Assembly: GCF_002831625.1 (NCBI RefSeq)
Contig: NZ_CP025116.1
Coordinates: forward strand, 1,054,001 to 1,118,000
Direction of reading: 5' to 3'
DNA length: 64,000 nt
Origin: Nonlabens sp. MB-3u-79
GTDB taxonomy: Bacteria; Bacteroidota; Bacteroidia; Flavobacteriales; Flavobacteriaceae
Shown: piece by piece, positions 1 through 64,000 of the stretch
Layout: each line of letters opens with the position of its first letter
How positions within the stretch are numbered: the first letter of the stretch is position 1
Notes under the pieces: generated by a model
Told to the model about the DNA's origin: nothing
Database searches by the model: none
Seen by the model: only the letters and a program-made list of their open reading frames with translations
Translations under genes and position numbers: made by a program

Positions 1-1
1 A

Positions 2-370
2 TTAAAAGAGGCACACCATGTGATTATCATGGGGGATTTTAACGACGATCCAGAGAATAAGAGTATCAAAGAAGGAATTTTACCTATGGGTTTTGATAAT
101 ATAACAGCTCCTTTAAAGAAGTTTCATCGAGGTTCATTGAATCATCAATTTAAATGGAATCTTTTTGATCAGATCATGATTAGTGAGAGTTTACATAATG
201 ATGTTCCTAATTCTTTATATTTTCATAAAGCAGATATTTTTGACGACATTATGTTGAGACAATGGAAGGGAAAATATCGCGGTCAACCAGCTCGAACATT
301 TGCAGGAAACAATTATAAAGGTGGTTATAGTGATCATTTTCCGGTTTTTGCGCTGTTCAGGAGAAACTAA
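2..370 (+). CDS. Endonuclease/exonuclease/phosphatase family protein, 5' truncated by the window
   Basis: The frame is open from base 2 and ends at a TAA at 368-370, so only about the last 122 residues are visible and the start lies upstream of the window. The fragment opens with a GDFND motif and ends with YSDHFPV. These are the metal/catalytic Asp-Asn and the terminal Asp-His signatures of the EEP superfamily (DNase I / exonuclease III / phosphodiesterase fold). A run of hydrophobic-aromatic residues (KWNLFDQIMI) between them is typical of the core sheet. In flavobacteria such proteins are often secreted or membrane-anchored nucleases or phosphodiesterases, but the N-terminus that would show this is missing. 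The substrate cannot be told from this part. Confidence 0.8.
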   Translation, partial: LKEAHHVIIMGDFNDDPENKSIKEGILPMGFDNITAPLKKFHRGSLNHQFKWNLFDQIMISESLHNDVPNSLYFHKADIFDDIMLRQWKGKYRGQPARTFAGNNYKGGYSDHFPVFALFRRN

Positions 371-504
371 GACGTTATTGAACCCCAAAACGAACCTCTT
401 AATCTATTATAGATTTGTTAAACAGAAGTAGGGATAGTTTTTTTATATATTCACCAAACTAGATATAAGCATACTATTTATAGATTTCTAATTTTTATCA
501 TTTC

Positions 505-518
505 GCTTTCGCGAAAGC
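505..518. repeat. Dispersed palindrome copy 1 (intergenic)
   Basis: Exact GCTTTCGCGAAAGC core in the gap before the PorP/SprF gene. Symmetry extends one base each side (CGC...GCG). It lies about 95 bases upstream of the putative -7 box and is followed by no T-run, so it does not look like a terminator. Confidence 0.9.
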
Positions 519-601
519 GGAATTAGAAGCAAGAAATCCAAGATCATAAGTAGAATCGTTCTATATTTAGCCATCTGAAACTGAAACCGCAACCTTAAAA
601 C

Positions 602-609
602 TAACTTTG
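602..609 (+). promoter_or_regulatory. Putative -7 box of the PorP/SprF gene
   Basis: TAACTTTG matches the Bacteroidetes sigma-A -7 consensus TAnnTTTG exactly. It ends 5 bases before the ATG at 615, so a start site about 5-7 bases downstream would leave almost no leader. No good -33 TTTG is seen 18-20 bases upstream, so this rests on the -7 box alone. Confidence 0.45.
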
Positions 610-614
610 TGAGA

Positions 615-1529
615 ATGAAAAAATTACTTGCAATGGGGCTCTTTATCTCTGTCGCTGCTACTAGTATAGTAAACGCACAACAAGACCCTCAGTACACACA
701 GTACATGTACAATCAAAACATTATCAATCCAGCCTATGCAGGAACTCAAGATGGTGTAAATATCACAGCTCTTTACAGGCAGCAGTGGTCAGGTATCACT
801 GGAGCTCCAGAAACCATCACCCTTTCTGGTAGTACACCACTAGGGGAAAGACTAGGTTTAGGTCTCTCCATTATCTCTGACAACATAGGTCCGGTAAGTG
901 AAACCAATGCCTATGGAGATTTCTCTTATAAACTACAAGTTGGGGAGAAAACTACACTAGCCTTAGGTCTAAAAGCAGGACTTACCTTTTTTGATGTGAA
1001 TCTGAATACCGTTCAGACCACACAACCAGGCGACCCACTTTTTTCTGAAGAACTGAACGAGACCTATTTAAATCTAGGTGCCGGCGCCTTCCTTTACGGA
1101 GATAACTGGTATGCTGGTTTTTCTGTTCCTAATATGTTGAGAAGTACACACCTTGACGAGAACGGCCTAACCTTCGGTAGTGAGACACAACATTACTTCC
1201 TAACAGGTGGATACGTTTTTGACGTTGCCGAAAATATTAAATTGAAGCCACACGTGCTAGTAAAAGGAGCTTTTGACTCTCCGGTAAGTTTTGACTTAAA
1301 TACTAACGTTTTGTTCAACAACAAATTTGAATTAGGAGTTTCTTACCGCTATGAAGATTCTTTCAGTGGATTGATAGCAATGAATATCACAGATACTATT
1401 AAAGTAGGTTATGCTTATGACCGAATAGTCTCTGATATTTCTGTAGTTTCTGATAGCTCTCACGAGGTATTTTTAACATTTGGCCTAGCCTTCCCACGTA
1501 AAGTGATGCAATCACCGCGTTTCTTCTAA
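615..1529 (+). CDS. PorP/SprF family type IX secretion system membrane protein
   Basis: A 304-residue outer-membrane protein. Residues 1-22 form a signal peptide (MKKLLAMGLFIS...VNA). It is followed by the family hallmark QQDPQYTQYMYN and NPAYAGTQDG. The rest alternates short strands and turns as expected for a beta-barrel, and the protein ends in Phe. PorP/SprF proteins belong to the T9SS/gliding machinery or act as outer-membrane anchors for partner proteins. I start it at ATG 615. A GTG at 609 is in frame but overlaps the putative -7 box. The gene sits 25 bases upstream of an OmpA/TPR protein, a frequent pairing in Bacteroidetes that suggests the two form one envelope complex. Many paralogues exist per genome, so it need not be the core SprF. 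Confidence 0.9.
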   Translation: MKKLLAMGLFISVAATSIVNAQQDPQYTQYMYNQNIINPAYAGTQDGVNITALYRQQWSGITGAPETITLSGSTPLGERLGLGLSIISDNIGPVSETNAYGDFSYKLQVGEKTTLALGLKAGLTFFDVNLNTVQTTQPGDPLFSEELNETYLNLGAGAFLYGDNWYAGFSVPNMLRSTHLDENGLTFGSETQHYFLTGGYVFDVAENIKLKPHVLVKGAFDSPVSFDLNTNVLFNNKFELGVSYRYEDSFSGLIAMNITDTIKVGYAYDRIVSDISVVSDSSHEVFLTFGLAFPRKVMQSPRFF

Positions 1530-1554
1530 TTCTAATCATGCAAAGAGTACAACC

Positions 1555-3423
1555 ATGAAAAAACTATACATACTTTTAATTTTATTCGTTGGTGTTGCGA
1601 TGAGCGCGCAAGCACAAACCGATAAAACTGCAAAAGCAGATAAATTATACGAGCAACTGCGTTATGTAGATGCAGCAGAGGCTTATGAAAAGCTGATCAA
1701 AAACGGAGTAAGAACCCAACACGTTTATACACAACTAGGAGATTCTTATTTTTATAACAGCGATTTTAAAAATGCCGAAAAGAATTATGCGAGAGCAATA
1801 AAAAATGATCCTCAAGTTGAGACTCTTTATAGATATGCTCAATCTTTAAAGGCTTCTCAAAAATATGATCTTTCTAATACGATCATGAATCAATTTGCAT
1901 CTCTAAAGCCCGGAGACGATCGTGCTAAGGAATACAAATCAAACCCAAATTATATCAATGACATTCTTGGTATGAAAGTAGGTTTTACTACTAAATCTCA
2001 TAAATTCAACACAGAGGCAAGCGACTTTTCTGCATTACAAGTAGGAAGTAAACTGTACTTCTCAAGTGCTCGTAATGAGAATAGAGGTAAGTATGGATGG
2101 AATAAAGAGCCTTACTTGGATATTTATGAAGCAATTATTGATGATGCTGGAGTAGTAGGAAAGCCAGAACTCGTGAATGGAGAAGTAAATACAAAATATC
2201 ATGAAGGTACGTTAGACATTACACCAGATGGGAAATACATGTTTTTTACGCGTGTGGATTACTATAAAGGAGATTATGAAAAAGCTGTTGATGGAGAAAG
2301 TAAACTTAACATTTACAGAGCATTAAATGCTGGTGGAGAATGGAGAGATGTTGCCACGACTTCTTTAGAATCTAAAGAATATGGAGTAGGTCACCCATCA
2401 ATAACTAAAGATGGAAAATCTATCTATTTTGCTAGTCAAGCGCCAGATGGACTAGGTGGAACTGATATTTATAAAGCTGACCTTAAAGACGGCGTTATTT
2501 CTAACCCTGTTAATTTAGGACCTTCAGTGAATACTGCTGGGGATGACTCTTTTCCTTACATCGCAGACGATAATACACTTTATTTTTCAAGTAATGGTCA
2601 TTTAGGATTAGGAGGTCTTGATGTATTTAAGTATACAGATGGTCAAGTAACTAATATGGGTAGTCCCGTTAATAGTTCCTTAGATGACTTTGGTTTTTCT
2701 TATTCAGAAGCTACAGGTAAAGGTTATGTTTCTTCTAACCGTGATGGAGGTCAAGGTGGCGATGACGTTTATGGAATAGAAAGAATTGAAATCTGTGAAG
2801 TAGCCGTTAGTGTAACAGCAGTGGATGCAAAAACAGGAATGCCTATTCCAGGTGCCATTGTTTCTTTACAAGACGGGAATAATAATACTATGCCAGGGCA
2901 GACTACAGACGCAAATGGTAAAGCTGTATTTACTACTGATTGCAACTTAGAACTTACTGCTCGTGGAGCAAAAGATAAATACGAAAGTGGAGAAGCTACT
3001 TTATCAGTTGCTGAAGAAGAAACTGCTATGGTAGAAGTACTGATGGTTCCAGAGCCTGAAATTGTTGAAAATAAAATCATCCTTAACAAGATTTACTTCG
3101 ACTTAGACAATTCTGATATCAGACCAGATGCTGCGCTTGAGCTGGATAGATTAGTAGGATTAATGAAAAAATACCCTACGCTTGAAATTCTCGCAGAAAC
3201 CTATGCGGACATAAGAGGATCTGATGATTACAACCTAGCTCTTACAGAAAGACGCTCAGAAAGTATCATTAAATATGTAGCCTCTCAAGGAGTGGATGCT
3301 TCTAGATTAACCGCTGCCGGTCGTGGAGAAGCAAACCCAATTGTAGACTGTGCCTCTAAAAAATGTACGTCTGCAGAGTATGAGTTGTCTCGTAGATCAG
3401 AATTTACGATTACAAAAAGATAA
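1555..3423 (+). CDS. OmpA family protein with TPR, PD40 propeller and carboxypeptidase-regulatory domains
   Basis: A 622-residue secreted protein. The signal peptide is residues 1-20. Tetratricopeptide-like helices span about 22-130 and PD40/WD40-like propeller repeats about 150-410 (repeated ITPDGKYMFF- and SITKDGKSIYF-type strands). A carboxypeptidase regulatory-like beta-sandwich covers about 415-495. A C-terminal OmpA domain (about 505-622) contains IYFDLDNSDIRPDA and the peptidoglycan-binding stretch ending in TAAGRGE. This architecture is that of PorE/SprE-neighbour proteins that tie the T9SS to peptidoglycan; which paralogue this is cannot be settled. It is co-directional with the PorP/SprF gene and followed by a strong terminator, so the two form a closed operon. 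Confidence 0.9.
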   Translation: MKKLYILLILFVGVAMSAQAQTDKTAKADKLYEQLRYVDAAEAYEKLIKNGVRTQHVYTQLGDSYFYNSDFKNAEKNYARAIKNDPQVETLYRYAQSLKASQKYDLSNTIMNQFASLKPGDDRAKEYKSNPNYINDILGMKVGFTTKSHKFNTEASDFSALQVGSKLYFSSARNENRGKYGWNKEPYLDIYEAIIDDAGVVGKPELVNGEVNTKYHEGTLDITPDGKYMFFTRVDYYKGDYEKAVDGESKLNIYRALNAGGEWRDVATTSLESKEYGVGHPSITKDGKSIYFASQAPDGLGGTDIYKADLKDGVISNPVNLGPSVNTAGDDSFPYIADDNTLYFSSNGHLGLGGLDVFKYTDGQVTNMGSPVNSSLDDFGFSYSEATGKGYVSSNRDGGQGGDDVYGIERIEICEVAVSVTAVDAKTGMPIPGAIVSLQDGNNNTMPGQTTDANGKAVFTTDCNLELTARGAKDKYESGEATLSVAEEETAMVEVLMVPEPEIVENKIILNKIYFDLDNSDIRPDAALELDRLVGLMKKYPTLEILAETYADIRGSDDYNLALTERRSESIIKYVASQGVDASRLTAAGRGEANPIVDCASKKCTSAEYELSRRSEFTITKR

Positions 3424-3452
3424 TACGCATTACTAATCAACCCAATGCTTAT

Positions 3453-3483
3453 AAGTCCATTTGCTCTGCAAATGGACTTTTTT
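3453..3483 (+). terminator. Rho-independent terminator after the OmpA gene
   Basis: A perfect 12-bp stem (AAGTCCATTTGC / GCAAATGGACTT) with a TCT loop, running into a T-tract. It closes the PorP/SprF-OmpA operon. Confidence 0.9.
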
Positions 3484-3542
3484 ATTTCTAAAACTGAGCT
3501 AAAATATGCTCCTAAAATGGGCATATTAATTATCTTAACCAG

Positions 3543-6320
3543 ATGAATTCATTTTTAGAAAAAGTCCTTGTAGATCTTGAGAAGAATCAAATAGAGACCA
3601 CTACTGCCATCTATGTTGTGCCGTCTAGACGTGTTGGTGTTTTTCTAAGCAGGTACATCGCACAACGTCTGGAGCAACCTATATTTTTACCTAAAATTTA
3701 TAGCGTAGAAGAGTATATAGAAGAACTAGCTGAGGTAGAAATAGTCAATGATTTGGACCTGTTACCGCTGTTTTATAAAGCCTACAAAAGTATTGAGAAG
3801 GAAGATAATTTGGATAGCTTTGACGAGTTTATAGGCTGGGCAACCACTATTCTCAAGGACTTTAATGAAATGGATCGTTACCTTGTGGATCCAGAGCAAT
3901 TCTTTAATTATTGGGGTAGTGTCAAAGAAATGGACCATTGGGCTTTGAATAAAAACCCCACTTTGATGGTTTCTAAATATTTGAGATTTTGGAAAAAATT
4001 ACATTTGTATTACGACGCCTTCCAAAAACTATGTATTGAAAATGAAACTGCTTATCAAGGTATGGCCTATCGACTAGCATTTGCGCGCTGTACAAAGCAC
4101 TACGATACAACCAATACCAAACTTGTCGAAGGCAATGAAGAGCAAGCATCTTTTATCTCAATGCATAAAGGGCAAACTATCTTTTTAGGACTCAATGCAC
4201 TCAATACTGCCGAATCTAAGATCATACAAAAACTCCTCGAAGAAGAAAAGGGTTTTATCTATTGGGATATCGATTCCTACCTGATGGATTTACCTTATCA
4301 TGAATCTGGTAAGTTTATACGTAAGTTTAAGAAGGAGTGGAAGTATTATGATTCAAAAGAACTAAAGCTTTATGGTAACGATTACAACACCAATAAACAA
4401 ATAGATATTCATGGTGCTGCAGGTAATTTAAGCATGATCCAAGTGGCTGCTCAGTTAATGGAGCAAATTCCACAGGAAGAACTAGAAGAAACTGCTATTA
4501 TCCTTGCAGATGAGCGTTTGTTACTTCCCTTGCTAGACGCCATACCTAAGAATATTGAGCACTTTAATGTGACTATGGGACTTGCACTAGATCAGTTGCC
4601 GTTATCTGCTTTTATCTATGATATTATCAAGATGCATACGGAGGCTATTGAGGACGGATTCTATTATAAGGGCATGCTAAATATCTTAGAATCTTCCTTT
4701 GCTCATATTTTAATTAAAAATGACTCTCGGAAACTAGTCCAATATATAAGAGAGAAAAATTTGATCTATGTTACTCCATCGAGCTTTGATGAAGTCTCCA
4801 CAAACCTTATTCTCCAGAAAACACTTCAACCTGTGCAGAATGTAGGTGCGCTTATTGAGTTGATTCAGTTTTTGCTGCACGAGCTTAAAATAAAATTACT
4901 AAAAGAAGAGAACCGAAGGCTAGAAATAGAACAATTATTAGGTATTACAGAAGTGGTTCAAAACCTGGCGACCATCATTGACAATAATCAAGAAATAAAA
5001 GACCTTAAAACAGTTGCTTATCTATACAAGCAATTGGTCCCCCTTAAAAACCTCGATTTTATTGGAGAACCAGTGCGCGGACTTCAAGTTATGGGGCTTT
5101 TAGAAACCAGAGCGCTGGATTTTAAAAACACCATTATGCTTTCTGTAAATGAAGGGGTTTTACCAGCAGGAAAATCAACCGCTTCCTATATTTCAAATGA
5201 TATGAAGTATCAGTTTGTGTTGCCTACCTATTCAGAGAAAGACAGCGTATACGCCTACCACTTTTACAGATTGCTTCATCGAGTGGAAAAGGCTGCTTTT
5301 ATTTACAATACAGAAGGAGATACCTTAGGTGGTGGCGAGAAAAGCAGATTTCTAACTCAGTTAGAAACAGATCAAAACTCCAATCATATCATCTCCCACC
5401 AACAGTATATTTTTAAAAATACTGCGGTAAAAGAAGAGTTGATGGTGATTAAAAAAGAAGCCTCTTACTTTGAACGATTACAGCAAATTGCAACTAGTGG
5501 TTTCAGTCCATCTGCACTGACCAGTTATGTACGCAATCCAATTGATTTTTATGCCAGCAAGATTTTGCGGATTTCAGATTTGGAAGATGTGGAAGAGAAT
5601 ATTGCTGCAAACACCATGGGTTCTATTATTCACGAAGCTCTTGACAAACTATACCAGCCTTATGTCGGTAAACTATTGATCAAAGAAGATTTTGATCAAA
5701 TCAAAAAGCAAATCCTGCCCGAATTAGAAAGAGCTTATCAAGAGTGTTACACGTCAGAATCGACACCCTTAGGCAAGAATAAGATCATTTATGAAGTTTC
5801 CCTTCATTACATCAAGAAAATGGTACAAAGCGACCTAGATCTTGTTAAAGGTGGCCAAGAACTCGTTATTAAAAGCGTAGAGCGCAAACTAGAGGCTCAG
5901 ATAGAAGTTCCACAAATTGGTAAAGTGAAAATTCATGGAATGGTGGATCGCATTGATCAGCTGGATGGGAAACTGCGCATTATTGATTATAAGTCTGGAG
6001 CCACCCTAAAAGGAAACGTAGGTATTGACCCAGAAGATTTTAATGTACTAAGTGATGATTATAAAAAGGCAAAAGCCTTTCAGGTCCTAATGTACACCTA
6101 TCTATACAGCCTTAACGAAGCCTTTACAGAAGCTAGTGCGGGGATTATTAGCTTTAAGAACTTCGATGAGGGTTATATTCCTTTTGCTTTTAAAGAAAGA
6201 GGATCGTATAAAGAAAAAATGATCGATGCAGAAGTGCTGAAAGATTTTGAAAAAGTACTTTGGAATTTGATTCAAGAATTGTTCAATAAAGAAATTCACC
6301 TTACTGAAAAGCCTGTATGA
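3543..6320 (+). CDS. PD-(D/E)XK nuclease family protein, AddB-like
   Basis: A 925-residue protein whose C-terminal third carries a RecB-family nuclease fold: GSIIHEALDKLY near residue 700, then IHGMVDRIDQLDGK and the catalytic IDYKSG (Asp/Lys) near 820. The N-terminus (AIYVVPSRRVGVFLSRYIAQ) resembles the inactivated helicase-like part of AddB proteins. I see no Walker A GKT motif, so it is not itself a helicase. The role is inferred as a subunit of a double-strand-break end-processing complex whose helicase partner (AddA/RecB-like) is not in this window. The ATG at 3543 follows the upstream terminator by 60 bases. The stop overlaps the next gene by 4 bases, implying translational coupling. 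Confidence 0.85.
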   Translation: MNSFLEKVLVDLEKNQIETTTAIYVVPSRRVGVFLSRYIAQRLEQPIFLPKIYSVEEYIEELAEVEIVNDLDLLPLFYKAYKSIEKEDNLDSFDEFIGWATTILKDFNEMDRYLVDPEQFFNYWGSVKEMDHWALNKNPTLMVSKYLRFWKKLHLYYDAFQKLCIENETAYQGMAYRLAFARCTKHYDTTNTKLVEGNEEQASFISMHKGQTIFLGLNALNTAESKIIQKLLEEEKGFIYWDIDSYLMDLPYHESGKFIRKFKKEWKYYDSKELKLYGNDYNTNKQIDIHGAAGNLSMIQVAAQLMEQIPQEELEETAIILADERLLLPLLDAIPKNIEHFNVTMGLALDQLPLSAFIYDIIKMHTEAIEDGFYYKGMLNILESSFAHILIKNDSRKLVQYIREKNLIYVTPSSFDEVSTNLILQKTLQPVQNVGALIELIQFLLHELKIKLLKEENRRLEIEQLLGITEVVQNLATIIDNNQEIKDLKTVAYLYKQLVPLKNLDFIGEPVRGLQVMGLLETRALDFKNTIMLSVNEGVLPAGKSTASYISNDMKYQFVLPTYSEKDSVYAYHFYRLLHRVEKAAFIYNTEGDTLGGGEKSRFLTQLETDQNSNHIISHQQYIFKNTAVKEELMVIKKEASYFERLQQIATSGFSPSALTSYVRNPIDFYASKILRISDLEDVEENIAANTMGSIIHEALDKLYQPYVGKLLIKEDFDQIKKQILPELERAYQECYTSESTPLGKNKIIYEVSLHYIKKMVQSDLDLVKGGQELVIKSVERKLEAQIEVPQIGKVKIHGMVDRIDQLDGKLRIIDYKSGATLKGNVGIDPEDFNVLSDDYKKAKAFQVLMYTYLYSLNEAFTEASAGIISFKNFDEGYIPFAFKERGSYKEKMIDAEVLKDFEKVLWNLIQELFNKEIHLTEKPV

Positions 6321-7153
6321 TAATTAGGAATAATATTATTTTAAAAGGAGAAAATGATCGTGCTATACTACTGGATTATGAGTATCAAGAAACCCGTACG
6401 CCCTTACCAGCAGTTGTTTTTTGTCATGGTTATAAAGGATTTAAAGATTGGGGTGCATGGAGTTTGATGGGTGCCGCTTTCGCGAAATCGGGATTCCTAT
6501 TTATAAAATTCAACTATTCACACAATGGTGGTACGGTGGAACAGCCTATTGATTTTCCAGATCTCGATGCTTTTGGAAACAATAATTACAGTATAGAGGT
6601 AAGAGATACCATCAGGGTTTTGGATTGGATAGAAAACTCAGAGTTGCCCGTAGATCGTCATCAAATCAACCTATTAGGGCATTCCCGAGCCGGAGGTATT
6701 ACCACCATAGTAACAGCAAAAGAGCCTAGAGTTTCAAAACTCATTACACTTGCTGGGGTAGCTCATTATGCCGAGCGTTTCCCAGATGCTAAAGGCATAG
6801 AAGAATGGAAAGAAAAAGGAGTGACTTACGTGAAAAATGCCCGTACGAAGCAAGAAATGCCGCTTTTATACCAATTTTATGAAGATTTCCTCCAAAATGA
6901 GGAAGAATTAACCATTCTCAAGCAAGCTGAAAAAATCAAACAACCCCACTTGATCCTTCACGGGGAACAAGATGAAGCAGTTTTGGTAAGTGATGCTCAT
7001 GATCTTCATAAAGCAAGTCCTCATTCCCAATTAAAACTCATCAGAGAAGCAAATCATACCTTAGGCGCAACGCATCCATGGAATTCCAATCTATTACCAG
7101 AAGATTTAAGACAGGCGGTGCAGTGTATGGTTAATTTTTTGAAGGGATCTTAA
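6317..7153 (+). CDS. Alpha/beta hydrolase (dienelactone-hydrolase-like serine hydrolase)
   Basis: 278 residues without a signal peptide, so cytoplasmic. VVFCHGYKGFKDWG provides the oxyanion-hole region, LLGHSRAGG (GxSxxG type, nucleophile Ser near residue 120) the nucleophile elbow, LILHGEQDEAV the Asp and ANHTLG the His. The substrate is unknown. The start codon overlaps the stop of the AddB-like gene (ATGA), yet the functions look unrelated. A one-mismatch copy of the dispersed palindrome (6476-6489) encodes AAFAKSG just after the first hydrophobic strand. Confidence 0.85.
   Translation: MIIRNNIILKGENDRAILLDYEYQETRTPLPAVVFCHGYKGFKDWGAWSLMGAAFAKSGFLFIKFNYSHNGGTVEQPIDFPDLDAFGNNNYSIEVRDTIRVLDWIENSELPVDRHQINLLGHSRAGGITTIVTAKEPRVSKLITLAGVAHYAERFPDAKGIEEWKEKGVTYVKNARTKQEMPLLYQFYEDFLQNEEELTILKQAEKIKQPHLILHGEQDEAVLVSDAHDLHKASPHSQLKLIREANHTLGATHPWNSNLLPEDLRQAVQCMVNFLKGS
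6476..6489. repeat. Dispersed palindrome, one-mismatch copy 2 (in the hydrolase gene)
   Basis: GCTTTCGCGAAATC differs from the core at one base of the right arm and is read as AFAKS. It may be a decayed copy or a site whose codons were constrained by the hydrolase. Confidence 0.7.
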
Positions 7154-7196
7154 AAGCTTGGGTTGAAATAGTTGCTTATTAATTGATCAGAAAACA

Positions 7197-7228
7197 AAAA
7201 AGCCGAGGATGGAGCTCCTCAGCTTTTT
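7197..7228. terminator. Bidirectional terminator-like hairpin after the hydrolase gene
   Basis: AAAAAGC-GAGGA paired with TCCTC-GCTTTTT with one internal mismatch, giving A-rich and T-rich flanks on both strands. It lies 44 bases after the hydrolase stop. Confidence 0.8.
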
Positions 7229-7427
7229 CTAGTAGTCCAATATAACAATATGTAGGACTCTTTTTTATAAGGTTCTTCTTTATTTAGAATAAAGAAATGC
7301 AACAAGTAAAAGGTCTGTTCAACTCATTTATTGTTGCGGGCTGCAAATATAGTTTGTTAGAATAGGAGTTAAAGCTTATTTGAATAGATATTTACAACTA
7401 TTTTGTATGTGCTACTTTTTAAAACAA

Positions 7428-7456
7428 AAAAGTCATTGCTCATCGCAATGACTTTT
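7428..7456 (-). terminator. Terminator of tRNA-Ala
   Basis: A perfect 12-bp stem (AAAAGTCATTGC / GCAATGACTTTT) with a 5-base loop. Read on the minus strand it continues into a T-rich run and lies 15 bases past the tRNA 3' end. Confidence 0.85.
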
Positions 7457-7471
7457 AAGGATTTATTCTTG

Positions 7472-7545
7472 TGGAGAATACCGGGATCGAACCGGTCACC
7501 TCTACACTGCCAGCGTAGCGCTCTAGCCAGATGAGCTAATTCCCC
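7472..7545 (-). tRNA. tRNA-Ala (anticodon GGC)
   Basis: On the minus strand the acceptor arms GGGGAAT and ATTCTCC pair fully with one G-T. The T arm has the GGTTCGATCC form. The anticodon stem CTACG/TGTAG encloses the loop CTGGCAG, giving anticodon GGC. The discriminator is A and CCA is not encoded. It stands alone between plus-strand genes with its own terminator. Confidence 0.93.
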
Positions 7546-7591
7546 ATAAAGGGTTTTCAAAGATACACGGAAGTTATCATATTTTAGAGAT

Positions 7592-7599
7592 TATCTTTG
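7592..7599 (+). promoter_or_regulatory. Putative -7 box of the MATE exporter gene
   Basis: TATCTTTG is an exact TAnnTTTG match ending 8 bases before the ATG, so the mRNA leader would be only a few bases. No clear -33 element. Confidence 0.5.
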
Positions 7600-7607
7600 C
7601 GCGCTTT

Positions 7608-8939
7608 ATGGCAGTACAAATCAATACATCACAAATTCTCAAACTCGCGATACCAGCTATAATTGCTGGTATTGCAGAGCCATTGATCAGTATAACTGAT
7701 CTTGCTATCATAGGAAAAATGGAAGGTGAAACGACCAATGCCCTTGCTGCAATAGGCTTAGTTGGTACGTTTTTAAGTGCGATTATTTGGACGCTAGCAC
7801 AAACTAAAACCTCCATTTCCTCTATAGTTTCCAATACTTTAGGAGCAAATCAGCTGGAAAAAATCAATGATTTGATACCACAAGTGGTGTGGTTGAATAT
7901 TGTTTTAGGAATTCTTATTTATCTGGTTACGGCCCCTATTGCTACTTTTATATTTAGCTCGTATAAAGCTCAAGGAGAGGTCCTTTCTATCGCCTCTAGC
8001 TACTATCAAGTGCGTGCTTTGGGATTCCCTATGACGCTGTGTGCGTTTGCTATTTTCGGCATTTTTAGAGGTTTGCAAAACACTTCTTGGGCGATGATTG
8101 CGAGTCTTTCTGGCGCGGTTGTAAATATTCTATTAACACTCACTTTAGTTTATGGTATTGACGGTGTGATTCCGTCTTACGGTGTTATGGGGGCAGCCTA
8201 TGGCAGCTTGGTAGCACAGTTGGTCATGTTGTTGATTGCTGTTTATTTTCTGTATAAAAACACGATATTTAGTATAAAGTTGACCCTGTGGCAACCTCAT
8301 GAAAAACTCCGAAAGCACATTGGGTTAACAGCAAATTTCTTTTTGCGTACCGTAGCTATTAATGTGGCGATTTACTTTTCCTATAGATTTGCAAACGATT
8401 ACGGAGTTGCTGAGGTCGCTGCCCATGCGGTACTTATGAATATATGGTTGTTGTTTTCATTTTTAGTAGATGGTTTTGCTAATGCAGGAAATGCCATAGG
8501 CGGTAAGTTGTTGGGCTCCAAGGATGCAGAATCACTTAAGTACCTAGCTAATAAAACCTCGCTTTACGGTGTTGTGATTGCGGTGCTTTTAGCGATCATT
8601 TGTGCGCTTCTATATACAGCACTAGGAAATAGATTCACAGATGACCCTGAGGTATTAGAAATCATTGCTAACACCTTATGGATCGTATTGCTTATGCAGC
8701 CCATTAATGCGGTGGCCTTTGTTTATGATGGGATTTTTAAAGGCTGGGGAGAGGCTTCTTATTTGCGCAATTTGCTGTGGTTGTTAACCGTGCTGGTGTT
8801 TTTGCCAGTTTTGTTTTTACTCGATTATTTGGGATGGGACTTCTACGCTGTTTGGTTTGCCTTTTTTGCCTGGATGATAGGTCGTGCAGCTATTTTATTC
8901 TTTAAGTTTAAAAGAAAGCTTGCTGCGATGGAATCTTAA
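7608..8939 (+). CDS. MATE family efflux transporter
   Basis: 443 residues with about twelve hydrophobic segments arranged as two repeats of six, the multidrug and toxic compound extrusion layout. The N-terminus (LKLAIPAIIAGIAEPLISITDLAIIG) is the characteristic first pair of helices, closest to the DinF-like branch. It is predicted to export cationic drugs or metabolites by Na+ or H+ antiport across the inner membrane; the substrate is not readable. ATG 7608 is preceded by a -7 box only 8 bases upstream. Monocistronic, between the divergent tRNA-Ala and the small membrane peptide. Confidence 0.93.
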   Translation: MAVQINTSQILKLAIPAIIAGIAEPLISITDLAIIGKMEGETTNALAAIGLVGTFLSAIIWTLAQTKTSISSIVSNTLGANQLEKINDLIPQVVWLNIVLGILIYLVTAPIATFIFSSYKAQGEVLSIASSYYQVRALGFPMTLCAFAIFGIFRGLQNTSWAMIASLSGAVVNILLTLTLVYGIDGVIPSYGVMGAAYGSLVAQLVMLLIAVYFLYKNTIFSIKLTLWQPHEKLRKHIGLTANFFLRTVAINVAIYFSYRFANDYGVAEVAAHAVLMNIWLLFSFLVDGFANAGNAIGGKLLGSKDAESLKYLANKTSLYGVVIAVLLAIICALLYTALGNRFTDDPEVLEIIANTLWIVLLMQPINAVAFVYDGIFKGWGEASYLRNLLWLLTVLVFLPVLFLLDYLGWDFYAVWFAFFAWMIGRAAILFFKFKRKLAAMES

Positions 8940-9065
8940 TTTCTAGTGGAGATAGGAAATGAATTAGATGATAACTCCATTTTAATAAGGAACCGACTCC
9001 AGTAGGAACTTTTACGCTTTACAGAAGATAGAAAGCCTAACAACCACAAACATCTTCTTAAATAG

Positions 9066-9073
9066 TATCTTTG
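9066..9073 (+). promoter_or_regulatory. Putative -7 box for the small membrane peptide / QueD-like operon
   Basis: TATCTTTG, an exact TAnnTTTG match, 19 bases upstream of the ATG of the 44-residue peptide and 150 bases upstream of the QueD-like start. This argues that the small frame is transcribed with the enzyme. Confidence 0.55.
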
Positions 9074-9092
9074 CAGCACAAAATAGTAATCA

Positions 9093-9227
9093 ATGAATGC
9101 ATTACTCATAGAGGACACTACGTTCTTAGATATCATGGGGTTTTTAGGTGGCTCAGGACTGTTTTTAGTGCTGGGGATACTGCTCATTATTGTAGTGGTT
9201 TATAATAAATACAAACACAAAGGATGA
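9093..9227 (+). CDS. Small single-pass membrane peptide coupled to the QueD-like gene
   Basis: A 44-residue frame beginning MNALLIEDTTFLDIMGFLGG. It has one hydrophobic helix (about residues 17-37, rich in Leu/Ile/Val) and a short basic tail (YNKYKHKG) expected to face the cytoplasm. Its stop overlaps the next start in an ATGA junction, a normal sign of translational coupling, and an exact -7 box lies just upstream. Both support real expression. I do not recognise a family. It could help membrane-localise the enzyme or simply be a leader peptide. Confidence 0.6.
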   Translation: MNALLIEDTTFLDIMGFLGGSGLFLVLGILLIIVVVYNKYKHKG

Positions 9228-9673
9228 GAAAAGTACGTATTACTAAAGAATTTACATTTGAAACTGGTCACGCTCTTTATGGTTATGACGGGAAATGCCG
9301 TAATGTGCATGGACATAGTTATAAGCTTGCCGTAACGGTTATAGGGACTCCTATTGATGAGTTGGGACATGTGAAGCACGGAATGGTGATTGACTTTGGT
9401 GATTTAAAAAAGATCATCAAAGAAGAAATTGTAGATCCTTTTGATCATGCAACGGTGTTTAATAAAAATACACCCCACGTAGAACTGGCCAAAGAACTTT
9501 CAGATCGTGGGCACGACGTTATTTTAGTAGATTACCAGCCTACCAGCGAGATGATGATCATCGATTTTGCCGATAAAATTCAAAAACGATTGCCTGCTAC
9601 TATCGCACTGCATCACTTGCGATTGCGCGAGACAGAAACCAGTTATGCCGAGTGGCATGCCGGAGATCAGTAG
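9224..9673 (+). CDS. queD: 6-pyruvoyl-tetrahydropterin synthase / 6-carboxytetrahydropterin synthase family protein
   Basis: 149 residues, a normal length for this T-fold family. FETGHALYGYDGKC supplies the first zinc His and the catalytic Cys, and NVHGHSYKL the other two zinc His. FDHATVF and LRETETSYAEW carry the later catalytic His and the pterin-anchoring Glu. QueD converts dihydroneopterin triphosphate to carboxytetrahydropterin in queuosine synthesis. The family also includes pterin-making homologues, so the exact product is inferred. No other queuosine gene is in the window. Translation is coupled to the upstream 44-residue peptide. Confidence 0.88.
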   Translation: MRKVRITKEFTFETGHALYGYDGKCRNVHGHSYKLAVTVIGTPIDELGHVKHGMVIDFGDLKKIIKEEIVDPFDHATVFNKNTPHVELAKELSDRGHDVILVDYQPTSEMMIIDFADKIQKRLPATIALHHLRLRETETSYAEWHAGDQ

Positions 9674-9714
9674 GACTTGATGATCCATTTATTTTAGGAT
9701 AAAAAATTAATTAT

Positions 9715-9822
9715 TTAAAACGTAAAAAAGGTTTTAGCAATTAATGTGATAATACCAGTAACCAATTGATAAGTTGCCTGGATAAGATTAGGCTTTTTTT
9801 CTTCAAGATAATTTGCTTCCAT
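9715..9822 (-). CDS. Possible 35-residue peptide (weak)
   Basis: A minus-strand frame starting MEANYLEEKKPNLIQATYQL and ending in a hydrophobic segment (LVTGIITLIAKTFFTF), laid out like a charged-then-membrane small peptide. A GGAG sits about 20 bases upstream, too far for a normal ribosome site. Otherwise the gap 9674-10010 holds only a terminator. I do not recognise it and it may be chance. Confidence 0.25.
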   Translation of the reverse strand: MEANYLEEKKPNLIQATYQLVTGIITLIAKTFFTF

Positions 9823-9947
9823 GTCTAGAGTATTTTGGGCGACTCCTAATATGTACTATTTTATTTAAAAAACAAGTTAAAAGGCATAAGTATTCGATGA
9901 AATACTGTTTTTTTAATTTATTTTCCATGAACGTTCATAGCAGGACA

Positions 9948-9990
9948 TAAAAAAGCTCCTTAAATCAACTTATGAATTTAAGGAGCTTTT
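9948..9990. terminator. Terminator after the CocE/NonD hydrolase gene
   Basis: A 15-bp perfect stem (AAAAGCTCCTTAAAT and its complement) with a 10-base loop. On the minus strand it ends in six T. It lies 20 bases beyond the minus-strand gene. Confidence 0.9.
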
Positions 9991-10010
9991 CCTATAATAG
10001 GGATTTGATA

Positions 10011-11918
10011 CTACTGTTTCATCTTAGGTAATTGCATTTCAATAGCCTTATTCTCTCCTACTGTCACTTGGCTGCTTCCTAAAATAGTGACTTGTCCTAC
10101 GGTAAAATCACTTTCCTTAGCCTCAAATATATTGTCCACGTACTTTTGCGGATTGCGATCTATGTATGGGAACCATGTGCTGTGAATTTGGATCATAATT
10201 CTATGTCCTTTTTTAAAGGTGTGCAACACATCTTGTAAAGGGAAATTTACTTGAGTCTTTTTTCCTTCTTTAAAAGGTTCTGGTTTAGAAAAATCATTTC
10301 TAAACCTACCTCTAAAAGTTTCTGCTCGCACCAGTTGTTGGTAACCTGCAAGAGTTATATTTTCAGGGGTGTACTCGCCATTTGGTTCGTCATCTGGATA
10401 GACATCTATAACTTTTACAATAAAATCTGCATCGGTAATGTCTTTTAAGATGACCTCTAGGTTAGCTTGAATTTCTCCAGCAAGTCGCATGTCGTTGTCT
10501 AGAATTTCCGTCTGGAAAGTCAGTACGTCAGGTCTTCTTGAAGCATGTCTCTGGTCGTCGGTCATGTAAGCTCTAGGCGTAAAAGTCACTGGTGTTACTT
10601 CACTTCTAAAAGGAACCGGTTTCATAGGATCGCTTATGTAGGAGTGCTTTACATTCTTGTCGCCGGCTTCATTGATCAACAACTCCCCATTTTTCCCAAA
10701 TCCAAAAGTAATTTGAGCGTCTTTAGGGGGCCATTGCGTAAACTGATTCCATTCTTTTAAACCCGTATCAAACATATAAGCTTCAGGCAACTGTGGGTTC
10801 TTCTCTCCTTTTAAATGATGCTCAAAAAATGGCGTTTCAATATTTTTTTGATAAAAGGTAGAGATACTATCACCAAAGTAGATGTGGTTCACCATTTGCT
10901 TACCGGTTTCTCTAGACCAGTTTCCATGACTCCATGGACCCATTACGATGGTGTTGTTTTTATTAGTAGGATTATTACGTTCTACACTCTTATAGATATT
11001 GAGAGGTCCATAAAGATCCTCAGCATCAAACCAGCCACCTACAGTCATTACCGCATGATCTACATCTGTTAGATGATTGATAATAGCGCGTTTTTGCCAG
11101 AATTCGTCGTAATTAGGGTGTGTTGCTACATCTTTCCAAAAGAAATTATCTGGAAATATATTTTCAGTGACATTTTTCAGTGATCCTAACTTCATGTTGA
11201 AATCATAACTGTCTTTTAAGTTTCCTGCAGCTCTCATTTTATCCCACTTGTCATTGTACCAACTTTCGGTAGTAGGTTCTGTCTGATGTCCAAAAACAGG
11301 ATAAGCCATTAAATAACTCTGTAAAGTGGCTCCCATATGATGAAAGTCATCAAAGAAAAAATCTCCTATAGGTGCTTGCGGAGAAGAAGCTACTAGAGAG
11401 GGGTGAGCTTCTGGAAGTGCCGCTGCGGTATAGAATCCCGGATAAGAAATACCCCATTGGCCTACTTTTTTATTATTGTTAGGGACATTATTGATAAGCC
11501 ATTCTATGGTGTCGTAAGTATCGCTGCTCTCGTCAATGTCTTTCTTATTGTTGACATCGTTACCTGCAATATGTGGTCTCATATTATCAAAGTCGCCTTC
11601 ACTCATCCATCGACCACGCACATCTTGATAGACAAAGATGTAGCCTTCTTCCATCATGAATTTATTAGGTCCTAAGGCGCTTTTGTACTCGTTTTCTCCA
11701 TAAGGTCGCACGCTGTAACAAGTACGCTGTAACATCATAGGATATTCTTTTGAAGTGTCTTTTGGTGCGTAGATGACCGTGTATAAGTTCACGCCGTCTC
11801 GCATGGAGATATTTTCTACCGTTTTGGTATAGTTTTCTTTGACGTAGTCGGAGTTAGGTTGCGCTTTCGCGAAAGCGAAACTAACAACAGCAATAATAGA
11901 TAGAATATAGTTTTTCAT
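10011..11918 (-). CDS. CocE/NonD family hydrolase (X-Pro dipeptidyl-peptidase S15 type)
   Basis: 635 residues with a signal peptide (about 1-19) then QPNSDYVKENYTK. The alpha/beta-hydrolase core has VYQDVRGRWMSEG and the nucleophile motif GQWGISYPG (Ser near residue 148). A C-terminal jelly-roll typical of the S15/CocE family (LEVILKDITDADFIVKV, then IMIQIHSTWFPYIDRNPQ) follows. The family cleaves N-terminal X-Pro dipeptides, acyl esters or glutaryl-cephalosporins; the substrate here is unknown and it should act outside the inner membrane. A palindrome copy encodes the end of the signal peptide (FAFAKA), just at the probable cleavage site. It is in a block of exported hydrolases, each with its own terminator. 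Confidence 0.9.
   Translation of the reverse strand: MKNYILSIIAVVSFAFAKAQPNSDYVKENYTKTVENISMRDGVNLYTVIYAPKDTSKEYPMMLQRTCYSVRPYGENEYKSALGPNKFMMEEGYIFVYQDVRGRWMSEGDFDNMRPHIAGNDVNNKKDIDESSDTYDTIEWLINNVPNNNKKVGQWGISYPGFYTAAALPEAHPSLVASSPQAPIGDFFFDDFHHMGATLQSYLMAYPVFGHQTEPTTESWYNDKWDKMRAAGNLKDSYDFNMKLGSLKNVTENIFPDNFFWKDVATHPNYDEFWQKRAIINHLTDVDHAVMTVGGWFDAEDLYGPLNIYKSVERNNPTNKNNTIVMGPWSHGNWSRETGKQMVNHIYFGDSISTFYQKNIETPFFEHHLKGEKNPQLPEAYMFDTGLKEWNQFTQWPPKDAQITFGFGKNGELLINEAGDKNVKHSYISDPMKPVPFRSEVTPVTFTPRAYMTDDQRHASRRPDVLTFQTEILDNDMRLAGEIQANLEVILKDITDADFIVKVIDVYPDDEPNGEYTPENITLAGYQQLVRAETFRGRFRNDFSKPEPFKEGKKTQVNFPLQDVLHTFKKGHRIMIQIHSTWFPYIDRNPQKYVDNIFEAKESDFTVGQVTILGSSQVTVGENKAIEMQLPKMKQ
11863..11876. 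repeat. Dispersed palindrome copy 3 (in a signal peptide)
   Basis: An exact core read as FAFAKAQ at the end of the CocE/NonD signal peptide, so the repeat supplies the -3/-1 small residues before cleavage. Confidence 0.9.
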
Positions 11919-11957
11919 GATTTCTATTTAAGAGATGCTAAATATAGCAGATGGATA

Positions 11958-11987
11958 CAAAAAAAGGCCTTCTGTTAAGAAAGCCTT
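11958..11987 (-). terminator. Terminator after the M13 peptidase gene
   Basis: AAGGC-TTCT paired with AGAA-GCCTT with one mismatch and a GTTA loop. On the minus strand it ends in seven T, 22 bases past the stop. Confidence 0.8.
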
Positions 11988-12008
11988 AATATAAGTTCTA
12001 TAAATTCT

Positions 12009-14066
12009 TTACCAAATCAATACACGATCTTCAGGAGCGATGTACATACCATCTTTTTCGTCAATATCAAAAGCGTCATAAAATGCTTGAATATTTTGAA
12101 GTGGCACATAACCGCGATACATTCCTGGAGAGTGCGTATCGCCTTTGATACGTTGCTTCAGGGCCTCGTCTCTCATTTTAGTACGCCAGGCACTTGCCCA
12201 GCTTAAGAAGAAACGTTGTTGTTGTGTGTACCCATCAATAGGTTCTACCTCCCCTTTATCCTCCAGCCACATATTAAGGGCGTCATAAGCAGCATTTACC
12301 CCACCTAAATCACCAATGTTTTCACCTAGTGTATAAGAGCCGTTAATGTAAATACCGGGCAATACCTCAATCGCATCGTATTGTACTGCAAGATCTTTCC
12401 CTAATGCTTCAAATTGTTCTTTATCAGCATCGGTCCACCAATTGGTCATATTACCATTTGCAGCAAATTTTGCACCCTGATCATCAAAACCGTGGGAGAT
12501 TTCATGTCCTATAACAGCACCCATACCACCGAAGTTGATGGCAGCATCTGCTTCATAATTGTAAAAAGGGGGTTGTAAAATAGCTGCAGGGAAAACGATT
12601 TCATTATAATAAGGATTGTAATAAGCGTTCACTGTTTGTGGAGACATGAACCACTCTGTCTTGTCTACTTGTTCTCCCAGCTTACTCATATTATCATTAT
12701 AGTTATTCTCTTGAACAGCTAGCATGTTGTCAAATAGAGTGCCACCATCTTTAGGACTTATAATCTGCATTTCAGAATAGTCTTTCCATTTATCTGGATA
12801 CCCTATTTTAATGTTCATTCCGTTGAGTTTTTCTATTGCCTTGGTCTTGGTGTCAGCACTCATCCATTCCAAGTCATTGATGCGCTTTTTATAAGCTTTC
12901 TTTACGTATTCTATCATTTCCTTAGCTTTGGCTTTAGCTTCTGGCGGGAACTTTTTATCAACGTAGAGTTGTCCTAGAGCTTCTCCTAAAGTTCCATTTA
13001 CGGCTGCAAGGGCGCGCTCATCTTGTGGGCGTTGTTCCTTTGCACCACCCATAGTTTTGCCATAAAAGTCAAAATTTGCTTCTTCTAAATCTGTGGAAAG
13101 CATGCTGGCAGCATTGTCAATGAGCGACCACCTCATATACTTTTTCATGATTTCCAGATTTGCTGGCTTCCACATGCTGTTTAAAGCCTTTAAGTAATCT
13201 GGCTCACTTACAATCAGATTATCAAAGTCTTTCATTCCAGCTTTATCAAAATAGGATTTCCAGTCTATTAAAGGAGCAATTTTTTGAAGGCCTTCTACGG
13301 TCATTGGATTATAAGTTTTGATCGGGTTTCTTCTCGTCACTTTGTCGAGTCTAGGAGCAGCCATAGATTTTTCAAAAGCAACAATTTCTATAGCTGTTGC
13401 TTGAGCTTTAGCTTCTTCCATCCCTGTCATTCCTAACATTCTAGCAACGTGCATCTGGTATTTAGCTAGTTTTTCTTTACTGTCTTCATCTTCTCCTACA
13501 TAGTATTCACGAGCCATTCCTAAAGACCCGTTCCCTAACTGGGCTGCATTCATATTAGTATCCATAGCATCTGGTGCCACTCCTACATAAAAGAAAGCAT
13601 TCAATCCTTTTTTAGCTAAGGCTGCTTTAACATCTAGTAATTCATCTAGGGATTTGATGTTTTCAATTTGTTCTAGGTAAGGAACTAGTGGCTGGTAACC
13701 CGCTTGGTTACGAGCTTTGTTATCCATCATGCTTTGAAAAACATAAACGGCTTTTGCTTGATCTGATTGTGGATCAAGACCTTTATCGTTCATAGCTATT
13801 TCAAGGATAGCAAGCACATCTGCATCGGTATCTTTTCTTAATTTGTTGAATCCGCCCCAAACAGTTTGATCGTCAGGAATTTCTGTGGAATCGATCCAGA
13901 CACCGTTTACAAAGCGGTAAAAATCATCTTTTGGAGAGGTGTTTTTATCCATGTAACTCAGTTCTAGTCCAGGTTGCTCTTTTACCTCGACATCTTTTTT
14001 AGTGTCACAGGAAACTAGTACAACCATGGCTGCTCCAGCTATTAATAAGGTTGATTTAATTTTCAT
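12009..14066 (-). CDS. M13 family zinc metallopeptidase (neprilysin/PepO type), lipoprotein
   Basis: 685 residues. A lipoprotein signal (MKIKSTLLIAGAAMVVLVSC) places it on the membrane with Cys20 lipidated. The N-terminal peptidase_M13_N part (KDDFYRFVNGVWIDS) leads to NAYYNPYYNEIVFPAAIL and the zinc site VIGHEISHGFDD (His521, Glu522, His525). ENIGDLGG brings the third ligand Glu and the conserved Asp. The family cleaves oligopeptides. The last residues LIW match the usual aromatic C-terminus. Monocistronic with its own terminator. Confidence 0.95.
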   Translation of the reverse strand: MKIKSTLLIAGAAMVVLVSCDTKKDVEVKEQPGLELSYMDKNTSPKDDFYRFVNGVWIDSTEIPDDQTVWGGFNKLRKDTDADVLAILEIAMNDKGLDPQSDQAKAVYVFQSMMDNKARNQAGYQPLVPYLEQIENIKSLDELLDVKAALAKKGLNAFFYVGVAPDAMDTNMNAAQLGNGSLGMAREYYVGEDEDSKEKLAKYQMHVARMLGMTGMEEAKAQATAIEIVAFEKSMAAPRLDKVTRRNPIKTYNPMTVEGLQKIAPLIDWKSYFDKAGMKDFDNLIVSEPDYLKALNSMWKPANLEIMKKYMRWSLIDNAASMLSTDLEEANFDFYGKTMGGAKEQRPQDERALAAVNGTLGEALGQLYVDKKFPPEAKAKAKEMIEYVKKAYKKRINDLEWMSADTKTKAIEKLNGMNIKIGYPDKWKDYSEMQIISPKDGGTLFDNMLAVQENNYNDNMSKLGEQVDKTEWFMSPQTVNAYYNPYYNEIVFPAAILQPPFYNYEADAAINFGGMGAVIGHEISHGFDDQGAKFAANGNMTNWWTDADKEQFEALGKDLAVQYDAIEVLPGIYINGSYTLGENIGDLGGVNAAYDALNMWLEDKGEVEPIDGYTQQQRFFLSWASAWRTKMRDEALKQRIKGDTHSPGMYRGYVPLQNIQAFYDAFDIDEKDGMYIAPEDRVLIW

Positions 14067-14216
14067 TTTGCTCCTTTTTAGTTCAATTATTATTATTTTA
14101 GAATTGGCTATCTAAGGTACAAAATAATTTTATTCAATTGTCAACTGCTTTATTATCAATACAACTATCCATTTAGGCAGTATTTATTTTTCATTTAGTG
14201 GGGAGTAAAAGAACCA

Positions 14217-14250
14217 AAAAAAAGGCTTTCCCAAGAGAAAAGCCTTTTAT
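14217..14250 (-). terminator. Terminator after the T9SS propeller protein gene
   Basis: AAAAGGCTTT paired with AAAGCCTTTT, and T-rich on the minus strand. It lies 52 bases past the stop at 14302. Confidence 0.85.
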
Positions 14251-14301
14251 ACCAAGTACATTTTAAAACATACTGGATGTAAAAAAAGGATCAGTTGTCG
14301 A

Positions 14302-17300
14302 TTATCTTACAATCAATTTTTGAGTTACTGATCCTGTCGCGGTGGAGATATTTATAAAATACATTCCTTGAGACACTCCAGATAAATCGACCTGGTGCGT
14401 AGTTCCGGAATTCTTTTTTCTAGCAGCAATTTTTTTCCCACTTACATCGTAAACACTGTAATCAAATTCTTGAGCAGCATTCCATGCGATATTAAAAACT
14501 CCTGCCGATGGGTTGGGATAGATGGAAAACATATCTTCAAGAGATGTGGATTGGGTACTTAAGGTTCCATTAATTACAAAGTTATCAATCACCGCTCCTT
14601 CATTAGTAACCGATTGATCTGTTCTTAAAACATATCTAAAAACGACTTCTGTAGGGTTATTAAGAGCGCTTAAAGAAAGGTTGTAATTAGTTAATATTGT
14701 AGAAGAGCCTGTCCATTGGGCACCTATACAATTATAACAATTTGAATTGTTAGGGAATCTATTAGAATTATACCAGTTAGGATCAGCAGCAGAGCCTAGA
14801 ATATTCCAGTTACCTCCACCATCTATTGAATATTCCATGTATAATAAATCCCAGTTGTTTTCTATATCAAAAGCCATATCAAAAGATAAAACAGGGTTGG
14901 TCGCATTAGATAAATCATAACAACCCGAATATAAATAGCTGGTAGAATTGTTACCATATGGTCCAGAAATATTTGTACCGTAGACATTTGTCGATCCTGT
15001 AATTACGCTGCTTAAAACAGCGCCATTTGCTGTACCTCGTTGCCATGCAGAAAATGGATCACCTTCATTGGAGGTAAGAAATGCTCTATTTTCAAATTGG
15101 TGTAAATCATTCACTACACCAGAAGAGTTGCTTAAAATCTCTATAAAGCCTTCATTATTATTAATGAAATAATCATTTATTGTGGTCACGATGACATCGA
15201 TAGTGTGCGTTCCTAAAGTTAGATTAAGTCCTGGAATAGTGATACTAGCTATTCCCTGCGGAGCGATAGACACACTTGTTTGCTGTGAAACACTGGTCCC
15301 TCCATCAATACTGTAATTGATGTCAACGCTATTTATAGCAGTCATTCCTGCGTTTTCTAAGATGATGTTGACAGCATTATTCCCACAAGCTATGTCACCA
15401 CCATTAGTGAGAAGCTCAACTAATTTTACGTCTGTATTGGGAGCAACGCGTTGGACAGCCGTTTGCCAGATACCTCTACCATAGGTTCCAGCTGTCAAGG
15501 TGTTGTCATTAGTGTTTATTTCTAGATCCCTAATATTTACATTAGGCAAGTTATTTCCAAATGATTCCCATAGTCCAGCACTTTCATCATATCGATAAGT
15601 ACCTACAGTAGTCCCCACAAATAAAGGTTCGTCTACGCTTAGTGCTTGATGTACTAAAGTATTTTTACCCAAATTAGGAAGGTTACTAGTGATGTTTGAA
15701 AAGCTGGCACCTTGATTCGTACTTTTATACACTTGTCCATCAGAGAATCTAGTTGCAGCATAAACAATAGAACTATTGTTAGCATTGACTTCTAGAGCAG
15801 ATATATTTTCAGGAAAGTTAAATATGCTAATAAAGTTTGCGCCAGCATCGATACTTCTATATAAAACTTCATTAACTGCAGCATAAATGACATTATCGTT
15901 ATTAGGATCTATTTCTAAAACATCAATATTAGAATTGAAGGCCGGAGATACCGCAGTAAAAGATCCGCCAACAACTTTATATAACATGGAGTAACCGGCA
16001 TAAATAGTTCCTCTACTATCGGTTTTCATAGGTGTGATCCAGTTCCCTTGTTCTGGACCATTTATACTGCTTGAGAGACTGTTTCCTCCATTTGTAGAAA
16101 TATATAAGCCACCACCACGTTGTGTGAAGCCATATCTAATGTTGGAGTCTGTTGGATCAATCCCAGATTCCATTCCATCAGCACCATAATAATTCTTCCA
16201 AGAGCTTGCGCTTCTCGTAAAGCCACCATTATCTTGCAATCCACCTGCAATGTCTGCACTGGATTGTTTTCCTACAGCAATTCTATAAAATTGACCTATT
16301 TGTGCACTGCTAGTAAGGTCAGTAAAGCTTGCTGCTGCATTAGTGCTTCTATACACTCCACCGTCAGACAGAACAAATAACTCATTGCCAAATTGTCTTA
16401 TCTGATGAATGTCTGCATGCGTATATGCCGCTTGAGAACTATTACTCCAGCTGTTGATCTTGGTAAATGAAGATCCTCCTGAGGTAGATTTCCAAACATT
16501 AAGACATCCTGTATAAATAGTTTCTGCATTAGTTGGGGAAACCTCTAGAGCTAGGTCATACCATCCTTGAGAACTTTCTAAAATATCAGTTCCCGTATCT
16601 CTTTTAGAAAAAGAAACACCATCATCGTTAGATCTATAAACACCTACAAGGGCTGCACTACTATCAATTATGAGCAAGTAAACATAACTTGAATTTGCAG
16701 GTGAAACTCCTATTACAGATCTTCCTTGATTAGTAGGTAGTCCAGAAGTGATTTGTGTCCAAGTCGCTCCTTGATTGGTAGATTTAAAGAATTGCGACAA
16801 CGTAGCCATATAAATGACATTAGAATCTCCGGGTTTAAATTTGATATCCTTAACATTACCATTAAATGTTCTTGTAACCGTAGTACCAGCATCCGTAGAT
16901 TTATAAAACCCACTACTAGAAGAAATGTAAATGTTGTTACTATTATTAGGGTCTATGTAGATTTCACTAATATTTCCACCCCTCGAAAATGTCAATCCAG
17001 TAGTGTTAAAGGTGGCGCCAGCATCAGTTGATTTAAGCATTCCTATACTATAGGTATCGCCTGCATCATCATCTCCAGTTCCTATATAAACAACATTAGA
17101 GTTGTTAGGGTCTACTGCAATGGCACTTGTTCCTATTTGAGAAAGAAAGTCTGTTATTGGGCTCCAAGTAGTTCCAGCGTCTGTGGATTTCCAAGCACCA
17201 CCTCCAGGCGTACCCATATAATAGGTGTTGGAATTATTAGGGTCTACCACTAGCGTATTCACTCTACCTTGACCAGGTGACCAAGAACCAGTTGCTGTAA

Positions 17301-17649
17301 AGCTAAAGGGTCCTACAGGAACCCAGTTGGAATTATCTACTAAATTGTTTTTAAATAAATCTTGTTGGAGTTCGTTTTGTATATCTAAAGCAGACTGTAA
17401 CGTACCGTCTGCCTTTACATAAGCTTCAGCTCTATCTACCCACCTCATAAAAGGTTTGTAACCACTTCCCTTTGCATCCTTATCATGAACTTGCCAGTAA
17501 CTTTCTCCAGCAGCTTTTATTTCTTCATAAGTAGGTGTAACACCGTTTTTTTGAAGCATCAATTCTTGCATCCATGGAGCATCTGCCCCTAATTGTGCGA
17601 TAGCAGAAGCGCTAAGAATAAATACTAAAATGCTAAATAATTTTTTCAT
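14302..17649 (-). CDS. Secreted beta-propeller (BNR/sortilin-like) protein with a type IX secretion sorting tail
   Basis: About 1115 residues from the ATG at 17649, where a clean signal peptide begins (MKKLFSILVFILSASAIAQ); an ATG four codons upstream is also in frame. Residues about 120-740 contain many repeats of the type VDPNNSNVVYIGTGDD / GVYRSTDAGATF, the BNR/YCF48/sortilin-like propeller blades. Then come a CARDB-like segment (about 745-850) and a lectin-like sandwich. The C-terminus (SIYPNPSAGVFNI ... VTQKLIVR) is a type A T9SS sorting domain, removed on secretion with surface attachment. No glycosidase catalytic residues can be assigned, so it may be a binding or adhesion protein rather than an enzyme. 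Confidence 0.9.
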   Translation of the reverse strand: MKKLFSILVFILSASAIAQLGADAPWMQELMLQKNGVTPTYEEIKAAGESYWQVHDKDAKGSGYKPFMRWVDRAEAYVKADGTLQSALDIQNELQQDLFKNNLVDNSNWVPVGPFSFTATGSWSPGQGRVNTLVVDPNNSNTYYMGTPGGGAWKSTDAGTTWSPITDFLSQIGTSAIAVDPNNSNVVYIGTGDDDAGDTYSIGMLKSTDAGATFNTTGLTFSRGGNISEIYIDPNNSNNIYISSSSGFYKSTDAGTTVTRTFNGNVKDIKFKPGDSNVIYMATLSQFFKSTNQGATWTQITSGLPTNQGRSVIGVSPANSSYVYLLIIDSSAALVGVYRSNDDGVSFSKRDTGTDILESSQGWYDLALEVSPTNAETIYTGCLNVWKSTSGGSSFTKINSWSNSSQAAYTHADIHQIRQFGNELFVLSDGGVYRSTNAAASFTDLTSSAQIGQFYRIAVGKQSSADIAGGLQDNGGFTRSASSWKNYYGADGMESGIDPTDSNIRYGFTQRGGGLYISTNGGNSLSSSINGPEQGNWITPMKTDSRGTIYAGYSMLYKVVGGSFTAVSPAFNSNIDVLEIDPNNDNVIYAAVNEVLYRSIDAGANFISIFNFPENISALEVNANNSSIVYAATRFSDGQVYKSTNQGASFSNITSNLPNLGKNTLVHQALSVDEPLFVGTTVGTYRYDESAGLWESFGNNLPNVNIRDLEINTNDNTLTAGTYGRGIWQTAVQRVAPNTDVKLVELLTNGGDIACGNNAVNIILENAGMTAINSVDINYSIDGGTSVSQQTSVSIAPQGIASITIPGLNLTLGTHTIDVIVTTINDYFINNNEGFIEILSNSSGVVNDLHQFENRAFLTSNEGDPFSAWQRGTANGAVLSSVITGSTNVYGTNISGPYGNNSTSYLYSGCYDLSNATNPVLSFDMAFDIENNWDLLYMEYSIDGGGNWNILGSAADPNWYNSNRFPNNSNCYNCIGAQWTGSSTILTNYNLSLSALNNPTEVVFRYVLRTDQSVTNEGAVIDNFVINGTLSTQSTSLEDMFSIYPNPSAGVFNIAWNAAQEFDYSVYDVSGKKIAARKKNSGTTHQVDLSGVSQGMYFINISTATGSVTQKLIVR

Positions 17650-17799
17650 TTGGAATTCCATTAAGGATATGCAATATAATGAGCGTTGATTACTAATTCA
17701 TTAATTTAGTTAAAAACGCTATTATTTTTAACCTAAAGACATTATTTTTAGGTGTTTTGATCAACAAATCAGGTTGTTAATCGAGAATATATATAGGAA

Positions 17800-20667
17800 T
17801 TACTCTTTTGCAGTTGTTTTTGTGTCCAGTTCATAACCCATCTGCTTCCCTTTTCTATCTCTGGATAAGCCTTCTGTCATCCATAATGGTGCGGGTGCAT
17901 CTTTGAGGTAATGATCAAAGAATTGCATCATTCTTACCGATAGATCTCTTCTGTTTTTCATCTTTCTAAGGTTATGAGCCTCTTCATTATAAACCAGTAG
18001 CCAGGAGGGTTTATTTAACCTGCGCATACCCATAAACATTTCTATACCTTGATAATAAGGTACGGCACCATCTTCATCATTATGCATCATCAACAAGGGT
18101 GTTTCTATTTTAGGAATATGAAACAAAGGAGAATTTTCTATATATAAATCCAGTCCATCCCAAAGGTTTTCTCCTATTCTTGTTTGTGTTTTCTCATATT
18201 GAAAAGCCCTGCTTAAACCGCTGCCCCAACGTATGCCACCATAAGCACTCGTCATGTTAGATACTGGCGCTCCAGCCATAGCAGCTGCATATTTGTTAGT
18301 CACTGTAACCAGATAAGCGGTTTGATACCCACCCCAACTTTGACCTTGCAAAGCCATTTTACTAGAGTCTATATAGCCTAATTTTTCTACGGCTTCGGTT
18401 CCTGAAACAATACAGTTGTAAGCGCTTTGACCTGGATGCCCATCTTTGTAAACAATGTCTGGCACAAAAACCACATAATCATTGCTCGTTAGATAAGAAA
18501 AGTTAACGATACTTGCACTAGGTTGTGGAGCGTTGTAACGGTGTAATCCATCTGCAGATTTTTCATAGAAATAAACGATCAAAGGATACTTTTTCTTTGG
18601 ATCAAAGTTATCTGGTTTATAAATAAGACCTTCTAAAGGTACTCCATCATAAGCCTTCCATTTAAATAGCGCTACAGTTCCCCATTTAAAGTCCTTCTGC
18701 TGCGGATTCATATCAGTCAATGGTTTTTTAACCTTTGGAGTGAGGTATTGGATATCTGGATATTCTTGAAAATTTCCAGATGTAATCAATAAAGCATTTG
18801 AGTTTTCCGCTTTCGCGAAAGCGGACACATCACGATCACTGACCTCATATAAAGGCTCTATACCATTGGCGGTTAACATCATTAACGAGCTTGCTTTTGT
18901 ATTGTGATCAAAGGCAGAAAGCAATAACTTACCGTCGACATAAGTAACTAGACTAGGGTTTTCTCTATCTAAATTTTCTGTACGGTAAGTGATTTTATTT
19001 TTACGACCTGTTTTAGTTAAGTTTTCTGGAGTTAGAACACCGGTGACGTCTAGTTTCCAAACGTCGTATTTATCATAAATGAGGGCAAAACCATCGGTAT
19101 CAAAACCTCCAATACCATGAGATCCTGCAAGTGCGGGATGATCGTCATCCTCATCTGCAAAACTTACTTCTACAAACTTGGTTAGATTCTTACCTATTTG
19201 TGTTTCTAGATCCATCATGTGCCAGTCTTGCGTGTCAAAATTGAAGTAGACTACATGCGTGTTATTTGGATTTCTTATCGGAGCACTTCCAGAATTATTG
19301 ATGATAAATTTTTTGCTGCGGGTGTTGAGGTTCTCTACTAAATAATCTGCCCTCCATGGATATTCCCAGGATCTGGATACATCATATTTATTGGTATTTT
19401 CATAAATCACATAAGCTCCTTCCATATCCTTATCCCAGTATGTATCGCTCATATCATAATCATTGAGAAATTGAACACTGCCTTTTTCTGTATCCCAAAC
19501 CACCGTTGCCGATTTGTTTTCCAGACTGGAGAAACGTGTTTTTTGCTCTGGTTGTATCATGCCATCTTTGTAATTCCATACATCTACTTGTGCGATCTCG
19601 TCTTTCATTAAAGTAGTGTCAATGGTGTACTCTATCTTAGGTTGTGTGTAGAAGATTAAACGTTTTCCGTTTTCAGAAAACACCGCTTTTCTTTGCTCTG
19701 TTAATTTCCAGCCGTCTTTGATATTACCTTCTCCATAGCCCAACTGACGAGTCAGAGAATCCCTGTCTTTTTGATAATACAATTCAAATTTGAGGGAGTC
19801 TGTTTCTGTGCTGTCCATCGCCACTTTATAGGCGAATTGCTTGCCGTACTTATCTATAGAAAGGTCTTTATAGCGCCATGCATTATTTAATAGCGTGGTA
19901 GAAGTTCGGCTGTTAGCATCGTAGTAATAAATGCCCTGATCTTTTTTCTTTTTACCTTGATTACGAGAGTAGATAAAACCAGTTCCTTCTCGAGGCATTT
20001 CATAGTGTTCAAAACTATCAATGCTGTCTTTTGTTTTAGAAACAGGCTGGTAAATTAGGAGGTAATCTTCTTCCGTGTAATCTACTTCTTTCTTTTTACC
20101 ATCTTCTTTAGTCTTTTTTTTAAGCTCCTTTTTTAAACGGCGTTTTTTTTCTTTTTTGGTTTCTTTTACAGCTGTTGTGTCCTTTTTCTTTTCTTGTTTC
20201 AGGTCTTTGTACTTTTCAATGATAATAAAATCATTGCGCTTATCACTGGCTTGATATTTTTTTACTCGTTGTATAGAGTCAATGATAGTTCCAGAGGCTA
20301 CTTCGTAGACCATAAAAGTATCTTTGGATTGCTTGTCCTTATCTATTTCCTTTTTTTGTTCGTTTCTCAGTTTTTGATATTCGGGTTTTTGAAGGAAATA
20401 GACGTAATTCTCATCGGCGCTTATTTGCGGATTATCGCCATTGAAAAAAGTGTGTTTGGTATCTTTTGCTAGGTTGTGAATTTCCAGATAGCCATCTCCA
20501 GCTCCGGTGGAAGTAACGACGCTTATGGCAACTAGGTTACCACTAGGAGAAATCTCTCGGCTGGAGGAGCGTTTCCATAAGTCATAATCGGCGTGAGTAA
20601 GTGCTTTTTTCTGAGCAAATGCCGTTATACAACAAGCAAAAATCAGTAAGGTCAGTAGATTTTTCAT
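17800..20667 (-). CDS. S9 family peptidase (prolyl oligopeptidase/DPP IV-like), exported
   Basis: 955 residues. The signal peptide is MKNLLTLLIFACCITAFAQ. A long N-terminal beta-propeller with a Lys/Glu-rich insertion (about 155-200, KKEKKRRLKKELKKK) precedes the C-terminal catalytic domain. That domain has LQGQSWGGYQ with Ser777, the Asp in NDEDGAVP and the His in NEEAHNL. It should cleave short peptides after Pro or related residues in the periplasm. The basic-acidic insert is unusual in length and probably a surface loop. A palindrome copy encodes SAFAKAEN inside a propeller blade. Unlike its neighbours the gene has no convincing terminator, only a weak hairpin at 17731-17753. Confidence 0.92.
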   Translation of the reverse strand: MKNLLTLLIFACCITAFAQKKALTHADYDLWKRSSSREISPSGNLVAISVVTSTGAGDGYLEIHNLAKDTKHTFFNGDNPQISADENYVYFLQKPEYQKLRNEQKKEIDKDKQSKDTFMVYEVASGTIIDSIQRVKKYQASDKRNDFIIIEKYKDLKQEKKKDTTAVKETKKEKKRRLKKELKKKTKEDGKKKEVDYTEEDYLLIYQPVSKTKDSIDSFEHYEMPREGTGFIYSRNQGKKKKDQGIYYYDANSRTSTTLLNNAWRYKDLSIDKYGKQFAYKVAMDSTETDSLKFELYYQKDRDSLTRQLGYGEGNIKDGWKLTEQRKAVFSENGKRLIFYTQPKIEYTIDTTLMKDEIAQVDVWNYKDGMIQPEQKTRFSSLENKSATVVWDTEKGSVQFLNDYDMSDTYWDKDMEGAYVIYENTNKYDVSRSWEYPWRADYLVENLNTRSKKFIINNSGSAPIRNPNNTHVVYFNFDTQDWHMMDLETQIGKNLTKFVEVSFADEDDDHPALAGSHGIGGFDTDGFALIYDKYDVWKLDVTGVLTPENLTKTGRKNKITYRTENLDRENPSLVTYVDGKLLLSAFDHNTKASSLMMLTANGIEPLYEVSDRDVSAFAKAENSNALLITSGNFQEYPDIQYLTPKVKKPLTDMNPQQKDFKWGTVALFKWKAYDGVPLEGLIYKPDNFDPKKKYPLIVYFYEKSADGLHRYNAPQPSASIVNFSYLTSNDYVVFVPDIVYKDGHPGQSAYNCIVSGTEAVEKLGYIDSSKMALQGQSWGGYQTAYLVTVTNKYAAAMAGAPVSNMTSAYGGIRWGSGLSRAFQYEKTQTRIGENLWDGLDLYIENSPLFHIPKIETPLLMMHNDEDGAVPYYQGIEMFMGMRRLNKPSWLLVYNEEAHNLRKMKNRRDLSVRMMQFFDHYLKDAPAPLWMTEGLSRDRKGKQMGYELDTKTTAKE
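18809..18822. repeat. Dispersed palindrome copy 4 (in the S9 peptidase)
   Basis: An exact core with 20-bp total symmetry (TCCGC...GCGGA), read as SAFAKAEN in a loop of the propeller. Confidence 0.9.
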
Positions 20668-20697
20668 GGGTATGTATTTAAGTAGGTATTTCTAATT

Positions 20698-21189
20698 TTA
20701 GTGGTCTCGCAGTTGTTTTATGTAATTTTTATCCCACTCTTTTTTCATTTCGGTAAGCGAGGAAACATGATCATTAGGGACGGCTATAGAAAGCACATAA
20801 TGTGCAATTTTCCACTTTCCATCTTGCATTTTCATGACACCACTGCCACGGCATATTCCCATTTGAGTATCTAACAATTCGTCAAAATAAGCCATTCCAT
20901 TTAGGGCATACACATGACGTTCTAAAGAGGTAAAGGACCATGCTTTTCCTTTGTCAAAATAAGGTTGGGAATAAGCTTTGAATTCGGCAACTTGCCAGTT
21001 TTCTGTCGCGTCGGTGCCTATAAAAATAGCGTCGTCTGTCATCAGATCAAAATAGTTCTCAAAATTAGCTTGTGATGCGGCATTGTGCCAGGCATCTATA
21101 GACTGCTCCATCTCTGGAATGTTGATGGCTTTTTGAGAGGCACAACTGGAGAAGAAAATAACCGAAATAAATAATAACAACTGTTTCAT
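20698..21189 (-). CDS. NTF2-like (SnoaL/DUF4440-type) lipoprotein
   Basis: 163 residues. Lipoprotein signal MKQLLLFISVIFFSSC with Cys16 as the lipidation site. The mature part has an alpha helix (EMEQSIDAWHNAASQANFE) followed by DLMTDDAIFIGTDATENW and the later strands MQDGKWKIAHYVLS, the cone-shaped NTF2 fold pattern. The family includes small-molecule-binding proteins and non-catalytic lipoproteins; no activity is assigned. It ends 30 bases before the S9 gene on the same strand, so the two are probably co-transcribed, starting from the 34-base gap shared with the divergent tag gene. Confidence 0.8.
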   Translation of the reverse strand: MKQLLLFISVIFFSSCASQKAINIPEMEQSIDAWHNAASQANFENYFDLMTDDAIFIGTDATENWQVAEFKAYSQPYFDKGKAWSFTSLERHVYALNGMAYFDELLDTQMGICRGSGVMKMQDGKWKIAHYVLSIAVPNDHVSSLTEMKKEWDKNYIKQLRDH

Positions 21190-21223
21190 AGCTCGTAAAT
21201 ATAAAGATTAGTAATTTTAAACC

Positions 21224-21787
21224 ATGAAAAAACAAAAATGTGGCTGGTGCCTAGGAGATGATTTGTATGAATCTTATCACGATCAAGAATGGGGAAAACC
21301 TGTTTATGACGACCAGACCTTGTTTGAATTCCTGATTTTAGAGACCATGCAAGCAGGATTGAGCTGGATCACTATTTTACGTAAACGGCAGAATTATTTT
21401 GATGCCTTAGATCAATTTGATGTTCAGAAAATAGCTGCTTATGATCAGGAAAAGCAAGAGGAGCTTCTTCAGAACGCCGGTATTATACGCCACAAATTAA
21501 AAGTAAAATCAATTATTAATAATGCACAGCTATTTCTAGAAGTCCAGAAAGAATACGGTAGTTTTTCCAAGTTTATCTGGAGGTATGTAGATGGGAAACC
21601 CATTAACAACCAACTCCAAAATTATAAAAAAGCCTCTCCAAATACTGCGCTATCAGACCAGATTTCTAAGGATCTTAAAAAACGCGGATTCAAATTTGTT
21701 GGACCTACTATTATTTACGCCTTTATGCAAGCGACTGGAATGGTAAACGATCACGAGGTAAGCTGTTTTAGATATGATGAGGTATAG
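21224..21787 (+). CDS. tag: DNA-3-methyladenine glycosylase I
   Basis: 187 residues, the usual Tag length. KCGWC with Cys6, YHDQEWG with His19, and DHEVSC with His177 and Cys181 form the zinc snap. TMQAGLSWITILRKR holds the Glu/Trp that bind the damaged base. The enzyme excises 3-methyladenine from alkylated DNA. A TAATTTTA box ends 4 bases before the ATG in a 34-base divergent gap. Its C-terminus overlaps the start of a small, frameshifted secreted gene. Confidence 0.96.
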   Translation: MKKQKCGWCLGDDLYESYHDQEWGKPVYDDQTLFEFLILETMQAGLSWITILRKRQNYFDALDQFDVQKIAAYDQEKQEELLQNAGIIRHKLKVKSIINNAQLFLEVQKEYGSFSKFIWRYVDGKPINNQLQNYKKASPNTALSDQISKDLKKRGFKFVGPTIIYAFMQATGMVNDHEVSCFRYDEV

Positions 21788-21982
21788 CAATTATGGATTT
21801 GTCTTGTTCTTGCTTTCACTGCGCCCTGGGGCAGTGAAGTTTATACAGGGGTAGGTCAGGGCACGATAGTGGAACCGCTACAAACTCCATTCCAACAAAA
21901 AAGGAGCGAGAAGAAAAAAATCACTTTAGATCTTTTTCCTAAGAACGCGGCCAAAGTAGTAACCGAAATAGGCCCGCCTTAA
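21774..21982 (+). pseudogene. Frameshifted small secreted protein gene downstream of tag
   Basis: From ATG 21774 (overlapping the end of tag) the frame reads MMRYSNYGFVLFLLSL, a good signal peptide, but stops at 21852-21854. The next frame carries on without interruption from the same point: GSEVYTGVGQGTIVEP, then a basic stretch QQKRSEKKKITLD and LFPKNAAKVVTEIGPP, to TAA at 21980-21982. One extra G in the GGGG run at 21828-21831 would join the halves into a protein of about 69 residues. It is therefore a broken gene, a sequencing slip in a homopolymer, or a shifted frame in life. I recognise no family. Confidence 0.5.
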
Positions 21983-22109
21983 TAAGCAAGCAAATAAAAA
22001 AACAACTTTATAAATATACTTTTCTCATGAATAGAGGGGATGCTCAACTAGAAATAATGCAACTCAATAGTATAGGTAGATCGAGAAGAATTTAATGTAG
22101 GTAATAGTT

Positions 22110-22757
22110 CTACTTCAAATAACTCAAAAACACTTCTCGATCTATCTCTACCGCACCCAGACGAGCTAAATGATCGTTATATACTTGAGCGTCTATAAGC
22201 TGGTAATCTAAAGCTTGTAATTTTTCTACTAAATACATTAAAGCGATTTTACTCGCATCAGTAGCTAGTGAGAACATGCTTTCTCCGCAAAAAATCCCTT
22301 TATCTTTTAAATCCATTCCGTACAGCCCTCCTACGAGTTCATCATCTTTAAAGACCTCAATACTTTTTGCATGACCAGATTCATGGAGTTGGGCATAAGC
22401 TTTCAACATCTCTTCATTGATCCAGGTACCGTCTTGGTCGTTTCTAGGCACGTTACCACAATGTTTCATAACAGTGGTAAAGCAAGTGTTCTCTCGCACC
22501 TCATAACCGCGATTGCGCTGGCTTTGTCGCATGGACTTGGTCACCCGCATAGGAGATGTAGATTTTAAATCAAAAATCATTCGAGGATCTGGACTCCACC
22601 AGCAAATAGGCTCTCCGTCATTATACCATGGAAAGAATCCAGAATTATAAGCAAGGAGCAATCTTTCTTGGCTTAAATCGCCACCTATAGCAGCAAGCCC
22701 ATGTTCTGGAGCGTTACTAGGATCGGGAAAAATTAAAGATTTGTTTAATAAATGCAA
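22110..22757 (-). CDS. aat: Leucyl/phenylalanyl-tRNA--protein transferase
   Basis: 215 residues. The family core is easy to see: FPDPSNAPEHGLAAIGGDLS, LLLAYNSGFFPWY, ICWWSPDPRMIF and GGLYGMDL. Aat attaches Leu or Phe from tRNA to proteins with N-terminal Arg or Lys, marking them for ClpS/ClpAP degradation (N-end rule), in the cytoplasm. It stands alone. Upstream lies a 290-base gap with two hairpin terminators and a 40-bp perfect palindrome. Confidence 0.96.
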   Translation of the reverse strand: MHLLNKSLIFPDPSNAPEHGLAAIGGDLSQERLLLAYNSGFFPWYNDGEPICWWSPDPRMIFDLKSTSPMRVTKSMRQSQRNRGYEVRENTCFTTVMKHCGNVPRNDQDGTWINEEMLKAYAQLHESGHAKSIEVFKDDELVGGLYGMDLKDKGIFCGESMFSLATDASKIALMYLVEKLQALDYQLIDAQVYNDHLARLGAVEIDREVFLSYLK

Positions 22758-22884
22758 TAGAAATTGTGAATTAAGTTAGGAAATGGCCCTAAAATTACTA
22801 ATATTTGAATGGTCTTCAGATTTAAATTTATTTTCATCATTGCTTTTTTTTTGATTTTGTTTGAAGACTAACCTATTAAAAATG

Positions 22885-22918
22885 AAAATCCCAATCTTGA
22901 GAAAGTTGGGATTTTTTT
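22885..22918. terminator. Terminator-like hairpin in the aat / DUF3127 gap
   Basis: AAAATCCCAA paired with TTGGGATTTT, 11-base loop, with a run of seven T on the plus side. The T-run favours termination of a plus-strand transcript, yet no plus-strand gene is upstream, so it may belong to an unseen small RNA or act as a second stop for the minus-strand DUF3127 transcript. Confidence 0.6.
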
Positions 22919-22939
22919 ATTTTTAATATCCTAATACCA

Positions 22940-22979
22940 TGATTCATAGGTGCGGACTTAAGTCCGCACCTATGAATCA
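22940..22979. repeat. 40-bp perfect palindrome
   Basis: The left arm (22940-22959) and right arm (22960-22979) are exact reverse complements with no loop, centred on CTTAAG and containing GGTGCGGACTT. There is no T-run on either side. It lies between two terminator hairpins, upstream of aat and downstream of DUF3127. Confidence 0.95.
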
Positions 22980-22991
22980 ATATTAAATGTA

Positions 22992-23022
22992 AAAAGCAGC
23001 AAGAAATCATCTTGCTGCTTTT
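22992..23022 (-). terminator. Terminator of the flavin reductase / DUF3127 operon
   Basis: A 13-bp perfect stem (AAAAGCAGCAAGA and complement) with a 5-base loop, 25 bases past the DUF3127 stop and T-rich on the minus strand. Confidence 0.85.
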
Positions 23023-23047
23023 GTACCTGTATCAATTAGATAATGTT

Positions 23048-23425
23048 CTAAAAAGGCAAGTCATCATGATCTTCATTCTTGGTATTGGATACCGGCTCGT
23101 ACTCATCAAATGGCGGCACTTCTGGTGCTCCACCTGCTGGTGCGGCAGCACCTGCTTTTTCAATTCTCCATCCTGCGATAGAGTTGAAATATTTTGTTTC
23201 TCCTTGTGGCGATTGCCATTCACGACCTCTTAAGTTGATACCTATTTTTACTGGTTCACCTACGTTAAATGCGTCTAATAAGCCAGTTTTATCCTGTACA
23301 AACTCGATCATCAAGTGTTGTGGGTACTGCTCTTCGGTAGTTACTACCAATTCACGTTTTTGAAAACCGTTAGAACCAAAAGTTTTGGTTTCTCCTATCA
23401 ATTTAATTTTTCCTAATACTTCCAT
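23048..23425 (-). CDS. DUF3127 domain protein with an SSB-like acidic tail
   Basis: 125 residues. MEVLGKIKLIGETKTFGSNGF and the strand EFVQDKTGLLDAFNVGEPVKIGINLRG fit the Bacteroidetes DUF3127 family, an OB-like small beta-barrel predicted to bind nucleic acid. A Gly/Ala/Pro-rich linker (about 90-105) leads to an acidic end NEDHDDLPF. That ending matches the C-terminal peptide of bacterial SSB (DDLPF/DDIPF), used to recruit repair and replication proteins. Function is therefore inferred as ssDNA binding or SSB-partner competition. It starts 3 bases after the stop of the flavin reductase gene, so the two form an operon with a shared terminator. Confidence 0.85.
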   Translation of the reverse strand: MEVLGKIKLIGETKTFGSNGFQKRELVVTTEEQYPQHLMIEFVQDKTGLLDAFNVGEPVKIGINLRGREWQSPQGETKYFNSIAGWRIEKAGAAAPAGGAPEVPPFDEYEPVSNTKNEDHDDLPF

Positions 23426-23428
23426 AGT

Positions 23429-24280
23429 CTATAATAATAAATAGTTCCACGCAGCCAGGAGTTCCCCTTTTGCGATGAGCTCTTTAGCTCGATTGTGTTT
23501 ATCTGTTGTAGAGAGGTTGAATAACTGTTCCGCTTTCGCGAAAGCTACCACTTCTTCCTGCTCAGGTACTCGTTCTACATTTCCTAGTTTACCAAGATCG
23601 TTTCCGGTAAGGATATCGCTTTGTCTAGCATGTTCTGGTAGCGCATCAACGCCTACACCTAGAGTTGCCAAAGGTTTAGGAACCTCAAACATAGCGTCTT
23701 TAGAACGGCAGTACCAGTTACCACCCATTCTTGCAACCGTATCGATTTTAAAAGGGTCGATCTTGTTGTACTCGTCTAACACGTTGTCATTCACATGTAC
23801 CATGACCACTTCACAAATGATGAGGTTACCAGCGCCACCTTCCTGACCTAATTCTACGATTTCTTTTACTTTACACTCAAATTGTACGGGGCTTTCGGCC
23901 ACTCGAGGCGGCGCGACTATATCACTTTTTGCCTCTGTAAGACCCGCTTTTTCAAACTCATTAACACCTTCTCCATATTCTGTGCTGGATAATGACATTT
24001 GTTGAACAATGTCATAGTTTACAATGTTGATCACCACTTCTCCTGTAGCTTTGGCATTCAATAAGGTGTGTTTTACCGAGTTATCTCGTACCCGGCGCGC
24101 AGGAGAAAAAATCATCACTGGCGGATTTGCACTAAAAACATTAAAAAAGGAATAGGGTGATAAGTTCACCTTTCCATTTGCGTCCACAGTACTAGCAAAA
24201 GCTATAGGTCGCGGTTGAACGGCTCCTAGCATAATGCTATGGAGTTGAGCTGTTTCTATGTCTTTAGGATTGAGTTTCAA
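23429..24280 (-). CDS. Flavin reductase family protein (FMN-binding), TTG start
   Basis: About 283 residues from a TTG at 24280 (M)KLNPKDIETAQLH. The core reads LGAVQPRPIAFAST, NLSPYSFFNVFSANPP and FSPARRVRDN, the FMN-binding split barrel of the flavin reductase family. LGQEGGAGNLIICEVV and MGGNWYCRSKD are later conserved strands. An open frame continues upstream to 24586, but that extension is Arg/Phe-rich and not family-like. A TAnnTTTG box on the same strand at 24301-24308 sits between the two positions and fits the TTG start. It probably reduces flavin with NAD(P)H or binds FMN. A palindrome copy encodes VAFAKAEQ near the C-terminus. Confidence 0.88.
   Translation of the reverse strand: MKLNPKDIETAQLHSIMLGAVQPRPIAFASTVDANGKVNLSPYSFFNVFSANPPVMIFSPARRVRDNSVKHTLLNAKATGEVVINIVNYDIVQQMSLSSTEYGEGVNEFEKAGLTEAKSDIVAPPRVAESPVQFECKVKEIVELGQEGGAGNLIICEVVMVHVNDNVLDEYNKIDPFKIDTVARMGGNWYCRSKDAMFEVPKPLATLGVGVDALPEHARQSDILTGNDLGKLGNVERVPEQEEVVAFAKAEQLFNLSTTDKHNRAKELIAKGELLAAWNYLLL
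23532..23545. repeat. Dispersed palindrome copy 5 (in the flavin reductase)
   Basis: An exact 14-base core with no flanking symmetry, read as VAFAKAEQ in a C-terminal helix. Confidence 0.9.
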
Positions 24281-24584
24281 GGCGTTTTTTTGATAAGATA
24301 CAAAGGTAAGATTTATAGAATAGAATTCAGAATAATGTTTTTTAAAATGATGAAATACTCGAAAGGGGAGGTTTTTAGAAGGGGGTGCTTGAAAACAGAA
24401 GCTCATATTCCTCAACCATTTTGGCAATCCTGTACTGAGTTGACCCAAGTGATCCCTACACAGCCTCATGGGTACGGGAACAAAATTTAACCATTTCAAG
24501 TTCAAAAGAAACCTACCTTTTAGGCATAGGGAAAATTTTCCTACTTTTTTCTTAACTTTCCAACTCTGCAAAAACCAACCAACC
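24281..24584. other. 304-base divergent gap between flavin reductase and M28 peptidase
   Basis: Contains the minus-strand -7 box at 24301-24308 and, for the plus strand, a weaker TAACTTTC at 24553-24560 about 25 bases before the M28 start. Both open frames continue into it but neither continuation looks protein-like. I see no operator or structured RNA. Confidence 0.5.
24301..24308 (-). promoter_or_regulatory. Putative -7 box of the flavin reductase operon
   Basis: On the minus strand this reads TACCTTTG, an exact TAnnTTTG, with a partial TTCTG-type -33 about 19 bases further upstream. Transcription would begin near 24295, 15 bases before the TTG start codon. Confidence 0.6.
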
Positions 24585-26978
24585 ATGAGACCTAAATCTC
24601 ACCTCACCTCAGCCTTCTCATTTCTAGTAATTATTTTGATGATTTGGTATGCCTTTCAAAGTCAGACACCATCTTCTCAAGTAAAAGAGAATTTACCAAC
24701 GACCGAATGGTCAACTGCTAGAGCATTGCAACATGTAAAGGCTATCTCGCTAAAACCTCATTATGTAGGAAGTAAAGCTCATAATGAAGTTAGAGATTAT
24801 ATAAAGGGGGAACTTCAAAAAATGGGACTGGAAGTTTCCACACAAAAAGGCTACGATATTAGCAGCAACGGGAACATGTCTCAGCCAGAAAATATAATAG
24901 CTCGTATCAAAGGAACCGATGCTAACAATAAAGCATTGGTGTTATTAAGTCACTATGATAGTGATCCACATTCCAGCAAAGGTGCTAGCGATGCGGCAAG
25001 TGGTGTGGCAACAATTTTGGAAGGAGTAAGAGCTTTTCTAGCACAAAATAAACAGCCTAAAAACGATATCATTATCTGTATTACAGACGGTGAAGAGCTA
25101 GGACTTAATGGGGCCAGTCTCTTTGTAAGAGAACATCCTTGGGCAAATAGTGTAGGTTTTGTACTCAACTTTGAAGCTCGCGGTAGTGGAGGTCCTAGCT
25201 ATATGCTGGTGGAGACTAATGGTGGTAATCGCAAGATTATAGAAGAATTTATGGCAGCTGGAACAGATTATCCAGTGGCACATTCTCTCGCATACAGCAT
25301 CTATCAAATGATTCCTAACAGTACAGATCTTACGGCTTTTAGACAAGATGGCGATATCAATGGTCTTAATTTTGCATTTATAGGAGACCATTTTGATTAC
25401 CACACAGAGTTAGATAATTACGAACGCTTGGATCGAAACACCCTAGCGCACCAAGGTTCTTATTTGATGCCTTTGTTGATTCACTTTAGCGATTTAGACA
25501 TGACCGATCGCATGATGGCAGAAAAAGGAGATGACCTGGTGTACTTCCCTATGCCCTTGGTTAAAATGCTTAGTTTTCCGTTCAGCTGGCTGGCTGCGAT
25601 GATAATTATAAGTGGTTTGTTATTGCTGTTTTTAATCATCTTAGGAATCCGCAAAAGGCGCATGAGCATGAAACATCTTTTGGCAGGTTTTATACCGTTC
25701 TTGGGAAGCATGATCATCGGTTATTTATGGAGCAACTACGGTTGGGCAGCTGTAAAGTTCAATGATTTTTATATAGATCAACATCATGGTTTTCCATATA
25801 ATGGGTATTGGTTGATCGCCACAGCTGCATTTGCTGCTGTGAGTATTTGCTTTTTCTTGTATCACAAATTTTATGATCGCGACCGTATTGCTAGCTTGAG
25901 TGTGGCTCCTTTATTTTTATTATGGGTGATCTCTTTGGCAGTGGCTTTTCCAGTGGGGAATGCAGGCTTGATTCCAGGGGTATATCTAGGGGGTGCCGGT
26001 TACTTTGTAGTACCTCTATTTGCCGGATTGATCATGTTATGGCTTAATATTTATCAAAAACGACCTAGTTATATTTTATTGTTATTACTCGCCGTTCCTG
26101 CTGTTTTTGTTTTCGCTCCATTTATAACCGCCTTTCCAGTTGCTTTAGGAATGAGTATTCTTTTTGTCGCTGCTGTTTTGAGTACGTTGTTATTTGGTTT
26201 ATTGATTCCTATTATAGGACATTACCGCAAGAAAGGATTGTTGGCATTTGGCTCGTTGATCGTTACTTTAGTTTGTTTGTGTTTCGCTTTCGCGAAAGCG
26301 GAATACTCACCAACCCAACCCCAACCTACTAGCCTGATCTACTTGCAAGACCAAGACGCCAAAACAGCTCAATGGGCCACTTATGACAGCGCCTTGTCAG
26401 ATTGGACCAAGGAAAAATTAGGCGAAAAACCTCAATTAGCTCGGGAACTGAACGAAAACTCCATCGATTCCAAATACGGCACCGGGTTCTCTTATGCGGC
26501 AAATACCGATTATAAAGAATTGCCAGAAGTGAAGATCGAGGTCATGAGCGATACCGCTGTAAATGGTTTGCGTACGGTAAAATTTAAAGTCAGCAGTGAA
26601 AGCATCGTACATCGTTATGAGGTCTTTGCAGATTCTAAATATGTATTCGAAAAAGCCGTGGTCAATGGTTTGGAAATTCAGGCTACAGGGAAGACTAAAA
26701 AACCATTTGGCAACCGATGGGGAAATCGCATGTTGAGTTATTACGTGAGCGATAACGCGGCTCTAGAAATGGAAATGACTTTTGACGCTGGTGTAGAACC
26801 AGAACTGATCATTTATGCAGCCTCCTTTGATTTATTAGGTCAAAAAGAAATGCAGGTCAGCAAGCGACCGCTGGATCAAATGTCCATGCCGTTTGTTTTA
26901 AATGATGCGGTGCTTAGAAAAAGAACCCTTTCATTACTTCAACAGCAAACAGAAGTAATACAGGAAAATGGCGAATAA
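24585..26978 (+). CDS. M28 family aminopeptidase with a polytopic membrane domain
   Basis: 797 residues from ATG 24585, where a first transmembrane helix begins (LTSAFSFLVIILMIWYAF). The in-frame extension upstream is not family-like. The extracytoplasmic peptidase part has the zinc sites LLSHYDSDP (His), GASDAASGVAT (Asp), DGEELGL (Glu, Glu) and GDHFDYHTELD (His). From residue about 370 to 620 several hydrophobic segments follow, then a soluble C-terminal domain (about 650-797). The arrangement resembles ERMP1/Fxna-like M28 peptidases. A palindrome copy encodes FAFAKAEY just after the last membrane segment. It overlaps the next gene by 11 bases. Confidence 0.9.
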   Translation: MRPKSHLTSAFSFLVIILMIWYAFQSQTPSSQVKENLPTTEWSTARALQHVKAISLKPHYVGSKAHNEVRDYIKGELQKMGLEVSTQKGYDISSNGNMSQPENIIARIKGTDANNKALVLLSHYDSDPHSSKGASDAASGVATILEGVRAFLAQNKQPKNDIIICITDGEELGLNGASLFVREHPWANSVGFVLNFEARGSGGPSYMLVETNGGNRKIIEEFMAAGTDYPVAHSLAYSIYQMIPNSTDLTAFRQDGDINGLNFAFIGDHFDYHTELDNYERLDRNTLAHQGSYLMPLLIHFSDLDMTDRMMAEKGDDLVYFPMPLVKMLSFPFSWLAAMIIISGLLLLFLIILGIRKRRMSMKHLLAGFIPFLGSMIIGYLWSNYGWAAVKFNDFYIDQHHGFPYNGYWLIATAAFAAVSICFFLYHKFYDRDRIASLSVAPLFLLWVISLAVAFPVGNAGLIPGVYLGGAGYFVVPLFAGLIMLWLNIYQKRPSYILLLLLAVPAVFVFAPFITAFPVALGMSILFVAAVLSTLLFGLLIPIIGHYRKKGLLAFGSLIVTLVCLCFAFAKAEYSPTQPQPTSLIYLQDQDAKTAQWATYDSALSDWTKEKLGEKPQLARELNENSIDSKYGTGFSYAANTDYKELPEVKIEVMSDTAVNGLRTVKFKVSSESIVHRYEVFADSKYVFEKAVVNGLEIQATGKTKKPFGNRWGNRMLSYYVSDNAALEMEMTFDAGVEPELIIYAASFDLLGQKEMQVSKRPLDQMSMPFVLNDAVLRKRTLSLLQQQTEVIQENGE
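26286..26299. repeat. Dispersed palindrome copy 6 (in the M28 peptidase)
   Basis: An exact core, read as FAFAKAEY at the junction between the last membrane helix and the soluble C-terminal domain. Confidence 0.9.
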
Positions 26979-27750
26979 AATTATAGGGATATTAGGATGT
27001 GGTTGGTTGGGTTTTGATCTTGCTTTACAACTAAAAAAGCAAGCTTACCAAGTAAGAGGTACGTCTAGAACGGATGAAAAGTTACTACAGCTTTCAGAAA
27101 AGGGGATTCACGCTTTTAAGATCGACCTTCAAGAAGATAAAATCTATGGCGATGTTCAAGGTTTTTTAGAGGGATTGGATGTTTTGGTGATTGACATACC
27201 GCCAGGCTTGCGTCAAAATCCAGAAAGCGATTTTGCCTTTAGGATCCAGCTGTTCATGAGATTTGTTCAAGCATATGAAATCAACAAGGTTCTTTTTATT
27301 TCATCCACATCCGTTTTTGAAGACTTGGAAGAATTGCCTACTTACGATGAACATGCGCTGCCCAATGCCACAAGTAATAATGGTAAAAAAATCATCGCTG
27401 CAGAGCAAGTGGTTCAAGAAATGGCACATCAATCTACCATTATCAGACCTTGTGGCCTGATAGGTGGTGATCGGCATCCTGTTAAAATGCTGGCAGGAAG
27501 AAAAGGAATTAAAAATCCTGAGGCACCCATAAATCTAGTGACACGAGATCATGTGAATGCCATTATTATAAAAGTGATCGCAGGCACACTTGATGCTCCA
27601 GTAATTCACGCCGTTAGTGAACCACATATAAGTCGGGAAGCATATTATCAAAACGCTGCTCAAGAATTTGGATTAGAAGCTCCGATTTTTGAGAAGGATG
27701 CAAATAGTGTTGGGAAGAAGATCACAACTGTATTTCCCTTAGGGGAATAA
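26968..27750 (+). CDS. NAD(P)-dependent epimerase/SDR-like protein (YeeZ type)
   Basis: 260 residues with an N-terminal Rossmann fold (IIGILGCGWLGFDLALQLKK). The variant glycine motif GCGWLG and the phrase VLVIDIPPGLRQN are typical of the YeeZ/extended-SDR branch. FISSTSVFEDLEE and TIIRPCGLIGGDRHP are later strands. No YxxxK pair is obvious, so catalysis as a true epimerase is doubtful. Translation is coupled to the M28 peptidase by an 11-base overlap, though the two products have no clear functional link. Confidence 0.8.
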   Translation: MANKIIGILGCGWLGFDLALQLKKQAYQVRGTSRTDEKLLQLSEKGIHAFKIDLQEDKIYGDVQGFLEGLDVLVIDIPPGLRQNPESDFAFRIQLFMRFVQAYEINKVLFISSTSVFEDLEELPTYDEHALPNATSNNGKKIIAAEQVVQEMAHQSTIIRPCGLIGGDRHPVKMLAGRKGIKNPEAPINLVTRDHVNAIIIKVIAGTLDAPVIHAVSEPHISREAYYQNAAQEFGLEAPIFEKDANSVGKKITTVFPLGE

Positions 27751-27794
27751 GTGGATTTCAATGTATAAAGCTTTCCCCTTTTTGAAAGGGGAAC

Positions 27795-27818
27795 ATTTAA
27801 TTCGTGTACGAATTAAAT
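27795..27818. repeat. 24-base inverted repeat
   Basis: ATTTAATTCGT and its complement around a two-base GT spacer. Next to it is a TCCCCTTTTTGAAAGGGG-like hairpin at about 27774-27792. It could be a terminator for the epimerase-like gene, but no T-run follows. Confidence 0.6.
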
Positions 27819-27875
27819 AAGGGGTTTGCAGAGCTGGAATCGATCTAGAAATCCCTTTTTAAAGAAAGATTCAAA

Positions 27876-27951
27876 CATCGTGTCAAACCCTTTTGGTTAG
27901 CAACAAAGTTGCTTAACCTTTTTTCCCTTCTTCTGAAGGGAAATGCTTTTA
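27876..27951. repeat. Non-coding repeat element, copy A
   Basis: Starts CATCGTGTCAAACCCTTT, contains a hairpin GGTTAGCAAC-AAA-GTTGCTTAACC (one bulge), then TTCCCTTCTTCTGAAGGGAA and ends GCTTTTAC. The same ends recur at 31250-31372 (copy B). It occupies much of the 301-base gap before pbpC, which also holds the inverted repeat at 27795-27818. Confidence 0.6.
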
Positions 27952-28051
27952 CATTATTTTGAAAAAGAAGACTTTTGCACCTTGTTTTAAACAAACAACT
28001 ATTCTTATAACTTAGAGTTTTAAATAAACAAAGAATCCGTAGTTTCAACTG

Positions 28052-30415
28052 GTGAAAAAATTCTTCTACAAACATAAAATCAAACTCAGCATACTGACCC
28101 TGTTGCTGGTTTGGTACGCCTTGTGTTTACCAGATCGATTGTTTGATGTTCCTTATTCTACCGTTATAGAAAGTAGGGACGGCAGACTGCTTGATGCACA
28201 TATTGCCAAAGATGAGCAATGGCGTTTTCCTGCGGTCGATAGTGTGCCTTACCGTTACAAACAATGTGTGTTGCAATTTGAAGATGCTTATTTCTATGAT
28301 CACCCAGGATTCAATCCAGTTGCTATAGGAAAAGCATTAGCTGATAATATCTCGGCTGGAAAAGTAGTGCGTGGAGGCAGTACCATTACACAGCAAGTGA
28401 TCCGACTATCGCGTAAAAAGGACCGTAACTACTACGAGAAGTTGATTGAATTGATCTGGGCTACGAGATTAGAACTCCGACTTTCAAAGGAAGAAATTCT
28501 AGAACTCTACGCTTCTCACGCGCCTTATGGAGGTAACGTAGTTGGTCTGGATATGGCGGCTTGGCGTTATTTTGGGAGAAAATCCCACGAACTCAGTTGG
28601 GCCGAAAGTGCTACACTGGCGGTTTTGCCCAATGCACCTGGACTGGTTTATCCGGGAAAAAGGGAGCGCTTACTCAAAGAAAAGCGCGATCAAGTATTGC
28701 TAAAGCTCCAAGAGGAAAACATCATTAGTCCTATGGATTACGAGCTCGCCATATCTGAACAGGTACCGATTCAAGATTTTAGACTGCCCCAACTCGCACC
28801 GCATTTATTGCAACGAGCCAATAAAGAATACGGGACTCAAAAATTACGCACAAGCATTGATTATGAGATGCAGGAAACGGTCAACCGCATCGTGAAGAAC
28901 CATCACAACCTACTTCAGCAAAATGGGGTGAATAACCTCGCTATGCTGGTTCTGGATGTGGAAACCCAAACCGTTGCTGCCTATGTAGGGAATGCTCCTA
29001 CGAGCAGAGAACACAGTAAGGATGTGGATATCATTACTGCTCCACGATCTACGGGTAGTGTGCTAAAACCTTTTTTATATGCAGCCATGCTGGACGAGGG
29101 CGAACTCTTGCCAGAGAGTTTGGTAAAAGACACGCCTACGGTTATCGATGGCTTTTCTACGGAGAATTACGATAAAAGATATACGGGTGCGATTCCCGCG
29201 TCTCAAGCTTTATCGAGGTCCTTAAATGTTCCTGCGGTGCGATTGTTGCGAGAGCATACGGTTCCTAAATTTTATAACAAATTGCAAGATTTAAAACTCA
29301 CCCATATCAATCGTGGTGCGAGTACTTATGGACTGAGTTTGATCATCGGTGGTGGCGAGAGCAGCCTTTGGGACATGAGTCGCGCTTATCTAGGAATGGC
29401 CAAAACCTTAGAACTCTACACAAAAAATAGCAGTCAGTACGATCCAGAGGTCATGAATAGGTTGAGTTATTTGGATGATAATTCCGCTTTCGCGAAAGCG
29501 GAAAAAGAAACATCTCAGAAACACGTCAACTGGTCTTTAGAGTCATCCATCTACGGTGCAGGAAGTATTTACCACACTTTTGAAGCTATGAAAAAAGTCA
29601 ACCGACCAGAAGGAGAAGAGATTTGGCACTTTTTCAATCCAGATCGAGAAATCGCTTGGAAAACAGGAACAAGTTTTGGAAACCGAGATGCCTGGGCGAT
29701 AGGCGTGACTCCTAAATATATTATAGGCGTCTGGACAGGAAATGCTGATGGGGAAGGACGAGCTGATATGACAGGAATAGACAGCGCCGCGCCAGTACTT
29801 TTTGATTTGTTCAATAGATTGCCTACACAAAACTGGTTTGCCCCGCCTTATGATGACTTGATTCAGGTACCAACCTGTAAACAATCAGGCTATCTCGCAA
29901 CCCCATTATGTGAATCTACAAGCCAAAATATTCCTGCAGTAGGAGAGAAGTTTGCCTCTTGTCCTTTTCATAAATCCATCAACTTAGACCCTACAAAAAC
30001 CTATCAAGTAAATGCCGATTGTGAGCCTGCCTCGCAAATAGTAACCACCTCCTGGTTCACGTTGCCGCCGGTGATGTCTTATTACTATGCAAGGTCAAAC
30101 CCTGCTTATAAAGCCTTACCCGACTACCGAGAAGACTGCGTTCCAGCCACAGAAGAGGTGATGCGATTTATACAACCCAAACACAATACCACCATCACGC
30201 TTACCAAAAATGTAGAAGGCGCGCAAAATAGCGCCATTTTTGAGATCGCTCATAAGAACAGTGATGCTCAGGTATTTTGGTATATGGATGAAGAGTTTTT
30301 AGGGACTACTAAAAACTTTCATGAACTTGCTATTACAGGTAAAAAAGGCAAGCGCCTGATTACCGCGGTGGATGAAGAGGGCAATGATGTGCGTATTTAT
30401 GTGGTTTTTGATTGA
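28052..30415 (+). CDS. pbpC: Penicillin-binding protein 1C (bifunctional glycosyltransferase/transpeptidase)
   Basis: 787 residues beginning with GTG. A membrane helix (about 8-25) precedes a GT51 domain with CVLQFEDAYFYDHPG (catalytic Glu) and GGSTITQQVIRL. The transpeptidase follows with TGSVLKPF (SxxK nucleophile), SRSLN and KTGTSFGNRDAW. The last ~90 residues form the BiPBP_C domain typical of PbpC. It polymerises and crosslinks peptidoglycan in the periplasm and is usually dispensable beside PBP1A, also present here at 59-61 kb. A palindrome copy encodes SAFAKAEK between the SLN and KTG motifs. No alpha2-macroglobulin gene, its usual partner, is adjacent. Confidence 0.95.
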   Translation: MKKFFYKHKIKLSILTLLLVWYALCLPDRLFDVPYSTVIESRDGRLLDAHIAKDEQWRFPAVDSVPYRYKQCVLQFEDAYFYDHPGFNPVAIGKALADNISAGKVVRGGSTITQQVIRLSRKKDRNYYEKLIELIWATRLELRLSKEEILELYASHAPYGGNVVGLDMAAWRYFGRKSHELSWAESATLAVLPNAPGLVYPGKRERLLKEKRDQVLLKLQEENIISPMDYELAISEQVPIQDFRLPQLAPHLLQRANKEYGTQKLRTSIDYEMQETVNRIVKNHHNLLQQNGVNNLAMLVLDVETQTVAAYVGNAPTSREHSKDVDIITAPRSTGSVLKPFLYAAMLDEGELLPESLVKDTPTVIDGFSTENYDKRYTGAIPASQALSRSLNVPAVRLLREHTVPKFYNKLQDLKLTHINRGASTYGLSLIIGGGESSLWDMSRAYLGMAKTLELYTKNSSQYDPEVMNRLSYLDDNSAFAKAEKETSQKHVNWSLESSIYGAGSIYHTFEAMKKVNRPEGEEIWHFFNPDREIAWKTGTSFGNRDAWAIGVTPKYIIGVWTGNADGEGRADMTGIDSAAPVLFDLFNRLPTQNWFAPPYDDLIQVPTCKQSGYLATPLCESTSQNIPAVGEKFASCPFHKSINLDPTKTYQVNADCEPASQIVTTSWFTLPPVMSYYYARSNPAYKALPDYREDCVPATEEVMRFIQPKHNTTITLTKNVEGAQNSAIFEIAHKNSDAQVFWYMDEEFLGTTKNFHELAITGKKGKRLITAVDEEGNDVRIYVVFD
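29486..29499. repeat. Dispersed palindrome copy 7 (in pbpC), full 22-bp symmetry
   Basis: An exact core with the longest symmetrical flank in the window (TTCC...GGAA on each side), read as SAFAKAEK. Confidence 0.9.
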
Positions 30416-30633
30416 CGTTTAAAAATCAGTTGTACCTACCCACAGTGATCTTAAAGCAATTCCTTCTCCTCTAATTTCTTAGGACAAAATCACAGGCTGT
30501 GCAAAGCTATTTTTTCTTCTCAAAACGAAGTGCTCTCGAATTCTCGACGGCCTATTGTATTATTTAGCCCCAAAAAGCATCGGTTCCTCATTAATATTCA
30601 TGAGGGTTTATAGAAAAATAAAAAGTAATTAAC

Positions 30634-31098
30634 CTACCATATAGAATAAGGCTTTTCACTGATATAAGAATTGTAATACTGTTTATCCCCAGTGACTTCT
30701 TTGTCGATCCATTCTGGTTTTAAGAAGGGCTCTTCTTCTGATTGTAGTTCAATTTCGGCTAGTGTGAGGCCTTTATTCTCTCCGTGGAAAATGTCTATTT
30801 CCCAAAGATGATTTTCTATAATTACTTCATACCTTGTTTTATCGATCACGCCAGGTAAACATAATTGCAGTAATTGTTCCGCCTCCTGTGTGGTTATCTC
30901 TTTCTCCCATTCATAACGAGAGAGACCACTATCGTTAGACTTTCCTTTTATGGTTAGAAAACCTTGATCGCTTTTTATACGCACCCGTACCGTACGTTCT
31001 GGATCTGTACATATATAACCTTGCGTGATGCGTTTTCCTTCTATACCTTTTAGGAAATCGGTGTTTTTAAGTAGGAATTTGCGTTCTATTTCTGTCAT
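30634..31098 (-). CDS. CYTH domain protein (triphosphate tunnel metalloenzyme)
   Basis: 154 residues starting MTEIERKFLLK with the ExExK triphosphate-binding motif (Glu3, Glu5, Lys7). RTVRVRIKSDQGFLTIKG and RYEWEKEI are the next basic and acidic strands of the tunnel, and IELQSEEE follows near the end. This family hydrolyses inorganic triphosphate or makes/binds triphosphorylated nucleotides; the substrate is not known. It stands alone. Its 645-base upstream gap contains repeats, and the 218-base gap behind it shows nothing clear beyond a short CCTCAT/ATGAGG hairpin near 30577. Confidence 0.9.
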   Translation of the reverse strand: MTEIERKFLLKNTDFLKGIEGKRITQGYICTDPERTVRVRIKSDQGFLTIKGKSNDSGLSRYEWEKEITTQEAEQLLQLCLPGVIDKTRYEVIIENHLWEIDIFHGENKGLTLAEIELQSEEEPFLKPEWIDKEVTGDKQYYNSYISEKPYSIW

Positions 31099-31249
31099 TG
31101 GAGAATAAATTGTTATGCAAGATAGGATTTTGAGAAGATGACTTCCAGAAAATTCGGCAATATTAAACTCTAATTAATAGATCAAGCATGATCCAAGTTT
31201 ATCTGGAATCTGCTGGCTACTATTTCAAACTCTATCTTTGGGTTATAGC

Positions 31250-31372
31250 ATCGCGTCAAACCCTTTGCGTTTTGAAGTCTCGGCAAAGCCGAGAGGCTAA
31301 ACTTTTATGCATTCCTCTCGTTCCGTAAACTCCAATCGTCGGATGCAAGCGTCTGAAGGGAAAGGCTTTTAC
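31250..31372. repeat. Non-coding repeat element, copy B
   Basis: Begins CATCGCGTCAAACCCTTT and ends TCTGAAGGGAAAGGCTTTTAC, like copy A at 27876-27951. The internal hairpin differs: CTCGGC-AAA-GCCGAG (31280-31294) instead of the other element's arms, with the same AAA loop. A more decayed third stretch (TTTTCCCTTTTTGTCTGAATGG near 31502) may be related. Confidence 0.55.
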
Positions 31373-31614
31373 TTTTTCCTATACAAGCTCTCTAATAATC
31401 AAATCTCTTTTCTAACAGACTTTCCAATGCCTTTTTAAAAAAGCTCGTTAGATTTGACATGCTAAGTATTCTTCTTGGCATTGTCTACATCTGATGGAGA
31501 AGTTTTCCCTTTTTGTCTGAATGGAGAAAGGAAAGGCTACATCCAGAAATCAATAAAACTTAAGGAAAGAAAAAGCAGCAGAGAACCTAAATTTGTGAGC
31601 CGATTTTTTAATTT

Positions 31615-31775
<161 letters not shown>

Positions 31776-32315
31776 CGGCAATTTTCTTCAACTCATCACT
31801 TTCTATTCTATTCTTATCACAACCGTTTATCGCTATATAAATTATAGCGCTCGCAATAGTTTCTGGCTCTATAGTTCTGTATTTTTTGAGAGCGCCGGAC
31901 AATAACGGATCAATAAGTTTTTGAAATTTTTTCCACGCACTTTCAAATGCTCTTTTTTCATTGCGTTGACCTCCTATGAGTGCTGGCTGGACGAAATAGT
32001 TTTCTTCAAAACTCAAAGCCTCCAGGTCTCGTTCCATTTCTCCTTTGCCGCGATTATAAGAGATGTTGCTATCTGGGTTTGCACCTAAAGCAGAAATAGC
32101 AATTATTTTACGCACTCCGTTTTCTTTTGCTACTGTTGCCACTCCGAGCGGTAAATCATGTTCGATTTTGTAGTATTCTTCTTTGTTTGGAGTTTTGGCC
32201 TTCGTGGTTCCCGTGCATATAAAAAGGTGGTCCCCTTTTAAGAACTCCTTATAGGTGGAGGGATCAAATAAATCGGCTAGGTGATTATGATGTTTTGGGT
32301 TTTTGTTGTCGATAC

Positions 32316-32329
32316 GCTTTCGCGAAAGC
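32316..32329. repeat. Dispersed palindrome copy 8 (phase LSRKR)
   Basis: An exact core with 20-bp total symmetry but unusual flanks (TAC...GTA instead of TCC...GGA), read as TLSRKRI. The flanks differ from the common form yet stay complementary. Confidence 0.9.
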
Positions 32330-32484
32330 GTAACTACCTTAGCATACCTCTTATCTTCTAACAGTTGCGAGAGTAAGATGTTTCCTGTTAGGCCTGAGGC
32401 GCCTATAATGATAGCGGTAAATTCCATTTGTGGAAGTTTGTTAATAGTGAAGGTTATATTTCTTAAAGGTAGTAATTTTACGAT

Positions 32485-33573
32485 ATGCACGAACTGGCAG
32501 ACAGGAAAATAATTCATGTAGATATGGATGCGTTTTATGCATCTGTAGAGCAACATGACAACCCAGACTTAAAGGGAAAACCTATTGCCGTAGGTGGAGG
32601 CAGTGATCGAGGTGTGGTCGCCGCAGCTAGTTACGAGGCACGTAAATACGGTGTGCGCAGTGCCATGCCTAGTGTGACGGCAAAAAGATTGTGTCCAGAC
32701 CTTATTTTTGTAAAAAGCAGGTTTGACAGGTACCGAGAGGTGTCTGTACAGATAAGAGAGATTTTCCATGACTATACGGACCTGGTAGAACCTTTGTCGC
32801 TAGATGAAGCTTATCTGGACGTAACAGAAAACAAATATAATTTTCCCAGCGCGACCATTATTGCCTACGAGATCAGGAGGCGTATTTATGAAGTTACAGG
32901 AATTACAGCCAGCGCAGGAATATCAGTAAATAAATTCATCGCCAAAATAGCGAGCGATTACAACAAGCCTAATGGTCAGAAAACCGTTGTGCCAGAAGAA
33001 ATCATTGAATTTCTGGAACAACTGGACATCCGTAAGTTTCATGGAATAGGTAAAGTCACTGCTGAGAAGATGTATCAATTTGGCATTTTTACTGGTTTTG
33101 ATTTAAAACAGAAATCACTGGAGTTTCTGTCTGAAAATTTTGGAAAGAGCGGCACTCATTATTATAAAATCGTAAGAGGCATCCATAAAAGTCCTGTAAA
33201 AGCTGACCGAATTAGAAAATCTCTAGGTGCAGAACGCACCTTCTCTGAAAATATTTCCAGTGAAATATTTATGAAAGAACGTCTTATTCAGATTGCTGAA
33301 GAAATTGAGAAACGTATCTCAAAATCAGATGTGGCGGGAAAAACAGTAACACTTAAGATTAAATTTCGTGATTTTAAAACTCAAACTCGCAGCAAGACGT
33401 TGCCCTATTTTATACGAGACAAGCAAACGATTCTAAATACTGCCGTAGAACTTATGGAACAAGAGAGTTTTCGCGAAAGCGTGCGCCTATTAGGGATTAC
33501 ACTGAGTAATTTGAACACGGCAAAAGAGGAAGAAGAAGACTTTGTCGAAGTGCAACTGGGATTTGCGTTCTAA
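32485..33573 (+). CDS. dinB: DNA polymerase IV (Y-family)
   Basis: 362 residues. IIHVDMDAFYASVE and EPLSLDEAYLDVT hold the three metal-binding acidic residues, AASYEARKYGVRSAMP is the steric-gate region, and GIGKVTAEKMYQFG is the helix-hairpin-helix. It performs translesion synthesis. A TAATTTTA box ends 4 bases before the ATG. A one-mismatch palindrome (33467-33480) is read as FRESVRL near the C-terminus. The C-terminal end lacks a canonical QLxLF beta-clamp motif but ends in EVQLGFAF, which might serve as one. Confidence 0.95.
   Translation: MHELADRKIIHVDMDAFYASVEQHDNPDLKGKPIAVGGGSDRGVVAAASYEARKYGVRSAMPSVTAKRLCPDLIFVKSRFDRYREVSVQIREIFHDYTDLVEPLSLDEAYLDVTENKYNFPSATIIAYEIRRRIYEVTGITASAGISVNKFIAKIASDYNKPNGQKTVVPEEIIEFLEQLDIRKFHGIGKVTAEKMYQFGIFTGFDLKQKSLEFLSENFGKSGTHYYKIVRGIHKSPVKADRIRKSLGAERTFSENISSEIFMKERLIQIAEEIEKRISKSDVAGKTVTLKIKFRDFKTQTRSKTLPYFIRDKQTILNTAVELMEQESFRESVRLLGITLSNLNTAKEEEEDFVEVQLGFAF
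33467..33480. repeat. Dispersed palindrome, one-mismatch copy 9 (in dinB)
   Basis: GTTTTCGCGAAAGC, one base off in the left arm, read as FRESVRL, the same phase as in gldH. Confidence 0.7.
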
Positions 33574-33611
33574 GATGGTGCTTTGTTTTAGCGATGCTTT
33601 TTATAGCACAA

Positions 33612-33640
33612 AAAAACCTTATCGATTTGATAAGGTTTTT
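33612..33640. terminator. Bidirectional terminator between dinB and pyk
   Basis: A 12-bp perfect stem (AAAAACCTTATC and complement) with a 5-base loop between two converging genes, T-rich on both strands. Confidence 0.92.
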
Positions 33641-33663
33641 ATTATATACGGGTGGTCTGAGCG

Positions 33664-35094
33664 TTACTCTACTTCAGAAACTCTTAACGTATTTACCATT
33701 CCTTTATCAGTTACCGGCATCGCTGCTAGGTTGATTAGGAAGTCCCCTTTTTCTACAAATCCGTGGTCCTTAGCAAACTTATTGACATCTTCAATAGTCT
33801 CGTCTGTACTTACAAAACGGTCGTAAAGGAATGCTTTTACACCCCAAAGCAAACTCAGTTGTGTCAGTATACGGTGGTTGCTAGTAAAAGTAAGAATATG
33901 CGCAGCTGGTCTCCATGCACTAATTTGGAAGGCAGTGTATCCAGAATTGGTCATGGTGGTTATGGCTTTTGCATTAATCTCATCTGCCATTTTTGCGGCG
34001 TGGTGACATACTGATTTTGTAATGTATCTTTTTGTTTTTATGTGTGGTGCAGAGTGTGGGACTTTGATCAAGTCACTATTTTCTACAGCCAAACAAATAC
34101 TAGTCATTTTTTCAATTACCTGAACTGGGTATTGACCTACAGAGGTCTCTCCAGAAAGCATTACAGCATCTGCTCCGTCCATTACAGAGTTTGCTACATC
34201 ATTTACCTCAGCTCTTGTAGGAGTAAGGCTAGTGATCATAGTTTCCATCATTTGGGTAGCAATGATGACAGGAATACGCGCTTTCTTGGCTTTTAGAACA
34301 AGTGTTTTTTGTATCAATGGAACTTCATGAGCTGGAATTTCTACACCTAGATCTCCACGAGCAACCATTAAACCATCACAATAAGCAACGATTTTATCGA
34401 TGTTTTCCACAGCTTCTGGTTTCTCAATTTTAGCAATAATTGGAATTTTATTTTCCGAGTGCTTTGCGATGAGTTCTTGTAATTCCATCAAGTCACGACT
34501 GTGACGTACAAAAGATAGAGCCATCCAGTCTACTTGTAATTCACAAGCAAATATGGCGTCCACGATGTCTTTTTCTGTAAGTGCAGGAAGGGAAATATTA
34601 GTTTGAGGAAGATTTACTCCTTTCTTAGATCTTAATGGTCCACCTTGAATAACTTTAGTAACTACATCTTTTATTCCATCAGTTGAAATGACTTCAAACA
34701 TGAGTTTTCCATCATCAAGAAGGATGCGTTCTCCAGCTTTTACATCTCTTGGGAAGTGCTCGTAATTCATATAAACACGCTCTGCAGTTCCTTTAAAAGG
34801 AGTTCCTGTAGAGATGGTAATGATGTCACCCGGGTGCACGACTACTTCTTCTTTCATGACACCTACACGTAACTTAGGACCTTGTAAGTCTCCTAAAATA
34901 CCAGTGGCAAAACCGTGTTCTTTATTGATGTCGCGTATCATTTGCACGCGTTCTCTTACATCCTCATGGTCTGCATGAGAAAAGTTGATTCTAAATACGT
35001 TGACGCCTGCTTTCATCATGGCCAGTAATACTTCTTTAGTAGAAGTTGCTGGTCCTAGAGTTGCGACAATTTTAGTTTTTTTAGTGTTTGGCAT
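33664..35094 (-). CDS. pyk: Pyruvate kinase
   Basis: 476 residues, normal for type II pyruvate kinase. KTKIVATLGPATST and VFRINFSHAD open the barrel. IIAKIEKPEAVENID holds the catalytic Lys/Glu, MVARGDLGVEIP the metal site, and VIIATQMMETMI and DVANSVMDGADAVMLSGETS the remainder. It makes pyruvate and ATP from phosphoenolpyruvate. The start overlaps the stop of the IPExxxVDY-type gene by one base (TAATG), giving coupling. Confidence 0.97.
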   Translation of the reverse strand: MPNTKKTKIVATLGPATSTKEVLLAMMKAGVNVFRINFSHADHEDVRERVQMIRDINKEHGFATGILGDLQGPKLRVGVMKEEVVVHPGDIITISTGTPFKGTAERVYMNYEHFPRDVKAGERILLDDGKLMFEVISTDGIKDVVTKVIQGGPLRSKKGVNLPQTNISLPALTEKDIVDAIFACELQVDWMALSFVRHSRDLMELQELIAKHSENKIPIIAKIEKPEAVENIDKIVAYCDGLMVARGDLGVEIPAHEVPLIQKTLVLKAKKARIPVIIATQMMETMITSLTPTRAEVNDVANSVMDGADAVMLSGETSVGQYPVQVIEKMTSICLAVENSDLIKVPHSAPHIKTKRYITKSVCHHAAKMADEINAKAITTMTNSGYTAFQISAWRPAAHILTFTSNHRILTQLSLLWGVKAFLYDRFVSTDETIEDVNKFAKDHGFVEKGDFLINLAAMPVTDKGMVNTLRVSEVE

Positions 35095-35582
35095 TATTCA
35101 AATATTAAATAATCTTGTTGTTTAATTTTAAAAGTATCTACTGGATAGACACTTATTACCTGAGGTATTTCCCCAAGGGCATTTATTAATTTTTTAACTG
35201 GAAAAAAGTCGGGATCTTTCTCTATTTTGAGTAGAAAATCAACTGTTCCATATTCTTTAATCAGAATGATTTTAACTTGCGCCTCCTCTTCATTATCAAA
35301 CAATCCTAGGGACACCTTTTCTTGATTTGAAACACCCCAGTATTTATTCGGTATCAAATAAAAAGGTGCGTTTTGCTCCTCGTCAAAATGTTTATATACG
35401 GGATAATTTGCAGTATATGCTTGCTGCAAAATATCTTGATCGACCGCTGTCCTACTAAAGCCTATTTCTAAGTACTTATTAATGAAGTAAGCCATTCTGT
35501 AAGGCTCTGATGTAGAGTGTATAGCGATAAGCACATAGGGCTCTTCTTCTAATTCCCAATCTGTTAATTTGTGAACAGCCAT
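35094..35582 (-). CDS. IPExxxVDY family protein
   Basis: 162 residues beginning MAVHKLTDWELEEEPYVLIA. IHSTSEPYRMAYFINKYLEI and the late strand IPQVISVYPVDTFKIK fit the small flavobacterial family of this name, which sits between rnc and pyk in many relatives. No catalytic residues, signal peptide or membrane segment are seen. The function is unknown; the conserved place suggests a role tied to pyruvate kinase or to expression of the cluster. Upstream is a 230-base gap with no visible signal. Confidence 0.75.
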   Translation of the reverse strand: MAVHKLTDWELEEEPYVLIAIHSTSEPYRMAYFINKYLEIGFSRTAVDQDILQQAYTANYPVYKHFDEEQNAPFYLIPNKYWGVSNQEKVSLGLFDNEEEAQVKIILIKEYGTVDFLLKIEKDPDFFPVKKLINALGEIPQVISVYPVDTFKIKQQDYLIFE

Positions 35583-35812
35583 CTGTTATCCTATTTAACC
35601 TTGCTAATTTAAGAAGACTAGAGACAAAATTACTGCGTAATAACCTTAAATGAACATAAAACATTACGAAAACGATAGTAGCTAGTAATATATTTTGATA
35701 ATTTGCTATTATCTATTTGTATTGAATTTTGAGTTTTGATCAGATATGAAAGAGGAACTAAAAGCCAGATCAGGTCATTTATTTAAAGCTTAGTTTGCAT
35801 TGTCTAGGTTTT

Positions 35813-36547
35813 CTAAAACTTGTCTTGAAGAGCAAAAAAAGCTCTTTTACTAGCCTTTTCTTCTGCCTTTTTTTTAGAAGTCGCTCTCGCTTTTGCAATG
35901 ATGCGATTGTCAATTGTTAGTTTTACTGCAAAATGTCTGACTTCATCAGCACCGGTATCTTCATAGGTGTTGTATTCAAATTTTTTCTTATGCTTTTGAC
36001 ACCATTCAATTAGAAGACTTTTATAAGAGATCACCTTACCTTCCAGCTTTTCAATATCTACGTAAGGCTCAATAATCTTTTTACAAATAAACTTTTTACA
36101 GACGGCGTACCCTCGATCGAGATATACAGCTCCCACTAAAGCTTCAAATAAATTACCGTGAATATTTGCACCAAAATTGCGCGTCGGGACTTGCGTTTGT
36201 GCATATTTAATCAAGCCAAAATCTTGACCTAATTCATTGAGGTGTTCACGACTTACTATTTTAGAACGCATTTTAGTCAAATAGCCTTCATCACCATTCG
36301 GCACCTTATTATAAATGTATTCTGCTATAACCGCCCCTAAAATAGCATCACCTAGAAATTCTAAACGCTCATAACTTTGAGCAAATCCTTTAACTGTTTT
36401 TAGGCCCATTGATTTATGAGTAAAGGCAGTTTCGAAGATAGAAATATCCTTAGCTTTTAAGCCAGTCATCTTTTTTATTGCATCAGATAAACCTTCGTTA
36501 GTATGTGTATTACTTCGAGATTTAAATATTTTGCGAATTCTATTCAT
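35813..36547 (-). CDS. rnc: Ribonuclease III
   Basis: 244 residues. FETAFTHKSMG and the signature ERLEFLGDAILG (metal-binding Glu/Asp) are followed by NLFEALVGAVYLDRG (second Asp/Glu pair). The dsRNA-binding domain (about 170-240) ends in KKKAEEKASKRAFFAL. It processes rRNA and other double-stranded RNA. The gene follows fabF with an 18-base gap, the common Bacteroidetes acpP-fabF-rnc order. Confidence 0.97.
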   Translation of the reverse strand: MNRIRKIFKSRSNTHTNEGLSDAIKKMTGLKAKDISIFETAFTHKSMGLKTVKGFAQSYERLEFLGDAILGAVIAEYIYNKVPNGDEGYLTKMRSKIVSREHLNELGQDFGLIKYAQTQVPTRNFGANIHGNLFEALVGAVYLDRGYAVCKKFICKKIIEPYVDIEKLEGKVISYKSLLIEWCQKHKKKFEYNTYEDTGADEVRHFAVKLTIDNRIIAKARATSKKKAEEKASKRAFFALQDKF

Positions 36548-36565
36548 ACAAATGAAAAGACCTGG

Positions 36566-37813
36566 TTAGATCTTTCTGAAGGCAAGGCAACAGTTATGGC
36601 CACCAAAGCCGAAAGTGTTACTCAAGGCAACGTTTACCTCTCTTATTTCAGGTTTGTTCAATACAAGTCTTAAGGAAGGATCAATATTTTCATCTCTAGT
36701 GGTGTGGTTGATTGTAGGAGGAATAATACCTTCAATTATAGCCATTACACTAGCAATAGACTCTATCGCACCTGCAGCACCTAGAAGGTGACCTGTCATA
36801 GATTTGGTAGAATTGATGCTTATGTTAGAGGTATGATCACCAAAAACGGCTTTAATCGCTTTCAACTCAGCAACGTCACCTAGCGGTGTAGAAGTTCCAT
36901 GAGTATTGATGTGATCTACATCTTCAGGATTAATTCCTGCATTATGTAGTGTGTTTTTCATTACTGCAATAACTCCACGACCTTCAGGATCTGGAGCAGT
37001 AATGTGATACGCATCACTAGAAAAACCACCACCTATAACTTCTGCATAGATTTTGGCTCCACGAGCTTTTGCATATTCATAATCTTCTAGTACCAAAGCT
37101 CCAGCGCCTTCCCCTAGTACAAAACCATCTCTGGTAGCATCAAAAGGACGACTTGCTGTCTCTGGACTTTCATTGCGAGTAGACAGGGCATGCATGGCAT
37201 TAAAACCACCCATTCCTGCTTGAGCAACAGCAGCTTCAGAGCCACCGGTTACAATAACATCACAATGTCCTAGTTTGATATAGTTAACGGCATCCAGCAT
37301 CGCATTTGCACTTGAGGCGCAAGCAGATACTGTTGTGTAGTTAGGCCCCATAAATCCATATTTAATAGAAATATGAGCCGGAGCTATATCAGCAATCATT
37401 TTTGGTATAAAGAAAGGATTGAAACGAGGCACACCGTTACCAGCTGCAAACGCTTTAACTTCTTCCTGAAAAGTTTCTAGACCACCTATTCCAGCACCCC
37501 AGATAACACCGACTCTATATTTATCTATAGAGTCGATATCTAGTCCAGAGTCAGCTATAGCCTCGTCGCCTGCAACCAGTGCATACTGGGCAAATCGATC
37601 CATGCGTCTAGCTTCCTTGCGGTCCATAAAATCAGTAACATTAAAGTTCTTGATTTCACAAGCGAATTTTGTCTTGAAATGTTCTGTATCAAAATAAGTG
37701 ATAGGAGCAGAACCGCTCTTACCTGCTTTTAATGCCTCCCAATATTCCTGTAGGTTATTCCCTATAGGAGTAAGGGCACCCATTCCTGTAATGACAACTC
37801 GCTTTAATTCCAT
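36566..37813 (-). CDS. fabF: Beta-ketoacyl-ACP synthase II
   Basis: 415 residues. The nucleophile Cys165 lies in TVSACASSAN, the catalytic His305 in HINTHGTSTP and His342 in STKSMTGHLLGAAG. It condenses malonyl-ACP with acyl-ACP in the elongation cycle of fatty-acid synthesis. The neighbouring acyl carrier protein gene (10 bases upstream) is its substrate carrier, so they act together. Confidence 0.97.
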   Translation of the reverse strand: MELKRVVITGMGALTPIGNNLQEYWEALKAGKSGSAPITYFDTEHFKTKFACEIKNFNVTDFMDRKEARRMDRFAQYALVAGDEAIADSGLDIDSIDKYRVGVIWGAGIGGLETFQEEVKAFAAGNGVPRFNPFFIPKMIADIAPAHISIKYGFMGPNYTTVSACASSANAMLDAVNYIKLGHCDVIVTGGSEAAVAQAGMGGFNAMHALSTRNESPETASRPFDATRDGFVLGEGAGALVLEDYEYAKARGAKIYAEVIGGGFSSDAYHITAPDPEGRGVIAVMKNTLHNAGINPEDVDHINTHGTSTPLGDVAELKAIKAVFGDHTSNISINSTKSMTGHLLGAAGAIESIASVMAIIEGIIPPTINHTTRDENIDPSLRLVLNKPEIREVNVALSNTFGFGGHNCCLAFRKI

Positions 37814-37823
37814 GTAATATAAA

Positions 37824-38060
37824 TTACGCTTTTGCTTCTTCGATGTATGAAACAGCTTGACCTACAGTAGCGATGTTTTCAGCTTGGTCGTCTGGGATCT
37901 GGATATCAAATTCTTTTTCAAATTCCATGATCAACTCAACTGTATCGAGTGAATCTGCGCCTAAGTCGTTTGTGAAGCTTGCTTCTGTTACAACTTCGTT
38001 TTCGTCAACACCTAATTTGTCTACGATAATCGCTTTTACTCTTGATGCAATGTCTGACAT
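37824..38060 (-). CDS. acpP: Acyl carrier protein
   Basis: 78 residues, strongly acidic, with the phosphopantetheine site Ser37 in LGADSLDT. It carries growing acyl chains in fatty-acid synthesis. First gene of the acpP-fabF-rnc run, with an exact minus-strand -7 box 31-38 bases upstream and a 154-base divergent gap to purN. Confidence 0.97.
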
Positions 38061-38090
38061 AATAATCTAATTTTAATTTTATATGAATTG

Positions 38091-38098
38091 CAAAAATA
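38091..38098 (-). promoter_or_regulatory. Putative -7 box of acpP-fabF-rnc
   Basis: Minus-strand TATTTTTG, an exact TAnnTTTG, giving a leader of about 25 bases to the acpP ATG. No clear -33 at the right distance. Confidence 0.5.
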
Positions 38099-38214
38099 AC
38101 AAACTTTGCGTTAAAACCATCTTTTAGCTAATTGAGTTAACTTGCAATTTCATTTATTTTATTTTAACCCCCTCATTCAGCCATGGTTTTACAACAAGTT
38201 TATCAAAGAGATAT

Positions 38215-38778
38215 ATGAAGAAAATAGTCATTTTAGCGAGCGGTAATGGCACTAATGCTCAGTCAATTATAGATCATTTTAAAGATTCTGAAACTGTTGA
38301 AGTTTCACTGGTTTTATCTAATAAACCACAAGCTTTTGTGTTAGAACGAGCGAGTAAAGCTGGTGTTCCTGCCCTAAGTTTTAATAGATTCGCTTTCGCG
38401 AAAGCGGAACAAATACAACTGCTTTTAAATGCAGAACAGCCTGATTTAATCGTGTTAGCTGGGTTTTTGTGGAAAATCCCATCATTTTTAATTCAAGACC
38501 ATCCTAATAAGATTATTAACATTCATCCAGCTTTATTACCTAATTATGGTGGAAAAGGTATGTACGGCATGAATGTGCACCGAGCAATTATTGAAAATAA
38601 AGAGAAAGAAAGCGGTATTACTATTCATTATGTAAATGAAAATTATGATGAAGGCGCTATTATTAAACAAGCTACTTGTGCTATAAGTCCTACCGATACT
38701 GCTGAAGATCTCGCTGCAAAAATTCACCTATTGGAACAAGAGTACTTCTCAAAAACCATTGAAGAATTACTTCAATAA
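38215..38778 (+). CDS. purN: Phosphoribosylglycinamide formyltransferase
   Basis: 187 residues. KIVILASGNGTNAQSI binds the phosphate, and NIHPALLPNYGGKGMYG contains the catalytic Asn and His. HYVNENYDEGAII supplies the Asp. PurN transfers a formyl group from 10-formyl-THF in purine synthesis. A palindrome copy is read as FAFAKAEQ, replacing a helix that varies among relatives. The stop overlaps the rnhA start by one base. Confidence 0.95.
   Translation: MKKIVILASGNGTNAQSIIDHFKDSETVEVSLVLSNKPQAFVLERASKAGVPALSFNRFAFAKAEQIQLLLNAEQPDLIVLAGFLWKIPSFLIQDHPNKIINIHPALLPNYGGKGMYGMNVHRAIIENKEKESGITIHYVNENYDEGAIIKQATCAISPTDTAEDLAAKIHLLEQEYFSKTIEELLQ
38392..38405. repeat. Dispersed palindrome copy 10 (in purN)
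   Basis: An exact core read as FAFAKAEQ, on a variable surface helix before the strand LIVLAGFLW. Confidence 0.9.
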
Positions 38779-39257
38779 TGGAGGAAGTACACATTTATAC
38801 AGACGGTTCTTCTCGAGGTAACCCAGGTCCTGGCGGCTATGGTATCGTGATGATCGCAGTAGGAAAAGGCTTTAAAAAGGAATTTTCTCAAGGCTATCGC
38901 AAGACCACTAATAACCGCATGGAACTCCTCGCTGTTATTGAAGCACTTGAAAAAATTAAAAAGGATAATGTGAAAATCACCGTTTTTACAGACAGTCGCT
39001 ATGTGAGCGATGCGATCAATAAAAACTGGATGGCCGGTTGGATAAAACGCAAGTGGAAAAACGTTAAGAATCCAGATCTATGGAAACGTTTTTTAAAAGC
39101 TTATAATAGAACACAGCCTAAAATGAAGTGGGTGAAAGGTCATAACGATCACCCTATTAATGAAAGATGTGATGCGCTTGCTGTAAATGCGGCTATGAAT
39201 AAATCCAATCATTTAGTGGATGAAGGTTTTGAGGCTGGAGACAAGGGGTTGTTTTAA
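38778..39257 (+). CDS. rnhA: Ribonuclease HI
   Basis: 159 residues. The four acidic catalytic residues are in YTDGSSRGNPGPGGYG (Asp), RMELLAVIEAL (Glu), VFTDSRYV (Asp) and RCDALA (Asp), and KGHNDHP carries the flexible His loop. It degrades the RNA of RNA-DNA hybrids. The start codon overlaps the purN stop (TAATG), so translation is coupled although the pathways differ. Confidence 0.96.
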   Translation: MEEVHIYTDGSSRGNPGPGGYGIVMIAVGKGFKKEFSQGYRKTTNNRMELLAVIEALEKIKKDNVKITVFTDSRYVSDAINKNWMAGWIKRKWKNVKNPDLWKRFLKAYNRTQPKMKWVKGHNDHPINERCDALAVNAAMNKSNHLVDEGFEAGDKGLF

Positions 39258-39320
39258 TTGTGGTATCACAGGTGATTAAACCAGCTTTTTTCATTATAAT
39301 TTTTCTTTAACAACTTTAAT

Positions 39321-39351
39321 TTTAGCAAACCACCATCATGCCTTACTTTTG
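39321..39351 (+). promoter_or_regulatory. Putative promoter of the feoAB operon
   Basis: TTTA (39321-39324), exactly 19 bases, then TACTTTTG (39344-39351), an exact TAnnTTTG -7 box. The start site would be near 39358, about 20 bases before the feoA TTG. No clear Fur box is seen beside it. Confidence 0.6.
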
Positions 39352-39378
39352 CTTATTCAAATTAATTCTAAATAAGCA

Positions 39379-39609
39379 TTGAGTACTACTATAGCAGACT
39401 TAAAGAGAGGAGAAACGGCTATTATCAAGCAATTTGATGAGATCGATGTGCCGTTAAAGTTACTGGAAATGGGTTGCTTACCAGGTAATCGGGTCACCAT
39501 GATGCAGTCTGCACCATTCAAAGATCCTATTTATCTCGATATTAATGGAACTCACCTTGCTATTAGAAGGGAAACAGCTATTAAAATTAGAGTAGAACTC
39601 GATGGGTAA
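39379..39609 (+). CDS. feoA: FeoA family ferrous iron transport protein
   Basis: 76 residues from a TTG start; no ATG is available upstream. The small SH3-like fold shows TTIADLKRGETAIIKQF, KLLEMGCLPGNRVTMM and DINGTHLAIRRETAIKIRV. FeoA supports the FeoB transporter, probably by docking on its cytosolic side. It overlaps feoB by 8 bases. Confidence 0.9.
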   Translation: MSTTIADLKRGETAIIKQFDEIDVPLKLLEMGCLPGNRVTMMQSAPFKDPIYLDINGTHLAIRRETAIKIRVELDG

Positions 39610-41722
39610 ATCAATCAATGTATCGCTAATAGGGAATCCTAATACAGGAAAAACATCTCTATTCAATAGACTTACCGGTCTCAACCAGCAGGTAGGGAAC
39701 TATCCTGGAATTACCGTAGAGAAAAAAGAAGGTTTATGTAAACTAGACCGAGGTCTTAAAGCGCATATCCTAGACCTACCTGGAACTTATAGTTTGAACA
39801 CCACATCATTAGATGAAAGTATCGTAGTAGAGACTTTACTCAATAGGAACTCCAAGGATTTTCCAGATGTTGCTGTTGTTGTTTCTGATATCGAAAACTT
39901 AAAAAGGAATCTGCTGGTATTTACCCAGATTAAAGATTTAGAAATCCCTACCATACTGGTCATTAACATGGCCGATCGTATGAAGCGCAAAGCGATCTCT
40001 CTAGACATCGACTTGATGCAGCAAGAGCTCAATACTACTGTAGTTTTAGTGAGTGCGCGCAAAAACCAAGGGATTCAAGAGCTTAAAGATGCTATAGCCA
40101 ACTATAAAAAGCTGACCTCTGAGCCTTGTGTTAACGCATCGATCATTGATACCGAATATTTTGAAAATCTCAAGAAAACCTATCCCAATCAGCTGGTTTA
40201 TAAGTTATGGTTGGTGATTACTCAAGATGTCAATTTTGGAAAGCTAGATCGTAATCGTGATATAGAAGATTTAAAGCAGCATAAGTTTGACATCAAATCG
40301 GAGTCAGATCTTAACAGAATGCAACACAAAGAAACAGTGGTGCGTTATCAATTTATCAATGGCTTGCTTAAAAAAGTACTTACGGTTGATACCGCAAATG
40401 CAAAAGATATAAGAACACGACTTGACCGTGTGTTGTTGCATAAGGTTTGGGGTTATTTGATCTTTTTTGTCATTTTGTTAGTCATTTTTCAGGCTATCTA
40501 TGATTGGAGTACGTATCCTATGGATTGGATCGATGGTGCATTTGCTAGTATGAGTTCTTGGGCAAATAACTTTTTCCCAGCAGGACCCTTAACAGATTTA
40601 TTAGCCGAAGGTATTATACCTGGCTTAGGAGGTATCGTCATATTTATACCACAAATTGCATTTCTATTTCTCTTCATCGCCATTCTAGAAGAAAGTGGCT
40701 ACATGAGTCGTGTGGTCTTTCTTATGGATCATATCATGAAGAGATTTGGTTTAAGTGGTAAGAGTGTGGTTCCCTTAGTTTCTGGGACAGCCTGTGCTAT
40801 TCCAGCAGTTATGGCCACTAGAAATATAGAAGATTGGAAAGAGCGATTGATTACCATACTGGTAGTACCGTTCACCACTTGTTCGGCTAGATTGCCGGTT
40901 TATTTGATCATTATTTCTTTAGTAATTCCTGATGAGCGTATTTTAGGCGGTGCTTTTAATATGCAAGGACTTACATTGATGTTATTGTATTTGTTAGGTT
41001 TTGTAGCTGCTATATTTTCTGCCTGGGTTTTGAATATGATACTGCCTATAAATCGCAAATCATTTTTTGTCATGGAAATGCCTTCTTATAAATTGCCGAT
41101 GTTTAAAAACGTGGCGATAACGGTTATTGAAAAAACCAAAAGCTTTGTAGTAGGAGCCGGTAAGATCATTATGGCTATTTCTGTAGTTTTATGGATACTG
41201 GCCAGTTATGGAGTAGGAGAAGAGTTTAACAATGCCGAGGCCATTGTCAAAGAACAATATGGAAATCAGAATTTGACAGTGGAAGAAATGGATCAAAAGA
41301 TTGCTTCTCACGAGTTGGAATACAGTTTTATAGGGCACATAGGTAAAGGGATTGAGCCTGCAGTAAGACCTTTGGGTTACGACTGGAAAATTGGAATTGC
41401 GATAGTAAGCTCTTTTGCAGCGAGAGAAGTTTTTGTAGGAACTCTGGCAACTATTTACAGTGTAGAAAGCGATGGAGAGGAAGAACAAACCATTAAGAAG
41501 CGTATGGCAGCAGAGACGAACCCTATTCTAGGAGGTCCATTATTTAATTTTGCCAGTGGTATTTCCTTGTTGTTATTCTATGCATTTGCTATGCAATGTA
41601 TGAGTACACTAGCCATTGTAAAACGAGAAACCAATAGCTGGAAATGGCCAGCGATTCAATTTTTCTTCATGACTGCTGCGGCATATTTTGCTGCACTGGG
41701 CGCATTCCAAATATTGAAGTAA
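39602..41722 (+). CDS. feoB: Ferrous iron transport protein B (GTPase-coupled permease)
   Basis: 706 residues. The N-terminal G domain has GNPNTGKTSLF (G1), LDLPGTYSLN (G3) and INMADRM (a variant NxxD G4). From residue about 285 a permease domain with several helices carries two Gate segments (VVPLVSGTACAIPAVMATRN and the FTTCSARLPVY region, whose Cys lines the pathway). It moves Fe2+ into the cell under low oxygen or reducing conditions. Part of feoA-feoB-small Cys-rich peptide; the stop overlaps the next start by one base. Confidence 0.96.
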   Translation: MGKSINVSLIGNPNTGKTSLFNRLTGLNQQVGNYPGITVEKKEGLCKLDRGLKAHILDLPGTYSLNTTSLDESIVVETLLNRNSKDFPDVAVVVSDIENLKRNLLVFTQIKDLEIPTILVINMADRMKRKAISLDIDLMQQELNTTVVLVSARKNQGIQELKDAIANYKKLTSEPCVNASIIDTEYFENLKKTYPNQLVYKLWLVITQDVNFGKLDRNRDIEDLKQHKFDIKSESDLNRMQHKETVVRYQFINGLLKKVLTVDTANAKDIRTRLDRVLLHKVWGYLIFFVILLVIFQAIYDWSTYPMDWIDGAFASMSSWANNFFPAGPLTDLLAEGIIPGLGGIVIFIPQIAFLFLFIAILEESGYMSRVVFLMDHIMKRFGLSGKSVVPLVSGTACAIPAVMATRNIEDWKERLITILVVPFTTCSARLPVYLIIISLVIPDERILGGAFNMQGLTLMLLYLLGFVAAIFSAWVLNMILPINRKSFFVMEMPSYKLPMFKNVAITVIEKTKSFVVGAGKIIMAISVVLWILASYGVGEEFNNAEAIVKEQYGNQNLTVEEMDQKIASHELEYSFIGHIGKGIEPAVRPLGYDWKIGIAIVSSFAAREVFVGTLATIYSVESDGEEEQTIKKRMAAETNPILGGPLFNFASGISLLLFYAFAMQCMSTLAIVKRETNSWKWPAIQFFFMTAAAYFAALGAFQILK

Positions 41723-41853
41723 TGTATATAACACAAACCATAATCGTTATTCTTATTGCTGTAGCAGCAGTGCTTTGGCTTTTTAGAAAATCATTTTTCC
41801 CTAAAAAATTCAAATCTTCTGATTGTGGTGATGGAGATTGTGGTTGTCATTAA
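41722..41853 (+). CDS. FeoB-associated Cys-rich membrane protein
   Basis: 43 residues: one membrane helix (about 5-22, IIVILIAVAAVLWLF), a basic linker (RKSFFPKKFKSSD) and a Cys-rich end CGDGDCGCH that could bind Fe2+. The position directly after feoB, with a one-base start/stop overlap, matches the family of that name, which is placed like FeoC. The longer frame reaching back inside feoB is not used. Confidence 0.85.
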   Translation: MYITQTIIVILIAVAAVLWLFRKSFFPKKFKSSDCGDGDCGCH

Positions 41854-42130
41854 AATTTAGTATTGTTAGACTTGATACCTATAGATTGCTATAAAATTTA
41901 TAAGGAACTTGTAGAGATGCCATAGTGGACTAAAACGCCGGTTTTTCTTTTCTAATAAATTCAAAGACAAATTGTTATAATTGTTTATTTTTGATATGAT
42001 AGGAACGTATTTCTAGCGTATTCTAGTTTCTTTAAGACTAGTGTGTTCTACGATTAGGAAAATGATTCTGTTGTCATAACCAATTAGCAGATTTCTTTTA
42101 AATAATAATTGGTATTAAATAATAGTATCA

Positions 42131-42793
42131 ATGAATGTACTCTTCTGTAGAAAAAACATTATTGCTGTTACAGGATTATTTTTATGTATTTTTTTAATCG
42201 TCCACCTCAGTGCCAATGCGATCCTTATTTTTCCTAAAGAAGTCGCTCGAGGATGGTACAATTCCTATTCCACAACCTTAAGAGAAAGTCCCTTAATTAA
42301 GATCGTAGCTTATCTCTTATACCTGTCTATTGTTCTTCACGCTCTATATGCCTTATTGATTACCATAAGAAATAGAAAAGCAAAACCACAGAAATATGTT
42401 ATGGATCATAGTTCAGAAAACAGTACTTGGGCCTCTAAAAACATGGGATTCCTTGGGGTACTAATTTTGGTTTTTATCATGATACACTTGGCTAATTTCT
42501 GGGCACGTATCAAATTAGGCTTAGGGGAATCAGTAGGCGTTGATGCAAAGGGGAATAAGGATGTTTATGAAGTCACTTATTCCTTGTTCCACAACATCTA
42601 TTTTGTGTTATTTTATGCTATATGTGCTGTACCACTAGCTTACCACTTGCATCACGGGTTTAAAAGCAGCTTTAAAACCTTGGGGTTTTACCATAAAAAA
42701 GGTACTGCAATTATTGCCAAAGCATCTTTAGTATACGCTATCATTATGGGGGTAGGATTTGGTCTCATTCCAATTATTGTTTACTTTAAATAA
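42131..42793 (+). CDS. sdhC: Succinate dehydrogenase / fumarate reductase cytochrome b subunit
   Basis: 220 residues with five membrane helices and the B-type SQR/QFR diheme pattern: helices near residues 10-30, 55-75, 98-118, 145-168 and 190-215, with His residues in VHLSANAI, LHALYALL, IHLANFW and LAYHLHHG as likely haem ligands. It anchors SdhA/SdhB in the membrane and passes electrons to menaquinone. First gene of sdhCAB; only 7 bases separate it from sdhA. Confidence 0.94.
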   Translation: MNVLFCRKNIIAVTGLFLCIFLIVHLSANAILIFPKEVARGWYNSYSTTLRESPLIKIVAYLLYLSIVLHALYALLITIRNRKAKPQKYVMDHSSENSTWASKNMGFLGVLILVFIMIHLANFWARIKLGLGESVGVDAKGNKDVYEVTYSLFHNIYFVLFYAICAVPLAYHLHHGFKSSFKTLGFYHKKGTAIIAKASLVYAIIMGVGFGLIPIIVYFK

Positions 42794-42800
42794 TTAGAAA

Positions 42801-44711
42801 ATGAAATTGGACGCAAAAATCCCTAAAGGAAAACTGGAAGATAAATGGAGTAATTATTTAATGACTTCTAGACTCATCAACCCAACAAATAAGAAAAAAC
42901 TCCATGTCATTGTCGTTGGTTCTGGATTATCTGGAGCCGGTGCGGCAGCTACTCTAGCAGAATTGGGTTATGAGGTAAAATGCTTTTGCTATCAAGATTC
43001 TGCCAGACGAGCACATTCTGTAGCCGCTCAAGGAGGAATCAATGCTTCAAAGAATTATCAGCACGATGGAGATAGTGTGTACCGCATGTTTTATGACACA
43101 CTTAAAGGCGGCGATTTTAGATCCAGAGAAGCAAACACTTATAGACTCGCTGAGCTTTCAGCCCCATTGATAGATCACTATGTGCAGCAAGGAGTCCCTT
43201 TTGCTCGAGAATACGGAGGCACTTTAGTTAATAGAAGTTTTGGAGGCGTACAAGTACAGCGCACTTTTTATGCAAGAGGGCAAACCGGCCAACAGCTGTT
43301 ACTGGCAGCTTACTCGCAATTGTACAAAATGATACGAGCTAAAAAAGTAGAAATGTTTCCTCGTAGTGAGATGTTGGATCTGGTGGTTATTGATGGAAAA
43401 GCAAAAGGTATTATCATACGGGACTTAGTCACTGGTGAATTAAAACGCTATGCAGCAGATGCTGTGGTACTGGCTACTGGTGGCTATTCTCGTGTTTTCA
43501 GATTGTCAACCCTAGCAATAGGCTGTAACGGAAGTGCTTTGTGGAAAGCGCATAAAAAAGGGGCTTATTTTGGTGCGCCTAGTTTTACACAGATACACCC
43601 TACTGCTTTGCCGCAGTCCAGTGATGCCCAATCTAAGCTTACCTTAATGTCGGAGTCTTTGAGAAATGATGGGCGTATTTGGGTTCCCAAAGTTAAAGGA
43701 AACACAACCGAAGCAAATGCTATTCCTGAGGAAGAGCGCGACTATTATTTAGAGCGTCGGTATCCAACTTTTGGAAATCTAGCTCCGCGAGATATCGCCT
43801 CGAGAGCCGCTAAAGAGCGTTTGGACGCCGGTTATGGCGTAGGACGCTTAAAGAATGCCGTCTACCTTGATTTTAAACACGCCATTGATAAACTCGGGTT
43901 GGAGACCATCAAAGATCGCTACGGGAATCTCTTTAAGATGTATAAAAAAATTACCGGCATCGATGCGTATACTACGCCAATGCTCATCTCGCCAGCAGCT
44001 CATTTTTCAATGGGCGGGCTCTGGGTAGATTATGAATTAATGACGACCATTCCAGGCTTGTATGCTATAGGAGAATGTAATTATTCTGATCATGGGGCTA
44101 ACCGTTTGGGGGCAAATTCATTGCTTCAAGCAAGTGTAGACGGTTACTTTATATTACCCAATACCATTAATAATTACCTAGCAGGAGAGATCAAAAAGGA
44201 GCAGCCTACTGTAAACGATCCCGCTTTCGCGAAAGCGGAACAACAAACTCAAGAACATATAGATCAACTACTAGCAGTTCAAGGAACTAAAACCGTGGAT
44301 CATTTTCATAGAGAACTAGGTCAAGTGATGTGGCAAGAATGTGCCATGAGTAGAAATCAAGATGGGCTTATAAAAGCCATTGCTCAAATCAAAAACATTA
44401 GAAAGGAGTTTTGGAAGGATGTCAAAGTTACGGGTCATGATAAAGAAATGAATACAGAGCTAGAAAAAGCCTTGCGCCTTGCTGATTTTATAGAGTTGGG
44501 AATATTAATGTGTACCGATGCATTGCAACGTGAAGAATCTTGTGGAGCACATTTTAGAGAAGAATATCAAACGGAAGAAGGAGAAGCAGTGCGTGTAGAT
44601 AAGGATTACAGTTATGTTTCTGCTTGGGAATACGATCAGGGCAACTTTAAATTACATAAAGAATCCCTAGAATTTGAATTTGTAACAGCTTCATTGAGAA
44701 GCTATAAGTAA
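42801..44711 (+). CDS. sdhA: Succinate dehydrogenase flavoprotein subunit
   Basis: 636 residues. The FAD-binding motif is [36 protein letters not shown] includes the His that covalently holds FAD. GALSFQ-type catalytic regions appear as [10 protein letters not shown] and [17 protein letters not shown] (catalytic Arg). The enzyme oxidises succinate to fumarate. A palindrome copy encodes PAFAKAEQ at the start of the C-terminal helical domain, at a position that is helical and variable in the family. It is followed by 137 bases without a signal before sdhB. Confidence 0.97.
44223..44236. repeat. Dispersed palindrome copy 11 (in sdhA)
   Basis: An exact core with CCGC...GCGG symmetry, read as PAFAKAEQ at the capping position of a helix in the C-terminal domain. 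Confidence 0.9.
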
Positions 44712-44848
44712 TAGGTTTTTTAGTCATAGCAGACAAGTTGTTAGCTTAAGGATGACACCAATTACTTAAAACAGTAAAAATAAATTTATAGTTGTAGCTT
44801 AAAGAGCTCTATTACACAGCTCATCAGTCAACCAATAACTAAGCAGTT

Positions 44849-45592
44849 ATGAAAGTAACATTCAAAATATGGAGGCAGGAAGGACCTCAAGATAAAGGCG
44901 CTATAAGAGACTATGTGGTGGATGGCCTCACGGAGGATATGTCTTTTTTGGAAGCTTTAGACCACCTTAATGAGTTGTTAGTCCTCCAAGATGAAAAGGT
45001 GATTGCGTTTGAATACGATTGTCGAGAAGGTATTTGTGGACAGTGCGGGGTGTTTATAAATGGACGTGCTCATGGACCTCATGATCATATGACGACTTGC
45101 CAATTGCATATGCGTAGTTTTAAAGATGGCGACAGCATTGTCGTAGAGCCCTGGCGAGCAGCTTCATTTCCAGTCATTAAAGACTTGATTGTTGACCGCT
45201 CTTCTTTGGATAGAATTATAGAACAAGGGGCATTTATTAGTTCCAAAACAGGAACAGCTCCAGAGGCAAACACGATCCTTATCTCTAAAGAAGTGTCAGA
45301 TAGAGCCATGGATGCCGCGGCTTGTATAGGTTGCGGTGCTTGTGTAGCCACTTGTAAAAACTCCTCTGCTGCTCTGTTTACATCAGCAAAAATCAATCAT
45401 TTAAACAGTTTACCACAAGGTAAGGTTGAAGAACATCAACGCGTCCAGCAAATGACCTATCAAATGGAAAAAGAAGGCTTTGGGAGTTGCACGTTTACAG
45501 GTGCTTGCGAGGTGGAATGTCCAGAAGGTATCTCCCTACTAAATATTGCCGAAATGAATGCAAGACTAATTAAATCTAAGGTATTGGGGTAA
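44849..45592 (+). CDS. sdhB: Succinate dehydrogenase iron-sulfur subunit
   Basis: 247 residues. The [2Fe-2S] ferredoxin part has CREGICGQCGVFING with a late Cys in TTCQLHM. CIGCGACVATC and CTFTGACEVECPEGI hold the [4Fe-4S] and [3Fe-4S] clusters. It carries electrons from the flavin to the haem subunit. Closed by a strong terminator 12 bases after the stop, so sdhCAB ends here. Confidence 0.97.
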   Translation: MKVTFKIWRQEGPQDKGAIRDYVVDGLTEDMSFLEALDHLNELLVLQDEKVIAFEYDCREGICGQCGVFINGRAHGPHDHMTTCQLHMRSFKDGDSIVVEPWRAASFPVIKDLIVDRSSLDRIIEQGAFISSKTGTAPEANTILISKEVSDRAMDAAACIGCGACVATCKNSSAALFTSAKINHLNSLPQGKVEEHQRVQQMTYQMEKEGFGSCTFTGACEVECPEGISLLNIAEMNARLIKSKVLG

Positions 45593-45603
45593 GGTGAGTC
45601 CTG

Positions 45604-45641
45604 ACCAGTAGGGTTTTTTAAAAAACCTACTGGTATTTTTT
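45604..45641 (+). terminator. Terminator of sdhCAB
   Basis: ACCAGTAGG paired with CCTACTGGT, with a TTTTTT/AAAAAA inner stem and one bulged G, then a T-run. Confidence 0.88.
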
Positions 45642-45689
45642 GAGGGTCAAAGATACTTTGCTCTAGTAAAACCACTACTTTTATGCCTT

Positions 45690-46475
45690 ATGAACAGCAA
45701 TCCAATAGGTTTTTTTGACTCTGGTGTGGGAGGAACAAGTGTATGGAAGGAAGTAATTGAATTATTGCCTCACGAAAACACCATCTACCTAGCCGACTCA
45801 AAATATGCGCCTTATGGTCGTAAATCTAAGGAGGAGATTATCAAGCTCTGTATTAAAAACACCGAGTTTTTATTAAGCCTAAACTGCAAACTTATCGCAG
45901 TTCCCTGCAATACAGCCACTACTAATGCTATTTCTTATTTGCGCGCTCATTACGACGTACCTTTTATAGGGATTGAGCCGGCTATAAAAACTGCAGCGCT
46001 TAAAAGCGACACTAAAAAAATAGGTATTCTGGCTACTAAAGGAACCCTGTCGAGCAAACTTTTTAATGATACCCAAAGAGAATTTACGCAACATGTCAAT
46101 ACTATTGAAATAGTAGGAACTGGAATCGTAGAGTTAATAGAAGCAGGTAAAAAAGACAGTGAAGAGATGCGAGATCTTTTGGTAAGTATTACGGAGCCGT
46201 TCATGATCTCTGGGATCGACTATTTGGTTTTAGGCTGCAGCCATTATCCTTATGTAAAAGAAATGCTTCAAGAACTTCTTCCTATACGAGTGCGCATCAT
46301 TGATTCTGGAGCCGCAGTGGCAAGACAGACGGTAAATATTTTAAAGTCAGAAAGCTTATTGAATCCAAGTGATAAAGCTGGAAAGCACTTGCTATATTCT
46401 AATCTACAAACAGAAACTCTAGATTATTTAACTAGAGAAATAGCAAATAGAGAGGTGTCGTTATTGGATTTTTAA
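45690..46475 (+). CDS. murI: Glutamate racemase
   Basis: 261 residues. Asp10 lies in FFDSGVGGTSV, Cys73 in AVPCNTATTNA and Cys183 in LGCSHYPYV, the two catalytic thiols. It supplies D-glutamate for peptidoglycan. A TACTTTTA box 6 bases before the ATG is a possible -7 element. No convincing terminator follows; the 212-base gap to the converging LytTR gene shows no gene or clear structure. Confidence 0.96.
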   Translation: MNSNPIGFFDSGVGGTSVWKEVIELLPHENTIYLADSKYAPYGRKSKEEIIKLCIKNTEFLLSLNCKLIAVPCNTATTNAISYLRAHYDVPFIGIEPAIKTAALKSDTKKIGILATKGTLSSKLFNDTQREFTQHVNTIEIVGTGIVELIEAGKKDSEEMRDLLVSITEPFMISGIDYLVLGCSHYPYVKEMLQELLPIRVRIIDSGAAVARQTVNILKSESLLNPSDKAGKHLLYSNLQTETLDYLTREIANREVSLLDF

Positions 46476-46687
46476 ACCTATTTCTAAAAGGTTTATAGAA
46501 GTCAACATGCCAAGCATTTGTATTGAAAGCTATGATTTCATAAAGGATCAAAAGCTCTTTTCCTTTTTTACTAGCATCCCACGAGTGTAGTTTGCAAAAG
46601 GAGAGGAATCCTAGGGCGCGCAAATTGGAACTTGCAGAAATTTAGCCGAAAAGATGAAGCTGTTTGATCCAAAGAAAGCATTTTTTT

Positions 46688-47422
46688 CTAACTAAAATAC
46701 CGGAACAAACCCAGCTTTTTACTCGGACTTACAGGAAGTTCTACTGTTCCTAGTATCACACTACCACCTTTGCCTTTTTTATAAGCGGTAACATGAGAAA
46801 CATTGATGAGGTGGGATTTATGAATACGAGCAAAACCTTTATCAGACAGCATGTCGTCAAAGTGTTTTAAGGTTTTAGAAACCAGTTTTTTGTCATTTTC
46901 CAGATAGATATGCGTGTAATTGTCGTCTGCACTGCAATAGATGATGTCTTTTATAGGCAGTACTTCAAAACCTTCTTGGGTAGGAATAGTGATTTTATCA
47001 GTGAGCTGTGAACTGTTTTGTTCTTTGATGCTGAGGTCCACATTTACTTCGTTTTCACGTTCTTTGATGGCCCTAACTATTTCTGTTGCTTTGATCAGTT
47101 CATCGATATCAAGAGGCTTGGTCAGGTAATAAGCCGCTTGCTGATTCAGCGCATCTTTTGCATATTGATCGTAGGCCGTTACAAAAACAGTTTCAAAAGT
47201 GCGGTTGGGTAATTTATCTAGTAAATCAAAGGCAGTTCCATAAGGCATTTCTACATCTAGAAACACCAAATCTACCTCTGTTTTTTGAAGCAATTCAAAA
47301 GCCTCTTCTACATTAGTTGCTTCGTGAAGTACTTCCACTTGCATACAGTATTTTGATATATAGTTCTTTAAGATCTCTCTCGAGATCTGCTCGTCTTCTA
47401 CTATGATGGCGGTTAGTTTCAT
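46688..47422 (-). CDS. LytTR-family response regulator
   Basis: 244 residues. Receiver domain: acidic pocket VEDE (about 9-11), phosphate-accepting Asp56 in LVFLDVEMP, Thr82 in FVTAYD and Lys102 in YLTKPLD. The LytTR DNA-binding domain (about 140-244) has IIYCSADDNYTHIYL and ARIHKSHLINVSHV. It binds DNA when phosphorylated, most likely by the LytS-type sensor kinase encoded 0.7 kb upstream on the same strand. It starts 4 bases after the secreted unknown gene, so the three form an operon. Confidence 0.93.
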   Translation of the reverse strand: MKLTAIIVEDEQISREILKNYISKYCMQVEVLHEATNVEEAFELLQKTEVDLVFLDVEMPYGTAFDLLDKLPNRTFETVFVTAYDQYAKDALNQQAAYYLTKPLDIDELIKATEIVRAIKERENEVNVDLSIKEQNSSQLTDKITIPTQEGFEVLPIKDIIYCSADDNYTHIYLENDKKLVSKTLKHFDDMLSDKGFARIHKSHLINVSHVTAYKKGKGGSVILGTVELPVSPSKKLGLFRYFS

Positions 47423-47426
47423 GGCT

Positions 47427-48047
47427 TTATTCTTTTTTCCAAATGTTGAACTCGCTCCTAACGATATCTAATATTTCACACATAAATTGCAACTCATCTA
47501 CTTCTGGGTATTTTTCTAAATAGTAATCTGGATTAGCATAACTAAAAGAATTAGTCTTGTTGTAAGCCCTAATTTCAATGTAGAAAGATTCTCCATCTAC
47601 TGCATAGAAATGTGAGCTTGAAGTATAATATTCTTTATAAGACTTTCCTCTTTTATCAATTCCTTCATCAATCTCGATATCATTCCTTTTCTCTAATTTC
47701 CAGCCTATTTTACTCATGGTTGGTAAATCAAGAGCATAACTTCTTAGAAAATTTTGGAACACAAAATCAGAATCGCTTTTTGGTTTTATTTCCTTTTTAA
47801 TAATTTGAGGTTCCACAGCATTAAAATGTTCAAAAAATTCAGAATTCCATTTTTTGGAATTATCCTGAAACATTCTGAGCATAGAAGAATAATTCGTGAT
47901 TCCACCGCCTTGATAAATACGAATTTCAGTATCATAAGAAAGGGAATCAGGTAATTTTAAACCTGAATTGATTTCAGAAATATTTTGTGCCTTCAATCCA
48001 ATAGAGAATAATAGAAGTATTAAAAAGTATACAATTTTCATAATCAA
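47427..48047 (-). CDS. Secreted protein of unknown function in a two-component operon
   Basis: 206 residues with a signal peptide (MIMKIVYFLILLLFSIGLKAQ). The mature part is hydrophilic and mixed alpha/beta, with SYDTEIRIYQGGGITNYSSM near the start and DGESFYIEIRAYNKTN later. No known motif is found. It lies between the sensor kinase (62 bases downstream of its stop) and the response regulator (4 bases upstream of its start), so it may be an accessory or ligand-sensing protein of that system. This is inferred from position only. Start could also be the internal ATG at 48041. Confidence 0.75.
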   Translation of the reverse strand: MIMKIVYFLILLLFSIGLKAQNISEINSGLKLPDSLSYDTEIRIYQGGGITNYSSMLRMFQDNSKKWNSEFFEHFNAVEPQIIKKEIKPKSDSDFVFQNFLRSYALDLPTMSKIGWKLEKRNDIEIDEGIDKRGKSYKEYYTSSSHFYAVDGESFYIEIRAYNKTNSFSYANPDYYLEKYPEVDELQFMCEILDIVRSEFNIWKKE

Positions 48048-48078
48048 AGCTTGTAAGTAATCTGATGAAATTCAATTT

Positions 48079-48113
48079 TCCTCATTCCTCATTCCTCATT
48101 CCTCATTCCTCAT
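48079..48113. repeat. 7-bp tandem array, 5 units
   Basis: Five perfect TCCTCAT units. The last one covers the stop codon (TGA on the minus strand) of the sensor kinase ending at 48110; the rest lie between it and the unknown secreted gene. Confidence 0.95.
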
Positions 48114-50422
48114 CCCCTAATCCTCACAACAACCTCAGTTCCTACATCTGGAATTAATCCAGCATTTTTTACTTCCATATCGATCTTACAATCATGCAAC
48201 TCGTTTAATAGCGCCACACGGTTTTTGATATTGCCCAACCCTTTAGAATCTCGTTTCTTTTGATGCTCTGTTTTTATGGCCTTGGATTTTTCTCGACCGA
48301 TTCCATTATCGGTTATGGTGACTGTAATTCCTTGTTCCGCTTTCGCGAAAGCAACATTTAAAAAACCTTTTTCTTTTTTATAACGCAATCCATGCCAAAC
48401 CGCATTTTCTATGATAGGTTGCAGCAACATAGGCGGCACTTGTATTTTAGTATCTTTTAAAGAAGGGTCGACATCTAAAGTAAAGTCAAATTTATCTTTA
48501 AAACGTTCGTGCTCCAGCTTTAAATACAAGCCCAAAAGATCTATTTCCTTTTCTAGCGGTATAAAGTCCAGCTCGCTATTTTCTAAAACGCTACGCATCA
48601 ATTTAGAAAAATCTGCCAGGTATTTGTTGGCCGCACGTTCGTCATTTTGTGCGATATAGTTATTTACAGAATTGAGCGCATTAAAAATAAAATGCGGATT
48701 CATCTGACTGCGCAATGATTTTAAAGCGAGTAAATGGTTGTTGATTTTTTGCTGCTTGTTGTTGCGGTACATAAAATACGCCAGCGTGAGCAACAAAAGA
48801 CTCAAGGCAACAAGCGAATAAATGATCCAGCGTTGTCGCTGGTTCATTTCCTGTGTAAGCTTGCGCTCGGTATTGATCAAGGCAATTTTATTCTCGGTAA
48901 GCTCGCGATCTTTTTCTAAAGTAAGGATCCTGGTCTGTTTAGAAACCAGTTCTTTGGTTTTTCTAGAGCTTTCTTCTAATTCATTTTCTTTCTCTAGGTA
49001 CAAGGCATCAACCGTGTTGATATACAATTCATTATAAGCCAGTGCTGTTTTAGTATTTCCCGCTTTTTTATTGAGTTCATACAGACTTTTTGCAGCGTCC
49101 TTTTTTACTTCTAAGTCGTTATTTTCTGTTGCTTCGTCCAGACTGGATTCATAATAGGTGATCGCCTCTTTAATCTTGTTTTGGGACTTTAAAGCTTCGG
49201 CAATGTTGAGTTGTTCTTTTTGTTTGGACAAGCGATTTATTCCATTTGAGGTGGAAGGCTCATAAGAATTTCCTGTAACTCTTTCTTCTATCTCATCCTC
49301 AGCTATCGCCACCTCGTTTAAAAAACCCTCTTTATTGGCAATTTTTTGTGGAGCTTTAGCTTCGTCGCTTTTAATATCATCCAGGATTTCAATATTATTC
49401 TTACGCAAGGCAATTTCCTTGTCAAACTGAGAGTTGCTTCGGTAAAAGTCGGCTGTTTGTGATTGGGCAACAACATTAGCCGTACGGCCTTCTTTTTTAG
49501 ATTCTTGAATAGCTCTATTGTAATAGGCCTCTGCTTTATCCACCTGACCTATTTCATTTAATAGCGCAGCGATTTTTGAATTGATGGAAGTCACTTGTAT
49601 GTTTAAACTGGCGTTTTGAGCAAGTTGCAGCGCCTGTTTATAGATTTGCAATGCCTTGTCGCTATCGTTTGTTTTAGCGTAAGCAGCAGCGAGACCCGTC
49701 AGTCTTTTTATTTCTAAAGTATTAGAACCTCCCGTGCTTTGCTTCTTTTTTGATCTACTAGTATTGGAAACATCTGCAGCTAAATAAGCGGCAATGGCTT
49801 CTTGGTAATTACCATTGAGACGCAGCATGTCTGCTTTTTTTATGACAAGAGAAAGGCTGCTGTTGAGCTCCTCTGCCTGTGTATAATTAGCAATAGCTAG
49901 ATCGTATTGTTTATTAAAGCTATAAAGGTCGCCTAGTTTTTCATAAGCCGCACTTTCTTGGGTTTTGGTAAGTGATTTAGGGTTGTTAGATAAAGCAGCA
50001 ATAAGGAAATCGGCTGATTTTTGTGCGTCTTTTTTCAGAAAGATTTGTGCGCTATCCATGGCCACTTGATAAGGAATAGGGCTGCGCTTTTTTTGATCTT
50101 GCTCATCACTTTGCACGCGTATTTCTATATCGTCATTACTTCTGATACGGTAATAAACGGTCTCAAAATTAAGACCTCTGATAACAATTTCTTCGCCCAT
50201 ATTTGCTGGTAAACTAAATTTACCGAGAGCATCTGTAGTTGCATAACGGCCCATTTTCCCTTCTATATTCACTCCAGAAATAGGCGCTCCGCTTTCACTC
50301 AATACACGTCCCTGCAGTACCATATTGGTCTCTGCAGTTCGCGGCGTTGCGAACTCCTTGTTTTGTGCCACTGCTATTTGAAAAGTAAAAAGCAGGAATA
50401 ATAAAGTGATTGTGTGTTTCAT
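48110..50422 (-). CDS. TPR-containing LytS-type sensor histidine kinase
   Basis: 770 residues. A signal peptide (1-20) is followed by a carboxypeptidase regulatory-like domain (about 33-95, GRVLSESGAPISGVNIEG). Tetratricopeptide repeats run from about 120 to 480 (YEKLGDLYSFNKQYDLAIANY and similar). A membrane helix lies near 530-552 (IIYSLVALSLLLLTLAYFMY). The kinase domain has MNPHFIFNALNSV with the phospho-accepting His, LQPIIENAVWHG (N box) and TDNGIG (G box). It should sense a periplasmic signal and phosphorylate the LytTR regulator. A palindrome copy encodes VAFAKAEQ in the loop before the G box strand. Confidence 0.93.
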   Translation of the reverse strand: MKHTITLLFLLFTFQIAVAQNKEFATPRTAETNMVLQGRVLSESGAPISGVNIEGKMGRYATTDALGKFSLPANMGEEIVIRGLNFETVYYRIRSNDDIEIRVQSDEQDQKKRSPIPYQVAMDSAQIFLKKDAQKSADFLIAALSNNPKSLTKTQESAAYEKLGDLYSFNKQYDLAIANYTQAEELNSSLSLVIKKADMLRLNGNYQEAIAAYLAADVSNTSRSKKKQSTGGSNTLEIKRLTGLAAAYAKTNDSDKALQIYKQALQLAQNASLNIQVTSINSKIAALLNEIGQVDKAEAYYNRAIQESKKEGRTANVVAQSQTADFYRSNSQFDKEIALRKNNIEILDDIKSDEAKAPQKIANKEGFLNEVAIAEDEIEERVTGNSYEPSTSNGINRLSKQKEQLNIAEALKSQNKIKEAITYYESSLDEATENNDLEVKKDAAKSLYELNKKAGNTKTALAYNELYINTVDALYLEKENELEESSRKTKELVSKQTRILTLEKDRELTENKIALINTERKLTQEMNQRQRWIIYSLVALSLLLLTLAYFMYRNNKQQKINNHLLALKSLRSQMNPHFIFNALNSVNNYIAQNDERAANKYLADFSKLMRSVLENSELDFIPLEKEIDLLGLYLKLEHERFKDKFDFTLDVDPSLKDTKIQVPPMLLQPIIENAVWHGLRYKKEKGFLNVAFAKAEQGITVTITDNGIGREKSKAIKTEHQKKRDSKGLGNIKNRVALLNELHDCKIDMEVKNAGLIPDVGTEVVVRIRG
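48339..48352. repeat. Dispersed palindrome copy 12 (in the sensor kinase)
   Basis: An exact core read as VAFAKAEQ in the turn between two strands of the ATP-binding domain. Confidence 0.9.
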
Positions 50423-50503
50423 CAGGCTGTAAACTTAGTCATAAAAAAATATATGATTCCTTTCAAAACCCTTCTTTAGGTCGGTATAGACGGTGTTTTG
50501 CAC

Positions 50504-50517
50504 GCTTTCGCGAAAGC
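50504..50517. repeat. Dispersed palindrome copy 13 (intergenic)
   Basis: An exact core in the gap between the divergent kinase and SIMPL-like genes, with CGC...GCG symmetry. Confidence 0.9.
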
Positions 50518-50622
50518 GGACTCATCAAGAACAACTCTACACTCATTCAAAGGCTATTTTCACTCATTGGGCCTATGTAAAGGTTTTTTATACCAATAGA
50601 TTTGATTCAAAATCAACAGAAA

Positions 50623-51654
50623 ATGAAAACGATCATCACCTCTATTCTCTTGTTTGCCGTACTTGTTACGAATGCACAACACATGGGGAATTTTAACAAC
50701 ATGGCAGAAGACATGAGTATTTCTAGAGCAAATATTGTAACGAGTATGGTCAATGGCGCTGCTTATGGAAATCCGTATGCTCCACAATATGTAGCTCCTC
50801 AACCTAGTAATATGCTCCATATCAATTTGAGATCGCTATACAATGTAGAAGCTACCGATTATACGGCTGTATTTAATATCGTTCAAGTAGGTAAAACTGC
50901 CGAAGAAACCACCCAATTGATGAACGATAAAATCGATCTGATTAAAGAAGAGTTGCGTGCCCAAGGTTTTCAGGGACAGTTTGCCCTGGACATGATTTCT
51001 TTTGTTCCTCAATACGAGATTGAAGTCACTAAAAAGCTGTTTTCCAAAACCTATACAGAAGTGCCTGTAGGATTTGAATTGCAACAAAACTTATTGATCA
51101 GTTATAGAAAAGACAGCGAATTTCAAAAGATCCTTACCGCCTGTGGAAAAGCGGAAGTGTACAATCTGGTAAAAGTAGATTACTATGTAAAAAACCTAGA
51201 AGAGGTCTATGAAGATCTTCAAAATAAGCTACTCGCTGAGGTGGCTAAAAAGAAATTATACTACAAAGAATTAGGATTTGATATGAGCGATTACAACGTC
51301 ATGATGGCCGATAAGAAATATTACCACACGCCTAAAGATTTTTATAAAAGTTACCTGGCTGCCGAAAATGTAAGTATGGAGGCCCTTAAAAATCAAAAAA
51401 GTGTGACTACCGTAAGAAAACCTACTTCTTATTATTACGACCCTATTCCGTATAACGGGTATGACGTAGTTGTAAATGCATCGATTACGAAGCCGGTTAT
51501 CCAATTAGGGATGGATTTGAGTTTGCAATACACCCTCAAACCAGTGGAGAAAAAACCAGAGCCAAAACCAGAGCCTGTAAAAATACCCAATCCTAAAGTC
51601 TATGTAGTAAGTCCGAGTGGACCTATTGATATTAAAGAAATACCTAATAATTAA
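50623..51654 (+). CDS. Secreted SIMPL-like protein
   Basis: 343 residues from ATG 50623 (an in-frame upstream TTG at 50602 would remove the signal peptide from the N-terminus). Signal peptide MKTIITSILLFAVLVTNAQ. The mature region has a strand-turn ductile pattern VEATDYTAVFNIVQVGKTAEE ... DLIKEELRAQGF and QNLLISYRKDSEF that resembles SIMPL/DUF541 proteins, but the match is partial. The C-terminus is a proline/lysine-rich tail (KPEPKPEPVKIPNPK) before the stop. Role unknown; a periplasmic or surface protein is likely. It is transcribed divergently from the kinase. Confidence 0.6.
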   Translation: MKTIITSILLFAVLVTNAQHMGNFNNMAEDMSISRANIVTSMVNGAAYGNPYAPQYVAPQPSNMLHINLRSLYNVEATDYTAVFNIVQVGKTAEETTQLMNDKIDLIKEELRAQGFQGQFALDMISFVPQYEIEVTKKLFSKTYTEVPVGFELQQNLLISYRKDSEFQKILTACGKAEVYNLVKVDYYVKNLEEVYEDLQNKLLAEVAKKKLYYKELGFDMSDYNVMMADKKYYHTPKDFYKSYLAAENVSMEALKNQKSVTTVRKPTSYYYDPIPYNGYDVVVNASITKPVIQLGMDLSLQYTLKPVEKKPEPKPEPVKIPNPKVYVVSPSGPIDIKEIPNN

Positions 51655-52260
51655 TGGAAGCAAAAATAAAATCAAAATCAAAATCAAAACCAAAACCAAA
51701 ACCAAAACAAAAGACAAAATCAAAAGCTTTTTCTAGTCCTGAAGGGTAGGTTTTAAAAGGGAGGTAAAACTGAAGATCTATTGTTTCCGCACCCTTTAGG
51801 GATGGGGAACGGAAACAAAAAATCAAATCAAAAATCAAAACCATTCCCTAGCCCTGAAGGGTAGGTTTTTAAAAGGGAGGTACAACTGAAGATATTTTGT
51901 TTCCGCATTCTTTAGGGATGGAAATCAAAAATCAAAAACAAAAGACAAAATCAAAAGCTTTTTCTAGTCCTGAAGGGTTGGTTTTAAAAGGGAGGTAAAA
52001 CTGAAGATATTTTGTTTCTGCACCCTTTAGGGTTGGGGAACGGAAATAAAAAATCAAAATCAAAATCAAAACCATTCCCTGGCCCTGAAGGGTAGGTTTT
52101 TTAAAAGGGAGGTAAAACTGAAGATATTTTGTTTCCGCACCCTTTAGGGATGGGGAACGGACACAAAAAATCAAAATCAAAACCAAAATCAAAATCAAAA
52201 ACCCTTTCCCTAGCCCTAAAGGGTAGGTTTTTAAAAGGAAACAAAAACTAAAATTTAAAC
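51655..52260. repeat. Tandem array of a ~115-bp element plus AAAATC-type spacers
   Basis: The motif (A/C)CCTGAAGGGTAGGTTTT..AAAGGGAGGTAAAACTGAAGAT, then CGCACCCTTTAGGGATGG, recurs with starts of GAAGGG near 51741, 51856, 51972 and 52087 (steps 115, 116, 115) and a partial fifth near 52218. Short hairpins CCCTGAAGGG and CCCTTTAGGG occur in each unit. Between units are purine-rich AAAATC/AAAACC hexanucleotides. It fills the whole gap before the von Willebrand gene. Frames seen across it come from the repeat itself. Confidence 0.85.
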
Positions 52261-53454
52261 ATGATGAAAAATTTAAAAACAATTGCTTTTACATTAAGTG
52301 TTACCGCATTAATGGCCTGCAAAGGGACTACGGCTGATAACGGATTAGAAATCGCAACAAACAGGATAGAAGCCCCACAAACTGCTGCCAACATCGCAAC
52401 AGTAGTAGAAGAGCCGGTAACCATTCAAATAGCCTTACTTCTAGACACCAGTAATAGTATGGATGGGTTGATTGATCAGGCCAAAACCCAGCTTTGGGAC
52501 GTGGTCAACAAAATGTCTGGGGCGCATTGCAATGAGCAACAAGCTTTATTAGAAATCGCACTTTATGAGTACGGTAACAGCAGATTAAATTCAGAAGAAG
52601 GTTTTGTGCGTCAAGTACTCTCCTTCTCCACCGACCTAGACCTGATCAGCAAAGAACTATTTAGCTTAAGGACCAATGGAGGAGAAGAGTATTGCGGTAC
52701 TGTAATTGGTGCCTCTTTAAAACAATTGGAGTGGAAAAAAGGAAAAAACGATCTTAAAATGATTTTTATAGCTGGAAATGAAGGCTTTAATCAAGGGGCT
52801 GTACCTTTTTCTTCGAGTATTGCTCAAGCTATAGAAAAAGACGTGGTGGTCAACACCATTTTTTGTGGAGACTGGAATACGGGGGCACAATTGAAGTGGA
52901 AAGAAGGCGCGACTTTAGGAAAAGGACAATACATGAACCTGGATCACAACCAGAAATCTGCCTACGTCGCTACTCCTTATGACGATCAGATTTTGAATTA
53001 CAACCATCTGCTTAATGATACTTATATAGCTTTTGGCCGTCAGGGGTATGAAAATAAAGCCGTTCAAATGCTTATGGACGAAGCGGTTCAAGAAGTATCT
53101 GCACAGGCAAATGTGAAGCGTACCTTAGCCAAGTCCTCTGCAAATTATCGCAATTCCAGCTGGGATCTTGTTGATGCTTTAGATGATGAAGACATGAAGG
53201 GAAAAGTGCTTACTGAAGATAATATAAAGACCTTACCAGACAGTATTCGCACTAAAAGTAAGAAGGATATTACCGCTTTCGCGAAAGCGAAAAAACAAGA
53301 GCGCATCTCCATACAAAACAAGATCAAAGAACTCAATCAAAAAAGAGATCAATATATCGCGACACAAGCACTCACCGAGACTAACGGATTAGAGTCGGCT
53401 ATGTTTAAGGCGATCAAGAAGCAATCGGTCTCAAAAAACTACAAATGGGAATAG
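52261..53454 (+). CDS. von Willebrand factor A domain lipoprotein
   Basis: 397 residues. Lipoprotein signal MMKNLKTIAFTLSVTALMAC, so membrane-anchored. The vWA domain (about 55-260) has the metal site LLDTSNSM (DxSxS form), Thr in LRTNGGEEY and the last Asp in LKMIFIAGNE. After it a helical, Lys-rich tail continues to the end (KKQERISIQNKIKELNQKR). It should bind a partner protein or metal; the function is unknown. A palindrome copy encodes TAFAKAKK at the start of this tail. The upstream 606 bases are a tandem-repeat array, so its transcript has a repetitive leader. Confidence 0.85.
   Translation: MMKNLKTIAFTLSVTALMACKGTTADNGLEIATNRIEAPQTAANIATVVEEPVTIQIALLLDTSNSMDGLIDQAKTQLWDVVNKMSGAHCNEQQALLEIALYEYGNSRLNSEEGFVRQVLSFSTDLDLISKELFSLRTNGGEEYCGTVIGASLKQLEWKKGKNDLKMIFIAGNEGFNQGAVPFSSSIAQAIEKDVVVNTIFCGDWNTGAQLKWKEGATLGKGQYMNLDHNQKSAYVATPYDDQILNYNHLLNDTYIAFGRQGYENKAVQMLMDEAVQEVSAQANVKRTLAKSSANYRNSSWDLVDALDDEDMKGKVLTEDNIKTLPDSIRTKSKKDITAFAKAKKQERISIQNKIKELNQKRDQYIATQALTETNGLESAMFKAIKKQSVSKNYKWE
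53275..53288. repeat. Dispersed palindrome copy 14 (in the vWA lipoprotein)
   Basis: An exact core, read as TAFAKAKK in the lysine-rich helical tail. Confidence 0.9.
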
Positions 53455-53550
53455 TGATAAGTAGCTGTTCACTGTTGAAAAATGTTGAGTGGTTTTAGAT
53501 TGATCACAGTGGCTAAATCGTATTTTTGATATTCATATAAAAGTATAAAT

Positions 53551-56169
53551 TTGGCCACTAATTCAAAGAAGGTAACTCCTTTAATGCAGCAATACAATAA
53601 GATCAAGACCAAGTATCCTGATGCCTTGTTGTTGTTTAGAGTGGGCGATTTTTATGAAACCTTCGGAGAAGACGCGATTAAAACAGCACGTATTCTCAAT
53701 ATTGTATTGACCAGCCGTAACAATGGCGGTGATCATGTAGAACTAGCTGGATTTCCATATCATTCCTTAAACAATTACTTGCCTAAGCTGGTAAAAGCAG
53801 GGGAACGCGTTGCCATTTGTGATCAGTTAGAAGATCCTAAACAGACTAAAAACATTGTAAAACGCGGGGTAACCGAGTTGATTACGCCAGGAGTTTCTCT
53901 CAACGATGAGGTGCTGAGTTCTAAAACAAATAATTTTCTTGCCGCACTTTCTGTCAACAGGAATTTATATGGTGTGGCGTTTTTAGATATTTCTACAGGG
54001 GAGTTTTTAGTTTCTCAAGGCTCTAAAGAAGAAGTAGATAAGTTATTGCAAAATTTTAATCCTAGCGAGCTTTTAGTAACTCGAAGCGATAAAAAAACAC
54101 TGGCAAAAGAATTCCCGTATGATTTACCTTTCTTCCATTTAGACGATTGGGTATTTCAAATTGACTTTGCTACAGAGTCACTTCTCAAGCATTTTAAAGT
54201 CAATTCTTTAAAAGGTTTTGGAGTAGAAAAGTTGGATCAGGCGCTTATTTCGGCGGGTTCGATTTTGTATTATCTAGAAGAAACCCAACACGATAAACTG
54301 GATCACGTCTCGCATATCTCCCGTATTGAAGATGATAATTTTGTGTGGATGGACCGTTTTACGGTGCGCAACCTGGAATTATACACCCCGTTAAGTCAAG
54401 GTGCGGTAACCTTAATTGACGTGATAGATCAGACCACTACTGCAATGGGTGGACGCATGCTCAAACGCTGGATGGCCTTCCCATTAAAAGATGCAGCACA
54501 AATCAAAAAGCGGCATGATGTCGTGGAGTTTTTTACCAACTCACAAGAACAACAAGAAGAAATCAGATCCTACCTAAAACGCATGAGCGACTTGGAGCGA
54601 TTGATTTCAAAAGTTGCAGTAGGTAAAATTTGCCCTAGAGAAGTCGTACAGCTTAAAAACAGTCTGGAAGCTATTATTCCCGTAAAAGAAAAAGCACTGG
54701 CTTCAGATAATAAAGCTTTGAATATTATAGGAGAAAGCTTGAATCCTTGTAGTCATTTAATAGCCCTGTTCAAACAAGCTATTGATGAGCAGGCGCCGGT
54801 AAATATTTTAAAAGGAAACACTATTGCTCCTGGATACCATTCAGAATTAGATGAGCTAAGAGGCTTAGCGACTTCAGGAAAGGATTACCTGGATAAGATG
54901 CTTGCCAGACACGCAAAAGAAACTGGTATTAGCAGTTTGAAGATTTCTAGTAACAATGTATTCGGATATTATATAGAAGTGCGCAACACGCATAAAGATA
55001 AAGTTCCAGCAGAATGGACGAGAAAGCAAACTTTAGTCAATGCAGAGCGTTACATCACAGAAGAACTCAAAGAATACGAAGGCAAAATATTAGGTGCTGA
55101 GGACCGCATCAACGCTTTACAACAAGAACTTTTTGATACTATAGTTCGGGAGATTATGCCCTCTATTAAAACCATTCAGAACAATTCCCAGTTAATAGGG
55201 CAGTTGGACTGTTTGATTTCTTTTGCATCTCATGCCGTGAAGTCTAATTACATCAGGCCAGAACTATTAGACAACGACGAGTTGATCATCAAAAACGGTC
55301 GTCATCCAGTCATAGAAAAAATGCTCCCAGCAGACTTGCCTTACATTCCTAACGATCTACAGCTGGATAGAGACAGCCAGCAAATCATCATGATTACTGG
55401 CCCTAACATGAGTGGTAAAAGTGCCATTTTAAGGCAAACGGCGTTGATTGTTCTTTTAGCGCAAATAGGAAGCTTTGTTCCTGCCGAAGAGGTCAAGATG
55501 GGAGTTGTAGATAAAATATTTACCAGAGTAGGAGCCAGCGATAACATTTCTCAAGGGGAATCTACCTTTATGACAGAGATGAATGAAAGTGCGAGTATCT
55601 TAAATAATATCAGTGAGAAAAGTTTGGTACTGCTCGATGAAATAGGTCGTGGGACAAGTACTTATGATGGTATTTCTATCGCATGGGCCATTACCGAATA
55701 CTTACACGAGCACCCTTCTAGTCCAAAAACGTTGTTTGCCACTCATTATCATGAGCTCAACGATATGACCTCACAATTTGACCGTATTAAAAACTTTAAT
55801 GTAGAAGTCAAAGAATTAAAAGATAAAGTGCTCTTCATGCGCAAATTAGTTCCTGGGGGTAGTCATCACAGTTTTGGAATTCATGTGGCAAAAATGGCAG
55901 GAATGCCACAGCAAGTCATTTCAAAAGCAAATAAAATACTTAAAAGACTGGAAAAGAGTCATAAACAAGAAGATTCTATAGAGGCTATGAAAGCTATTCA
56001 GGAAGAAGAAATGCAATTGAGCTTCTTCAACCTAGATGATCCCTTGTTAGAAAATATCAAACAAGAAATTTTACAGGTAGACATAAACACCTTAACACCA
56101 GTAGAGGCTTTGATGAAATTGAATGAGATCAAACGCATGCTGGTAAAAAAAGAGAAAGCAAGCTCATAA
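53551..56169 (+). CDS. mutS: DNA mismatch repair protein MutS
   Basis: 872 residues if started at TTG 53551. The mismatch-binding FxE is read as RVGDFYETFGEDA near residue 30. The ATPase has GPNMSGKSAILRQ (Walker A), SLVLLDEIGRGTSTYDG (Walker B/signature) and FATHYHELN. It recognises mispairs and recruits MutL. The family usually has about 8-12 residues before TPLMQQY, supporting the TTG. However, TAAATTTG (53546-53553), a perfect -7 box, overlaps that codon; a start at the ATG for MQQY is the alternative. The two cannot both be fully right. Confidence 0.95.
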   Translation: MATNSKKVTPLMQQYNKIKTKYPDALLLFRVGDFYETFGEDAIKTARILNIVLTSRNNGGDHVELAGFPYHSLNNYLPKLVKAGERVAICDQLEDPKQTKNIVKRGVTELITPGVSLNDEVLSSKTNNFLAALSVNRNLYGVAFLDISTGEFLVSQGSKEEVDKLLQNFNPSELLVTRSDKKTLAKEFPYDLPFFHLDDWVFQIDFATESLLKHFKVNSLKGFGVEKLDQALISAGSILYYLEETQHDKLDHVSHISRIEDDNFVWMDRFTVRNLELYTPLSQGAVTLIDVIDQTTTAMGGRMLKRWMAFPLKDAAQIKKRHDVVEFFTNSQEQQEEIRSYLKRMSDLERLISKVAVGKICPREVVQLKNSLEAIIPVKEKALASDNKALNIIGESLNPCSHLIALFKQAIDEQAPVNILKGNTIAPGYHSELDELRGLATSGKDYLDKMLARHAKETGISSLKISSNNVFGYYIEVRNTHKDKVPAEWTRKQTLVNAERYITEELKEYEGKILGAEDRINALQQELFDTIVREIMPSIKTIQNNSQLIGQLDCLISFASHAVKSNYIRPELLDNDELIIKNGRHPVIEKMLPADLPYIPNDLQLDRDSQQIIMITGPNMSGKSAILRQTALIVLLAQIGSFVPAEEVKMGVVDKIFTRVGASDNISQGESTFMTEMNESASILNNISEKSLVLLDEIGRGTSTYDGISIAWAITEYLHEHPSSPKTLFATHYHELNDMTSQFDRIKNFNVEVKELKDKVLFMRKLVPGGSHHSFGIHVAKMAGMPQQVISKANKILKRLEKSHKQEDSIEAMKAIQEEEMQLSFFNLDDPLLENIKQEILQVDINTLTPVEALMKLNEIKRMLVKKEKASS

Positions 56170-56184
56170 TTTTTCATTTTTTCC

Positions 56185-56214
56185 TTTGCAGTATAAGGAA
56201 AGTTGTTAAATTTG
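56185..56214 (+). promoter_or_regulatory. Putative promoter of tRNA-Gly/tRNA-Leu
   Basis: TTTG (56185-56188), 18 bases, then TAAATTTG (56207-56214), an exact -33/-7 pair for the Bacteroidetes sigma factor. The start site would be near 56220, leaving a 5' leader of about 30 bases before tRNA-Gly. Confidence 0.7.
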
Positions 56215-56249
56215 CAACCGCTTTGAAAAGTTTTATACTTTTTAACTTT

Positions 56250-56321
56250 GCGAAAGTAGCTCAGGGGTAGAGCATCACCTTGCCAAGGTGGGGGTCGCGG
56301 GTTCAAATCCCGTCTTTCGCT
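56250..56321 (+). tRNA. tRNA-Gly (anticodon GCC)
   Basis: Acceptor stem GCGAAAG/CTTTCGC pairs fully. The anticodon loop TTGCCAA gives GCC, and the T arm is GGTTCAAATCC. CCA is not encoded. Together with tRNA-Leu 60 bases downstream it forms a small tRNA operon. Confidence 0.95.
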
Positions 56322-56380
56322 CTAAAATTTGTTCTTAAAATAAGTTTTTATAATACCAATGATGTGTCGCTGACACAATC

Positions 56381-56466
56381 GCTCGAGTGGTGGAATTGGT
56401 AGACACGTTGGACTTAAAATCCAATGGGTAGTAATGCCCGTACGGGTTCAAGTCCCGTCTCGAGTA
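56381..56466 (+). tRNA. tRNA-Leu (anticodon TAA)
   Basis: 86 bases with the long variable arm of leucine tRNAs (TGGGTAGTAATGCCCG). The anticodon stem TTGGA/TCCAA encloses CTTAAAA, giving TAA, for UUA codons. The T arm is GGTTCAAGTCC. The first pair is a G-T and CCA is not encoded. Confidence 0.93.
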
Positions 56467-56468
56467 CT

Positions 56469-56500
56469 AAAGGCTCCTCTTAATTGAGGGGCCTTTTTTA
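56469..56500 (+). terminator. Terminator of the tRNA operon
   Basis: AAAGGCTCCTC paired with GAGGGGCCTTT (one G-T), 6-base loop, then a T-run, 2 bases past tRNA-Leu. Confidence 0.9.
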
Positions 56501-56617
56501 TTTACACCCAAAATTTTTATAAGCTGTTTTGCGGCACTTGACGTGTAACTCTTATCTCGAGCAATTGTGATACGAGTTTATAGGTTGCGCATTTGCAATG
56601 CTCGGTAAAAAACAAAA

Positions 56618-58315
56618 TCACCCAGGAATAGCAGCAATCAACTTCTTGGTATAAGCACTCTGCGGATTTTCATACAAGGCATCGGCTTCGTTTTTTTCTT
56701 CTATTTTTCCTTGGTTCATGACGATGACCTGATCGCAAAAGTATTTGACTACCGCCAGATCGTGAGAGATGAATAAATAAGAGAATCCAAAATCTTCTTT
56801 GAATTCGTTGAGCAGATTCAACACTTGGGCCTGTACCGAAATGTCCAGCGCACTGACGCTTTCATCACAAACGATCAGCTTGGGTTCTAAAGCCACAGTT
56901 CTTGCGATTCCTATACGTTGTCGCTGCCCACCACTAAATTCATGCGGATACCTGTTGTAGTGCTCTTCGGTAAGTCCTACGCGTTTTAATAAATGCAGCA
57001 CTTTTTCCTTTCTATCAGCGTTGTCGGCACCTATTCCATGCCATTTCATAGGTTCTATAATCGCTTGTCCTACGGTAAGCCGTGGATTCAACGAAGCAAA
57101 TGGGTCTTGAAAGATGATCTGGATTTCCTTTCTCAATTGGCGCATGGCCGCAGCTTTTAAATGGGTAATATCTTGACCTCGATACATAATAGTACCGCTG
57201 CTGACGTCCTTCAAACGCAGAATCAGATTTCCTAAGGTGCTTTTTCCACAACCACTTTCTCCTACCAGACCTAGGCTTTCGCCTGGGTAGATATTAAAAC
57301 TTACTCCATCCACAGCTCTAAAATACTCTTGTTTAGAGAACAGCTTTTTTTGTAATGGAAAATCTTTGACGACATCGATCACTTGTAATAAAGGGGTCTT
57401 GTTGTAGATGTTCTTATGCAATTCTTCTCGTTGCTCTTTAGTCACTAACTCGTCAGACACGCTCTGTTCTACAAAATCTTTGATGGTCGGTAAGTTGCGT
57501 AGCCGCGTTTTGGTGCTCGGTCGGGAGGCAATCAGCGCTCTTGTATAGGCTTCTTTTGGGTGTTCAAAAATGTCATTTGCCGCTCCTTGTTCTACAATTC
57601 GGCCTTGATACATCACTATGATCCTGTCGGCTATGGAGTGCACCAGGGAAAGATCGTGAGAGATAAAAAGAATGCTCATGCCGTATTCCTTTTGAAGCGC
57701 TTTAAGCAGTAGTATAATTTCTTTTTGAACCGTTACGTCAAGTGCGGTTGTAGGTTCGTCTGCAATGAGTAATATAGGTTTACAGGCTATTGCCATAGCA
57801 ATCATCACACGTTGCATCTGTCCACCACTGATCTCATGAGGAAATTTTGAAAAGGTAATTTTGGGTGTAGGAAGTTTTACTTTTTCAAAAAGCTGCAGGA
57901 CTTCTTTTTGAGCAGCAGCTGCACTCATTTTTTGATGTTGTAGCAGTACTTCCACGACTTGATTTCCACAAGAGATGGTAGGATTCAGGGAACTCATAGG
58001 TTCTTGGAAGATCATGCTGATCTCGCTTCCGCGAAAGCGGGACCATTCTCCATCTTCTAGTTCTAATAAATCTTTTCCTTGCAAGGAGAGTTCTTGAGCC
58101 GTTATTTGTGCGGTTGTTGAAGGCAAAAGTCCCATAAGAGCTTTGCTGGTAACCGACTTGCCGCTTCCAGATTCTCCTACTACAGCGAGAATCTCATTTT
58201 TATAAATATCAAATCCGATGTCGTGCAAGACTTGAACGCGTTGTTTTCCATTAGAAAAACTTACGTTGAGGGCTCTTATAGAGGCTATGGTTTTATTTGG
58301 AGATGATTTGCTCAT
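56618..58315 (-). CDS. Fused two-domain ABC transporter ATPase (DppD-DppF-like)
   Basis: 565 residues with two complete nucleotide-binding domains. The first has GESGSGKSVTS, HEISGGQMQRV and LLIADEPTTALDVT; the second GESGCGKSTLG, HEFSGGQRQRI and LIVCDESVSALDIS. Fused ATPases of this kind drive oligopeptide or dipeptide importers, or GsiA-like glutathione importers. No permease or binding-protein gene is in the window, so the substrate is unknown. Its start overlaps the exonuclease stop by 23 bases. A one-mismatch palindrome (58025) is read as SRFRGSE. Confidence 0.93.
   Translation of the reverse strand: MSKSSPNKTIASIRALNVSFSNGKQRVQVLHDIGFDIYKNEILAVVGESGSGKSVTSKALMGLLPSTTAQITAQELSLQGKDLLELEDGEWSRFRGSEISMIFQEPMSSLNPTISCGNQVVEVLLQHQKMSAAAAQKEVLQLFEKVKLPTPKITFSKFPHEISGGQMQRVMIAMAIACKPILLIADEPTTALDVTVQKEIILLLKALQKEYGMSILFISHDLSLVHSIADRIIVMYQGRIVEQGAANDIFEHPKEAYTRALIASRPSTKTRLRNLPTIKDFVEQSVSDELVTKEQREELHKNIYNKTPLLQVIDVVKDFPLQKKLFSKQEYFRAVDGVSFNIYPGESLGLVGESGCGKSTLGNLILRLKDVSSGTIMYRGQDITHLKAAAMRQLRKEIQIIFQDPFASLNPRLTVGQAIIEPMKWHGIGADNADRKEKVLHLLKRVGLTEEHYNRYPHEFSGGQRQRIGIARTVALEPKLIVCDESVSALDISVQAQVLNLLNEFKEDFGFSYLFISHDLAVVKYFCDQVIVMNQGKIEEKNEADALYENPQSAYTKKLIAAIPG
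58025..58038. repeat. Dispersed palindrome, one-mismatch copy 15 (in the ABC ATPase)
   Basis: GCTTCCGCGAAAGC, one base off in the left arm, read as SRFRGSE between the Walker A and signature motifs of the first domain. Confidence 0.7.
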
Positions 58316-59003
58316 CTGTGAGTATCGATTCTTTGCGTAATTTAAGTATAATTTGTGCTACAGCCACCACGTCTTTTTCACAGTAGGTAGCAATGCGTTG
58401 GAGGTCGTGATCTTGGTAATACACATCTCTAACTTGTGAGCCGTCGATGTCATCTTTAGGCGATGGTATTCCTAATATACGGGTCAATAACTTAAGGCTG
58501 GTATAATGTTTATAGTCTCCAAACTTCCACAGTTCCAAGGTATCTAAATGCGGGACCTCCCAAGGTTTCTTTCCAAACAGATTCAGCTTTGAAGGGATCT
58601 CTATTCCTAGAATTACCATGCGTCTAGCGATATAAGGAAAGTCAAATTCCTTACCATTATGAGCACACATCAAATGATTTCTTCCTGAAAAGTGTTCATT
58701 GAGTAATGCCGCAAACTCTTCTATCAACTCTTTTTCTTCTCCCACAAAGCTGCGGGTTCTAAACTGCTGTCCATCGCGATTCACAAAATAACCAACAGAG
58801 ATGCACACGATCTTACCAAACTCTGCCCAGATACCAGCACGATCATAAAATTCTGCTGGGGTGAACTCTTCCTTGCGCTGGTATTTTGTCTTATCAGCAT
58901 ACAATTGCTGGTCGATTTCTTCCAACTGGTCAAAACGCTCCTGCAGCGGTACGGTTTCTATATCAAGAAACAAGATGTTTGCTAAGGAGAGTTTCGAAAT
59001 CAT
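58293..59003 (-). CDS. 3'-5' exonuclease-like protein (PolB-exonuclease/DEDD fold)
   Basis: 236 residues. ILFLDIETVPLQE has the first acidic pair (Asp, Glu), CAHNGKEFDFPYIARRM the second Asp, and TYCEKDVVAVAQII the final Asp of the DEDD set. This is the family of predicted exonucleases related to the proofreading domain of PolB. It should trim DNA or RNA ends, but the substrate is unknown. The start overlaps the PBP1A stop by one base (TAATG). Confidence 0.88.
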   Translation of the reverse strand: MISKLSLANILFLDIETVPLQERFDQLEEIDQQLYADKTKYQRKEEFTPAEFYDRAGIWAEFGKIVCISVGYFVNRDGQQFRTRSFVGEEKELIEEFAALLNEHFSGRNHLMCAHNGKEFDFPYIARRMVILGIEIPSKLNLFGKKPWEVPHLDTLELWKFGDYKHYTSLKLLTRILGIPSPKDDIDGSQVRDVYYQDHDLQRIATYCEKDVVAVAQIILKLRKESILTDEQIISK

Positions 59004-61363
59004 TACAGCATGTCTAATTCGTTACTACTACTATTAGGTTGATTAGTTCCTTTTAGAGGATCGTTACCTTGACTTTTTTCATATTCATCGCAGTCTATTT
59101 CAATCGAGAGATTTTCTGGCTTTTTAAAAGGCTCTTTAGAAATCTCTAGGGTTTCGTCTGCATACATACGTTTCATATAACTTCCCCAAATAGGAAGGGC
59201 CATAGTAGCTCCTTGACCGTATTTAGTGCTTCCAAAATGTACAGATCTATCATCAGCGCCAACCCAAACACCGGTGACTAAATTAGGAACCATTCCCATA
59301 AACCATCCATCAGAATTGTTTTGTGTGGTTCCTGTTTTACCAGCTATATCATTCTTAAAATCATATGGGTAATCGGTAATGACTTCTTTATAAAAGTCGG
59401 TATTTGCAGCCCAAGAGCTGTTTCCTCTTAGTTTTGCTCCACTACCTATTTTGGTAACACCTTCCATAAGATTTACGGTTACGTAGGCGGTTTCTGGATT
59501 CAATACATCCTTGCTTTCTGGCACGTATTGATAGAGTACCGTACCGTTTTTATCTTCAATACTGGTTACCAAAACAGGTTTGTTGTAAATCCCACCGTTT
59601 GCAAACACCCCATAGGCAGCCACCATTTCATACAGACTTACATCTGCTGTTCCTAATGCAAGTGAAGGAACTGCCACCATGTTATCAGTGTTTATTCCTA
59701 GTTGGCCTGCGCGATCTACCACTGGTTGAGGTCCTACTTCGTCCATTAAACGTGCTGAAATGGTGTTTTTAGATTTTGCCAAGGCCTCTTGTAAGGTCAT
59801 GACATTACCATAATCACCATTAGAATCTACAGGTGTCCAGTCGTTCATGTTGCCGTGTTTACCTGCAGGAATGGTATACTCTCCATCAGGATATTTTTTA
59901 CAGGGGCTGTATTTCAATAAATCTATCGCAGCAGAATATAAGAAAGGTTTAAAGGTAGATCCCGCTTGACGTTTACCTAATTCTACATGATCGTACTTAA
60001 AATACTTGTGATTGATACCACCTACCCATGCTTTTACATGTCCGGTTTGTGGTTCTAAAGACATCAATCCAGTGTGTAAAAACTGCTTGTAATAACGTAT
60101 GGAGTCCATAGGGGTCATGATCGTATCTCGTTCTCTAAACTTTGATTTCCAATCAAAAATAGTCATGTCGGTCTTCTCACTAAAGCTCTTGATAATAGCA
60201 GCTTCGGCGATTCCTTTTTTCTTCATTTCCTTCCATCGTACCGATCTTTTCATGGCAGAGTTGAGGTTGCTTTCAATTTGTGTTACCGTTAGATCTGTAT
60301 ACGGAGCTGTTTTATTGCGCTTTTGCTGGTGATCAAACTCTGCTTGCAGACGTTCCATATGCGCATAAACAGCTTCTTCGGCCATTTTTTGCATTCTATA
60401 GTCTATGGTAACGTTAACTTTAAGTCCATCATTGTAGAGGTTAAAGGGCTCTCCAGTTTCTGGATTGATATGATCTTTAGTCCAAACGGTTAGCCAGGAC
60501 CTTAGGTTTTCGCGGAAATAAGTCCCCATACCTTCATTATGACTAGCGGAGTTGTAGTTTAATTTTATAGGAATTTCTCTAAGGCTGTCTTTTACCGCCG
60601 CTGTCATTTTGTTGTTACGCACCATTTGTACAAATACTTGGTTGCGTCTGTTAAATGATTTTTCTTTAGAAATTTCACGATGCGGATTGTATTGTCTAGG
60701 GTTTTTAAGCATAGCAACAAATACAGCACTTTCAGAAACATTTAGTTGACTAGGCTCTTTGTCAAAATAAATATTAGAGGCACTTCTTATTCCTATAGCT
60801 TGATATAAAAAATCAAACTCGTTTAAGTATTGAGTGATGATTTCTTCTTTAGTGTATTGTTTTTCTAATCTTGAAGTAATGATCCATTCCCGTATTTTTT
60901 GAATCAATCGCTCTAATTTATTGCTACTGGCTTGTTCTGTAAAATAGAGTTTTGCCAGTTGTTGGGTAATGGTACTCGCACCACCTTTAGTTCCTAAAAA
61001 GGCAGCTGCTCTTGCGGTTCCAAAACCATCAATACCACTGTGATCCCAAAAACGCTCATCTTCTGTAGATACTAAAGCGTCTACAAGGTTTTTAGGTAAA
61101 TCATCAAATTTTATGGGTTTTCTATTTTCATTATAGAAACTTCCTAGTGTTTTCCCATCTGCAGTTAGGATTTCTGTTGCCAGTTCTGTCTGCGGATTTT
61201 CTAATACGGTGTGGTCTGGTAAATCACCAAAGACTTCCCATGCGGCTAATAAAAACAGAAGAATTACAAATCCTATGCCTACCGCATACATCTTCCAGAA
61301 GAGTGAAATATTCTTCTTATTTCCTTCTTTTTCTTGAGCTATTTGTGCTTTAGTTGCTGCCAT
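59003..61363 (-). CDS. Penicillin-binding protein 1A (bifunctional peptidoglycan synthase)
   Basis: 786 residues. A cytoplasmic N-tail and a membrane helix (about 25-45) precede the GT51 domain with STEDERFWDHSGID (catalytic Glu) and GASTITQQLAKL. The transpeptidase has AGSTFKPF (SxxK), SKNTIS and KTGTTQNNSDGW. It is the main peptidoglycan-making class A PBP, complementing PbpC at 28-30 kb. It overlaps gldH by 14 bases. Confidence 0.95.
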   Translation of the reverse strand: MAATKAQIAQEKEGNKKNISLFWKMYAVGIGFVILLFLLAAWEVFGDLPDHTVLENPQTELATEILTADGKTLGSFYNENRKPIKFDDLPKNLVDALVSTEDERFWDHSGIDGFGTARAAAFLGTKGGASTITQQLAKLYFTEQASSNKLERLIQKIREWIITSRLEKQYTKEEIITQYLNEFDFLYQAIGIRSASNIYFDKEPSQLNVSESAVFVAMLKNPRQYNPHREISKEKSFNRRNQVFVQMVRNNKMTAAVKDSLREIPIKLNYNSASHNEGMGTYFRENLRSWLTVWTKDHINPETGEPFNLYNDGLKVNVTIDYRMQKMAEEAVYAHMERLQAEFDHQQKRNKTAPYTDLTVTQIESNLNSAMKRSVRWKEMKKKGIAEAAIIKSFSEKTDMTIFDWKSKFRERDTIMTPMDSIRYYKQFLHTGLMSLEPQTGHVKAWVGGINHKYFKYDHVELGKRQAGSTFKPFLYSAAIDLLKYSPCKKYPDGEYTIPAGKHGNMNDWTPVDSNGDYGNVMTLQEALAKSKNTISARLMDEVGPQPVVDRAGQLGINTDNMVAVPSLALGTADVSLYEMVAAYGVFANGGIYNKPVLVTSIEDKNGTVLYQYVPESKDVLNPETAYVTVNLMEGVTKIGSGAKLRGNSSWAANTDFYKEVITDYPYDFKNDIAGKTGTTQNNSDGWFMGMVPNLVTGVWVGADDRSVHFGSTKYGQGATMALPIWGSYMKRMYADETLEISKEPFKKPENLSIEIDCDEYEKSQGNDPLKGTNQPNSSSNELDML

Positions 61364-61847
61364 TTTGCACTTGTTTTTCTATACTATATCCTACTTCGAG
61401 TATGCCTTTGAGTTGTGCATCTCCATTTACTTCCCCTGTTTTTCTCATCGCGTGTTTTAAAGCTAGCTGATAAGTTCCGCTTTCGCGAAAGCGGATGCCT
61501 TCTTTTAACCACAGCTTATTTTCATATACATCGTTAGAGCCTGACCCTAAAAAGCTGCCGTCAGTCTTTGTCATGCGGTACTCTAATGTATCTGTAACGA
61601 CTTTTCCTTGCGGAAATTTCATTTGTGAGATCAACCAGAGGTTATTGTATTCATAATCGTGCGTATTGCGCAGGTTAATAAAGAGATTATAGCTTGCTAG
61701 GCTGTCTTGAGGGGGGATTTGAAATGTGGCTACGTCTTCAATCGACCAGCCAGTTTGCGGCAAGTCATGGTACTCTGCATTTACTAACTGCTCATCACAG
61801 GAGGTGATCAAGGTCATAACTGCCAGAAAAAATAGGTATCTGTTCAC
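61350..61847 (-). CDS. gldH: Gliding motility lipoprotein GldH
   Basis: 165 residues beginning with GTG. Lipoprotein signal MNRYLFFLAVMTLITSC with the lipidated Cys17. The mature part (YHDLPQTGWSIEDVATFQI, NLRNTHDYEYNNLWLI) matches the GldH family needed for gliding and T9SS in flavobacteria. The GTG shares its first base with the ricT TAG stop. A palindrome copy is read as IRFRESGT. Localisation is the membrane facing the periplasm. Confidence 0.93.
   Translation of the reverse strand: MNRYLFFLAVMTLITSCDEQLVNAEYHDLPQTGWSIEDVATFQIPPQDSLASYNLFINLRNTHDYEYNNLWLISQMKFPQGKVVTDTLEYRMTKTDGSFLGSGSNDVYENKLWLKEGIRFRESGTYQLALKHAMRKTGEVNGDAQLKGILEVGYSIEKQVQNGSN
61479..61492. repeat. Dispersed palindrome copy 16 (in gldH)
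   Basis: An exact core with 20-bp symmetry, read as IRFRESGT, a phase used otherwise only by the two one-mismatch copies in dinB and the ABC gene. Confidence 0.9.
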
Positions 61848-63244
61848 TAATCTTCCTTTTTAGGTGGATTGTTGCCATCGTTTTTGCGATTGCGACTTTT
61901 ATTCTGGTTGGGTCTGGACTTTTTAGGCCTAGAACTCTTGTTCACATCGGTATTTGGATTGGGCTGATCTGTTTTGTTTTCAGAAGCGCCGGGTTTATTT
62001 GCACTTCTGTTTTTATGTTGAGGTCTTGGCTTACGCTTTTGAGTTCCTTCTTTAGTTGCAGGAGGATTTGCGGTAGCTGTAGACGTATTAGAGTCTGCTT
62101 TGTTAGGATTGTTACTGCTTTTAGTGCGGCGCTTTTTTGTGTGTTTGTTGCGTGATTTAGGTTGGTCAAAACGAGTTAAACTATCCTGTCCTACCACATT
62201 TTCAAAGTTCATTTCTTCTTCAACGATGAGCTCGCTAGCATATTCTTCTATGCTGCCAACGGTTTCTTTGGCTTTGTTTTTAGCAACGATTTCATGAACC
62301 TGCTCGGTAGTAAGTGCATGCCAGTTCATCCACTCGCCATCGTAACAAAACCACATCAGTCCTTTGAAAATATCTACTTTTTGACAGATAGCGGTTCCTT
62401 TTTCTGTATAAAGCTTTTGATTTTGTTTTGGGAAATTACTCAAAGCATCCATATAAGAATCCAGCTCAAAATTGAGACAGCATTTGAGTTTACCACATTG
62501 TCCAGCAAGCTTCTGCGGATTGAGCGATAAGTTTTGATAACGTGCTGCTCCAGTGGTAACCGACCTAAAGTCTGTCAACCAAGTGCTGCAACACAATTCA
62601 CGACCACAAGAACCTATACCTCCTAGACGCGCTGCTTCTTGACGCAAGCCTATCTGACGCATTTCGATTCTAGTTTTGAATTCAGTGGCATATTCTCTGA
62701 TGAGATCACGGAAATCTACACGTTCATCTGCAGTGTAATAAAAGGTGGCTTTAGACCCATCTCCTTGAAATTCAATATCAGAGATTTTCATTTTGAGTTG
62801 AAGACGTATGGCGATCTGACGAGCACGTATTTTCATAGGATCTTCTTTCTCTCGAGCAGCTACCCATTTTTCTACGTCTTTTTCGCTGGCAATGCGGTAC
62901 ACTTGCGGTATCTCGTCATCTATTTTAACGCGTTTGCGTTTCATTTGTACACGCACTAATTCTCCAGTAATGGTGACGCCACCTATATCGTGGCCACTCT
63001 CTGTTTGTGTAGCGACAATATCTCCTATTTTGAGTTGTAGGTCATCCTTATTGAGAAAGAATTCTTTACGGCCGTTTTTAAAGCGCACTTCAACGTAAGG
63101 AAACTGTTTTTGACCATTGGGCAACTCCATGTTTGCTAACCAGTCAAAAACGGTTAATTTATTACATCCACTTGTTCCACAGGTGCCATTATTTTTACAT
63201 CCGCCAGGGGCGCTATCACTCGTTCCACAACTATTACAGCTCAT
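61847..63244 (-). CDS. ricT: RicT/PSP1 domain protein (YaaT family)
   Basis: 465 residues. A Cys-rich start (MSCNSCGTSDSAPGG, CGTSGC) and the PSP1 core with ADERVDFRDLIREY and GSCGRELCCSTWL, then LAGQCGKLKCCLNFELD, giving the metal-binding Cys of the Fe-S Ric complex. A long basic, Asn/Lys/Pro-rich tail (about 370-465) looks disordered. RicT acts in RNA processing or signalling complexes and in flavobacteria sits beside gldH. It is the first gene of the overlapping ricT-gldH-PBP1A-exonuclease-ABC run. Confidence 0.92.
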   Translation of the reverse strand: MSCNSCGTSDSAPGGCKNNGTCGTSGCNKLTVFDWLANMELPNGQKQFPYVEVRFKNGRKEFFLNKDDLQLKIGDIVATQTESGHDIGGVTITGELVRVQMKRKRVKIDDEIPQVYRIASEKDVEKWVAAREKEDPMKIRARQIAIRLQLKMKISDIEFQGDGSKATFYYTADERVDFRDLIREYATEFKTRIEMRQIGLRQEAARLGGIGSCGRELCCSTWLTDFRSVTTGAARYQNLSLNPQKLAGQCGKLKCCLNFELDSYMDALSNFPKQNQKLYTEKGTAICQKVDIFKGLMWFCYDGEWMNWHALTTEQVHEIVAKNKAKETVGSIEEYASELIVEEEMNFENVVGQDSLTRFDQPKSRNKHTKKRRTKSSNNPNKADSNTSTATANPPATKEGTQKRKPRPQHKNRSANKPGASENKTDQPNPNTDVNKSSRPKKSRPNQNKSRNRKNDGNNPPKKED

Positions 63245-63555
63245 TCTTTTATTCTCTATATATTGAAATTGAAACGATTAACTCGTCCAATTGAAGTCAT
63301 TCCTTGAACCGTAAATATAACAATTAAAAATGTGGGAATATGGTACCTAGCATGCTTGTGAAAAAGATAATAGGAATGGATATATTTTATATATGGTGGC
63401 ACATCTGATTTAAAATGATTTGAAAACCGATAGAATAATTTGTTTAAGTACTAATTAATCAATAAAATACACCTTCAAAAAGGTCTTTTAGATTAGTTTT
63501 ACAAGCTCAAAAGAATAGTTAAACCATTTAGTTAATTAGATTTAAAACTTCTTAA
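63245..63555. other. 311-base divergent gap before the universal stress gene
   Basis: A divergent promoter region: minus-strand TATATTTA near 63316-63323 (7 of 8 to TAnnTTTG) could serve ricT. No terminator, repeat or RNA structure is seen. Confidence 0.4.
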
Positions 63556-64000
63556 ATGAAAAACATTTTAGTCCCTATTGGGACAAGAGAAAAAGGTATT
63601 AATAATTTAACCTACGCAGTTAATTTTGCTTCGATCACTCAGGCTAGAGTTTATGTGACCTGTATCAATTCTGACGGCACTGCTGAGCAAGTTTTGAGAG
63701 ATGTTCTTGAAGCTGTCCCAGTGGTAAAAAGTGTGCAAGTAGTTTCAAAAGTTCTTTCTGGTGATATTTTTGAAGGAATACAAGAATTGTCTAGAACGTT
63801 AAAAATTGATTTAATAATTCTATCTCCAAAGAGTATTGATATAAGTGACAAGCTTTATTTAGGAAAAGTAACAGGTAAAATTGTGAAGCAAAACGATATC
63901 CCGTTACTGATTGTGCCGGCTAATTTCTTGTTTAGAAAACTAGACAAGGTTCTTATGGCGTTTAAAAACGCTAATTATAAGAATGACGATAACTTCTTGA
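63556..64000 (+). CDS. Universal stress protein family, 3' truncated
   Basis: About 148 residues are visible from ATG 63556 and the frame runs off the end of the window. KNILVPIGTREKGINNLTYA is the first beta strand and helix of a UspA domain, IDLIILSPKSIDIS the middle, and NDIPLLIVPANF the last strand. The ATP-binding G-2x-G-9x-G(S/T) motif is only partly met (GKVTGKIV), so ATP binding is uncertain. Length past the window suggests a tandem double-UspA protein, as is usual in flavobacteria. Confidence 0.85.
   Translation, partial: MKNILVPIGTREKGINNLTYAVNFASITQARVYVTCINSDGTAEQVLRDVLEAVPVVKSVQVVSKVLSGDIFEGIQELSRTLKIDLIILSPKSIDISDKLYLGKVTGKIVKQNDIPLLIVPANFLFRKLDKVLMAFKNANYKNDDNFL

What the first reader, a model, noticed from the sequence alone, without database searches (positions are those of the whole stretch)
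505..61492. Highly iterated palindrome GCTTTCGCGAAAGC, about one per 4 kb
The 14-base core occurs exactly at 505, 11863, 18809, 23532, 26286, 29486, 32316, 38392, 44223, 48339, 50504, 53275 and 61479, and with one mismatch at 6476, 33467 and 58025. A random 14-mer is expected far less than once in 64 kb, and this GC-rich one sits in an AT-rich genome. Copies are fairly evenly spread and mostly inside unrelated genes. It contains TCGCGA, and the best copy extends to 22 bases. This resembles HIP1 of cyanobacteria or an uptake/nucleoid/replication signal, but I know of no described role for it.
Basis: seen in the sequence. Interest (0 to 1): 0.75.

Follow-up and report, generated by a model that had tools for sequence, protein, structure and literature searches.

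The report
Evenly spaced palindromic chromosome tag
Some marine bacteria carry the same 14-letter mirror-image DNA word hundreds of times, spaced about every four to five thousand letters, which looks like a self-recognition tag on their DNA, although no reader protein is known yet.

Summary
GCTTTCGCGAAAGC occurs 563 times in the 3.18 Mb chromosome; the reversed control occurs 0 times. Five of 299 family genomes have 408-857 copies, the other 294 have 0-19. The rich ones belong to Nonlabens (own genus, inferred), Dokdonia and one unnamed genus.

New properties:
- At the orthologous places compared, copies change mainly by substitution; no inserted motif was seen.
- The 14-mer is conserved well above its surroundings (7 of 10 against 6.2%).
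- Both flanks carry the same soft signal to about +18, without left-right covariation, so no hairpin.
- Intergenic DNA is enriched 2.6-3 fold.
- Spacing is strikingly even (CV 0.36 in G242; random 0.95).

Most likely it is a self-recognition signal of the DNA-uptake type, built up by recombination-coupled drive; a chromosome-organising site is a close rival. No reader is identified: the one candidate tried (DUF5689) is only 35% identical between two species sharing the motif. Two methylase families are absent from the own genome, and there is no second ParB. Several motif-poor relatives carry clustered copies in apparently transferred DNA.

The parts
505..518 (.). exact 14-mer, intergenic
   Evidence: intact in G010 ortholog
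6476..6489 (.). one-mismatch copy (GCTTTCGCGAAATC) in ORF 6317-7153
11863..11876 (.). exact 14-mer, AFAK frame, in S15-type peptidase ORF 10011-11918
   Evidence: GCTTTGGCGAAAGC in G010/G242
18809..18822 (.). exact 14-mer, AFAK frame, in S9 peptidase ORF 17800-20667
   Evidence: intact in G010 and G242
23532..23545 (.). exact 14-mer, AFAK frame, in flavin-reductase-like ORF 23429-24586
   Evidence: GCTTTTGCAAAAGC in G010/G242, no indel
26286..26299 (.). exact 14-mer, AFAK frame, in M28 peptidase ORF 24468-26978
   Evidence: intact in G010 and G242
29486..29499 (.). exact 14-mer inside the 22-base palindrome TTCC-core-GGAA, AFAK frame, in PBP1C ORF 28052-30415
   Evidence: intact in G010 and G242
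32316..32329. exact 14-mer, LSRK frame of ORF 31744-32556 (called intergenic by the ORF rule)
   Evidence: intact in G010 and G242
33467..33480 (.). one-mismatch copy in DNA polymerase IV ORF 32485-33573
38392..38405 (.). exact 14-mer, AFAK frame, in PurN ORF 38215-38778
   Evidence: intact in G242
44223..44236 (.). exact 14-mer, AFAK frame, in SdhA ORF 42801-44711; two motif-poor relatives read EFDK at this place
48339..48352 (.). exact 14-mer, AFAK frame, in TPR/histidine-kinase ORF 48110-50422
   Evidence: ACTCTAGCGAAAGC in G242
50504..50517 (.). exact 14-mer, intergenic (divergent)
   Evidence: intact in G242
53275..53288 (.). exact 14-mer, AFAK frame, in ORF 52261-53454 (no Pfam family)
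58025..58038 (.). one-mismatch copy (GCTTCCGCGAAAGC), same variant in G242
61479..61492 (.). exact 14-mer, FRES frame, in GldH ORF 61350-61847
   Evidence: intact in G242

Best explanation
The palindrome is most likely a self-recognition signal of the DNA-uptake-sequence type. A dyad-symmetric reader (a dimer or symmetric surface complex) binds a site of about 50 bp: the near-invariant 14-bp core, a strong +1 G, then a soft A/C-rich outgoing strand that avoids G. DNA carrying a site is taken up or recombined preferentially. Alleles with the site therefore replace alleles without it, so copies accumulate by point substitution, even at the cost of amino-acid changes, and most easily between genes. 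A second site within one recombining fragment adds little, so neighbouring sites repel and end up about one fragment length (4-5 kb) apart. SHOWN: genome-wide excess, exactness, change by substitution at the places compared, conservation, a footprint alike on both sides, intergenic enrichment, even spacing, clade restriction, and presence of ComEC and a DUF5689 gene.
For: Even spacing: G242 (inferred N. xylanidelens) CV 0.36 against 0.95 random (0 of 4000 draws as low), 1 of 60 gaps under 1.5 kb against 17.7 expected; Dokdonia G206 CV 0.72 against 0.94, P 0.016, 5 of 49 gaps under 1.5 kb against 14.0. None of 179 and 75 similarly frequent 8-mers was as even; the nearest in G242 (0.38) is the motif's own sub-word TTCGCGAA, the next 0.72. 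The first 100 sites of G000 give CV 0.69 against 0.99, P 5e-5. Steep exact:one-mismatch:two-mismatch ratio 73:12:5. Substitution without indel at the three G000 sites that are changed in relatives, and at SdhA. 7 of 10 aligned sites perfectly conserved against 6.2% of aligned 14-mers, P 4e-7. Intergenic enrichment without preference for convergent or divergent gaps. Flank preferences shared by Nonlabens and Dokdonia. Even spacing, spacing that matches recombination-fragment length, excess in non-coding DNA and depletion from new segments are described for DUS/USS (passages of PMC2397512, PMC7811141, PMC1939737). A low-GC stretch of G000 with glycosyltransferase genes has 1 site in 20 kb. Phage P12024S has 0 sites in 35 kb. 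Natural transformation is known in the family, with self-DNA preference in R. columbina and no confirmed signal (PMC7965970 section 16), and needs a pair of outer-membrane and surface proteins unlike known uptake machinery in R. anatipestifer (PMC8459023). DUF5689, the domain of that surface protein, is in 24 of 24 genomes tested.
Against: [quoted passage not shown] the very even spacing here fits the rival at least as well. Natural transformation of Nonlabens or Dokdonia is not shown in anything I saw. A type IV pilus-type ATPase passes the cut-off in only one of the five rich genomes. DUF5689 is only 35% identical between G000 and G242 although both use the same motif, and its best tree needs 3 changes for the rich rows, with 0% of 200 bootstrap trees uniting them, though well-supported branches alone do not exclude one group. 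ComEC and DUF5689 are equally present in motif-poor relatives. In two of three 20-kb G000 stretches with few motifs, the 5 proteins I scanned are not obviously foreign. Phage contigs carry copies with host-like flanks, and a xenologous SdhA carries one. The G190 flanks (11 sites) match less well.
Confidence: 0.45

Rival explanations
1. It is an intracellular binding site of a dimeric chromosome-organising (nucleoid, SMC-loading or segregation-type) protein that needs one anchor every 4-5 kb; direct selection on the cell keeps sites exact and spaced.
For: Perfect dyad core with a footprint alike on both sides and no left-right covariation, even spacing, conservation at orthologous places, a site in the gap after rpoB in all 5 rich genomes, and copies with host-like flanks in some viral contigs. 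Even spacing has been read as a sign of replication, repair or compaction roles (Karlin as cited in a PMC1939737 passage).
Against: Gaps of about 20 kb without a site exist in G000. 294 of 299 sampled family genomes live with 0-19 copies. Each rich genome has exactly one ParB_N protein and no Noc-like paralogue. 28 bits of core exceed what recognition of 563 sites in 3.2 Mb needs (my arithmetic).
Confidence: 0.33
2. HIP1-like: the word accumulates because an orphan DNA methyltransferase modifies an internal sequence such as TCGCGA or CGCG.
For: It is a palindrome with a CG-rich centre; HIP1 tracks orphan MTases (PMC4390886, start of abstract and passages).
Against: G000, G242 and G190 have no PF00145 C5-methylase; G000, G242 and G206 have no PF01555 N4/N6-methylase, so no member of either family is shared by all five rich genomes. 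The word is longer than an MTase site (recalled) and one-mismatch copies are rare. PF02086 and PF02384 were not tested.
Confidence: 0.08
3. A palindromic Chi-like recombination or repair hotspot that works in both directions.
For: Density of one per 4-5 kb and even spacing; presence in some viral contigs.
Against: Chi is read on one strand and need not be palindromic (recalled). Half-sites are not iterated on their own: GCTTTCGC occurs 15 times and GCGAAAGC 15 times in the window against 13 whole cores.
Confidence: 0.07
4. A mobile or REP-type palindromic element copied into the genome.
For: Many identical copies; intergenic enrichment.
Against: Changed orthologs of G000 sites differ by substitutions without indel. 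Two G242 sites (L040:15350, L042:18456) align to G000 only at 69-71% identity with gaps inside the core, but there the motif-bearing side is the shorter one, so no insertion. No left-right covariation, so no selected hairpin; even spacing.
Confidence: 0.02

Closest known systems
DNA uptake sequences (DUS of Neisseria, USS of Pasteurellaceae)
   Same: Hundreds of exact copies, few one-mismatch copies, soft flanks, fairly even spacing, intergenic excess, sharing between some genera and absence from others.
   Different: A 14-bp perfect palindrome with flanks alike on both sides; lower density (one per 4-5 kb against about 1 kb for USS); Bacteroidota; 4 of 5 rich genomes lack a pilus ATPase above the cut-off; uptake not demonstrated.
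HIP1 (GCGATCGC) of cyanobacteria
   Same: Highly iterated palindrome within genes and between them, clade-restricted.
   Different: 14 bp plus flanks against 8 bp; no shared MTase in the two families tested.
parS / Noc-binding sites (consensus recalled, not from a call)
   Same: TTTC...GAAA palindrome of 14-16 bp bound by a dimer.
   Different: Half-site spacing differs by 2 bp; hundreds of copies; no second ParB-family protein.
Chi sites (recalled)
   Same: Similar density.
   Different: Chi is asymmetric and short; here only the full palindrome is iterated.

Membership tests
DNA uptake sequence (DUS/USS) | Genome-wide excess of one exact word | tested here: met
   563 copies, control 0; ratio 73:12:5
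DNA uptake sequence (DUS/USS) | Even spacing | tested here: met
   more even than one paper grants to uptake sequences
DNA uptake sequence (DUS/USS) | Excess in non-coding DNA but many copies in genes | tested here: met
   42-43 of 101 outside ORFs
DNA uptake sequence (DUS/USS) | Depleted from recently acquired DNA | tested here: inconclusive
   1 site in a 20 kb stretch with glycosyltransferases and 0 in one phage, but present in some viral contigs and in a xenologous SdhA
DNA uptake sequence (DUS/USS) | Preferential uptake of DNA bearing the word | not testable with these tools
   needs an assay
DNA uptake sequence (DUS/USS) | Cognate receptor tracks the word | tested here: inconclusive
   the one candidate tried, DUF5689, does not track it (35% identity between G000 and G242; 3 changes on the best tree); other receptors untested
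HIP1-type sequence | Highly iterated palindrome | tested here: met
HIP1-type sequence | Co-occurs with orphan MTase of an internal site | tested here: inconclusive
   not met for PF00145 and PF01555 (absent from G000 and G242); PF02086 and PF02384 not tested
parS / Noc site | Second ParB-family protein (Noc), or few clustered sites as for parS | tested here: not met
   one ParB_N per rich genome; at least one site in each of the 20 sampled stretches and the window
REP / mobile palindrome | Inserted as a unit (longer than the empty site); hairpin selected | tested here: not met
Chi | Asymmetric word read on one strand | tested here: not met
   palindrome; half-sites not iterated alone in the window

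The most novel reading that the evidence does not exclude
Bacteroidota have their own uptake or self-recognition language: a long, dyad-symmetric DNA signal read by a non-pilus outer-membrane uptake machine, shared between Nonlabens, Dokdonia and one more genus. Another clade of the family writes in different dialects built on TTTC/GAAA half-sites: ATTTCCGAAGTAA in G076, and TTCNGAA-centred words in G101, G073 and G012. These words turn up in the very gap after rpoB that holds the palindrome in rich genomes. Temperate phages carry the palindrome too.
Probability: 0.27. Interest if true: 0.88.

Novelty: new variant of a known kind. Interest (0 to 1): 0.74.

Why it matters
Self-DNA preference in a transforming member of the Flavobacteriaceae has been reported without a confirmed signal (PMC7965970 section 16). 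This motif is a ready-made candidate in two cultured marine genera, testable with one competition assay. If it is instead a chromosome organiser, it is one with a measurable 4-5 kb repeat, directly testable by ChIP or Hi-C. Either way the word can serve as a tracer of gene flow from motif-rich donors into motif-poor relatives.

Tried and rejected
Considered a parS cluster near the origin, because in several motif-poor genomes copies are clustered and a 933-bp pair recurs. The one cluster whose ORFs I translated (L003) reads as a heavy-metal island: CusA-like transporter, outer-membrane efflux protein, P-type ATPases, multicopper oxidase (names by eye from the translations, no family search). 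A 405-aa ORF carries the pair in L003, L005, L009 and L011, so I read these clusters as transferred DNA. Not supported: Noc, C5 and N4/N6 MTases, mobile insertion, hairpin, terminator or promoter (no gap-class preference). A structure job for it was accepted after three busy errors and had not finished when last asked, so no fold evidence is used. The sampled stretches were too few to test an origin-terminus gradient. SdhA was a poor phylogenetic marker because it is xenologous in this genome; rpoB was used instead.
Full report
CHECK OF THE OBSERVATION. The window lies in a single-contig genome of 3,184,776 bp (G000) with 563 exact copies and 0 of the reversed control word. In a 464 kb sample of that genome (window plus 20 stretches of 20 kb) there are 73 exact, 12 one-mismatch and 5 two-mismatch copies; the i.i.d. 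expectation is 0.00, 0.03 and 0.63. The core behaves as one unit: in the window all 13 copies of CTTTCGCGAAAG extend to the 14-mer, and half-sites are not iterated alone.

WHO HAS IT. Of 299 genomes of the family (own included), 61 have at least one copy, but only five have hundreds: G000 563, G010 578, G242 664 (same genus), G190 408 and G206 857; the other 56 have 1-19. Of 148 genomes drawn from the order (own included), the 127 from other families include 3 with one copy each. Names come from a thinned scan of genome contigs that stopped at its limit with 111 stretches; of the 80 loci listed, 38 are titled Dokdonia, 25 Nonlabens, 3 Flavobacteria bacterium BBFL7, 3 the MAG Cytophagaceae SAT149, and 11 others (tally mine). 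G242 and Nonlabens xylanidelens DSM 16809 share a contig length of 1,129,740, and G206 and Dokdonia sinensis SH27 one of 483,439; the names, and the own genus as Nonlabens, are inferred from that. On an rpoB tree of 30 genomes the rich rows form two groups, Nonlabens and Dokdonia plus G190, and well-supported branches force at least two changes.

COPIES IN POOR RELATIVES. In several poor genomes the copies are clustered. I fetched 16 stretches around such copies. The one cluster whose ORFs I translated reads, by eye, as a heavy-metal island, and a 405-aa ORF carries the recurring 933-bp pair in four stretches and a single copy in three more. I read these as DNA received from motif-rich donors. 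Most poor genomes with single scattered copies were not followed up.

HOW COPIES COME AND GO. Of the 13 exact window copies, 11 could be compared in G010 or G242 at about 71-84% local identity: 8 are intact in at least one of them, and 3 are changed by substitutions without indel (GCTTTTGCAAAAGC, GCTTTGGCGAAAGC, ACTCTAGCGAAAGC). Seen from the other side, two G242 copies align to G000 only with gaps inside the core, at 69-71% identity; there the motif-bearing side is the shorter. In gap-free alignment 7 of 10 G000 sites are perfectly conserved in G242, against 6.2% of 44,877 aligned 14-mers (P 4e-7; flank identity 0.78), and 7 of 7 the other way; the coarser map places 4 further G242 copies in or at the edge of aligned blocks where G000 has none. 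The window's SdhA is 87% identical to that of two other genera but 54-66% to its own genus. At 44223 those two relatives read GAGTTTGATAAAGC and GAATTTGATAAAGC (protein EFDK), the window reads the motif (AFAK), without indel. The direction (gain in Nonlabens) is inferred. In the gap after rpoB (rpoC assumed next) all 5 rich genomes have the exact core and 0 of the 25 others do.

SHAPE OF THE SITE. In 137 Nonlabens (G000, G242) and 75 Dokdonia (G206) sites, +1 is G in 91%; A is preferred at +3, +4, +7, +10 and +13; G is depleted on the outgoing strand; +2 differs between the genera (G or A against T). That count pools both sides; counted apart, each side shows the same pattern (G at +1 0.87-0.96; G at +4 to +18 only 5-7%), and both +1 bases are G in 113 of 137 and 64 of 75. 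G190, with 11 sites, fits less well. Left and right flanks show no excess of complementarity in Nonlabens and G206 at +2 to +10, which suits two half-sites read by a symmetric protein rather than a hairpin. Intergenic and genic sites share the pattern. The three-base rhythm of the A positions is unexplained.

WHERE IT SITS. In the sample of G000, G010 and G242, 42 of 101 sites lie outside ORFs of at least 100 aa with 84% of bases in ORFs; with a 70 aa rule 43 of 101 against 14% intergenic, binomial P about 1e-10 to 1e-12. Tandem, divergent and convergent gaps are used 30, 8 and 4 times (one at an edge), close to their share of intergenic bases, which speaks against a promoter or terminator role. 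In genes the AFAK frame dominates, 43 of 59.

SPACING. The first 100 copies of G000 (all that one search listed) have gap CV 0.69 against 0.99 for random placement, P 5e-5, and 2 gaps under 1 kb against 17.6 expected. In contiguous blocks of G242 (280 kb, 64 sites) the mean gap is 4.34 kb, CV 0.36 against 0.95, 0 of 4000 random draws as low; in G206 (240 kb, 53 sites) CV 0.72 against 0.94, P 0.016. None of 179 (G242) or 75 (G206) similarly frequent 8-mers is as even; the nearest in G242 is the motif's own sub-word. Between conserved sites at 18.8 and 26.3 kb of the window each of the two species has exactly one site, at different places; this is one case, not a test. Spacing in G190 was not tested.

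MECHANISM. Exactness, change by substitution at the expense of protein sequence, intergenic excess and a length-dependent repulsion fit the published account of uptake sequences accumulating by molecular drive (passages seen: PMC1939737, PMC7811141, PMC2397512). Natural transformation is established in the family. In Riemerella columbina own DNA competes and, at equal amount, foreign DNA does not; frequent k-mers were listed but no signal was established (PMC7965970, passages and section 16). In R. anatipestifer the essential genes include ComEC, DprA, ComF, RecA and a pair of outer-membrane and surface proteins unlike known uptake machinery, the latter with DUF5689 (PMC8459023, passages and section 19). 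ComEC is in 20 of 20 genomes tested and DUF5689 in 24 of 24. In G000 a 961-aa protein with a CarboxypepD_reg-like domain (barrel assumed) precedes a 471-aa DUF5689 protein on the same strand, and divergently upstream lies an endonuclease/exonuclease/phosphatase family gene that contains a motif copy. Orthology to the Riemerella pair rests on domains and order, not on a sequence comparison.

AGAINST IT. Known uptake words are not palindromic, and one paper argues that they are less evenly spaced than compaction signals should be, while citing Karlin's view of even spacing as a sign of replication, repair or compaction (PMC1939737). A pilus-type ATPase passes the cut-off only in G242 among the rich genomes. 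DUF5689 is 35% identical between G000 and G242; its best tree needs 3 changes for the rich rows and 0% of 200 bootstrap trees unite them, although well-supported branches alone would allow one group, so it is unlikely to be the sequence-specific reader. Of 85 scored copies in the 80 listed viral loci, 20 have host-like flanks (score at or above the host's tenth percentile) and 65 do not; the two contigs annotated hold Mu-like transposition genes and a CI-type repressor, and a head-maturation protease. Nonlabens phage P12024S has none in 35 kb. Phage carriage could reflect residence in the chromosome or an intracellular advantage.

KNOWN KINDS TESTED. HIP1-type: G000 and G242 have neither a PF00145 nor a PF01555 methylase; PF02086 and PF02384 were not searched. 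parS/Noc: one ParB_N protein in each rich genome. Mobile element: no insertion seen at the sites examined. Literature: the 14-mer is in no paper of the held library; the 10-mer TTTCGCGAAA is in 10 papers whose listed titles concern other matters; word searches gave nothing relevant. The library lacks most subscription journals, so this is not proof of absence from print.

A POSSIBLE DIALECT. In G076 (100 kb sampled) the word TTTCCGAAG with flanks (A)ATTTCCGAAG(T)AA occurs 25 times against 0.2 by an order-3 Markov model. TTCNGAA-centred words are enriched 3.6-7.9 fold in G101, 2.6-6.3 in G073 and 1.5-5.2 in G012 of the same rpoB clade, and at most 2.5 fold in G018, G040, G201 and G144, 2.7 in G087 and G111; control words reached 4.8 fold, on counts of 4 or fewer. 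In the gap after rpoB a TTCNGAA word occurs in 5 of the 9 members of that clade (G073, G074, G076, G101, G287) and in 1 of the other 21 genomes (G220). Their spacing is not clearly even (lowest P 0.049 of five tests), so they may be a different thing.

VERDICT. A real, strongly ordered genome-wide signal, not found in the literature I could search, in two named genera and one unnamed genus; its class (uptake-type drive or chromosome organiser) is not settled, and its reader is unknown.

Noticed in passing
L447-L451 (G076 C1:300001-400000): Another iterated word, (A)ATTTCCGAAG(T)AA, 25 copies of TTTCCGAAG in 100 kb against 0.2 expected, in a motif-poor genus; possible dialect.
   Followed up: partly
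L462-L466 (G101), also G073 and G012 samples: TTCNGAA-centred words enriched 1.5-7.9 fold; such a word also sits in the gap after rpoB in 5 of 9 clade members.
   Followed up: partly
window 42801-44711: SdhA is 87% identical to two other genera and 54-66% to its own genus: a xenologous replacement or extra copy.
   Followed up: partly
L003, L011, L014 and similar: Shared gene island carrying motif copies in several motif-poor genomes, metal-resistance by eye in L003; 599-616-aa ParB-like genes lie about 6-21 kb from motif copies in G012, G101 and G201.
   Followed up: partly
L233, L241 (IMG/VR): Phage contigs (one Mu-like with a CI-type repressor) with motif copies that have host-like flanks.
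   Followed up: partly
L478:3273-8786: 961-aa CarboxypepD_reg-like protein, DUF5689 protein and EEP nuclease gene together; DUF5689 diverges fast (35% identity within the genus).
   Followed up: partly
gap after rpoB in G093, G087, G012 (L346, L357, L356): A hairpin CCCGCGAAAGCGGG sits where rich genomes have the motif; it does not recur in the G087 and G012 samples.
   Followed up: partly
window, most frequent 10-mers: A short tandem-type repeat TGCCTACTGCC (10-mers with 18-20 copies) in the window.
   Followed up: no
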